From positions 1 to 33,490 of the forward strand of contig NZ_MUMH01000095.1 in NCBI RefSeq assembly GCF_002155965.1: a DNA stretch of 33,490 nt. Reading direction: 5' to 3'. This document shows, one piece after another, positions 1 through 33,490 of this stretch; position 1 is the first letter of the stretch, and each line of letters opens with the position of its first letter. The position numbers and the translations under genes were made by a program. Source of the stretch: Allokutzneria sp. NRRL B-24872 (lineage in GTDB: Bacteria; Actinomycetota; Actinomycetes; Mycobacteriales; Pseudonocardiaceae). The notes below the pieces were generated by a model. It was not told the origin of the DNA and made no database searches. It saw only the letters and a program-made list of their open reading frames with translations.

Positions 1-39
1 CCAACCACCCGGCCGAGTCCGGGGGGAACGGACCTCACT

Positions 40-59
40 CCCCGGCAACGGCGCCGGGG
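40..59. terminator. GC-rich hairpin ahead of the first gene
   Basis: CCCCGGC (40-46) pairs with GCCGGGG (53-59) around a 6-nt loop, just before the ribosome-binding site of the gene at 76. It has no T-tract. It may terminate a gene lying left of the window or shape the 5' leader of the next gene; the sequence does not separate these. Confidence 0.4.
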
Positions 60-75
60 GTCGGGAGGAGGCGGC

Positions 76-1653
76 GTGGTGGCGGAGAAGCCTGTGCTCG
101 ACCGGCGCGGAGTGCTGAGGGGACTGGGTGGGCTCGGGGCCCTCGCGGCACTGGGTTCCACGCCAGGGGTGGCCGTCGCGGCCCAGCAGCGGGGACCGCT
201 GGACCTGCGTTTCCGGGTGACGGACCAGTTCCGGCCGTTCGCCTTGCTGGCGCCGGGCTTCGAGCAGTTCGACACGGCGACCGCGCGCGACAGGGCCGGT
301 GTGGCGGCGCGGGGCGTGCGGATCAGCGACGACGGAGCGGTGCGGCTGGCCGGGGACTCCCTGGTGGTCACCTCCGCCGGACCGCGCGCGCCGTTCTGCT
401 CGGTGCTGGTGGAGGTCGCGGCGCTCGCGGCGGACTCCAGCGCGGTGGCGGGGATCGCCTTGGACCAGGCCAACTCCGTGCTCGCGCGCTACCGCTCGGA
501 CGGCTCGGCGACGATCGAGGTCACGGTCGGCGGGAAGCTGACCATTGTGGACTCGGCGAAGCAGGTGCCGTTGCGCACTCCGTTCCGTTTGGCATTCGTG
601 CTCAACGAGAACGCGGTCACGGTGCTGGTGGACGCGACGAACACGGGGACGGCGTGGACACCGTTGATCAGCGAGCGCGAAGGCGTCTCGGGGCTGGTCG
701 ACCTCCGCGTGCCGGACCGGTTGCGGCAGATGCGCTACGCCTTCGGCGGGTCGGGTACGACCACGCTCGGCCGGGTCCGCGCCGGGTACTTCGGCCAAGC
801 GGGACTGCGCGACGGGCACCTGGTGCAGACGGCCGAGGGCCAGCCGCTCATCCGGGACAACAAGGTCTACTTCACCTTCACCAGCGCTGGACTGGGATTC
901 TTCCAGCAGGCGCACTGGGGCGTGTGGGCGATGGACCTCGCCGACCCGCAGCGGCTGGAGCAGGTCTCGCAGCTGTTCTTCCAACGCGATGGGGTGATCG
1001 TCGGGGACCACGCCGGGCAGGTCGTGTACGACGAGCGCAGAAACCGGTACATCGTGGCGATGAGCTCTTGGGGCGACTTCGCGTTCAACGGGGTGCACGT
1101 GCGCCACGTGGAGACGGCCGCGAACGTGCTGTCCGGGGTGCACGTGCTGCGCACGGCGCGGTTCCCGCTGCCGACAGCGGTCAGCGCGTGGGACCCGTCG
1201 CTCACCAGGATCGGTGACCAGTGGCACGTGGCCTTCGTGGAGAGCCCCAGGCAGTCGCCGTCCTTCGAGTTCCACCCGGCACTCGCGGTCGGCCCGGTTG
1301 GTGCCGAGTACCACCAGGAACTGAAGCTGCGCGGAGCGGACACCTCGCTCGACCAGACCGAGGGCACGATCATCCAGCGCGTCGGCGGGCAGTGGTACCT
1401 GCTGGCCAGCGACGGCGACGCCCGCGAGTACCGCGTCTACGACCTGGCGATGAACCTCCTCGGTTCGCTGGACGCGCCGTACCGCACCAACATCCCGCAT
1501 CCGCAGCTCGTGGAGGTGCCAGTGCCCGGAGGCTCGCCGACGAGACAAACACAGTGGTGGTTGGTGACCTTCGACGGAACTCAGTACGCGGAGGGCGTCC
1601 TGGGCTACGGCGGGCACGGCGACGTGCTGGTGATGCGCGAGCAGCCCGGCTGA
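76..1653 (+). CDS. Tat-secreted beta-propeller glycosidase-like protein
   Basis: This is a 525-aa exported protein. The start is GTG at 76 (GTG at 79 also possible), about 5 nt after GGGAGGAGG. Residues 10-36 form a Tat signal (DRRGVLRGLGG, hydrophobic stretch, AVAA cleavage region). Residues about 45-235 look like a beta-sandwich of concanavalin/LamG type (ALDQANSVLARYRSDGSATIEV). From about 250 the repeated blade pattern (VYFTFTSAG, WDPSLTRIGDQWHVAFVES, EGTIIQRVGGQWYLLASDGD) is that of a five-bladed propeller as in GH43/GH32-like enzymes. W374-D375-P376 and E426-G427 (TEGTI) sit where acidic catalytic residues lie in such folds. No specific GH family could be assigned. Its position directly before a sugar importer and two GH172 genes suggests extracellular polysaccharide cleavage or binding. 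The fold is fairly sure, the activity is not. Confidence 0.75.
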   Translation: MVAEKPVLDRRGVLRGLGGLGALAALGSTPGVAVAAQQRGPLDLRFRVTDQFRPFALLAPGFEQFDTATARDRAGVAARGVRISDDGAVRLAGDSLVVTSAGPRAPFCSVLVEVAALAADSSAVAGIALDQANSVLARYRSDGSATIEVTVGGKLTIVDSAKQVPLRTPFRLAFVLNENAVTVLVDATNTGTAWTPLISEREGVSGLVDLRVPDRLRQMRYAFGGSGTTTLGRVRAGYFGQAGLRDGHLVQTAEGQPLIRDNKVYFTFTSAGLGFFQQAHWGVWAMDLADPQRLEQVSQLFFQRDGVIVGDHAGQVVYDERRNRYIVAMSSWGDFAFNGVHVRHVETAANVLSGVHVLRTARFPLPTAVSAWDPSLTRIGDQWHVAFVESPRQSPSFEFHPALAVGPVGAEYHQELKLRGADTSLDQTEGTIIQRVGGQWYLLASDGDAREYRVYDLAMNLLGSLDAPYRTNIPHPQLVEVPVPGGSPTRQTQWWLVTFDGTQYAEGVLGYGGHGDVLVMREQPG

Positions 1654-1703
1654 GACGAACGGTGGAAATGGCGCGTCGTGCCCGTGCTGTGACCACGTGA
1701 CGC

Positions 1704-1732
1704 TTGACACACCGATGAGCCGGTCCTAGCGT
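1704..1732 (+). promoter_or_regulatory. Sigma-70-type promoter of the ABC importer operon
   Basis: TTGACA (1704-1709), a 17-bp spacer and TAGCGT (1727-1732) form a near-consensus promoter. A putative LacI operator begins 4 bp after the -10. The promoter of the isomerase operon at 12521 has the same layout. Confidence 0.75.
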
Positions 1733-1736
1733 CCGC

Positions 1737-1749
1737 AGTAATCGTTTTC
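1737..1749 (-). promoter_or_regulatory. Putative LacI-family operator, importer operon
   Basis: The minus strand reads GAAAACGATTACT. The isomerase promoter has GAAAACGATTGCT at 12554-12566, matching 12 of 13 bases. The site covers the predicted transcription start, where a repressor would block initiation. LacI proteins bind imperfect palindromes centred on CG, and the central AAACGATT fits. The likely binder is the LacI regulator at 11495-12490. Confidence 0.7.
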
Positions 1750-1787
1750 CCGTAACGTCCCGTTCACTTCGTCCGGTGGAGCAGGGT

Positions 1788-3338
1788 ATGGCCAACGACG
1801 CACCGAAGCTGGTCCGGCTGACCGGCATCGGCAAGCGCTACGGCGGCGTTCTTGCCTGCCAGGACGTGGATTTCGACATCAGAGCGGGCGAGGTGCACGC
1901 GCTGCTCGGCGAGAACGGCGCAGGCAAGTCGACCCTGATGAAGATCCTGTCCGGGGACATCACCGACTACTCCGGTGAGATCGCGATCGAGGGCGAGACC
2001 GCGCGCTTCGGCGGCCCGGTCGACGCGCAGCGCGCGGGCATCGCCATGATCCACCAGGAGCTGGACCTGGTCCCGGGCCTGTCCATCGCGGAGAACCTGT
2101 ACCTGGGCCGGGAACCGCGCACGCGGATCGGCACCGTCGACGGCAAGCGGATGCGTGTGTGGACCGCGGACCTGTTGCGGCGCATCGGGATCGACATCGA
2201 TCCGCGCCGCCCGGTCGGTGAGCTGAGGGTGGGCGAGCAGCAGCTGGTCACCATCGCCCGCGCGCTCTCGCTGGACGCCAAGGTGCTCATCATGGACGAG
2301 CCCACATCGGCGTTGTCGACGGCCGAGGTGGAGCAGCTGTTCGGCGTCATCGACGAGCTGCGGCGCGAGGGCGCGGGCATCGTCTACATCTCGCACCGGA
2401 TGGACGAGATCGGCCGCGTGGCCGACCGCGCGACGGTGCTGCGCAACGGCAGGATCGTCGAGGAGTTCGACGCCAGGAAGATGACCGCCGAGCAGGCCGC
2501 CGAAGCGATGGTCGGCCGCCCGGTGCGCACGCTCTTCCAAGCCTCCCACGGAGAAGCGGGCGAGGAACTGCTGCGCGTGGAGGAGCTCACCGTGCACCCG
2601 CGCCGTCCTCGCTCGGGCCGCAAGGAGCCCGCGGGGATCAGTCTCACGGTGCGGCGCGGGGAGATCGTCGGGCTCGCCGGACTGCTCGGGGCCGGGCGCA
2701 CCGAGCTGCTGGAGACGTTGTACGGGGCGGGTTCCGCCGGTCGCTGGGACGGCCGCGTGCTCCTGGACGGCGTGGACGTGCGGCCGAGGGGTCCGCGCGC
2801 CGCGCTGGCCAAGGGCATCGCGTTCGTGCCGGAAGACCGGCGGGTCAGCGGCTTGGTGCTGGAGCACTCCGTGCTCGCCAACACGGTTCTGTCCATTGTG
2901 GACAAGCTGAGGACGGCGGGTGTCGTGGTGTCGCGTCGGGCCGAGCAGGAGAACGCGGCGGAGAGCGCCAAACGCTTGCGCGTCAAGCTCTCCTCGCTCG
3001 CGGACCCGGTCGGCACGCTCTCCGGCGGGAACCAGCAGAAGGTGGTCTTCGGCCGGATGCTGCTGACCAAGCCGAAGCTGCTGCTGCTGGACGAGCCGAC
3101 GCGTGGCGTGGACATCAACGCCAAGGCGGAGATCTACGAACTGCTCGGCGAGATCGCCGGGCAGGGCATCGGGGTGCTGCTGGCGTCCTCGGAGCTGGCC
3201 GAGCTGATCGGCGTGTGCGACCGGGTCGTCGTGCTCCGGGGAGGGCGGAACGTGCGGGAACTGCGCACCAGTGAGATCGGGGAGGCGGACCTGCTCGCCG
3301 CCACCATGGGCGAGACCGCCGGGGGAGGTGTGCGATGA
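1788..3338 (+). CDS. Sugar ABC transporter ATPase, two nucleotide-binding domains (RbsA/XylG type)
   Basis: This is the cytoplasmic ATPase of a CUT2 sugar importer, 516 aa from ATG 1788, with GGAGCAGGG as ribosome-binding site. An in-frame GTG at 1776 falls at the edge of that site and is less likely. The N-terminal domain has Walker A GENGAGKST (41-49), a degenerate signature LRVGEQQ and Walker B LIMDEPTSAL. The C-terminal domain has a degenerate Walker A (GLLGAGRTE), signature LSGGNQQKV and Walker B LLLLDEPTRGVD. One intact and one degenerate site is normal in RbsA, MglA and AraG. The stop overlaps the permease start (ATGA). CUT2 systems usually import monosaccharides, so the ligand is probably a single pentose or hexose. 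Confidence 0.93.
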   Translation: MANDAPKLVRLTGIGKRYGGVLACQDVDFDIRAGEVHALLGENGAGKSTLMKILSGDITDYSGEIAIEGETARFGGPVDAQRAGIAMIHQELDLVPGLSIAENLYLGREPRTRIGTVDGKRMRVWTADLLRRIGIDIDPRRPVGELRVGEQQLVTIARALSLDAKVLIMDEPTSALSTAEVEQLFGVIDELRREGAGIVYISHRMDEIGRVADRATVLRNGRIVEEFDARKMTAEQAAEAMVGRPVRTLFQASHGEAGEELLRVEELTVHPRRPRSGRKEPAGISLTVRRGEIVGLAGLLGAGRTELLETLYGAGSAGRWDGRVLLDGVDVRPRGPRAALAKGIAFVPEDRRVSGLVLEHSVLANTVLSIVDKLRTAGVVVSRRAEQENAAESAKRLRVKLSSLADPVGTLSGGNQQKVVFGRMLLTKPKLLLLDEPTRGVDINAKAEIYELLGEIAGQGIGVLLASSELAELIGVCDRVVVLRGGRNVRELRTSEIGEADLLAATMGETAGGGVR

Positions 3339-4354
3339 GCCTGGAACCCGATGTGACGGCCAGGAGTGGACGCAAGATCGACTGGCGGGAGACGCTGTTC
3401 TCCTTCCAGAGCTTCTTCGGGTTGATCGCGGTGTTCGTGGCCGCGATCGCGTTCTCGCCGAGGCGCAACGGCGAGATCCTGTTCCTCACCGGTGACAACC
3501 TGTTCAACGTAGTGCGCGCGGTCTCCGAGATCGGCATCATCGCGATCGGGATGACCTTCGTGATCCTGGTCGGCGGCATCGACCTCTCGGTCGGCGCGGT
3601 GCTCGGGCTGTCGGCGGTGGGCTCGGCGGTGCTGCTGGTGCACGACGACCTCGGGGTGTTCCCGGCGGTGCTGATCGTGCTCGCGGTGGGCCTGGTCTTC
3701 GGTCTGCTGCAAGGGATGGCGAGCGCGCTGTTCGGCATCCAGGCGTTCATCGTGACGTTGGCGGGCCTACAGATAGCCAGGGGGCTCGCGCGGATCTGGT
3801 CCGACGGGCAGGGCGTCGCGATCGCCTACGGCGACGGGCCGAACGAGGCCCCGGTGACGTTCTCGCTGCTGGGCGAGCGCACCTTCGGCGGTGTGGTGCC
3901 GATCCCCGCGCTGATCTTCGCGGGACTGGCGGTGCTGGCCATCGTGTTCCTGCGCACCAGCGCGTTCTCCCGGCACCTGTACGCGGTGGGCGGCAACGAG
4001 AAGGCGGCGCGGCTCTCCGGTGTCCCGGTGAACCGCGTGAAGATCATCGTGTTCGGCATCTCGGGTCTGCTGGCCGCGCTGGCCGGGATCGTGCATGCCG
4101 GGCAGCTCAACCAGGGCAGCCCCAACGACGGCGCAGGCTACGAGCTGGACGCGATCGCCGCGGTGGTGATCGGTGGCACCGCGCTCACCGGCGGCCGGGG
4201 TTCCGTGGTGGGCACCGTGACCGGTGCGCTGCTGCTGGGCGTGCTGAACAACATCCTGGCGTTGAACAACATCGACGCCAACGTGCAACTCCTGATCAAG
4301 GGTCTGGTGATCGTGGCGGCTGCCGCGTTGCAACGACTGCGGCCGACGTCATGA
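3335..4354 (+). CDS. Sugar ABC transporter permease (RbsC type)
   Basis: This 339-aa inner-membrane permease of the CUT2 importer presumably works as a dimer with the ATPase encoded just upstream; the two genes overlap by 4 bp. Hydrophobic segments run along the whole protein. Family motifs visible include GMTFVILVGGIDLSVG (about residues 69-84), AFIVTLAGLQIARGLA, YAVGGNEKAARLSG (the cytoplasmic coupling region) and AIAAVVIGGTALTGGRGSV near the C-terminus. Length and motif order match RbsC, XylH and AraH permeases. The stop overlaps the ATG of the binding-protein gene at 4351, so the three genes form one translationally coupled unit. Confidence 0.93.
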   Translation: MSLEPDVTARSGRKIDWRETLFSFQSFFGLIAVFVAAIAFSPRRNGEILFLTGDNLFNVVRAVSEIGIIAIGMTFVILVGGIDLSVGAVLGLSAVGSAVLLVHDDLGVFPAVLIVLAVGLVFGLLQGMASALFGIQAFIVTLAGLQIARGLARIWSDGQGVAIAYGDGPNEAPVTFSLLGERTFGGVVPIPALIFAGLAVLAIVFLRTSAFSRHLYAVGGNEKAARLSGVPVNRVKIIVFGISGLLAALAGIVHAGQLNQGSPNDGAGYELDAIAAVVIGGTALTGGRGSVVGTVTGALLLGVLNNILALNNIDANVQLLIKGLVIVAAAALQRLRPTS

Positions 4355-5361
4355 ACCGCCTGGGGAAAGGGACTTCCGACGTGAGAAAGACAATCGCGCT
4401 GAGCGCCTGCCTGATGCTCGCGGTCACGGCTTGCGGCACCACGAGCCAGAACAGCGGCAAGGGCCCGGCGACGCCCGCCAAGTGCGAGGGGACCGGCGGC
4501 AAGTACGTCATCGGGATGAGCCAGGCCAACGTGGCCGAGCCGTACCGGCAGCGGATGGACGACGACATCCGCTCGGCCGCGGCGAAGGTGCCGCAGTTCG
4601 AGGTGAAGTTCGCCGACGCCGCGCAGGACAACGCCAAACAGGTCTCCGACGTGGAGAACTTCCTGACCCAGCAGATCAACCTGCTGATCATCAGCCCGAA
4701 CGAGGCGACCCCGCTGACGGCGGTGGTGAAGAAGGCGTACGACAAGGGCATTCCCGTCCTGGTGCTGGACCGCAAGGTCGACGGCGACGCCTACACCAGC
4801 TTCATCGGCGCGGACAACCGCGACATCGGCCGCCAGGCGGGCAAGTACGTCGCGGAGAAGCTGCTCCCAGGAGGCGGCAAGCTGGTCGAGCTGAAGGGCC
4901 TTCCGGGGTCCACGCCCGCGCAGGAGCGCAGCGAGGGCTTCCACGAGACGCTGGGCTCCAAGGTGCAGGTCGTGGCGACCGGTGTCGGGGACTGGTTGCG
5001 GGAGAAGGGCCAGCAGCAGCTGGACGCGATCCTGAAGGCCAACGCCGAGGTCGACGTCGTGTACTCGCACAACGACCCGATGGCCGAGGGCGCCTACCTG
5101 GCCGCGAAGGCGGCCGGACGCGAGTCGAAGATCAAGTTCATCGGCATCGACGCTCTCCCTATTCCATCCGGTGGGGTGAAAGCCGTGGAGCAGGGCCGGA
5201 TTTCGGCTACCTTCACCTACCCCACGGGCGGCAAGGAAGCGATCGCCGCCGCCAAGACGCTCCTGGTGGACTGCAAGCAAGTCGAGAAGAAGCAGACCCT
5301 GCCGACGCAGTTGATCACCAAGGAGAACGCCGAGCGGGTGTACCGGGAGGCGAACGGTTAG
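4351..5361 (+). CDS. Sugar-binding lipoprotein of the ABC importer (RbsB type)
   Basis: This solute receptor has 336 aa from ATG 4351. A GTG start at 4381, preceded by GGGAAAGGGA, would give 326 aa and a more compact signal peptide (VRKTIALSACLML). The lipobox is LAVTAC, so the mature protein is anchored through a diacylglyceryl cysteine. The body is a periplasmic-binding-protein type I fold: YVIGMSQANVAEPYRQRM at the start of lobe 1, VLVLDRKVDGDAYTSFIGADN at the hinge and ligand loop, and VDVVYSHNDPMAEGAYLAAKAAG in lobe 2. These are typical of ribose, xylose and galactofuranose receptors. The acidic and aromatic residues near the ligand loops do not identify the sugar. Confidence 0.92.
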   Translation: MNRLGKGTSDVRKTIALSACLMLAVTACGTTSQNSGKGPATPAKCEGTGGKYVIGMSQANVAEPYRQRMDDDIRSAAAKVPQFEVKFADAAQDNAKQVSDVENFLTQQINLLIISPNEATPLTAVVKKAYDKGIPVLVLDRKVDGDAYTSFIGADNRDIGRQAGKYVAEKLLPGGGKLVELKGLPGSTPAQERSEGFHETLGSKVQVVATGVGDWLREKGQQQLDAILKANAEVDVVYSHNDPMAEGAYLAAKAAGRESKIKFIGIDALPIPSGGVKAVEQGRISATFTYPTGGKEAIAAAKTLLVDCKQVEKKQTLPTQLITKENAERVYREANG

Positions 5362-5371
5362 TCCCTGCCAT

Positions 5372-5388
5372 ATGTCCTGAGTGGACAT
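5372..5388. terminator. Small hairpin between importer operon and GH172 gene
   Basis: ATGTCC (5372-5377) pairs with GGACAT (5383-5388) around TGAGT. It is only 6 bp and lacks a T-tract, so it would be a weak attenuator at most. The 48-bp gap contains no obvious promoter, so read-through from the importer operon into the GH172 gene is likely. Confidence 0.35.
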
Positions 5389-5409
5389 TCGCCAGTGAGG
5401 GGGCGGATC

Positions 5410-8097
5410 ATGCGCAGACACGTCATCCAGGTCGATTCCCCAGGTCCGGGATATCGCCGCAAAGGACGGCACCGGACACTCCGACTCCTCGTAGCACTGG
5501 CTTCGGTCGCGGCGCTGTCCTTCGCGGGCACCGCCGTGACCCCCGCGCAAGCCCAGCCGCCGGCCGTTTCGGCCTTGCCAACGGGCAAGGGGCCGGTCGG
5601 CTGGGCCACCTACCGCCAGCTGGACTCGATCGGCACGTTGCGCGGTCAGGTCGAGTCCCGGCAGTTCTCCGGCTACGACCGCACCGGCCGCAACAACGAC
5701 GGGTTCGACGGGCAGTTCTCCTGCCTGCGCATGATCGGCCCGAACTGCGTGATCGCCGAGCGCTCCGGCGCCGGTGAGATCGAGTCGATCTGGTTCACCC
5801 GGGACGACGGCGTGGTCTCGCGCACCGGCTGGATCAGGATCGAGCTGGACGGCTCCACGGTCCTGGAAGCGCCCTTGCAGGACGTGGTGGACGGCAAGCT
5901 CGGCGCGCCGTTCGTCTGGCCGTTTGTGGGCAACCGCGAGGACACCTCCGGCGGCGTGGTCATCAAGGTGCCCATGCCGTTCCGGCAGTCGATGCGCGTG
6001 ACCACGCAGAACAACCCGTTGTTCCAGCACGTGGTGTACCGCGCCTTCGCCGACGCCGACGGGGTGTCCACGTTCAACCGCAACGACCAGGCCAACGACG
6101 TGATCGCGAAGCTGCGCTCCTTCGGGCTCGGCGATCCGAAACCGGCTCGGTGGAACGCGGCCAGCACTCGGTCCACTGTGGACATCAACCCGGGCGCGAC
6201 CGCGCGGGTCGGTGAGCTGACCGGGCCGGGGCAGATCAGCCAGCTGAAGGTGCGCCTGCCGCAGGTGCAGGCCAGCCCGCACGTCAACGACGACGGCAGG
6301 GCCTTCGGGCCGGGCGGGGAGAGCTCCTTCCGGGTCACCGTCGACCCGCGCAACTCCGGCGTGCGGCTGACCCGGCGCTTCGATCCGCACATCGAGATGC
6401 AGCGGGCGAGGTTGTTGGTGGACAACGCCTTCGTCGCCGACTGGTTCCACGCGCCGAAGGCTCCGCCGACGCAGTGGGCTGACCAGTCCATCGACATCGG
6501 CGCGCAGTTCACCTCGGGCAAGTCCCGGCTGAACATCCGCAACCAGTTCGTCGCGTCGTCTTTAGACTTCAACGAGTTCCGCTACGACGTGCACAGCCTG
6601 GTCAACGGGACCTGGGTGCGCACGGACGTGATGGACGTCGGTCCGGACCGCCCCGGCGAGGAGCTGACCCACGGCTACCGCGTCACGCAGCAGAAGTGGC
6701 AGGGGCGGCACTACTTCAACTACCCGTTCAACGCCGGGATGATCTCGGCTTCGGACGCGGTGCTCGCCGGAGCGCGACTGCGCATCACCTTCGACGGCCG
6801 GACCACCGTGGACGCGCCGATCGGGGAGTTCTTCGGCTCCGGCCTCGGCGAGTACGACGCCCGGTCGCTGATGTTCTCCATGGACGCCACGCGGGACGGT
6901 TGGTACACCTCGTGGTGGCCGATGCCCTTCGCGGAGCGGGCGATCGTGGAGGTCGTCAACTCCAGCGGGGTGCGGATCTCCGACGCTTCGGTCGACCTGA
7001 CCTGGGCCGGTGATTCCTCAGTTCGGGATCGCTTGCGCCCCAACGGTTCCCTGGGCTACTTCAACGCGACGCACCGCCAGGGGCCGACCGGGCACGCGAA
7101 GGACTGGATCTTCGTGGACACACCTGGGCGCGGGGTCTTCTACGGGGTCACGCACAGCATGCGCGGCCGGATTCCGCTCAGCGCCGAGGTTCCCCGGCTC
7201 TACCTGGAAGGCGATGAGCGCGTCTACACCGACGGCCTGCTCACGCCGGTCCACCACGGCACGGGCACGGAGGACTTCTACGAGTCGGGGTGGTACTTCC
7301 GCACGGGGTCGTTCGCGATGCCGCTCGCGGGATACCCGGCGCACGAGGTCGGCCGCGACGGTTGCGTCTACGACTGCACGGGTGCCTACCGGTTGATGGT
7401 TCCAGATGCGATCCCGTTCAACACGGGACTGCGTTTCGGCATTGAGCACGGGCCGGTCGCCGACGTCGCCGCGGACTACAGTTCCACGGCGTACTGGTAC
7501 GGCCAGTCGCGCTGGGCGCTGCGCAGCACCGACGGGCTCAACCCGAGCGACCAGGTGAGCCGCGACCAGCACAACTACCGCGCGGTCGGGGAGAGCAGCG
7601 GAACACTCACCTCGGTGTTCGAGGGCGACGACGACCACGCGACGGCGAGCGGCCGGGTCACCAACGCGACCGGGCCGATCACCTTCACCGTGGCGGTGGA
7701 CCAGAACAACGCGGGCGTGCAGATCGTCCGCACGGCCGACCAGGTCCGCTCCTACCAGCAGGCGCGGGTGCTCGTCGACGGGCAGTTCGTCGGCGTGTGG
7801 CTGATGTCCTCCGGCAACATGTTCCAGCGGTGGCTCCAGGACACGTTCATGATCCCGTCGCGGTTCAGCTCGGGGAAACGGGCGCTGGCGATCACCCTGG
7901 AGCCGATCGCGGGCTCTCCGCCGTGGTCCTCGGCGGACTACCACATCCGCTCGTGGGTGGACCCGTTCGAGCCCGGCCGCAGCGGCGTGCAGCGCGTCGA
8001 CCCGCCCGGGCTGGACTGGACCGCCCCAGACCGCGGCCCGCACGTGCTCGGACCGCGCGACCCGGTCTCCACCAAGGAAGGTCAGGTGGGCCGTTGA
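5410..8097 (+). CDS. Secreted GH172 (DUF2961) glycosidase, copy 1
   Basis: This exported glycoside hydrolase has 895 aa from ATG 5410 (GAGGGGG ribosome-binding site); a GTG at 5395 overlaps that site. The long signal peptide ends near TPAQAQ (about 47). Residues about 55-220 carry the DUF2961 N-part (YDRTGRNNDGFDG, GAGEIESIWFTRDDG, PFVWPFVGNREDTSGGV). Residues about 430-700 carry the catalytic part, including IGEFFGSGLGEYD, YLEGDE and HGTGTEDFYESGWYF. E600 and E621 are 21 residues apart, the spacing I recall for the catalytic glutamates of Bifidobacterium dentium alpha-fructofuranosidase (E270/E291). Known GH172 enzymes act on D-fructofuranosides and D-arabinofuranosides. A 74-residue beta-rich module occurs twice, at about 307-380 and 759-832. 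A strong hairpin follows the stop. Confidence 0.9.
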   Translation: MRRHVIQVDSPGPGYRRKGRHRTLRLLVALASVAALSFAGTAVTPAQAQPPAVSALPTGKGPVGWATYRQLDSIGTLRGQVESRQFSGYDRTGRNNDGFDGQFSCLRMIGPNCVIAERSGAGEIESIWFTRDDGVVSRTGWIRIELDGSTVLEAPLQDVVDGKLGAPFVWPFVGNREDTSGGVVIKVPMPFRQSMRVTTQNNPLFQHVVYRAFADADGVSTFNRNDQANDVIAKLRSFGLGDPKPARWNAASTRSTVDINPGATARVGELTGPGQISQLKVRLPQVQASPHVNDDGRAFGPGGESSFRVTVDPRNSGVRLTRRFDPHIEMQRARLLVDNAFVADWFHAPKAPPTQWADQSIDIGAQFTSGKSRLNIRNQFVASSLDFNEFRYDVHSLVNGTWVRTDVMDVGPDRPGEELTHGYRVTQQKWQGRHYFNYPFNAGMISASDAVLAGARLRITFDGRTTVDAPIGEFFGSGLGEYDARSLMFSMDATRDGWYTSWWPMPFAERAIVEVVNSSGVRISDASVDLTWAGDSSVRDRLRPNGSLGYFNATHRQGPTGHAKDWIFVDTPGRGVFYGVTHSMRGRIPLSAEVPRLYLEGDERVYTDGLLTPVHHGTGTEDFYESGWYFRTGSFAMPLAGYPAHEVGRDGCVYDCTGAYRLMVPDAIPFNTGLRFGIEHGPVADVAADYSSTAYWYGQSRWALRSTDGLNPSDQVSRDQHNYRAVGESSGTLTSVFEGDDDHATASGRVTNATGPITFTVAVDQNNAGVQIVRTADQVRSYQQARVLVDGQFVGVWLMSSGNMFQRWLQDTFMIPSRFSSGKRALAITLEPIAGSPPWSSADYHIRSWVDPFEPGRSGVQRVDPPGLDWTAPDRGPHVLGPRDPVSTKEGQVGR

Positions 8098-8108
8098 CCC
8101 TGGCAGAG

Positions 8109-8139
8109 GTGTCCGCGCCGGTTCTCCCGGCGCGGACAC
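8109..8139 (+). terminator. Terminator after GH172 copy 1
   Basis: This is a perfect 13-bp stem, GTGTCCGCGCCGG against CCGGCGCGGACAC, with loop TTCTC, starting 11 nt after the stop codon. There is no T-tract, as is common for actinobacterial hairpin terminators. The next gene has its own -10 element immediately after it. Confidence 0.75.
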
Positions 8140-8144
8140 CGGAC

Positions 8145-8150
8145 TAGAGT
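8145..8150 (+). promoter_or_regulatory. -10 element for a leaderless membrane-protein transcript
   Basis: TAGAGT lies 7 nt before GTG 8158, the spacing expected if transcription begins at the start codon. The -35 region falls in the preceding terminator hairpin and is poor (TTCTCC at 17 bp). This favours 8158 over the in-frame GTG at 8149, which overlaps the element. Confidence 0.55.
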
Positions 8151-8157
8151 GGTCGGG

Positions 8158-8808
8158 GTGTTCGAGCCGTACGGCCTCTCGCACGGCGTCGTCGCCGTGG
8201 TGTTCGTGGCTGTGTCCGCGCTGCTGCTGACCTTCCGCTCGGCGCGGACCAGCCGCGTGCTCGCGATCGTGATCGTGGCCGTGCAGTTGCCGTTCCAGAT
8301 CCACACGATGCTGCCGGGGCAGTGGGACATCGCGTACTCCCTGCCGTTGCAGCTGTGCGATCTGGCGTTGATCGCCGCCGTCTGGGCGTTGTGGACGCGC
8401 AGCCCGGCGGCGGCCGCCCTGACCTACTACTGGGGCCTGACCCTGACGGCGCAGGCCCTGCTCACCCCGGCCTACCGCGGCCCGGACTACCCGGACTGGC
8501 AGTTCCTGATGTTCTGGGGGATCCACCTGTTCACCATGTGGGCCGCGGTCCACCTCACCTGGGGCGCCGGTGTCCGGCCCGACTGGCGCGGCTACCGGCT
8601 GACCCTCGTGGTGACGGCGGTGTGGATGGTGATCATGTTGGGGTTCAACGGGTTGGCCGGTGCCAACTACGGGTTCCTCAACGCCAAGCCGAGCGGCTCG
8701 GTGCTGGACCTCTTCGGTCCGTGGCCGCTCTACCTGGTGGTCGCCGCCCTGCTGCTGGCCGGGGTCTGGGCACTGATGACCGCGCCCTTCACCCGCTCCT
8801 CTCGCTGA
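8158..8808 (+). CDS. TIGR02206/YwaF-like integral membrane protein
   Basis: This membrane protein of unknown function has 216 aa from GTG 8158 (219 aa if GTG 8149 is used). About six or seven hydrophobic helices are visible, beginning with VVAVVFVAVSALLLTF. The conserved segment QWDIAYSLPLQLCDLALIAA and the later FWGIHLFTMWAAVHL and LGFNGLAGANYGFLNAKPSG are characteristic of the TIGR02206/YwaF family, best known from Bacillus. The gene sits between two GH172 paralogues but has its own probable leaderless promoter behind a terminator, so it need not be co-regulated with them. No role in sugar use can be read from the sequence. A short gap, without clear hairpin, separates it from the next GH172 gene. 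Confidence 0.85.
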   Translation: MFEPYGLSHGVVAVVFVAVSALLLTFRSARTSRVLAIVIVAVQLPFQIHTMLPGQWDIAYSLPLQLCDLALIAAVWALWTRSPAAAALTYYWGLTLTAQALLTPAYRGPDYPDWQFLMFWGIHLFTMWAAVHLTWGAGVRPDWRGYRLTLVVTAVWMVIMLGFNGLAGANYGFLNAKPSGSVLDLFGPWPLYLVVAALLLAGVWALMTAPFTRSSR

Positions 8809-8848
8809 GCCTTTCCCTGCCCTGCCTCGCACCAGAGATGGGATCGTC

Positions 8849-11470
8849 ATGCGCAAGAAGCGTCGCCCCTTACTGTCCGCACTCCTGCTCGTGGTCGTCA
8901 CGATGACGGCCACCCTTGAGATCACCGCCCCCGAGACCGCCGCCCAGAACGCCTCCTCCGACAAGGGCCCGTTGGGCTGGGCCAGCTACCGCCAACTCGA
9001 CGGCATGGCCGCGCTCCGAGGTGCTTCGGAGACCCGCCAGTTCTCCAGCTACGACCGCACCGGCCGCAACAACGACGGCTTCGACGGCAGGTTCTCCTGC
9101 CTGCGCCAGGACCTGAGCGGCTGCGTGATCGCCGAGCGCACCGGCGCGGGTGAGATCGGCTCCATCTGGTTCACCCGCGACGAGGGCGTGGTCTCGCGCA
9201 CGGGTTGGATCAAGATCGACCTCGACGGCCGGACCGTGCTCAACGCGCCGTTGCAGGACGTGGTGGACGGCAAGCTCGGCGCGCCGTTCGTCTGGCCCTT
9301 GGTGGGCAACCGCGACGACACCTCCGGCGGCGTGGTCATCAAGGTGCCCATGCCCTTCCGCAAGTCGATGCGGGTCACCACGCAGAACAACCCCCTGTTC
9401 CACCACGTCGTCCACCGTAGTTTCCCCGACGCCGTGGGGGTTCCCGCGTTCGATCCGGCCGATCGCGCGACCGACGTCGTGGAGAAACTGCGTTCCTTCG
9501 GGCTCGCTGACCCGAAACCCGCCCGTCCCGGATCGCACACGACTCGGTCAACTGCGGACCTCGAGCCCGGGGCGACCGCGCGGATCGCCGAACTGTCCGG
9601 TCCCGCACGGATCAGCCAGCTGCGCGTGCGGCTACCGGAAGTGGTACCCGGTCCCACTGTGGACGACGACGGGCGAGCCTTCGGCACCGGCGGCTTCAGC
9701 ACGTTCACCGTCGCGGTGCACCCGCGCAACTCGGGTGTGCGGTTGACAAGGCGCTTCGATCCGGAGATCGAGAAGCAGCGGGCGAACCTGGTCATCGACG
9801 GTCGCGTCGCCGGGCAGTGGTACCACGAGTCCAAGGTCGGCCCGATGACCTGGGCGGACCAGACGCTCGACGTCGCGTCCTCGTTCACCGCGGGCAAGTC
9901 GAAGCTCGTCGTGCGCAACGAGTTCGTGTCGTCCACTGTGGACTACAACGAGTTCCGCTACGACGTGCACAGCCTCGTCGACGGCTCGTGGGTGCGCACC
10001 GACGTGATGGACCTCGGCCACAACCACCTCAGCACCGAGGCCGCGCACGGCTACCGCGTGGAGAAGCAGGCGTGGCAGGGGCGGCGGCACTTCTACTACC
10101 CGACCGACCCCGCGCTGGTGACCGCCTCCGACGAGGTGCTGGCGGGGGCCAGGCTGCGGATCAGCTTCGACGGGCAGACCACCGTGGACGCGCCGATCGG
10201 GGAGTTCTTCGGCTCCGGCCTCGGCGAGTACGACGTGCGGTCGCTGATGTTCGCGATGGACCCCGGCAAGGACGGTTGGTACACCTCGTGGTGGCCGATG
10301 CCCTTCGCCGAGCGGGCCGTCGTGGAGATCGTCAACGGCAGCGGGCGGCGGATTCCCGGCGCCGCGCTCGAAGTGACGTCGGCGGCTGACCCGTCGGTCG
10401 TGACGTCGTTGCGCGCCAACGGTTCACTGGGCCACTTCAACGCGACGCACCGGCGTTCGGCCACGGAGAACGGCAACGACTGGCTGTTCATGGACGCCTC
10501 CGGGCGCGGAGTGTTCTACGGCGTCACGCACACCATGCGCGGCAAGCTCCCGCTGGCCGTCGAGGTGCCCCGGTTGTACCTGGAGGGCGATGAGCGGGCG
10601 TACGCGGACGGCCTGCTGACGCCGGTCCAGCACGGGACGGGCACGGAGGACTTCTACGAGTCCGGGTGGTACTTCCGCACCGGCGCGTTCGCGATGCCGC
10701 TCGCGGGGTACCCGGTGCACGAGATCGGCGGCGACGGCTGTCAGTTCGACTGCACGGGTGCCTACCGGTTGATGGTTCCGGATGCGATCCCGTTCCACAC
10801 GGGACTGCGTTTCGGTATCGAGCACGGGCCGCTCGCGGACGTTCCGGCGGACTACAGTTCCACTTCGTACTGGTACGGCCAGCGGCAGTCGACGCTGCGC
10901 GAGACCGACCGGCTCAACCCGACCGATCTGGCCAGTCGCGCGGAGCACGGCTACACGGCGGTCGGCGAGACGGTCAGCACGGTGACGTCGAGCTTCGAAG
11001 GCGACAACGACCACTCCGTCGCCAGCGGTCAGGTCACCGCCAGCACGGGCCGGGTCGGCTTCAAGGTGGCTGTGGAGCCAGGGAACTCCGGCGTGCAACT
11101 CGTGCGCACCGCCGACCAGGCGCGCTCCGGCCAGCAGGTGGAAGTGCTGGTGGACGGCAAGCTCGCGGGCACGTGGTCGCAGCCCTACGGCAACGCCGAT
11201 CACCGGTGGTTGCAGGACTCGTTCACCATTCCGGCTCAGCTCAGCGCCGGGAAGCGGTCGCTGTCGATCACGCTCCGGCCGGTCGCGGGAGCGGCGCCGT
11301 GGTCGGCTTCGGACTACCACGTGCGGTCGTTCGTGCCGCCGTTCGCGCCGAACGGTGTGAGCGCCCAGGTTGAGCCGCAGGGCATGGACTGGTCGCCGAA
11401 GGACCGCGGTCCGATGATCCGCACCGAGCGTGATCCGATCTCGCCGAAGAAGGGCACCACCGGCGGGTGA
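8849..11470 (+). CDS. Secreted GH172 (DUF2961) glycosidase, copy 2
   Basis: This is an 873-aa paralogue of the protein at 5410. The two are collinear and nearly identical over long blocks such as QDVVDGKLGAPFVWP and IGEFFGSGLGEYD. ATG 8849 follows GAGATGGGA. The signal peptide begins MRKKRRPLLSALLLVVV and ends near ETAAQ (about 33). E579 (YLEGDE) and E600 (HGTGTEDF) keep the 21-residue spacing of the presumed catalytic pair. Both beta-rich modules are present (FTVAVHPRNSGVRLTRRF and FKVAVEPGNSGVQLVRTA). Differences from copy 1 cluster in the middle module and the C-terminus, so the copies may prefer different linkages or anomers. It may share a transcript with the YwaF-like gene. The stop is followed by a hairpin shared with the convergent lacI-type gene. 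Confidence 0.9.
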   Translation: MRKKRRPLLSALLLVVVTMTATLEITAPETAAQNASSDKGPLGWASYRQLDGMAALRGASETRQFSSYDRTGRNNDGFDGRFSCLRQDLSGCVIAERTGAGEIGSIWFTRDEGVVSRTGWIKIDLDGRTVLNAPLQDVVDGKLGAPFVWPLVGNRDDTSGGVVIKVPMPFRKSMRVTTQNNPLFHHVVHRSFPDAVGVPAFDPADRATDVVEKLRSFGLADPKPARPGSHTTRSTADLEPGATARIAELSGPARISQLRVRLPEVVPGPTVDDDGRAFGTGGFSTFTVAVHPRNSGVRLTRRFDPEIEKQRANLVIDGRVAGQWYHESKVGPMTWADQTLDVASSFTAGKSKLVVRNEFVSSTVDYNEFRYDVHSLVDGSWVRTDVMDLGHNHLSTEAAHGYRVEKQAWQGRRHFYYPTDPALVTASDEVLAGARLRISFDGQTTVDAPIGEFFGSGLGEYDVRSLMFAMDPGKDGWYTSWWPMPFAERAVVEIVNGSGRRIPGAALEVTSAADPSVVTSLRANGSLGHFNATHRRSATENGNDWLFMDASGRGVFYGVTHTMRGKLPLAVEVPRLYLEGDERAYADGLLTPVQHGTGTEDFYESGWYFRTGAFAMPLAGYPVHEIGGDGCQFDCTGAYRLMVPDAIPFHTGLRFGIEHGPLADVPADYSSTSYWYGQRQSTLRETDRLNPTDLASRAEHGYTAVGETVSTVTSSFEGDNDHSVASGQVTASTGRVGFKVAVEPGNSGVQLVRTADQARSGQQVEVLVDGKLAGTWSQPYGNADHRWLQDSFTIPAQLSAGKRSLSITLRPVAGAAPWSASDYHVRSFVPPFAPNGVSAQVEPQGMDWSPKDRGPMIRTERDPISPKKGTTGG

Positions 11471-11476
11471 CGGATG

Positions 11477-11511
11477 GTTCCCGGTGCCGCGTGCTCAGCG
11501 GCGCCGGGAAC
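11477..11511. terminator. Hairpin between GH172 copy 2 and the convergent LacI gene
   Basis: GTTCCCGGTGCCGC (11477-11490) pairs with GCGGCGCCGGGAAC (11498-11511), with one G-T wobble and a 7-nt loop. The loop contains the stop codon of the minus-strand LacI gene, so the structure probably serves both converging transcripts. Confidence 0.65.
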
Positions 11512-12490
11512 TCCCGCGCACGACCAGCTGGGCGGAAAGAGTCGTGGTGGTGGGGTCGGAGTGCGAGCCGGTGACGCGGTTCAGCAGCAGCTGCGCGGCC
11601 AGCGTGCCGATCTCGTAGGCGGGCTGCGCCACGACGGTCAGCGGCGGGTCGAGCAGCGCGGCCCACGGGGCGTCGTCGAAGGCCACCACACCGACGTCCC
11701 GTCCGGGACGCAGTTCCAGTTCCGCCAACGCTTGCAGCACGCCGACGGCCATCGCGCTGTTCGCGACGAGCAGCGCGTCCGGCGGCTCGGGTTGCGACAA
11801 CAGCTCCAGCGTCGCCTCGCGCGCGCCGGCGGAGCGGTACTCCGACCGCCGCACCAACCTGGTGGCGCTGCGCTGCTTCACGCTGCGCAGGCCGTCCCGG
11901 TAGCCCGCGAGGCGGTCATCGGCGGTGCGCACCCCGGACGGGCCGGTGATGCACCCGATGACCTCGTAGCCCTGCTCGGCGAGGTGCACGGTCGCCTGCT
12001 TCGCCGCGTGGCGGCTGTCCACCAGCACGGTGTCGGTCGGCTCACCCGGCAGTGGCCGGTCCACCGCCACGATCGGGGTTCGCCTGTCCCGCAACGCCTC
12101 CACCGATCCCGGCACCCCGGAGGGGGAGAGGATCACCCCCGCCATCTGCTCCTCGATCGCGACCTCGACGTAGCGCCGCTCCTTGGCCGACTCCTCGTCG
12201 GTGTTGCACAGCACCACCGAGTACCCCGCCGCCTGCGCCACGTCCTCAACACCGCGCGCGATCGCGGTGAAGAACGGGTTCTCCACGTCGGAGATGATCA
12301 GCGCGAGCACCGCCGTCTCCCGCCTGCGGAGGTTGCGCGCCAACCCGTTCGGGCGGTAACCGAGCTCGCTCGCGGCGGCGACCACGCGGGCGGCCAGCAC
12401 CGGGTCGACCGAGGATTTCCCGTTCAGGGCACGGGAAGCCGTCGCCGTGGAGACGTTGGCACGTGCCGCGACATCGCTGATCGTCGTCAT
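11495..12490 (-). CDS. LacI-family transcriptional repressor
   Basis: This 331-aa DNA-binding regulator starts at ATG 12490 with GAGGAG 8 nt upstream. The helix-turn-helix and hinge are TISDVAARANVSTATASRAL and ELGYRPNGLARNLRRR. The rest is a sugar-binding periplasmic-protein-like domain (ALIISDVENPFFTAIARGVED, VILSPSGVPGSVEALRDRR, PPDALLVANSAMAVGVLQAL, VGVVAFDDAPWAALLDPPLT). It is divergent from the isomerase-glycosidase-kinase operon, and the 13-bp element GAAAACGATTRCT downstream of two promoter -10 boxes is its likely operator. Family logic predicts repression lifted by a sugar or sugar phosphate from the pathway. Possible autoregulation follows from the shared intergenic region. Confidence 0.93.
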   Translation of the reverse strand: MTTISDVAARANVSTATASRALNGKSSVDPVLAARVVAAASELGYRPNGLARNLRRRETAVLALIISDVENPFFTAIARGVEDVAQAAGYSVVLCNTDEESAKERRYVEVAIEEQMAGVILSPSGVPGSVEALRDRRTPIVAVDRPLPGEPTDTVLVDSRHAAKQATVHLAEQGYEVIGCITGPSGVRTADDRLAGYRDGLRSVKQRSATRLVRRSEYRSAGAREATLELLSQPEPPDALLVANSAMAVGVLQALAELELRPGRDVGVVAFDDAPWAALLDPPLTVVAQPAYEIGTLAAQLLLNRVTGSHSDPTTTTLSAQLVVRGSSRRR

Positions 12491-12520
12491 CGCAAGGGCT
12501 CCTCGTGCGCCATCGGCCTA

Positions 12521-12549
12521 TTGACAGCCGTCACCGCTGAGCATAGCTT
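12521..12549 (+). promoter_or_regulatory. Sigma-70-type promoter of the isomerase operon
   Basis: TTGACA (12521-12526), a 17-bp spacer and TAGCTT (12544-12549) match the importer promoter at 1704 in sequence and spacing. The predicted start falls in the operator that begins 4 bp later. The leader to GTG 12632 is about 75 nt. Confidence 0.75.
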
Positions 12550-12553
12550 CCGA

Positions 12554-12566
12554 GAAAACGATTGCT
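12554..12566 (+). promoter_or_regulatory. Putative LacI-family operator, isomerase operon
   Basis: GAAAACGATTGCT is the partner of the minus-strand site at 1737-1749. The match extends outward in part (CGRGAAAACGATTRCT). It lies 64 bp from the start codon of the LacI-type regulator and exactly 4 bp after the -10 of the isomerase operon. Confidence 0.7.
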
Positions 12567-12631
12567 CGTGCTCTGCCCCGTTTTGTATCCAACTGTGTTG
12601 TCAGCTGCCAATCGTGACCCTGGAGGGCACC

Positions 12632-14047
12632 GTGGCCCGGATCGGCGTGATCAGTTTCTCCGACGGACGTGACTACGTCCACGACGGCATTCGCGACTTC
12701 ATCGCGACGACCGAGGACAAACTGGTCGACCGGCTCACCGCCGCGGGGCACGAGGTGGTGCGCGGCAAGGAGATCGTCGCCACCAACACCGGCGCCAGCG
12801 CCGTCGCCCGCCAGGTCGCCGCCGCCGGGGTGGACCTCACCGTCTTCCACTACGCGGTCTGGGCCTTCCCGCACTTCACCATGCTGGCCGCGGGCGCGAC
12901 CCCGGGGCCGCTGCTGCTGCTGTCCAACATCGACCCGGTGCAGCCCGGCATGGTCGGCATGCTCGCCGGAGGCGGTGCGCTTGACCAGATCGGCCGCGTG
13001 CACACCCGGCTCTGGGGCGACCCCGACGAGCGCGCGCTCATCGACAAGATCGGCGTCCAGGCCACCGCGTCCTCCGCCGTGGCCTCGCTGCGCGGTTCCA
13101 CCTTCGGCCGGATCGGCGGGCGCCCCATGGGCATGAACACCGCCGTGGCCAACACCGACCAGTGGCAGCAGGTCTTCGGCGTCGACGTCGAGGAGATCGA
13201 CCAGTGGGAGATCGTCCGGCGCTCCGAGCTGGCCGACCAGAAGGAGGTCACCGCCGCGCGCGAGTGGCTGGAGACCCACGCGGCCGGGGTGCACTACGAC
13301 GGCAAGAAGCTCACGCCGGAGCTGCTGGAGCGGCAGATCCGCTCGTACCTGGCGATGCGCGAGCTGATCGAGGAGTGGAACCTCGACTTCTCCGGTATCA
13401 AGGGCCAGCCCGAGATGACGCAGTACTTCGCCACCATGGACATCGTCGAGGCCTTCCTCAACGACCCCTACGACTGGAACGGCCCCAAGGAGACCCACGT
13501 CTGCGCCACCGAGGCGGACATGGACGGGGCGCTGACCATGCAGCTGCTCAAGCACATCGCGCGCACGCCGGTGCTCTTCGCCGACGTCCGGCACTACCAC
13601 GCCGACCGCGACATCTGGGACCTGTGCAACTCCGGCCAGCACGCCACCTGGTACGCCGCGCGCAGCGACGACCCGGCGGAGAACCTGGCGAAGGTGCACT
13701 TCTACCCGGAGGTGTTCTTCTTCCCGGCCGGTGGCGCGTCCGTGCACCACCTCGCCGCGCCCGGGCAGATGACGCTGGCCCGGTTGACCCGGCGCGGTGG
13801 GAACTACCGGATGCACCTGATGCTCGGCGACTTCGAGACCTACGACGACGAGACGAACACGCAGCTGATGCGCCAGTCCACCTTCGAGTGGCCGCACGCG
13901 TTCGCGCGGCTGGACGCCAAGGCGGACGACTTCCTCTCGCGCTTCGGCGCCAACCACATCCACGCGGTCCCCGGCGATCACCGCGCCGAGGTCAGGGCCG
14001 CCTGCGAGCTGCTCGGAGTGGAGTTGGACGAGTTCACCAGGGGGTGA
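12632..14047 (+). CDS. L-fucose/D-arabinose isomerase-like enzyme
   Basis: This cytoplasmic sugar isomerase-family protein has 471 aa from GTG 12632 (GGAGG 5 nt upstream; a GTG at 12614 lacks one). It begins ARIGVISFSDGRDYVHDGI. Metal and active-site candidates lie in KGQPEMTQYF (E261), CATEADMDGALTMQ (E294, D296, D298) and CNSGQHATWYAA (H337), the regions where L-fucose isomerase binds Mn2+. It is shorter than E. coli FucI (about 590 aa) and belongs to the COG2407 branch. Enzymes of this type convert L-fucose to L-fuculose or D-arabinose to D-ribulose. It leads an operon with a glycosidase (6-bp gap) and a kinase. With no fuculose-phosphate aldolase nearby, D-arabinose or a similar pentose is the better guess. 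Confidence 0.85.
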   Translation: MARIGVISFSDGRDYVHDGIRDFIATTEDKLVDRLTAAGHEVVRGKEIVATNTGASAVARQVAAAGVDLTVFHYAVWAFPHFTMLAAGATPGPLLLLSNIDPVQPGMVGMLAGGGALDQIGRVHTRLWGDPDERALIDKIGVQATASSAVASLRGSTFGRIGGRPMGMNTAVANTDQWQQVFGVDVEEIDQWEIVRRSELADQKEVTAAREWLETHAAGVHYDGKKLTPELLERQIRSYLAMRELIEEWNLDFSGIKGQPEMTQYFATMDIVEAFLNDPYDWNGPKETHVCATEADMDGALTMQLLKHIARTPVLFADVRHYHADRDIWDLCNSGQHATWYAARSDDPAENLAKVHFYPEVFFFPAGGASVHHLAAPGQMTLARLTRRGGNYRMHLMLGDFETYDDETNTQLMRQSTFEWPHAFARLDAKADDFLSRFGANHIHAVPGDHRAEVRAACELLGVELDEFTRG

Positions 14048-14053
14048 GCGGGG

Positions 14054-15625
14054 ATGCCCGCGCTGCCGGACGGAGTTTCCCTTCAGGAGTACACCGAGGT
14101 CCGAGACGAGGTGAGCGCGGGCGACTGGCGCCACCTCTACGACCCGACGGTCGGTGAGGACCGCAACTGGTACCTCAACGACCACACGTTCGTCCGTGAC
14201 GCCGACGGCACCTGGCACATGATCGGCATCACCCACGCGGAACCGCTGAACCCGTTGGACGAGAAGCACTTCGCCCACGCGACCGCGCCCTTCCTGCACG
14301 GTCCGTGGGCGAAGCAGCCCTTCGCGATGAGCGTGGACCCGGGCTACCACGGGGAAGCGCACCTGTGGGCGCCGCACATCATCCTGCACGACGGCCGCTA
14401 CCACATGTTCTACTGCGGCGGCGACGCCGACCACAGCTTCTACGCGATCAACCTGGCCATCTCCACCGACCTCCGCACGTGGACCCGGCACCCGGGTGGG
14501 CCGCTGTTCCGCGACGGCTTCGATGCCAGAGATCCCTTCGTGACGCGGATCGACGGCCGCTGGGTCATCTACTACACCGCGACGATCTACCCGGACGGCG
14601 GCAACTTCGTCGTCGCCTACCGCACGAGCGATGACCTGGTGCACTGGAGCGGTCGCAAGTTCGCGTACTCCGAACCGCTCGGCGGGGTGATGACGGAGTC
14701 GCCGTTCCTCGTGCAACGCGGTACCGACTGGTACCTGTTCATCGGCCCGCGCCGCGGCTACGTGGGCACCGACGTGTTCCGCAGCAAGGACCCCTTCAAC
14801 TTCAACGCGAACTCGTGGGTGGGCAACATCCCCTCGCACGCCGCCGAGGTGATCTTCGCCGAGGGACGGCACTGGGTCACCCACGCGGGATGGGGCCAGC
14901 GCGGGGTGTACCTCGCTCCGCTGAACTGGCAGACCACGTTCAAGGGTGTGCGGGTCACCGCGCCGGACTATCGAGTCGATCTACAGACCTCGCCGACGTC
15001 GGAGCTGCGGGAGCTGTCCGTGCGGATGCGTGACGGCAGCTGGCGCAACGTGCTGGACAACCATCACCGGGGCTCCGGGCCGTACCTCGGTGTCGGGTTG
15101 TTCGGTGCCACGGAGAAGGCGCGCGCGGCTCCTCGCGTGCGCGTCGAAGGGGGAACCGTCGCACTGCAAGGCGTGCCGATCGGCCAGGAGAAGATCACCG
15201 TCGACTGGAAGCTGGACTTCCACGCCGACTGCTTCGACAGCTCGCTGACCTGGCACGTGGCCGCGCCGACCCGCAACCCGCTGTGGGAGTTGGCCTTCTC
15301 CATGGACAGCTGGCTCGGCACGCTCGGCGACGACCAGGTCTTCCCGCGCCGGGGCGACGCGGCGGGCTTCACGCGGTGGGCGATGGCGACCGGTATCTCG
15401 GCGACCATGGCGATGGCCTACCGCAGGGGCTCGGCGTGGGCGGAGGCCAACCGGTGGTACTCCGACGGGGAGTCCTCGATCTGCTGGCAGTCCATCTGGA
15501 AGCCCAACGGCGGCTCGATCACGCCGGGCGACTACTTCGGCGGCACCTGGCGGATCGGGGTGAGCCCCAGGGCTCAGGACCGCGACCTCGCCGAGCGGCT
15601 GGCGAACGGCATCAACAGACGTTAG
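14054..15625 (+). CDS. Cytoplasmic five-bladed-propeller glycosidase (GH43/GH32-like)
   Basis: This 523-aa glycosidase-like protein starts at ATG 14054, with GAGCGGGG as ribosome-binding site, 6 bp after the isomerase gene. It has no signal peptide, so it should act on imported material. The propeller carries the acidic triad pattern of clans GH-F and GH-J: D43 (YLNDHTF), D160 (DARDPFV) and E215 (MTESPFL). Blade motifs include WAPHIILHDGRYHMFYCGG and GRWVIYYTATIYPDGG. Residues about 300-510 form a second beta-rich region (ELRELSVRMRDGSWRNVLD, SICWQSIWKPNGGSITPGD) that I do not recognise. Family placement between GH43, GH32 and smaller propeller families is open. Membership of the isomerase-kinase operon implies it supplies the same sugar from an oligosaccharide or glycoside. 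Confidence 0.8.
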   Translation: MPALPDGVSLQEYTEVRDEVSAGDWRHLYDPTVGEDRNWYLNDHTFVRDADGTWHMIGITHAEPLNPLDEKHFAHATAPFLHGPWAKQPFAMSVDPGYHGEAHLWAPHIILHDGRYHMFYCGGDADHSFYAINLAISTDLRTWTRHPGGPLFRDGFDARDPFVTRIDGRWVIYYTATIYPDGGNFVVAYRTSDDLVHWSGRKFAYSEPLGGVMTESPFLVQRGTDWYLFIGPRRGYVGTDVFRSKDPFNFNANSWVGNIPSHAAEVIFAEGRHWVTHAGWGQRGVYLAPLNWQTTFKGVRVTAPDYRVDLQTSPTSELRELSVRMRDGSWRNVLDNHHRGSGPYLGVGLFGATEKARAAPRVRVEGGTVALQGVPIGQEKITVDWKLDFHADCFDSSLTWHVAAPTRNPLWELAFSMDSWLGTLGDDQVFPRRGDAAGFTRWAMATGISATMAMAYRRGSAWAEANRWYSDGESSICWQSIWKPNGGSITPGDYFGGTWRIGVSPRAQDRDLAERLANGINRR

Positions 15626-15635
15626 GAGCGTTGGC

Positions 15636-17123
15636 GTGGCGGAGGAACTGCTGCTCGGGGTGGACATCGGCACGTCGAGCTCCAAGGGCGTGCTGACCAC
15701 AGTGGACGGTCGCGTCCTCGCGCGCGCCGACCGTCCGCACGGGACGTCGTCACCGCATCCGGGGTGGTTCGAGCACGACGCGGAAACCGTGTGGTGGCAG
15801 GACTTCGTCGAGATCACGCGGGAACTTGTGTCCAAATTGGACGGACGTTCACCGGTGGGGCTGGCGGTCAGCGGGATCGGTCCGTGCCTGCTGCCCGCCG
15901 ACGCCTCCGGCACTCCGCTGCGGCCCGGCATCCTGTACGGCGTGGACACCCGTGCCACCAAGGAGATCGACGAGCTGACCGAGGAGTTCGGCGCCGACGC
16001 CGTGCTCGCGCGGTGTGGCTCCCGGCTGACCAGCCAGGCGGTCGGGCCGAAGGTGCGGTGGTTGGCGCGGAACGAGCCCGAGGTGTACGAGCGCACCCGG
16101 ATGCTGCTGATGGCGAGTTCGTTCCTGGTGCACCGGCTGACCGGGCGCTACGTGCTGGACCACCACTCGGCCAGCCAGTGCACGCCCATGTACGACCTCG
16201 GCGCGCGGGACTGGGCGCACGACTGGGCTGCTTCGGTCGCGCCCGGGTTGCCGCTGCCGGAGCTGGCATGGCCGACCGAGATCGTGGGGCGCGTTTCCAC
16301 GGAGGCTGCTTCGCTGACCGGGCTCCCCGTCGGGTTGCCGGTCACCGCGGGCACGGTCGACGCGTGGGCGGAGGCGGTCAGCGTCGGCGTCCGCGCGCCC
16401 GGCGAGATGATGATCATGTACGGCACGACGATGTTCCTCGTGCAGGTGCTGACTGATCCGCGCCCGCACTCCGGGTTGTGGGGCACCTGCGGCGCTTTCC
16501 CCGACACCTACACCCTGGCCGCCGGAATGGCGACCTCGGGCTCGATCACCGACTGGCTGCGCGGACTGGTCGGCGGGGAGTTCGCCGGGCTCGTCGCTTC
16601 GGCGGCCTCAGTACCACCTGGGAGCCGGGGTCTGTTGGTACTGCCGTACTTCGCCGGGGAGCGGACTCCGCTGTTCGACCCCGACGCGCGCGGGATCATC
16701 GCCGGGCTGACGCTGGGGCACGGTCAGGCCGAGCTGTACCGCGCCGCGCTCGAAGGGATCGGCTACGGCGTCCGGCACAACCTGGAGGCGATGTCGGCAG
16801 CTGGCGGGACCCCGTCGCGGCTCGTCGCGGTCGGCGGGGGGACGCAGGGCGGCTTGTGGACGCAGATCGTCTCCGACATCACCGGGCAGCCCCAGGACAT
16901 CCCCGCCGAGACGATCGGAGCGTGCCTCGGCGACGCCTTGCTTGCCGGTATGGCAACCGGGGCGGCGTCATCGCCCGACTCGTGGAACCCCGTGGCGTCC
17001 ACAGTGGTACCCGATCCCGAACGGTACGAGCGATATTCCGCGTACTACGCGCGCTATCGCGAGCTGTACTCCTCGACCGTGGACATCGCGCACTTCCTGG
17101 CCGCCGAGCACAACGCTTCTTAG
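15636..17123 (+). CDS. FGGY-family pentulose/sugar kinase
   Basis: This 495-aa carbohydrate kinase starts at GTG 15636 behind AGGAG, 10 bp after the glycosidase gene. It shows the two ATPase-fold lobes: LLLGVDIGTSSSKGVL at the N-terminus (phosphate 1), GTVDAWAEA with likely catalytic base D242, YFAGERTPLFDPDARG, VAVGGGTQGGLWTQIVSD (adenosine loop) and GACLGDALLAGMATG. FGGY enzymes phosphorylate xylulose, ribulose, fuculose, glycerol and related substrates. The isomerase two genes upstream should produce the ketose that this kinase uses. A D-ribulose or D-xylulose product would enter the pentose phosphate pathway directly. A 28-bp palindrome after the gene ends the operon. Confidence 0.92.
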   Translation: MAEELLLGVDIGTSSSKGVLTTVDGRVLARADRPHGTSSPHPGWFEHDAETVWWQDFVEITRELVSKLDGRSPVGLAVSGIGPCLLPADASGTPLRPGILYGVDTRATKEIDELTEEFGADAVLARCGSRLTSQAVGPKVRWLARNEPEVYERTRMLLMASSFLVHRLTGRYVLDHHSASQCTPMYDLGARDWAHDWAASVAPGLPLPELAWPTEIVGRVSTEAASLTGLPVGLPVTAGTVDAWAEAVSVGVRAPGEMMIMYGTTMFLVQVLTDPRPHSGLWGTCGAFPDTYTLAAGMATSGSITDWLRGLVGGEFAGLVASAASVPPGSRGLLVLPYFAGERTPLFDPDARGIIAGLTLGHGQAELYRAALEGIGYGVRHNLEAMSAAGGTPSRLVAVGGGTQGGLWTQIVSDITGQPQDIPAETIGACLGDALLAGMATGAASSPDSWNPVASTVVPDPERYERYSAYYARYRELYSSTVDIAHFLAAEHNAS

Positions 17124-17214
17124 CGGGCGGCAAGGCCGCGGTGGCGGCCCAGCCGGACCACGAGCGCGACCTTGATCCGGTCGAGGTCACGAGCCGCATC
17201 GAGGATGTCCCCAC

Positions 17215-17242
17215 TGCTGGAGGGCGCCGGCGCCCTCCAGCA
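17215..17242. terminator. Perfect 28-bp palindrome between convergent operons
   Basis: TGCTGGAGGGCGCC (17215-17228) is followed directly by its reverse complement GGCGCCCTCCAGCA (17229-17242). It lies between the plus-strand kinase gene (ends 17123) and the minus-strand protease operon (ends 17249), and so can terminate both. Confidence 0.8.
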
Positions 17243-17248
17243 CGTGAG

Positions 17249-17470
17249 CTACTGCGCCTCGATCGGTCCGCCGCTGGCGCGGATCCGGACCGTGCAGCCG
17301 TGCAGGACCTTCGGGAGACCCAGGTCCGAGTCGGCTCCGTTGGCCACCCAGACGTCGACCGTGGGCTCGCCGTCGTGCTCACCCTGGCCGACCGCCACCA
17401 CGTCGTGGTGGTCGTCGATCCACTGCGATGCCTCGACCACCGCCGCGTTGATGTCCGGTTGCTCGGTCAT
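17249..17470 (-). CDS. 73-aa protein resembling the protease N-terminal segment
   Basis: This small protein starts at ATG 17470, one base after the stop of the upstream serine protease gene, so translation is probably coupled. No signal peptide or membrane helix is seen. The string DVVAVGQGEHDGEPTVDVWV then LPKVLHGCTVRIRASG follows the same pattern as the protease region NVVGVALGTKWQGG, ALTVLVDTKLPKE and DLVPPTISKMRTDVQ: a VV.V..G strand, a strand of T.-V-V type, an LPK motif, then a polar segment ending in a beta strand. It may be a separate copy of a propeptide-like domain, serving as a folding helper or inhibitor. The similarity was judged by eye, and the role is a guess. Confidence 0.7.
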   Translation of the reverse strand: MTEQPDINAAVVEASQWIDDHHDVVAVGQGEHDGEPTVDVWVANGADSDLGLPKVLHGCTVRIRASGGPIEAQ

Positions 17471-17471
17471 C

Positions 17472-18542
17472 TCACGGACGTACCCGGATACCGAGCAACG
17501 ACTCCACGAGCGCGATCCTGTTGACGATCGTCACCACAGCCGATCCGGCGAACAGCAGGCCGACGGCCTTGTTGTCGCGGTCGGCGACCAGGCTTCCGGA
17601 GTCGCCGCCCGCGGACATGTCGCTGGTCACGATCTGCTGCGCGAAGCGGGCGACCTTGCCGCCGCCGTAGTTGACATCGACGGTGGCGTTGATGTTCTGC
17701 ACCTTGCCGGTCGTCCAGTTCGTCGTCCTGCCGGTCTTCTGCACGACCATGCCGACGGTGGGCGCGTTGTTGACGTCCTTGATGTCACCGACCCAGAAGA
17801 TCCTGCGGTCGAGGTCGTGGAACTGCCCCTCGGCGATCGCCGCGTCGACCAGGTTGAGCGGGACCGGCTGGCCCGCCTGGATGAACTTGATCGGCACGAA
17901 GCGGCTCAGCCTGGCGATGACGTCGGCGGGGAAGGTTCCCCCGTCGAAGGGGCCGGGTTGCAGGATCGGGTCACCGATCGAGGCCGCGTTGGAGTTGGCC
18001 AGCACGTGGTTGTTGCTCAGGATGTAGTACCGCGACGGCTTGCCGGGGAAGGCGGAGGCGTCGTAGCAACAGGTGCCGAGCGTGCCGGCGGTGATCTTGA
18101 AGTGGCCGGCGCTAACCCCGCCGAAAGCTGGGCGGAAGCGCTTGGCCAGCGCGAACGGGCCGATGTTCTCGCGGGCAGCCAGCGCTACGTCGTCGAGTGC
18201 CAGCTGGCCCCCGATGGTGTCGAGCTGGTGCCCGTTGCCGAGCGCGGGCGGCGTGAGCATCTGCTCGACGGTCCGGCCCGCCTGGAGGACACCGACCTCC
18301 TGCACGTCCGTGCGCATCTTGGAGATCGTGGGCGGGACCAGGTCGTTCTTGTTCAGCGACTCCTTGGGGAGTTTGGTGTCCACCAGGACGGTCAGCGCCT
18401 TCTCGCCGGTGTCGAGCCCGCCCTGCCACTTGGTGCCGAGCGCCACGCCGACCACGTTCGGCATCGTCAGCAACGAATCTTGCTCGGCTGCCTGTACGGC
18501 GGCCAGTTCGTTGTACTCCTTGGGAAGCATGTTCTCGATCAT
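17472..18542 (-). CDS. Trypsin-like serine protease (S1/Nal1-like)
   Basis: This predicted serine protease has 356 aa from ATG 18542; ATG 18530 is an alternative. The longer in-frame extension to 18656 is arginine- and proline-rich and was not chosen. Residues about 10-100 form an alpha/beta N-terminal region (NVVGVALGTKW, ALTVLVDTKLPKE) that looks like a propeptide or regulatory domain. The protease domain carries the triad: H179 in ILSNNHVLA, D233 in NLVDAAIAE and S315 in SAGGDSGSLV. The oxyanion-loop sequence GDSGS is intact. No export signal is evident, so the site of action is unclear. It resembles Nal1-like bacterial proteases. A small gene for a propeptide-like protein follows. Confidence 0.85.
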   Translation of the reverse strand: MIENMLPKEYNELAAVQAAEQDSLLTMPNVVGVALGTKWQGGLDTGEKALTVLVDTKLPKESLNKNDLVPPTISKMRTDVQEVGVLQAGRTVEQMLTPPALGNGHQLDTIGGQLALDDVALAARENIGPFALAKRFRPAFGGVSAGHFKITAGTLGTCCYDASAFPGKPSRYYILSNNHVLANSNAASIGDPILQPGPFDGGTFPADVIARLSRFVPIKFIQAGQPVPLNLVDAAIAEGQFHDLDRRIFWVGDIKDVNNAPTVGMVVQKTGRTTNWTTGKVQNINATVDVNYGGGKVARFAQQIVTSDMSAGGDSGSLVADRDNKAVGLLFAGSAVVTIVNRIALVESLLGIRVRP

Positions 18543-19065
18543 CTGTCGTCGCCCCGCTCTTCGTTGAGCCGGTGGAGCTGCCGCCACGGCGCCCCTGGCA
18601 CGGCTGGACTGAGGGCGCCAGAGTTCACCGAGTCGAGGTGCCGGGCCAGACGCCAAGCGGGTGAGTGACGAGACAACTGATACCGAGAAACGATCTTACT
18701 ACGGACGCAAAGAGTTGAAGAATCCTTGCGGCGTAAGGGAAACAAGGGTAGACGGGGAATGGTGACGGTGACGTGCGCCCGCCCGTTCCCAGAACAACCA
18801 GGTGTGGTTACCCAGGTAGCATCCGTCTGTCCTTTGTGGACAGATGCTACGGCCGCGGGCGAGTGAACCGCTCACCGGGTACATGAGAGCGGTACCGGGC
18901 AGCCGGGAGCGGCGCCGGGCCGACGCGATCGTGAAGAGCGGGCCGGCCTTCCTCGCGGCCGAACTCCACCGCGCCGCGCTGATCGTCGGCCACACCGACA
19001 CCCATGAGGACGGGTCCGGCGTCGCGCCGATCCGCGCCGCCCGTGCCCCAGCGCGCACAAGCCTC
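18543..19065. other. Gene-poor 520-bp stretch upstream of the protease
   Basis: No convincing gene is seen. The stretch holds the presumed upstream region of the protease gene, including a minus-strand TAAGAT at about 18692-18697, an AT-richer zone (18670-18760), and a bulged hairpin at 18816-18850. GAGAAACGATC at 18686 partly resembles the LacI operator but lacks one A. Open frames on both strands here (for example 18844-19194 plus) are rich in Arg, Ala and Pro and lack ribosome-binding sites. Confidence 0.5.
18816..18850. other. Bulged hairpin
   Basis: GTAGCA (18816-18821) pairs with TGCTAC (18845-18850), and TCTGTCC (18826-18832) pairs with GGACAGA (18838-18844). A 4-nt bulge and a TTTGT loop complete it. 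It is not next to a recognised gene end, so it could be a terminator remnant, a regulatory RNA element or chance. Confidence 0.4.
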
Positions 19066-19488
19066 TCAGGCTGCGGTGGAGTGGCGACCTGCCGGGCGGA
19101 CCGGGTTGCGGTCGACGTGGTTGTGCGTGCTGGCGAGGCTGCGCGGGAGCTTCCGAGCTCCCAGCTTGAAGGGTCGGCGCGGGCGGTGTCGTGACCGTAC
19201 GTGCACGGGCAGCGGGACCGTCGGCTGCTCCACGCCTCGGGCGATCACGACGGGGCCCTTGTGTCGGTGACGGCCCCGGTAGCTCGGCTCGTCCAGGTCG
19301 GCGACGGGGTGGGTGCGGGTGGCGCGGACGGCTTCGGCGGTGCGGTGCGTGCGCCAGGCCGTGATCAGCTCGCGCAGCGGGCGCGAGCGGTTGAGTCCGA
19401 TGAAGGACAGCCTGTTCAGCACGTGGAAGCGGTGCAGCAGCACGAGCGTCGTCATGACCAGCAGGGGCGGCAGGGTGAACTCAAGCAT
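19066..19488 (-). CDS. Possible small membrane-anchored protein, unknown
   Basis: This is a 140-aa reading frame starting at ATG 19488 with GAGGAG 9 nt upstream. The N-terminus has one hydrophobic segment (FTLPPLLVMTTLVLLHRF). The rest is very basic with many Arg, His and Pro, which may mean the true gene is shorter or decayed. I do not recognise the family. The ribosome-binding site and helix are the only support. There is no operon partner. Confidence 0.4.
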   Translation of the reverse strand: MLEFTLPPLLVMTTLVLLHRFHVLNRLSFIGLNRSRPLRELITAWRTHRTAEAVRATRTHPVADLDEPSYRGRHRHKGPVVIARGVEQPTVPLPVHVRSRHRPRRPFKLGARKLPRSLASTHNHVDRNPVRPAGRHSTAA

Positions 19489-19724
19489 CGCGGCACGCTC
19501 CTCGTGCCACGGGTTGATTCGCGTAGCTGCCCATGCCTCGGGTCACCTCCGGGTTGTGCGGCCGACGGGGGAGCGTGCGACCGGAGATGGAGCGTAATGC
19601 ACGTTGCACTCCGATCGGCGCATGCAAACGAGTGCGTCTCCGCTTCGTCACCCGTTACTACCAGTGACTGAGATCTGCCCGTTGCCAACTCGTACCCGAC
19701 GTCCCGTTCGGGTCCGTCAACGCA

Positions 19725-19741
19725 CTGAACGGGTCGTTCAG
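19725..19741. repeat. CTGAACG-GGT-CGTTCAG palindrome
   Basis: This is a perfect 7-3-7 palindrome of the same form as CTGAATG-ACT-CATTCAG at 33378-33394. It lies just past the stop of the small minus-strand frame at 19745, and could be a terminator or a copy of a dispersed intergenic repeat family. Confidence 0.55.
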
Positions 19742-19744
19742 GGC

Positions 19745-19927
19745 TTAAGGCGGGGGTGAAGACTGGTGTGCCTGCGGAGTGCTGCGCGGCGTGGGGTGGT
19801 GGGAGCGCGGTCCCGGTGGCGTGGGGATGGCGGAGAGCTGCGGTGGCTGGGCGTCGTTCCACCAGGCCGTCTCCACCGGCACCCGCTCAACGTCCGGCGG
19901 GACGCCGAACTCCCGTTTCGTACTCAT
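19745..19927 (-). CDS. Possible 60-aa proline-rich peptide
   Basis: ATG 19927 has AGGAG 11 nt upstream, a slightly long spacing. The first 30 residues (MSTKREFGVPPDVERVP, then VETAWWNDAQPPQ) look protein-like; the rest is low-complexity Pro, Ser and His. The start codon and first five codons lie in one arm of a perfect inverted repeat. The other arm gives the same start, MSTKR, on the plus strand, followed by only nine more codons. I do not recognise it, and it could be a fragment of a duplicated gene start. Confidence 0.35.
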   Translation of the reverse strand: MSTKREFGVPPDVERVPVETAWWNDAQPPQLSAIPTPPGPRSHHPTPRSTPQAHQSSPPP

Positions 19928-19962
19928 AGCGGGGTCGGCTCCTGTTATGAGTACGAAACGGG
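19912..19962. repeat. Perfect 17-bp inverted repeat with 17-bp spacer
   Basis: CCCGTTTCGTACTCATA (19912-19928) and TATGAGTACGAAACGGG (19946-19962) are exact reverse complements separated by 17 bp. Each arm, read outward, holds ATGAGTACGAAACGG, so the same five-codon start (MSTKR) faces outward on both strands. There is no T-tract. Confidence 0.85.
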
Positions 19963-20003
19963 TTGCCCTGGACGGCGGTCAGGCGCGTTGAGGAGGGCGG
20001 CGG

Positions 20004-20735
20004 CTAGGCGTGGAGGCCGCCGGTGGCGTTGAGGATCTCGCCGGTGAGCCAGCGGCCGTCATGACCGGCGAGGAAGGCGATCACGTCGGCGACGTCGGAG
20101 GGCTGGCCCATGCGGCCGAGCGGGGTGAACTGGGTGAGCAGGTCGCGCACCTCGGGGGTGCTCGACGCGAGGAGCAGGTCGGTCTCGGTGGCTCCGGGGC
20201 GCACGACGTTGGCGGTGATCCCCCGGGCGCCGAGTTCGCGCGAGGCCACCTGGGTGATGAGCTCGGCGGCGGCCTTGCTGGCGCCGTACGCGGAGGTGGT
20301 GGGCAGGGGCAGCTGCACGTTCGCGGTGGAGACGGTGATGATGCGGCCGCCGTCGCGCATGTGCCGCGAAGCGTGCTGGACGGCCTCGAACACCGCCTTG
20401 GTGTTGAGCGCGAACAGCAGGTCGAAGTCGGCCTCGGTGAGCTCGTGCAGCAGCTTGGGGATGGTGGTCCCGGCGTTGTTCACCAGGATGTCCAGGCCGT
20501 CGATGTGCTCGGCGGCGGCGTCGAACATGCGCGCGACCGAACCGGGCTCGGACAGGTCGACCTGGACGCCGTGCGCCTTGCCGCCCTCCTCGGCGACCGC
20601 GCGCTCGACTTCGGCGGCGGCCGAAGCGTTGCTGGCGTAGGTGAACACGACGGTGGCGCCGTCGCGCGCGAGCCGGAGCACGACGGCCCTGCCGATGCCG
20701 CGCGAACCGCCTGTCACCACAGCGTTACGAGTCAT
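20004..20735 (-). CDS. SDR-family oxidoreductase (FabG-like)
   Basis: This 243-aa NAD(P)-dependent short-chain dehydrogenase starts at ATG 20735. The Rossmann motif is VTGGSRGIGRA (residues 7-17), followed by VDLSEPG (cofactor region), NNAGT (86-90) and the catalytic S136, Y150 and K154 (YGASK). The ending LTGEILNATGGLHA is classic for 3-oxoacyl-ACP reductase-like SDRs with the conserved GG near the C-terminus. The substrate cannot be deduced. The start overlaps the end of the LVIVD-repeat gene by 11 bp, so the two are co-transcribed on the minus strand. Confidence 0.93.
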   Translation of the reverse strand: MTRNAVVTGGSRGIGRAVVLRLARDGATVVFTYASNASAAAEVERAVAEEGGKAHGVQVDLSEPGSVARMFDAAAEHIDGLDILVNNAGTTIPKLLHELTEADFDLLFALNTKAVFEAVQHASRHMRDGGRIITVSTANVQLPLPTTSAYGASKAAAELITQVASRELGARGITANVVRPGATETDLLLASSTPEVRDLLTQFTPLGRMGQPSDVADVIAFLAGHDGRWLTGEILNATGGLHA

Positions 20736-22113
20736 GTCCGTTGCCCCCGGTGAACTTCAGGATGTCGACACCGCGCGCGTTGTCGGCGACGAAGAGAAGT
20801 CCACGGTGCCACAGGGGTTGCCACGAACGGGCGTCAGCGGGGCGGAAGTAGCCGACCTGCTTCGGCCTGCTCGGATCGCTGATGTCGAGGAAGCGCGTGC
20901 CCTGGCCGTAGAAGGACTGCGCGAGGACCTTGCCCTTGACGTCGAAGTAGTGCGCTGAACAGTCCCCACTACTGGGGTCGCTGCCTTCCTGGCCCGCGAC
21001 GCTCCAGGTGCCGATGGTGCTCAGGCGGTAGGGCTTCTCCGGAGTGGAACGCCAGCCCTCACCGCCGTAGGAGCCCTTCAGCGAGGAGATGACCAGCACG
21101 CCGTCCGCCGCGCAGCCGTCGGCGAAGTTCTCCTCGGTGGCGAACACGGTCTGGCCGTAGCCCCACGCGCCGATGTCGGGACCGTCGAGCACCTCGCGGC
21201 CGACAGGGCGGTAGCTGTTGTGCAGGAACTTGCTGGTGGCGGACAGCTCGGAGATCCCGCCGCCCGCGAAGGGCACGGGGTCGACGGCCGTCGCCCTGCG
21301 GAGCTTGCGCTGCACCGGGTCGAAGCGCAGGCCGTCAGTCCAGTAGCCGCGCACGCCACCTCGGCCGGAGACCCACGCGACACCGTCCGCGTCGACCTGC
21401 ACGTCGTGCGCGTAGTCGGTCTTGCCGTCGTTGCGCGCGGTGTCGATCGGGTTCGGGAAGACCTTGGGGTTGCGCGGATCGCGCACGTCGGTGACCCACA
21501 CCGGGCGCCCGCCCCAGTCCGCGGGCATGTGGCTGGCCTTGGCAGGGCCGCCGGTCCACAGGTAGCGGCAAGCGTTCACGCAGCTCGTCGTGTGGCCGGC
21601 CGGGATCTCCACGAACGTCAGCGTGGTGAGCTTCGCCGGGTCCGCCGCGTCCACGATGTAGACGCCGGACGTGCCGGTGGCGGTGGTGCCGCCGAACGCG
21701 CGCGGGTCGCGGGCCAGGAAGATCAGCTTGCGCTCGGGGTCGAGCTCGGTGTCCTCCATCTCCCACATGCCGGGCATGGAGATCTCGCTGAGCAGGCGGG
21801 GCTTCGCCGGATCTGCGGTGATGTCGTAGGACTTCAGCCCGAACTCGCCCGCGACGATCATGACGTCGCGCCGCGGGCGGGAGTACTGGAGGAAGTTGAC
21901 CGAGATCGCGCCTTGAGCCTCGGGCAGCGTGCCCAGCAGCTCCACGTTCTTCACGGCCGAGGTCTTGGCGGCCTTCGGCGCGCCCGCGGAGTGGGAGTGA
22001 CCCGATTGGGACGCGGTGCCGAAAGCTGGGGCGTCGCCGCACGCCCACGCGGGCACCCCCATCGCGAGCACGACCGCTGTGATCGCGGTGAGCAGTCCGG
22101 AACGCCTTGGCAT
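20725..22113 (-). CDS. Secreted LVIVD-repeat beta-propeller protein
   Basis: This exported protein has 462 aa from ATG 22113, preceded by GGGGG. An upstream in-frame GTG at 22131 is less likely. The signal peptide is RSGLLTAITAVVLAMGVPAWA. After a His/Ser linker (SQSGHSHSAG), repeated units follow: MIVAGEFGLKSYDITADPAKPRLL, SGVYIVDAADPAKLTTL, PVWVTDVRDPRNPKVF and RFLDISDPSRPKQVGYF. These are LVIVD-type blades of a propeller. Cysteines around SCVNACRY and GDCSAHYF may form disulfides. Such proteins are common in actinomycetes and have no established activity; binding or scaffolding outside the cell is likely. It overlaps the downstream SDR gene by 11 bp and diverges from the lipoprotein gene at 22197. 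Confidence 0.85.
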   Translation of the reverse strand: MPRRSGLLTAITAVVLAMGVPAWACGDAPAFGTASQSGHSHSAGAPKAAKTSAVKNVELLGTLPEAQGAISVNFLQYSRPRRDVMIVAGEFGLKSYDITADPAKPRLLSEISMPGMWEMEDTELDPERKLIFLARDPRAFGGTTATGTSGVYIVDAADPAKLTTLTFVEIPAGHTTSCVNACRYLWTGGPAKASHMPADWGGRPVWVTDVRDPRNPKVFPNPIDTARNDGKTDYAHDVQVDADGVAWVSGRGGVRGYWTDGLRFDPVQRKLRRATAVDPVPFAGGGISELSATSKFLHNSYRPVGREVLDGPDIGAWGYGQTVFATEENFADGCAADGVLVISSLKGSYGGEGWRSTPEKPYRLSTIGTWSVAGQEGSDPSSGDCSAHYFDVKGKVLAQSFYGQGTRFLDISDPSRPKQVGYFRPADARSWQPLWHRGLLFVADNARGVDILKFTGGNGHDS

Positions 22114-22145
22114 CACGTACCCCCGTAGCACCGAAGTCCAAGAGG

Positions 22146-22174
22146 AACTTAGAACCGGTAACGATTTCGCTCAA
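22146..22174 (-). promoter_or_regulatory. Promoter of the LVIVD-SDR operon
   Basis: On the minus strand, TTGAGC (22174-22169), a 17-bp spacer and TAAGTT (22151-22146) form a good promoter, giving a leader of about 25 nt. The spacer contains AACGATT (on the plus strand, 22160-22166), resembling the core of the LacI operators at 1737 and 12554. Confidence 0.6.
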
Positions 22175-22183
22175 GGGTTTTCG

Positions 22184-22189
22184 TAGGCT
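22184..22189 (+). promoter_or_regulatory. -10 element of a leaderless lipoprotein transcript
   Basis: TAGGCT lies 7 nt before ATG 22197, which has no ribosome-binding site. This fits transcription starting at or next to the start codon. No good -35 is seen. Confidence 0.5.
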
Positions 22190-22196
22190 TCACGCC

Positions 22197-23711
22197 ATGC
22201 GTCGCACAGTGGCTGGTCTGCTCGCAGTGCTGCTGCTCCTGCCGTCCGGGTGCTCCTCCGGGCCAACGGCGGAGCCCGGCGTGATCGCGGTCGGCCTGCG
22301 CGAACCCGCCAGCCTGTTGCCGGGACGGGTGGTCGACCTGCCGGGGCGCGAGATCACCGGCGCGCTGTGGGCGCCGTTGGCCGAACTGGGCGCGGCGGAC
22401 CAACCGCCCATTCCGGTCGCAGCCGAAACGATCACCAGCCCGAACCGTCTCTTGTGGACGGTCGTGCTCCGGCAGGGGTGGCGCTTCCACGACGGCAGCC
22501 CGGTCACCGCGCGGTCCTACGTCGGCGCCTGGGAGGCCGCGATGCGCGAGGGCTGGCCAGCCGCGCGCGTGCTCAATGACCAACTCCGCGTCGCAGGACT
22601 GCGCGCGGTCGACGAGCGCACGATCGAAGTGCGACTGCACCGGCCGCTCGGCGAGTTCCCCGCGGCGCTGACCAGTCCCGCGTTGTCGCCGTTGCCGGAA
22701 TCGGTGCTGGCGTCGCGGGACTGGGACGGCTTCGCGCGGCACCCGATCGGCAATGGGCCGTTCCGGCTGACCGGGCCGTGGGTGCTGGGCAAGGGCGCCC
22801 GCGCCGAGCCCTTCGACGGCTACGCGGGTTCGGTGCGGCCGAAGGCCCGTGGCGTGGACTTCAGGGTGGTCAGCGATCCCGTCGACCAGTTCGAGCAGGT
22901 CTCCTCCGGAGTGCTCGACCTGGCCACCGAGGTGCCGCCCAGCAAGCACGCCGCGATGCAGCAGCAGTACGCGGACCGGAACTGGAGCTGGCCGGAGCCG
23001 GAAACGACCTACCTCGCGTTCCCCCTGGCGGACAAGCGTTTCTCCGACATCTCGGTCCGGCACGCGATCTCGCTCGCCATCGACAGGGCCGAGCTGGCGA
23101 CCGGGCCGCTCGGCCACCAGGTCACTCCGGCGGCCTCGTTCGTGCCGCCCGCGCTGACCGGCGAAGCGGCCCCCGGCGCGTGTCGACCGTGCGCCCACGA
23201 CGCCCAGGCCGCTGGAGTTCTTCTGCGCCAAGGCAATGCCGACCTCGGCAAGGTGACACTGCACTTCGAGATGGAGGAGGCGGGCCAGCGCGGGTGGGTC
23301 TCGCGGATCGCCGAGCAGCTGCGCTCCGGGCTCGGCCTGCCCGATGTCGCGGTGCGCGGACTATCCGGAGAGGAGTACCGGAAAGCCTTGTCCAGCAAGA
23401 GCTTTGACGGGCCGTACGTGCTGCGGGTCAGTGCCGGGTACCCGAGCCCGCAGTCACTGCTCGAACCGATGTTGAGCGGTACCAACGCCGACGTGGATTC
23501 CATGCTCGGCGAGGCGGCCGTCGCGGAGACTCCTGCGGCGGCGCGGCGCTACTACCGGCTCGCGGAGAACACCGTGCTGCGCGAGCTGCCGATGACGCCG
23601 TTGTGGAGCGCGCACGGGCATCTCTACTGGTCCAAGGCGCTTTCCGGTGTTGTCACCGATCCCGTGCGAGGCGCGCTGCTCGACCGTATCGAGGTGCGCG
23701 GCCGCACCTAA
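22197..23711 (+). CDS. Orphan peptide/nickel-type ABC substrate-binding lipoprotein (SBP_bac_5)
   Basis: This extracytoplasmic binding protein has 504 aa from ATG 22197. The signal peptide RRTVAGLLAVLLLLPSGC ends in a lipobox-like LPSGC; Pro at -3 is unusual. The body follows the family 5 order: GVIAVGLREPASLLPG, ETITSPNRLLWTVVLRQGWRFHDGSPVTA, HPIGNGPFRLTGPW, FSDISVRHAISLAIDRAEL and PLWSAHGHLYWSKA. Such proteins serve oligopeptide and nickel importers, but no permease or ATPase is nearby, so it may partner with a transporter elsewhere or act as a sensor. It is divergent from the LVIVD-SDR operon. Its start is best explained as leaderless. Confidence 0.9.
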   Translation: MRRTVAGLLAVLLLLPSGCSSGPTAEPGVIAVGLREPASLLPGRVVDLPGREITGALWAPLAELGAADQPPIPVAAETITSPNRLLWTVVLRQGWRFHDGSPVTARSYVGAWEAAMREGWPAARVLNDQLRVAGLRAVDERTIEVRLHRPLGEFPAALTSPALSPLPESVLASRDWDGFARHPIGNGPFRLTGPWVLGKGARAEPFDGYAGSVRPKARGVDFRVVSDPVDQFEQVSSGVLDLATEVPPSKHAAMQQQYADRNWSWPEPETTYLAFPLADKRFSDISVRHAISLAIDRAELATGPLGHQVTPAASFVPPALTGEAAPGACRPCAHDAQAAGVLLRQGNADLGKVTLHFEMEEAGQRGWVSRIAEQLRSGLGLPDVAVRGLSGEEYRKALSSKSFDGPYVLRVSAGYPSPQSLLEPMLSGTNADVDSMLGEAAVAETPAAARRYYRLAENTVLRELPMTPLWSAHGHLYWSKALSGVVTDPVRGALLDRIEVRGRT

Positions 23712-23831
23712 AGGCGCCGCGGCTTCCTCAAAGTGCACGCCCGCAGCTGATTCCTTGTCACTGCTGGGAATCTGCCGGACTCTCGGTGTCGAGCCACGCC
23801 AGTTCCGCGTGGCACGGCCGTGGGGGTCTGA

Positions 23832-24644
23832 ATGCCTTATCTGACATGGATGGCCGACGTCCTGCGCGATGCGGGACTTCGGGTCGTAGAAGTGGACGGC
23901 TGGCAGAGCCGGGGATATCGCGGCGGTATGAGCGACGTCCGCGGCGTGCTGCTGCACCACACCGTGGGCGCGCCGACCGGGAACTTCCCCTCGCTCGGGT
24001 TCCTCCTCAGCGGTGCCCCGCCGGAGAAGCCGCCGCCGCTGGCCAACCTCGGCCTCGCCAGGGACGGCACGTGGTACACGATCGCGGCCGGGCTGGCCAA
24101 CCACGCCGGGAGGGGCAGGCTGCCGGGATTCCCGGTGGACCGCGGCAATCCGCACCTGATCGGTGTCGAGGCCGAGTCGACCGGCGCCGACCACGGTGAC
24201 TGGACCCAAGCGCAGGTGGAGAGCTACCCGCACGGCGTCGCCGCGCTGCTGCGCCACCTCGGTCTGCCCGCAGATCGGGCGTTCGCGCACAAGGAATGGG
24301 CACCGACCCGCAAGAAGGACCCCGCCGGGTGGCCCGGCGGCATCAACGGTTTCCGCGACACGGTTCGCGCTCATCTGGAGGACGACATGCCGCTCAGCGA
24401 TCAGGACATCTTCCGCATCTGGGACTTCAAGGCGCACGAGCTGAACAACCCCGCAACGGTGCACTCCGCCGCGGTGTGGCTGGTCGGCGCCAACATGGCC
24501 GCCTGGCAGAGCGCCGGTGCGCAGAAGGAGATCGCGGGACTGCGCGCCGCCGTGGAGAAGCTGGCCGAGGCCGTCGGCGCGGCGCAGGGTGTCAACCCCG
24601 ACGACCTCAAGAAGGCGATCAGCGACACCGCCGACCGGATCTAG
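23832..24644 (+). CDS. Endolysin-like N-acetylmuramoyl-L-alanine amidase
   Basis: This amidase_2/PGRP-type peptidoglycan hydrolase has 270 aa; GGGGGTC precedes ATG 23832. Metal and catalytic candidates are H42-H43 (LLHHTVG), H91 (ANHAG), H153-K154 (FAHKEW) and D163 (KKDPAGWPGG). This order matches amidases that cut the MurNAc-L-Ala bond. There is no signal peptide. Residues about 205-270 form a helical tail (EIAGLRAAVEKLAEAVGAA, NPDDLKKAISDTADRI) like the C-terminal part of actinophage endolysins. No holin, tail gene or other phage gene is near, so it may be a domesticated lysin. Its stop overlaps that of the aldo/keto reductase by 4 bp (CTAG). Confidence 0.88.
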   Translation: MPYLTWMADVLRDAGLRVVEVDGWQSRGYRGGMSDVRGVLLHHTVGAPTGNFPSLGFLLSGAPPEKPPPLANLGLARDGTWYTIAAGLANHAGRGRLPGFPVDRGNPHLIGVEAESTGADHGDWTQAQVESYPHGVAALLRHLGLPADRAFAHKEWAPTRKKDPAGWPGGINGFRDTVRAHLEDDMPLSDQDIFRIWDFKAHELNNPATVHSAAVWLVGANMAAWQSAGAQKEIAGLRAAVEKLAEAVGAAQGVNPDDLKKAISDTADRI

Positions 24645-25606
24645 GGGCGCGCGTCGAGCTTGGTCGCGGTGTCGCCGAAGACGAAGGGGGTCGTTTCGCA
24701 CTCCTCGATGAAGTCGGCGGGGAAACCGCGCTCGAACTCCACCGCGGAGTCCAGCCGACGCGCAGCTTCCTCGGGGAGCGCGACACTGACGGAGGTCTCC
24801 GCGATCTGCTCGGCGTTGCGGGCTCCCACGAGCGGCAGTACCGAGGGCGACCGGTGCCTCAGCCACGCGAGTGCCACTTGGGACGGAGTCGCACCGATCT
24901 CCGCCGCGACCGAGCGGACCGCGTCGCGCGCCGCGTGATCGCGGGCGGAGAGCTTCGCGGGGTCGACGCGGCGGGACGCCGCACCGGAGAGCAGGCCCGA
25001 GGCGAGCGGGCTCCACGCGGTCACGCTCAGCCCGAGGGCTTCGGCCATCGGCAGCAGCTCTCGTTCGGCGTCGCGGCGCACCAGGTTGTACGGGATCTGC
25101 AGGCCGGAGAACGGCGTCCAGCCGCGCCACTCCGCGAGCGTGTTCGCGCGGCTCACCACCCAGGCGGGCGCGTCGGAGATCCCGACGTGGAGGATCTTGC
25201 CCGCGCGGACCTCGTCGTCCAGCGCGCGCATCGTCTCCTCCAGCGGCGTGTGGCGGTCCCAGATGTGGACCCAGTACACATCGATGTGGTCCGTGCGCAG
25301 CCGCTTCAGGCTCCGCTCCAGGGACAACCTCAGGTTCTTGCGGTGGTTGCCCGCGCCGTTCGGGTCGGCGGCGTCGCGCGACAACGTGTACTTCGTGCCG
25401 ATGACGAAGCGGTCGCGCTGCTCGATCGCCGCGCCCAGCAGGCTCTCGCTCTCCCCGTACGCCGAAGCCGTGTCGAGGAAGTTGCCGCCCGCGTCGGCGA
25501 ACGCGGCGATCGTCCGCCGCGCCTGGTCGAGATCGTCGAAGGTCATCGTGCCGAGCACGAGTTCGGACACGCGCAGGCCGGTCCGGCCGAACAGTCGGTA
25601 ACGCAT
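24641..25606 (-). CDS. Aldo/keto reductase
   Basis: This 321-aa NADPH-dependent oxidoreductase starts at ATG 25606. The TIM-barrel family marks are clear: RYRLFGRTGLRVSELVLGTM, catalytic D45 (NFLDTASAYG), Y50, K72 (VIGTKY) and H114 (YWVHIWD), and the cofactor region VTAWSPLASGLLSG followed by SVLPLVGARNAEQI. It belongs to the YajO/IolS-like branch often induced by stress; the true substrate is unknown. It converges on the amidase gene with a 4-bp overlap and has no operon partner. Confidence 0.93.
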   Translation of the reverse strand: MRYRLFGRTGLRVSELVLGTMTFDDLDQARRTIAAFADAGGNFLDTASAYGESESLLGAAIEQRDRFVIGTKYTLSRDAADPNGAGNHRKNLRLSLERSLKRLRTDHIDVYWVHIWDRHTPLEETMRALDDEVRAGKILHVGISDAPAWVVSRANTLAEWRGWTPFSGLQIPYNLVRRDAERELLPMAEALGLSVTAWSPLASGLLSGAASRRVDPAKLSARDHAARDAVRSVAAEIGATPSQVALAWLRHRSPSVLPLVGARNAEQIAETSVSVALPEEAARRLDSAVEFERGFPADFIEECETTPFVFGDTATKLDARP

Positions 25607-25831
25607 GCCGACAGCCTGCTTCCCCGCGCTCCGCCCAGGGAGGCCCTCTCAGGGACCCCCACCGCGCGCTTCGCCCGAGCCAAGCCCTTGGTCACTCCAC
25701 CGAATCGATGAGGCGGGGCGGCGCTGAACGAGGACTTTCGCTCGTCATCGCCAGCGAGCACCGCGCTCACGGCGCCAGCGCGGATAGCTTCGCCGCGCAA
25801 CCGAGCACAGAGCGCGATCGGGGGAGCACCG

Positions 25832-26191
25832 ATGCGGAAAGCACTGGCGACCGGCCTGGCGCTGGCGTTCGTGACCAGCGGGATCGTCACCGGAGGCGCG
25901 CACGCCGGCGAGGTCACGATCGCGGGCTACGAGACCTGCCCGGCGGGCAAGGTCTGCGTCTACGAGCGCTGGCACGGAACGGGGCCGCGCTGGGAGGTTC
26001 CCGGTTGCGGCTGGTGGGAGCTGCCGAGCTGGATCAGGAACGAGGTGTCGTCCGTGCGCACGCACGGCAACGCGATGCGCCTGCTCGACCTCGCCGACGG
26101 CACGATCGTCGGCAACGTCCGCGCGCACACCTCGACCAACCTCGCGTCCTGGGAGGACGACCGCGCCGACAAGGTCTACGTGGAGTGCTGA
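25832..26191 (+). CDS. Small secreted protein, peptidase inhibitor I36-like
   Basis: This 119-aa exported protein starts at ATG 25832 with GGGGGAG upstream. The signal peptide runs to about AHA at residue 25. The mature part has four cysteines (C36, C42, C59, C119), enough for two disulfides, and the pattern CPAGKVCVYERWHGTGP, resembling the Streptomyces metalloproteinase inhibitor-type (I36) and beta/gamma-crystallin-like small proteins. Function as a peptidase inhibitor is known for only a few members, so the name is by similarity. It ends 26 bp before the regulator gene. Confidence 0.75.
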   Translation: MRKALATGLALAFVTSGIVTGGAHAGEVTIAGYETCPAGKVCVYERWHGTGPRWEVPGCGWWELPSWIRNEVSSVRTHGNAMRLLDLADGTIVGNVRAHTSTNLASWEDDRADKVYVEC

Positions 26192-26205
26192 TCGGGGCGC
26201 GAACC

Positions 26206-26211
26206 TAGACT
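26206..26211 (+). promoter_or_regulatory. -10 element of the leaderless MmyB-like regulator
   Basis: TAGACT lies 6 nt before GTG 26218, which lacks a Shine-Dalgarno sequence. It supports that start and transcription independent of the small secreted-protein gene. Confidence 0.55.
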
Positions 26212-26217
26212 CGGGGT

Positions 26218-27045
26218 GTGGCGGACAACGCGCTGGGGGCCTTCCTGCGGGCCAGGCGGGAGAACACAGCGCCCACCGGCGCGGCACCAGGACCCCGCCG
26301 CACCCCGGGGCTGCGCCGCTCGGAACTGGCAGCGGCGGCCAACATCAGCGTGGAGTACCTGACCCGCCTGGAACGCGGGAGCGACCGCAGACCCTCCGCC
26401 CAGGTCCTCGGAGCGCTCGCGGACGCGCTGGGCCTCGGACCGGACGAGCGCGTGCACCTGCACCGCCTCGCCAAGATCGCGGACGGCGCGCTCTGCTGCC
26501 AGGCCACCGCGCCCGAGCCGCTGCGGCCGACGGTGCGCGCCCTGCTCGACCAGCTGGACCTGGCCTTCGTCGCGGCGGCGCACGGCGATCTGCTGGCGTG
26601 CAGCGACGGCTTCGGCGAACTCGCGAGCGCGGTGGGACTCCGGCCCAATGGGAACTTCGTCCGGTTCGTGTTCACCGATCCCCGGGCGCGCGCGTGCTTC
26701 CCCGACTGGGACCGCGTCGCCGACGGGCAAGCCGCCGCCCTGCGCGCGGCCGCCGATCTCGGCGACGCCCACGCCGCGGCCCTCGCCGAAGAGTTGTCGA
26801 TCACGGCGGGCGCGGAGTTCAGCCGCCGCCACGCCGACGCGGGCGCGCTCCCGGAGCTGACCGGGGTCCAGCGGTGGCACCACCCGGAGCGCGGAGAACT
26901 CCGCCTGGCCTACGAGAACCTGGTCCTGCCCGGTACCGAGGACCAGCGCCTGGTGGTCTACGTGAACCCAGGCGAACACCCCGTGGGCGAGATCACTTCC
27001 CCGCCGGGGCACCGCGACTCGGTACCGGGGCCCACCATGACCTAG
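26218..27045 (+). CDS. XRE-type regulator with MmyB-like ligand domain
   Basis: This 275-aa transcription factor starts at GTG 26218. The helix-turn-helix is GLRRSELAAAANISVEYLTRLERG (about residues 31-54), followed by PSAQVLGALADALGL. Residues about 100-265 match the MmyB-like ligand-binding domain (LLACSDGFGELAS, NFVRFVFTDPRARACFPDW, ELTGVQRWHHPERGELRLAYENL). Members of this group bind lipid-like or unknown ligands. It lies 56 bp upstream of the polyamine operon on the same strand, so it may control that operon or be co-transcribed with it. Related regulators often control an oxidoreductase next door, which is not the case here. Confidence 0.9.
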   Translation: MADNALGAFLRARRENTAPTGAAPGPRRTPGLRRSELAAAANISVEYLTRLERGSDRRPSAQVLGALADALGLGPDERVHLHRLAKIADGALCCQATAPEPLRPTVRALLDQLDLAFVAAAHGDLLACSDGFGELASAVGLRPNGNFVRFVFTDPRARACFPDWDRVADGQAAALRAAADLGDAHAAALAEELSITAGAEFSRRHADAGALPELTGVQRWHHPERGELRLAYENLVLPGTEDQRLVVYVNPGEHPVGEITSPPGHRDSVPGPTMT

Positions 27046-27101
27046 AGTTCTCCGGCGGCGCGGCCTGTCCTCGCCCGAGTGACGGGAGATCAACAAGCGG
27101 A

Positions 27102-28283
27102 ATGTCCGAGAGCCTTGCCACCGCGGTAGCTGCGGAGACGACGAACGACCCCAGTGCCCGCATCAGGCGTTTCCTGGACACCCACCGCCCGCCGACCCCC
27201 TGCCTGGTCCTCGATCTCGACGTGGTCGAGCACAACTACCGGAAGCTGCGCGCCGCGCTGCCGGACGCGCGGATCTTCTACGCCGTCAAGGCGAACCCGC
27301 ACCCCGAGGTCGTCCGCCTGCTCGTCGAACTCGGCGCGTGCTTCGACGTCGCCAGCACCGGCGAGATCGACCTGTGCCTGGCCCAGGGCGCGGCGCCGGA
27401 GACGATCTCCTACGGCAACACCATCAAGAAGGCCGCCGACATCGCCTACGCCTTCGCGCGCGGCGTCCGGCTCTTCGTGCTGGACAGCGCCCAGGACGTG
27501 CGGCACCTCGCCGAGCACGCGCCCGGCGCCTCGGTGTTCTGCCGCGTGCTGGTGGAGGCGGACGGCGCGCGCACGCCCTTCGGCAAGAAGTTCGGCTGCG
27601 CCCCGGAGATGGCGGTGGACCTGCTGCGCGAGGCGGGGGAACTCGGTCTCACCGTGTACGGCGTCTCCTTCCACGTGGGATCGCAGCACGTCGACCCCGC
27701 CGCGTGGGAGCTGGGCATCACCCGCGCAGCGCAGATCGCCGCGGCCGGGGTCCCGGTCGGTCTGGTGAACCTCGGCGGGGGTTTCCCGTCGGTCTACACC
27801 GAGGCGGTGCCCGCGCTCACCGAGTACGCCGCGGTGATCGAGCGCGCGCTGGACCGGCACTTCCCCGGCGCTCGGCCTGACCTGATCATCGAGCCGGGCC
27901 GCGCCCTCGTCGGCGACGCCGGGATGATCCGCTCCGAGGTCGTGCTGGTCTCCAAGAAGTCCGCCGAGGACACCCACCGCTGGGTCTACCTCGACGTCGG
28001 CCGCTACAACGGCATGGCGGAGTGCGAGGGCGAGGCGATCGCCTACGAGCTGCGCACCGAGCACGACGGCGGAGCGGACGGGCCCGTGGTCATCGCGGGG
28101 CCGACCTGCGACGGCGACGACGTGCTCTACCAGCGCACCGCATATCGCTTGCCGCTCGCGCTCGCGGCGGGCGACCATGTCGACATCCCGTGCACCGGCG
28201 CCTACACGGCGAGCTATTCCTCGGTGTCCTTCAACGGTTTTCCGTCCCTGACGACGCATGTCATCGGGGCGAAGCAGAGCTAG
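27102..28283 (+). CDS. Type III PLP-dependent ornithine/lysine decarboxylase
   Basis: This 393-aa alanine-racemase-fold decarboxylase starts at ATG 27102. GGGAGA lies rather far upstream (about 12 nt) and AGCGGA directly before the start. K63 in FYAVKANPHPE should carry PLP. Other marks are FDVASTGEI, VYGVSFHVGSQ, LVNLGGGFPS, IIEPGRALVG (phosphate grip) and GPTCDGDDVLYQ, whose Cys and Asp are the cross-subunit active-site residues in ornithine decarboxylase. The product would be putrescine, or cadaverine if lysine is used; the sequence does not settle this. Next to it are the AdoMet decarboxylase and aminopropyltransferase genes, which complete a spermidine-type pathway. Confidence 0.92.
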   Translation: MSESLATAVAAETTNDPSARIRRFLDTHRPPTPCLVLDLDVVEHNYRKLRAALPDARIFYAVKANPHPEVVRLLVELGACFDVASTGEIDLCLAQGAAPETISYGNTIKKAADIAYAFARGVRLFVLDSAQDVRHLAEHAPGASVFCRVLVEADGARTPFGKKFGCAPEMAVDLLREAGELGLTVYGVSFHVGSQHVDPAAWELGITRAAQIAAAGVPVGLVNLGGGFPSVYTEAVPALTEYAAVIERALDRHFPGARPDLIIEPGRALVGDAGMIRSEVVLVSKKSAEDTHRWVYLDVGRYNGMAECEGEAIAYELRTEHDGGADGPVVIAGPTCDGDDVLYQRTAYRLPLALAAGDHVDIPCTGAYTASYSSVSFNGFPSLTTHVIGAKQS

Positions 28284-28326
28284 CTCCAGCCGGAGTCCGC
28301 TGGGAGATTTCAGGGAGGTTGAGTAG

Positions 28327-28725
28327 GTGTCCACTGTCTCAGGACCGGTGCAGACACAGGTCCCCGTCGTGGGTCTGTTCACCGGGCAGCACGTCCTCGC
28401 GGAGTTCGCGGGGATCGAGGCTTCGCTGCTCGACGACGAGCTCTTCCTGCGCCGAACCCTGGAGCACGTGCTGGACCAGGCCGGCGCGACCGTGTGCGAG
28501 GTCTCCTCGAAGCAGTTCGAGCCGCAGGGCGTGACCGTGCTGGCGCTGCTGTCGGAGTCGCACGCCTCCATCCACACCTATCCCGAGATCGGGGCGCTGT
28601 TCGTGGACGTGTTCACCTGCGGCGACCGGGCCCAGCCCGAGCTCGCCGTCCGCCTGCTCGCCGAAGCCCTCGGCGCGGCGACCGTTCAGACCAAGACCAT
28701 TCACCGCGGTTGGGAGACGAGTTGA
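28327..28725 (+). CDS. speD: S-adenosylmethionine decarboxylase proenzyme
   Basis: This 132-aa bacterial class 1B proenzyme starts at GTG 28327, following GGAGG. It cleaves itself between E77 and S78 in LLSESHASIHTYPE, leaving a pyruvoyl cofactor on the new N-terminus. H83 (IHTYPE) and C98 (DVFTCGD) are the conserved processing and catalytic residues. It makes decarboxylated AdoMet, the aminopropyl donor for the next enzyme. The gene overlaps the next start by 4 bases (TTGA), so the pair is translationally coupled. Length and motifs are standard. Confidence 0.94.
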   Translation: MSTVSGPVQTQVPVVGLFTGQHVLAEFAGIEASLLDDELFLRRTLEHVLDQAGATVCEVSSKQFEPQGVTVLALLSESHASIHTYPEIGALFVDVFTCGDRAQPELAVRLLAEALGAATVQTKTIHRGWETS

Positions 28726-29594
28726 GCACCATCACCGGCGAGGGCCGCTGGATCACCGAGCCGCTTGCCGAGGGCATGGTCCGGCAGTGGCGCCTCGACG
28801 ACGTCATCTGGGAGGGCGACACCGCCTTCCAGCACGTCGTCATCGGCAAGACCTCGCAGGGCGTGTCGCTGTTCTGCGACAACGACCGGCAGAGCACCGA
28901 GTTCAGCCAGCTGACCTACCACGAGGCGCTGATGGTCCCCGGCCTGCTGCTGGCGGACAAGGTCGAGCGCGTGCTCGTCGTCGGCTCCAGCGAGGGCGTC
29001 GTGTGCCACATGGCGGTCGCGGCGGGCGCGACCCGCGTGGACCACGTGGACATCGACGAGGAGTGCGTGCGCGCCTGCGCCCGCCACCTGCCCTACGGCT
29101 ACACGCCGGAGCAGGTCGACGCGGCGGTCGCCGGTGACGGGCCGATCAAGCTGCACCTCACCGACGGCTGGCAGTTCCTGGTCGACGCGGTCGCGGCGGG
29201 CGAGAAGTACGACGTGGTCTTGGTGGACCTTCCGGATGAGCGCGAAGAGTTCGCCCAGCACAACCGCCTGTACGAGTCGGAGTTCCTGCGCATGGCGCAC
29301 TCCGTGCTCGCCCCCGGCGGCGTGGTGATCTGCCAGGCGGGCTGCCAGACGATGTGGCGCAACGCCACGCTGATCCGCTCCTGGCAGCGCTTCGGCGAGG
29401 TCTTCGACACCGTCGCCTACTACGGCTCCGACGAGCACGAGTGGGCCTACCTGTTCGGCCGCGCCGACGCCGTCGCGGACCCGACCGAGAAGATGATCTC
29501 CGCGCTGCCGTCCTGCGGCTACCGCCCGGAGACCGTCGACGCGGACGCGCTGCGCGGCAACACCGTGCCGCCGTTCCTGGTCCGCACCGCGTAA
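28722..29594 (+). CDS. speE: Spermidine synthase-like aminopropyltransferase, divergent
   Basis: This has 290 aa from TTG 28722 (GGGAGAC 4-9 nt upstream), overlapping the speD stop. The order of motifs is that of spermidine synthase: LTYHEALMVPGLL, the AdoMet loop, an acidic ribose-binding residue (HVDIDEECVRAC), LTDGWQFL, and VLVDLPDEREE, where the catalytic Asp is expected. The AdoMet loop reads VVGSSEGVVCHMA instead of the usual GGGDGG, and the Asp motif lacks the common Pro following it. The methyltransferase-like fold is kept. It could transfer aminopropyl to putrescine, cadaverine or another amine. A strong terminator follows. Confidence 0.85.
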   Translation: MSTITGEGRWITEPLAEGMVRQWRLDDVIWEGDTAFQHVVIGKTSQGVSLFCDNDRQSTEFSQLTYHEALMVPGLLLADKVERVLVVGSSEGVVCHMAVAAGATRVDHVDIDEECVRACARHLPYGYTPEQVDAAVAGDGPIKLHLTDGWQFLVDAVAAGEKYDVVLVDLPDEREEFAQHNRLYESEFLRMAHSVLAPGGVVICQAGCQTMWRNATLIRSWQRFGEVFDTVAYYGSDEHEWAYLFGRADAVADPTEKMISALPSCGYRPETVDADALRGNTVPPFLVRTA

Positions 29595-29604
29595 GCAGGT
29601 TTCG

Positions 29605-29643
29605 GGTCCCCCCGCAGCGTCGAAGCTTCGATGCGGGGGGACC
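29605..29643 (+). terminator. Terminator of the polyamine operon
   Basis: GGTCCCCCCGCA (29605-29616) pairs perfectly with TGCGGGGGGACC (29632-29643). The 15-nt loop contains the palindrome TCGAAGCTTCGA, which can fold into a second small stem. It starts 10 nt after the stop of the aminopropyltransferase gene. Confidence 0.85.
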
Positions 29644-29677
29644 TCACACCACGGCAGCCGGTCGGCGCTGCGCCGTT

Positions 29678-29683
29678 TAGGGT
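29678..29683 (+). promoter_or_regulatory. -10 element of the leaderless GT87 transcript
   Basis: TAGGGT lies 7 nt before ATG 29691. There is no ribosome-binding site of usual spacing, so a leaderless mRNA is likely. Confidence 0.5.
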
Positions 29684-29690
29684 AGGGGCC

Positions 29691-30959
29691 ATGTCCTCAG
29701 CGGTCGCGTCCTCCTCGGCGCAGCCTGGCAACACTCGTGACCTGCGACTTCCAGGCTGGCTCCGCGCGGTGGCGCCGCTGGTGCTGCTGGCCGCGCTCGC
29801 CGCCTACGCGGTCACCGCCGCGGTCTGGCCCGGCCACCTGATCATGATCGACGTGCAGGTGTACGCGGCGGGCGGCGACTTCGTGCTCAGCGGGCGCCCG
29901 CTGTACGAGAAGCCGGTGCTGCACGCGCTGGAGTTCACCTACACGCCGTTCGCGGCGCTGGTGTTCACACCGCTGGCCTTCCTGCCGCTGTGGCTGCTCA
30001 AAGCCCTGTCCCTGCTGGCGAACCTGGGGCTGCTGTTCTCCGCGATCTGGATCGCCTTCCGCAGGCTCGGCTACACCGCCAACCGCAACCTGGTGTTCCT
30101 CGGCGTGCTGCTGACCGGCCCGCTGTTCTGGCTGGAGGCGGTGCGCACCACGTTCTGGCTCGGCCAGATCAACCTCCTGCTCATGGTGATCCTGCTGGTG
30201 GACCTGACCAGCAGGGCCGGAAACCGGTGGCAGGGCGTGGGAGTCGGGATCGCGGCGGGCATCAAGCTCACCCCCGCGATCTTCATCGTCTACCTCCTGA
30301 TCACCGGCCGCTTCCGCGCGGCGGGCGTGGCCACCGCGACCTTCCTCGGCACGATCGGCCTCGGTTTCCTGCTGATCCCCCGGGACGCGCTGAAGTACTG
30401 GACCGGCACCTTCTTCACCTCGGGTCGCGTCGGGCCGACGATCTGGCCGAGCAACCAGTCGCTGCGCGGCATGATCGCCCGCTTCTTCGGCACCAACGAG
30501 CCGCCCGCGCTGCCGTGGCTGCTCGTGGCCGGGGTGTGCGGCGTCGTCGGCCTCGGCCTCGCGGCGCTGGTCGCCAAGCGCGGCAACGAACTCCTCGGCG
30601 CCACCCTGTGCGGACTGACCGGCACGATGGTCTCGCCGTTCTCGTGGTGCCACCACTGGGTGTGGTTCGTGCCGCTGGCGGTGTACCTGTGCGTGCTCGG
30701 GCTGCGGTACCGGGACAAGCTCGCGTGGGGCGTGCTCGCCGCCGTGTACCTGCTCGGTTTCTCGTGGTTCGGCAAGGCGTTGAAGCCCGGTGAGCTCGGC
30801 CCACCCGACACCGGGCTGTTCCTCGTCGAGGCTCCGACGTGGTTGGAACCCTTGACGCGCAACGCTTATCTGCTCGCGTTCGTGATCGTGGTGGCCTTCG
30901 TGGCTACCCGTCGAGCAGGGCAGGAGCAAGTTCCCGGAGCTGTTCCCGCACCGAGCTGA
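29691..30959 (+). CDS. Membrane glycosyltransferase, GT87 (DUF2029) type
   Basis: This polytopic membrane enzyme has 422 aa from ATG 29691. About ten hydrophobic helices are seen. After the first helix, IDVQVYAAGGDFVLSGRPLY carries the acidic residue and loop typical of GT-C polyprenol-phosphate sugar transferases. EFTYTPFAALVFTPLAF, FWLGQINLLLMVILL, GIAAGIKLTPAIF and SPFSWCHHWVWF are GT87 marks. GT87 members in actinobacteria move mannose or arabinofuranose from decaprenyl-phosphate donors onto cell-envelope glycans such as lipomannan, arabinan and PIMs. Which sugar is moved here cannot be told. Its last 56 bp overlap the 3' end of the convergent LLM oxidoreductase gene. Confidence 0.88.
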   Translation: MSSAVASSSAQPGNTRDLRLPGWLRAVAPLVLLAALAAYAVTAAVWPGHLIMIDVQVYAAGGDFVLSGRPLYEKPVLHALEFTYTPFAALVFTPLAFLPLWLLKALSLLANLGLLFSAIWIAFRRLGYTANRNLVFLGVLLTGPLFWLEAVRTTFWLGQINLLLMVILLVDLTSRAGNRWQGVGVGIAAGIKLTPAIFIVYLLITGRFRAAGVATATFLGTIGLGFLLIPRDALKYWTGTFFTSGRVGPTIWPSNQSLRGMIARFFGTNEPPALPWLLVAGVCGVVGLGLAALVAKRGNELLGATLCGLTGTMVSPFSWCHHWVWFVPLAVYLCVLGLRYRDKLAWGVLAAVYLLGFSWFGKALKPGELGPPDTGLFLVEAPTWLEPLTRNAYLLAFVIVVAFVATRRAGQEQVPGAVPAPS

Positions 30960-31779
30960 ACCCGCCGAGCGCCTGGATCGCGACGTGGCTCGCGCCCGCG
31001 TCCAGGTGCTCGGTGACCCGTGCGCGGATCGCGTCGGCGTCGCCCCACGCGACAACGGCGTCCACCAGCCGGTCACTGCCCGCACCGTCCACATCGGACT
31101 CGTCGAAACCGAGCCACAGCAACGCGTTCACGTAGTTCGGCATCGACAGGTACACCGCCGTGTGCTCGCGCGCGATGGCCCTGGCGCGCACCGGATCGGT
31201 CTCCAGCACGACCGCCTGCTCCGCCGCGAGGATCGGGGCCGCGCCCAGGACCGCTCGTGCGCGCTCGGAGTGCGACGGCGGCATGAAGTACGAGTGCGCG
31301 CCGTCAGCGCGGTCGCGGGAGAGCTCCAACATCTTGGGGCGCAAGGCCGCCAGCACCCGAGGCGTGGGCTTCGCCGGTGCGGCGGCGGTGAAGTCGGTGG
31401 CCTCCATCGCGTCGAGGTAGGCGCGCATTGTGGCAACGGGCTTGCCGTAGCCGTGGCCGCGCTCGGCGACCTCGGCCAGGTGGCTGATGCCGAGCCCGTG
31501 CAGGAAGCGCCCGGGGAACGCCTCCGCCAGCGTGTCACCGCCCGCGCGCATCGCCGTGGCGTCGCGCGCCCAGATGTTGGAGATGCCCGTGGCCACCGCG
31601 ATCCGTTGGGTGGCACCGAGAAGCATCGCCGCGTTGCTCAGCGACTCCTTGCCGGTGACCGCCTCGCCGAACCAGAGCGCGCCGTAGCCCAGCTCCTCGG
31701 CCTCGGTGGCCAACGTCCTGGCGTCCTTCGCCGATCCCCACACGAAGACCGTCGACCAGATCCCCACTCGCCCCAGCAT
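30904..31779 (-). CDS. LLM-class F420-dependent oxidoreductase
   Basis: This 291-aa luciferase-like monooxygenase-fold enzyme starts at ATG 31779, with GGAGGA about 4 nt upstream; the in-frame TTG at 31791 lies across that site. Marks are GRVGIWSTVFVWG, ELGYGALWFGEAV, RIAVATGISNIWARD, LHGLGISH and SHVAIQALGG. Such enzymes use F420 (sometimes FMN) to reduce or oxidise varied substrates. The 3' end overlaps that of the GT87 gene by 56 bp. The upstream region has a 16-bp palindrome repeated before the TetR gene, which suggests it is the TetR target and induced by a small lipophilic or aromatic compound. Confidence 0.92.
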   Translation of the reverse strand: MLGRVGIWSTVFVWGSAKDARTLATEAEELGYGALWFGEAVTGKESLSNAAMLLGATQRIAVATGISNIWARDATAMRAGGDTLAEAFPGRFLHGLGISHLAEVAERGHGYGKPVATMRAYLDAMEATDFTAAAPAKPTPRVLAALRPKMLELSRDRADGAHSYFMPPSHSERARAVLGAAPILAAEQAVVLETDPVRARAIAREHTAVYLSMPNYVNALLWLGFDESDVDGAGSDRLVDAVVAWGDADAIRARVTEHLDAGASHVAIQALGGFSSVREQLRELAPALLDG

Positions 31780-31794
31780 GCTGTCCTCCAAATA

Positions 31795-31810
31795 ATGACT
31801 GATCGGTCAT
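31795..31810. promoter_or_regulatory. TetR operator upstream of the LLM gene
   Basis: ATGACTGATCGGTCAT is a near-perfect palindrome (ATGAC...GTCAT). It matches the site at 32453-32468 in 14 of 16 positions. It lies 16 bp before the start codon of the LLM gene, between a weak TTGCCG and an AT-rich -10 zone on the minus strand. Confidence 0.8.
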
Positions 31811-31837
31811 GAATTGCGGCAAAAAAAAGACGGCCGG
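31811..31837 (-). terminator. Possible T-tract terminator of the TetR gene
   Basis: On the minus strand, right after the TetR stop, a short self-complementary GC stretch (ACCGGCCGTC) is followed by eight T residues (31823-31830). A T-tract of this length stands out in this GC-rich window. The stem is short, so termination may be partial and allow read-through into the LLM gene. Confidence 0.4.
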
Positions 31838-32440
31838 TCACCGCAGCGCGCGCATCGAGGCTTCGGCGGCCTCGGTGAGCTGACGCGGGTCCGACGCGAC
31901 GCGACCGAGCTGCCACAGGCCCTCGATCACCGTGCCCACGAAGCGCGCGAACGCCCTCGGTGGCGAGGCCGTGGTCTGGCCCTGCGCGCGAGCCAGTTCC
32001 AGCACCTCGGTCAGCCGGTCCTCGCGCCAGCGGTGGTGCCCGGCGATGATCCCCGCGACCTGCTCGTCGCCCGGAAGCATCTCCAGCGTCGTGTTGGCCA
32101 GCAGGCAACCACGGCACTCGCCCATGCGCTCAGCGGCTTTCGCTGCCTGCCGGAGCAGGACGGCGTGGATGCCGTCCAGGGGAGTGGCCGCGCTCGACAG
32201 GTCCGCGTCCAGCGTCTCCGCGGCGAGCCGCGCGTGCCTGCGCAGTGCCGCGAGGAACAGCCGGTGCTTGTCGCCGAACGCGCCGTAGAGGCTCCCGCGG
32301 TGCAGGCCGGTCGCCGTGGTCAGATCGGTCAGCGAGGTCGCGTGGTAGCCGCGCAGCAGGAACGCGTCGCCGGCGGCGTCGAGCACCGCGTCCTCGTCGA
32401 ACTCGCGAGGACGACCGGGACCCGTGCGCACCGTCGTCAT
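31838..32440 (-). CDS. TetR-family repressor
   Basis: This 200-aa repressor starts at ATG 32440. The N-terminal helix-turn-helix is ATSLTDLTTATGLHRGSLYGAF, preceded by AGDAFLLRGYH. The C-terminal helical domain (ECRGCLLANTTLEMLP) is like the TetR_C_16/NemR-type ligand domain, with cysteines C108 and C111 that could sense electrophiles. Near-identical 16-bp palindromes lie in its own promoter and before the LLM gene 59 bp downstream, so autoregulation and control of LLM are likely. The promoter gives a leaderless or nearly leaderless mRNA. Confidence 0.92.
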   Translation of the reverse strand: MTTVRTGPGRPREFDEDAVLDAAGDAFLLRGYHATSLTDLTTATGLHRGSLYGAFGDKHRLFLAALRRHARLAAETLDADLSSAATPLDGIHAVLLRQAAKAAERMGECRGCLLANTTLEMLPGDEQVAGIIAGHHRWREDRLTEVLELARAQGQTTASPPRAFARFVGTVIEGLWQLGRVASDPRQLTEAAEASMRALR

Positions 32441-32447
32441 GCCACCG

Positions 32448-32477
32448 AGTTTATGACTGCCCGGTCATTATTTGCAA
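32448..32477 (-). promoter_or_regulatory. Promoter of the TetR gene
   Basis: Minus strand: TTGCAA (32477-32472), an 18-bp spacer and TAAACT (32453-32448), with the ATG 7 nt further on. The TetR operator fills the spacer and touches the -10, so binding would block RNA polymerase. Confidence 0.7.
32453..32468. promoter_or_regulatory. TetR operator in the TetR promoter
   Basis: ATGACTGCCCGGTCAT has the same arms (ATGACTG / CGGTCAT) as the site at 31795-31810 and differs at two central bases. It lies between the -35 and -10 of the TetR gene. Confidence 0.8.
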
Positions 32478-32484
32478 GGCGGGG

Positions 32485-32524
32485 CCTGGAGGGCCACTCA
32501 GCTGCCCTCTGGTGGCCCTCCAGG
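32485..32524 (-). terminator. Terminator after the secreted amidase gene
   Basis: CCTGGAGGGCCAC (32485-32497) pairs perfectly with GTGGCCCTCCAGG (32512-32524) across a 14-nt loop. It lies 20 nt past the stop of the amidase and before the TetR promoter. Confidence 0.8.
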
Positions 32525-32544
32525 ATCTAGCCGCCCCTGCGTGG

Positions 32545-33198
32545 TCAGAGCTTCGCCTTCACCGCCGTGCGCAGCTGCGCGAGCTTGGCGTAGAACTGGT
32601 TGCCCGGGCAGGCCGTCGCGAAGTGGTCGCGGTGCCCGCTGATGTTGCTCGGCGAGATGCCGTACTGGTAGCAGACGTAGGCGCACAGGTTGACCAGCGC
32701 GTTCCACTGCGCGGTCGTCGGGACGGCGCTGGTGTAGGTGCCCTCGTTCTCGATGCCGATGGAGTTCTCGTTGAAGCCGGGGCAGTGCGCCGCCTTGATC
32801 ATCTGCTTGCGGCCCTTGAGCGTGGCCAGGCTGCCCTTGCGGCCCTCCATCACGAAGCCGCCCCTGCTGATGGTGAAGTGCTGGCCGGTGTCCGCCCAGC
32901 CCTGGCCCATGTGCCCGGCCTGGCAGTTGCGCGCCACCTGGAAGGCGTGCGCCTGCGTGTAGTTCGTGCTGTTCGGGCTCGCCATGTGGTGCACCAGGAT
33001 GCGGTTCGGCTTCTTGTTGAGCGTGGTGATGCCGCTGACCGCCCTCGCGCCCCACTCCGCGCAGCTGTGGACGCGCGGGGCCGCGGGCGCCGCGGACGCC
33101 GAGCCCGGCGTGATCAGCTGGCCGGCGACGGCGAGCGCGCCGACTCCGGCCGCGGTGCGGAACAGGGAACGGCGATCGAGCGAAGGGGTGCCTTCCAT
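32545..33198 (-). CDS. Tat-secreted PGRP-type N-acetylmuramoyl-L-alanine amidase
   Basis: This 217-aa exported cell-wall amidase starts at ATG 33198 with GGAGG 6 nt upstream. The twin-arginine signal is DRRSLFRTAAGVGALAVAG with cleavage near SASAAP. Zinc and catalytic candidates are H70-H71 (ILVHHMASP), H189 (ISGHRDHF) and C197 (TACPGN), with IGIENEGTY giving the conserved peptide-binding segment. It should cut the lactyl bond between MurNAc and the stem peptide outside the membrane, in remodelling or competition. The gene is monocistronic with a strong terminator. Confidence 0.93.
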   Translation of the reverse strand: MEGTPSLDRRSLFRTAAGVGALAVAGQLITPGSASAAPAAPRVHSCAEWGARAVSGITTLNKKPNRILVHHMASPNSTNYTQAHAFQVARNCQAGHMGQGWADTGQHFTISRGGFVMEGRKGSLATLKGRKQMIKAAHCPGFNENSIGIENEGTYTSAVPTTAQWNALVNLCAYVCYQYGISPSNISGHRDHFATACPGNQFYAKLAQLRTAVKAKL

Positions 33199-33490
33199 CG
33201 GGGCCTCCGGACACGTTGCAGGGACCGCCAGCCTGTCCCGCGACGCTTGTCCGCTCCTTGTTCACGCTTTCAACTCCCGCTCCACCCCGCCGCCCCCTTG
33301 ACACCCGCCAAGGGCCCCGACCCGCGCGCAGCAGCACTCCGCCCCGCCCCAATGCCCCGTTCGGTGCGGTGAACTCCCTGAATGACTCATTCAGGTGGTT
33401 GAACCACCTCAATGACTCGTTCAGTCCGTTCAACCACGCCAATGACTCGTTCAGGTGGTGTGGCGGAGTGCTAGGGCCTGTCCTCAAAGT
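33199..33490. other. Intergenic stretch with repeat array, to the window end
   Basis: No gene is supported. The stretch holds the upstream region of the amidase, a CCCTTG...CAAGGG inverted repeat near 33296-33315 and the 30-bp-period array. The minus-strand frame crossing it (32498-33487) translates the array into a ten-residue repeat (LNESLxW) and is judged spurious. Confidence 0.6.
33351..33470. repeat. Four units of a 30-bp tandem repeat made of palindromes
   Basis: Units begin at exactly 33351, 33381, 33411 and 33441. The core AATGACTCRTTCAG occurs in units 2-4, and unit 1 has AATGCCCCGTTCGG. Each core with flanking CTG forms the palindrome CTGAATG-ACT-CATTCAG (perfect at 33378-33394). 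Unit 2 also holds GGTGGTTGAACCACC, a second palindrome. The spacing is close to three helical turns. Confidence 0.8.

Follow-up and report, generated by a model that had tools for sequence, protein, structure and literature searches.

The window studied here, a stretch of 33,490 nucleotides from Allokutzneria sp. NRRL B-24872 (contig NZ_MUMH01000095.1), contains a LacI-controlled regulon that is kept in Pseudonocardiaceae relatives. With a probability of about 0.7, this regulon serves to release D-arabinose outside the cell by GH172 enzymes, to import it through a CUT2 transporter, and to convert it to D-ribulose-5-phosphate by an isomerase and a kinase. Judged from sequence, D-arabinose is the best-supported substrate sugar because of the Tyr at a fructose-selecting site of GH172, the Nocardia clusters that hold the sole GH172 gene of their genomes, an ExoMA2-like GH116 in a relative, and shared operators. 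The initial annotation had put forward the same sugar; these four lines strengthen that reading short of proof, and fructose keeps a small probability, given that a structure taken to be a fructose sensor is the closest match of the binding protein and that the isomerase is missing from two relatives, G180 and G104. We computed gene content, operators, conservation, and nearest characterised relatives, and we infer substrate, secretion, repression, flux direction, the kinase product, and the role of the GH32/43-like enzyme.

D-arabinan, of the arabinogalactan or arabinomannan type, is a wall polymer of mycobacteria, nocardiae, and their relatives. In the proposed mechanism, a LacI-type repressor would sit at two promoters, on operators of the form G(A/T)AA(A/T)CG(A/T)TTNC, and come off when the sugar is present. 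Two GH172 exo-enzymes, presumably encoded on the importer transcript too, would act outside the cell and free D-arabinose from the non-reducing alpha-D-arabinofuranosyl ends of D-arabinan; the CUT2 transporter would take up the monosaccharide, which the isomerase would convert to D-ribulose. Phosphorylated by the FGGY kinase, D-ribulose would then enter the pentose phosphate pathway as D-ribulose-5-phosphate. The GH32/43-like enzyme may cut a residual furanoside, possibly a beta-D-arabinofuranosyl cap.

Gene content of the locus

Every gene that the initial annotation had listed for the importer, the two GH172 enzymes, the isomerase, the GH43/32-like enzyme, the kinase, and the LacI regulator was recovered by Pfam matches (Table 1). 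The open reading frame at 11474-14047 is a frame artefact, the true isomerase start being at about 12632. All parts of a CUT2 sugar importer are present (double ABC ATPase, BPD_transp_2 permease, and Peripla_BP_4 binding protein), and the ATP-binding protein fell short of the cut-off in each sugar-specific NCBIfam model listed. Secretion and Tat calls were made by eye from the N-termini alone. The TMEM164/TIGR02206 protein encoded between both GH172 genes was absent from the earlier gene list; among 99 loci compared, it is found at the same place only in L031 and L050. The host is a soil actinomycete, and its genome is 95% complete.

Table 1 Features of the locus and the evidence for each
Feature	Position	Strand	Evidence
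CUT2 ABC transporter ATP-binding protein	1776..3338	+	PF00005, two stretches (two ABC domains)
CUT2 permease	3335..4354	+	PF02653
Sugar-binding lipoprotein	4351..5361	+	PF13407 (Peripla_BP_4)
GH172a, long DUF2961 enzyme, probably secreted	5395..8097	+	PF11175, 223 bits
TMEM164/TIGR02206 membrane protein	8149..8808	+	176 bits vs. cut-off 75
GH172b, long DUF2961 enzyme, probably secreted	8849..11470	+	DUF2961 match
LacI-family regulator	11495..12490	-	PF00356 (53.1 bits) and PF13377
Short fucose-isomerase-family aldose-ketose isomerase, predicted D-arabinose isomerase	12632..14047	+	Pfam; 471 aa
GH32/GH43-like five-bladed propeller enzyme	14054..15625	+	Pfam; ND, RDP, ESP motifs
FGGY kinase, xylulokinase-like, predicted D-ribulose kinase	15636..17123	+	FGGY domains (Pfam)
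Importer-operon promoter-like TTGACA-N17-TAGCGT	1704..1732	+	Read by eye
Isomerase-gene promoter-like TTGACA-N17-TAGCTT	12521..12549	+	Read by eye
LacI-type operator GTAATCGTTTTC, just before importer start codon	1738..1749	.	Two-site consensus scan
LacI-type operator GAAAACGATTGC, lacI-fucI gap	12554..12565	.	Two-site consensus scan

A Tat propeller protein encoded at 76-1653 had also been counted as a member of the system, and this assignment found no support. Of 150 family genomes, 21 encode the protein, and three of these 21 (the source genome included) belong to the same genus; in 12/12 neighbourhoods fetched from the 18 genomes outside the host genus, neither fucI nor GH172 was found in the ~20 kb covered, and we rejected the protein from the regulon. 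The gene is probably outside the system. A Pfam and NCBIfam search returned no match at E <= 0.001, and profile comparison gave a probability of 0.4% to DUF4185 and 11% to the GH32/43-like protein.

Operators in the window and in relatives

The matching operators proposed earlier proved to be real. The consensus, built from the GTAATCGTTTTC and GAAAACGATTGC sites and counted at no more than one mismatch, matched three times in the window vs. 0.28 expected, and 0/100 shuffles gave at least three matches; the third operator-like match, at 19624, is not at any gene of the D-arabinose system. The operator class recurs in the lacI-fucI gaps of relatives (48/50) and upstream of their importer gene abcA (40/44), duplicates and one truncated locus having been removed from these counts, against a random background of 147/4000 pieces of 350 bp from such loci. 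A search of the host's own genome found the exact class once within the locus, the second locus site carrying one mismatch, and three further places, each with a GTTTGC half. The promoter scanner flagged neither TTGACA-N17 promoter-like sequence at the operators.

Among 97 non-duplicate fucI loci, 54 encode a LacI relative with >45% identity. The isomerase, kinase, operators, and importer are found again in relatives, many of which have a long GH172 gene adjacent or under the same operator. Furthermore, the operator stands just upstream of 7/9 unlinked long GH172 genes fetched from fucI-positive genomes; it is absent from the third long GH172 gene of the source genome and from that of its sister (0/2), which counts against D-arabinose. 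In Actinocrispum (G312), a cluster of CUT1, remote FucI, GH172, and GH116 genes is flanked by the same 12-mer as the fucI promoter of that genome. An operator so sharply conserved could flag D-arabinan genes across genomes.

The long GH172 enzymes

GH172a and GH172b (900 and 873 aa) match DUF2961 with 223 and 219 bits, respectively (cut-off 27). E579, E600, and D601 of GH172b, the catalytic Glu pair and Asp, are invariant in the alignment; their roles as acid/base, nucleophile, and neighbouring Asp are taken from the available text of PMC8605356. At the Gly299/Asn253 site, where we looked for a residue other than Gly as the mark of a GH172 exo-alpha-D-arabinofuranosidase, the window GH172s have Tyr; the fructofuranosidase has Gly, ExoMA1 Asn, DgGH172c Cys, and all three Nocardia short GH172s aligned Asn. 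As far as sequence can tell, Tyr in place of the Gly that permits fructose supports a move from fructose toward D-arabinose. The Trp267 position, a subsite residue on which family membership is not known to depend, is Leu in the window and the other aligned long GH172s, and Trp in the four solved GH172s, a difference that counts against D-arabinose.

A profile of ten GH172 sequences, five long and five short (three of these from Nocardia), gave 333 bits to 8ic8 (ExoMA1), 283 to alphaFFase1, 281 to 4kq7, and 259 to DgGH172c; ExoMA1 ranked first because this mixed profile was used. Searched singly, GH172a and GH172b were nearest to 4kq7, DgGH172c, and alphaFFase1, with ExoMA1 outside the matches at E <= 0.01. 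A fold search with the GH172b model returned GH172 structures first (4kq7, alphaFFase1, DgGH172c, then ExoMA1). Both of these rankings count against D-arabinose. The confidence of this model is moderate (mean pLDDT 68), so only the broad domain order was used, and the window GH172s appear to carry extra beta domains. In the open-access literature, searched without aiming at the long type, no characterised member of that type was found, a further point against D-arabinose.

These matches bear on a fructofuranoside locus, in which GH172 would free D-fructose from alpha-fructofuranosides, the CUT2 transporter would import it, the kinase would act on the ketose, and the isomerase would have some other role. 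We regard this as unlikely: the fructose-selecting site holds Tyr rather than Gly, D-arabinofuranosides are indicated both by the ExoMA2-like GH116 and by the common operators, and an aldose isomerase would be superfluous, yet the same kinase adjoins fucI in 90/97 non-duplicate loci. A point in its favour, and one against D-arabinose, is the binding lipoprotein, whose top PDB match is 2x7x (1.9e-63; 113/273 aligned residues identical), which we take to be the fructose sensor BT1754. The accessible part of PMC3404733 describes BT1754 as fructose-binding, and the founder of GH172 is a fructofuranosidase (PMC8605356, text available). Moreover, the three structures that the window GH172s matched when searched singly include alphaFFase1, and the top fold matches of the GH32/43-like enzyme are GH32 beta-fructosidases. 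G180 and G104 kept GH172, the kinase, and either the importer or LacI, and have no fucI fragment at the locus; a ketose substrate would account for this loss.

The GH32/43-like enzyme

The GH32/43-like protein scored 32.9 bits to GH32N (cut-off 22.1) and 32.0 bits to GH43 (cut-off 32.2). In its model, a propeller at residues 20-300 (mostly pLDDT >70), the first fold matches were GH32 and GH43 proteins at 11-19% identity. Its ND, RDP, and ESP motifs, presumably those of the catalytic Asp, Asp, and Glu, are invariant across four sequences, and no signal peptide was seen when the N-terminus was read by eye. Beta-D-fructofuranose is the hydroxymethyl homologue of beta-D-arabinofuranose. The distribution gave no support to a strict stand-in for GH116: PF12215 matches of at least 135 bits were found in 1/12 genomes with the GH32/43-like protein vs. 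3/19 without (p = 1.0), its presence being scored from fetched loci; G310, placed among the genomes without the protein, encodes a homologue outside the locus scored, and moving it would give 1/13 vs. 3/18.

Isomerase and kinase

Both the N and C domains of Fucose_iso score over cut-off in the isomerase, and its top PDB match is the D-arabinose isomerase 3a9r (64 bits), with L-fucose isomerases close behind. E294 and D318 are invariant and, by alignment offsets, are counterparts of metal ligands, which we take to be E337 and D361 of E. coli FucI. The kinase scored 302 bits to XylB TIGR01312, under the cut-off of 380. We infer that the two enzymes act on D-arabinose and D-ribulose, respectively, and that the kinase product is D-ribulose-5-phosphate.

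D-arabinose and L-fucose have the C2-C4 configuration in common, and an L-fucose or L-fucofuranoside locus, with L-fucose as the substrate of the isomerase and L-fuculose as that of the kinase, would suit the family name of the isomerase, the almost equal scores of L-fucose and D-arabinose isomerases, and a GH29 alpha-L-fucosidase gene in the neighbourhood of one relative (L221, family f32). Such a locus is very unlikely, given 88.9 bits for the isomerase to the L-fucose isomerase NCBIfam equivalog (far under the cut-off of 775) and 104 bits for the kinase to the fuculokinase model (cut-off 471). L-fucose breakdown also requires a class II aldolase; none was found among the window ORFs scanned, as had been claimed, or among 10 neighbours in the distant loci L218-L227, and one may sit elsewhere in the genome.

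Distribution in relatives

Nocardia fucI loci have a GH32/43-like homologue in 40/40 cases (53-59% identity over the first 290 residues), an orthologous kinase in 39/40 (67-76%; isomerase 81-86%), and a short GH172 gene in 38/40, the remaining two contigs ending 2 and 4 kb past fucI. The sole DUF2961 gene in 9/9 Nocardia genomes tested sits 1.6-4.4 kb from fucI. According to the accessible part of PMC10115798, a GH172 of N. brasiliensis is a characterised D-arabinofuranosidase, and it may be the product of the fucI-cluster gene. The orthologous cluster of G012, lacI-fucI(72%)-CUT1-GH116-kinase(63%), encodes a GH116 with 341 bits to ExoMA2, an exo-beta-D-arabinofuranosidase, vs. at most 102 to other structures.

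Within the family, DUF2961 occurs in 13/16 fucI-positive vs. 4/20 fucI-negative genomes (Fisher P = 5.6e-4, with kin genomes treated as independent). Against D-arabinose, G012, G184, G271, G282, and G318 have fucI and no DUF2961 match. The source genome has no recognised DUF4185/GH183, being the exception among 22 genomes searched, 21 of which have one (20 over cut-off), and it has no PF12215 (GH116) match, found in 8 of 31 searched genomes. This counts against D-arabinan as the polymer, since access to its ends is left unexplained.

The same chemistry could serve not to feed on the arabinan of others but to recycle or remodel that of the cell's own wall. Many Nocardia and Pseudonocardiaceae have the isomerase and the kinase, and the arabinan precursor PRPP can be regained from D-ribulose-5-phosphate. 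Nocardia walls contain D-arabinan (PMC10509167, available part). We consider this purpose quite unlikely, as an importer and secreted exo-enzymes in one operon under a repressor suggest catabolism, and an isomerase present in just 20/298 genomes of the order is not basic wall upkeep. A wider proposal, which we hold as doubtful, is a dedicated D-arabinan salvage of arabinogalactan-walled actinomycetes by extracellular saccharification and monosaccharide uptake, in which the GH32/43-like protein would found a new exo-beta-D-arabinofuranosidase family doing the job of GH116, and own wall arabinan may return to D-ribulose-5-phosphate and the arabinan precursor.

Comparison with known systems

D-arabinan-degrading enzymes are few and recent, and the locus offers a long, secreted-looking GH172 subfamily and a GH32/43-like enzyme tied to D-arabinose metabolism. 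The initial annotation took a complete intracellular route for D-arabinan to be new; this fails, because the available text of PMC10509167 already proposed in 2023, for Microbacterium, a route from D-arabinan through D-arabinose to D-ribulose-5-phosphate by isomerase and kinase. The Microbacterium arabinogalactanolyticum locus (EndoMA1/2, ExoMA1 of GH172, and ExoMA2 of GH116) shares with the window a GH172 exo-enzyme and a clustered putative isomerase, kinase, and ABC importer. As described there, its GH172 is intracellular, whereas the window GH172s are long, multidomain, and secreted-looking; its importer has an SBP_bac_8 binding protein and a proposed role in oligosaccharide uptake, whereas that of the window is of the CUT2, monosaccharide type; and it has GH183 and GH116, neither recognised in the source genome (PMC10509167). 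The GH32/43-like enzyme of the window is a further difference.

PUL42 of Dysgonomonas gadei has DUF2961/GH172 arabinofuranosidases and a predicted fucose isomerase, with strong expression on D-arabinan, but is a Bacteroidota locus with DUF4185/GH183 endo-enzymes (PMC10115798, accessible part). The Nocardia fucI-kinase-GH172 cluster shares the isomerase, kinase, and GH32/43-like protein with the window; however, its GH172 is short with no evident signal peptide (three read), a LacI or CUT2 importer resembling those of the window was not found in Nocardia fucI loci, and L055 has in addition an alcohol dehydrogenase and a second (xylulo)kinase. AlphaFFase1 of Bifidobacterium dentium, the GH172 founder, has the catalytic Glu/Glu/Asp and Trp298 in common with the window proteins (PMC8605356, text available), which differ from it by Gly299 to Tyr, Trp267 to Leu, and the predicted extra beta domains. 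External release, single-sugar import, and a conserved switch together look like a new version of the published pathway.

Gene order in the window

The window is the complete contig C471 of a draft genome (8.19 Mb in 475 contigs, 95% complete), and the importer, two GH172 genes, LacI, isomerase, GH32/43-like enzyme, and FGGY kinase named in the initial annotation were all found in it. An 857-aa ORF that seemingly contains the isomerase overlaps the LacI gene on the opposite strand, the true isomerase start being at about 12632. The genome is close to Allokutzneria; the locus of Allokutzneria sp. A3M-2-11 matches gene for gene over the extent compared (isomerase 98%).

Features of the window in contig order
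Feature	Coordinates	Strand	Remark
Propeller-type protein	76-1653		uncharacterised; N-terminus twin-arginine-like
Operator	1738-1749		before importer
ATPase, permease, binding lipoprotein		+	importer operon
GH172a	5395-8097	+	importer operon
TMEM164-type membrane protein		+	importer operon
GH172b	8849-11470	+	importer operon
LacI		-	between importer operon and isomerase
Operator	12554-12565		lacI-fucI gap
Isomerase (fucI)	12632-14047	+
GH32/43-like enzyme	14054-15625	+	6-base gap before
FGGY kinase	15636-17123	+	10-base gap before
N-acetylmuramoyl-L-alanine amidase-type genes	23832-24644; 32545-33198		right half of contig
PLP-dependent decarboxylase, adjoining spermidine-synthase-domain protein	26598-29594		possible polyamine pair

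The propeller-type protein is 45-67% identical in 18 family genomes outside the genus; in several neighbourhoods examined an ORF of ~590 aa adjoins its homologue, and the one scanned gave no Pfam match.

A LacI regulon conserved among relatives

The two window operators share GAAAACGATTnC, one of them read on the minus strand, and TTGACA-N17-TAGCnT, read by eye, lies directly upstream of both; the promoter scanner did not call these sequences. The matching operators of the initial annotation are real. The same operator class occurs in 48/50 lacI-fucI gaps and 40/44 importer upstream regions, totals reduced from 52 and 47 by leaving out two duplicate records and the L050 importer, which is truncated; among 4000 random 350-bp pieces, 147 contained it. 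The invariance of AA, CG, and TT is partly built in, since the search pattern fixes these bases and half-fixes the outer ones.

Operators also lie just upstream of seven of nine long GH172 genes that are unlinked to the isomerase in fucI-bearing genomes (L263, L265, L267, L269, L271, L273, and L274; the set leaves out at least two more in G298), and judged from the sites one regulon therefore seems to connect the isomerase with the long GH172 genes, unlinked ones included. No operator was found at the third long GH172 of this genome (L009) or of its sister G111 (L280). Of 12 short GH172 genes that are likewise unlinked, 10 have none; a site is close to L279, and another precedes the operon of L272. 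The third long GH172 (L009:6654-14603) is near a large, secreted-looking protein without a Pfam match.

Distribution of the isomerase and its companions

At E <= 1e-20, 20 of the 298 genomes sampled from the order carry the isomerase, the present one among them. For the phylum (346 genomes, E <= 1e-25) the number is 30, of which 11, again with this one, score above 770 bits and the remainder below 310. The named scan covered 301 relatives and retained 80, of which 40 are titled Nocardia, one is titled Rhodococcus rhodnii, and the others belong to genera of the Pseudonocardiaceae. The Rhodococcus title (L075, JOAA01000001, NRRL B-16535) is probably wrong, because the genome measures 12.4 Mb and its fucI neighbourhood is nearly identical to that of Kibdelosporangium aridum (L069).

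Across 97 non-duplicate fucI loci we counted the kinase in 90, any GH172 in 76, LacI in 54, at least two importer genes in 47, the GH32/43-like gene in 43, and a long GH172 in 37; short GH172 and GH116 are undercounted in the 19 order-sample loci, where neither was used as query. DUF2961 occurs in 13/16 family genomes with the isomerase vs 4/20 without (P = 5.6e-4, kinship between genomes ignored); the test drew on 39 genomes, with G011, G012, and G025 excluded as other families, and the 20 are those among the genomes listed, part of a larger lacking set. In a separate set of related, not independent genomes, DUF2961 was found in 21 of 22 isomerase bearers.

Which sugar?

Singly, GH172a and GH172b match structures 4kq7, DgGH172c, and the fructofuranosidase alphaFFase1, and ExoMA1, the GH172 of Microbacterium arabinogalactanolyticum, is not among the matches at E <= 0.01; a fold search with GH172b returned the same order, with ExoMA1 later. 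A profile of ten GH172s has ExoMA1 as best match and leans to that clade (five are short, three from Nocardia). The available text of PMC10115798 gives DgGH172c as an alpha-D-arabinofuranosidase, and that of PMC10509167 states that the Asn253 side chain of ExoMA1 excludes fructose. The aligned position holds Tyr in the window GH172s and Asn in three Nocardia short GH172s; against the D-arabinose reading, the aligned long GH172s are without the Trp lining the -1/+1 subsites.

In 9/9 Nocardia genomes examined the sole DUF2961 gene lies 1.6-4.4 kb from the isomerase, and a Nocardia brasiliensis GH172, which may be the cluster gene, has D-arabinofuranosidase activity (PMC10115798, accessible part). 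G012 clusters lacI, fucI, a CUT1 importer, GH116, and kinase, its GH116 being much nearer the D-arabinan enzyme ExoMA2 than glucosidases. In G312, GTAATCGATTAC flanks divergent operons (CUT1, and remote FucI/GH172/GH116) and is the identical 12-mer to the site at its own fucI promoter. The Tyr site, the Nocardia single GH172, the G012 GH116, and the G312 operators agree, as far as sequence can indicate, in pointing to D-arabinofuranosides.

Against a D-arabinose reading, the binding protein is identical at 113/273 aligned residues to 2x7x, a structure listed under the name sensor protein, which we take to be BT1754. D-fructofuranose and D-arabinofuranose are one hydroxymethyl group apart, so this likeness is not decisive on the sugar. 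BT1754 is termed fructose-binding in the part of PMC3404733 available. GH172 and kinase are kept in G180 (with importer) and G104 (with LacI), with no isomerase fragment in the 20 kb examined, a clean absence (L257:10783-10998 and L258:7070-7391). A GH29 gene sits close to the locus of one relative, from family f32. The present genome (95% complete) yielded no recognisable endo-enzyme. About 2 kb separate a short GH172 on contig C113 (L010:8198-12827) from a secreted-looking protein of ricin-domain, BNR-like type, and sister G298 has a weak DUF4185 match ~3.5 kb from a short GH172; profile comparison did not support the C113 protein as DUF4185.

The Nocardia nova cluster extends (L055:11410-16276) to a zinc alcohol dehydrogenase and an additional FGGY kinase, which scores 411.6, above the xylulokinase cut-off of 380; the two look like a putative D-arabinitol route alongside the D-arabinose route.

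The GH32/43-like protein

The propeller model is confident for the first 290 residues only, and in fold search matches GH32 beta-fructosidases and GH43 enzymes; the motifs ND, RDP, and ESP are invariant in the sequences aligned. These 290 residues have a homologue in 40/40 Nocardia loci, on the same strand and <=500 bp upstream of the isomerase in 34, 0.9-3.4 kb upstream in five, and on the opposite side and strand in L106. The homologue in an Actinophytocola genome (G310, L273) starts with an evident signal peptide; an operator-bearing long GH172 is ~5 kb away. Our boldest reading is a predicted beta-D-arabinofuranosidase, to which its distribution vs GH116 lent no support.

Comparison with published D-arabinan systems

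Four features of the present system did not turn up in the available parts of PMC10509167 and PMC10115798: its conserved LacI control, the predicted release outside the cell together with a monosaccharide-type importer, the long GH172 subfamily, and the associated GH32/43-like enzyme; the literature searches had other targets. The concept of a D-arabinan-to-D-arabinose route, initially considered new, is already in print in what we could consult of both papers.
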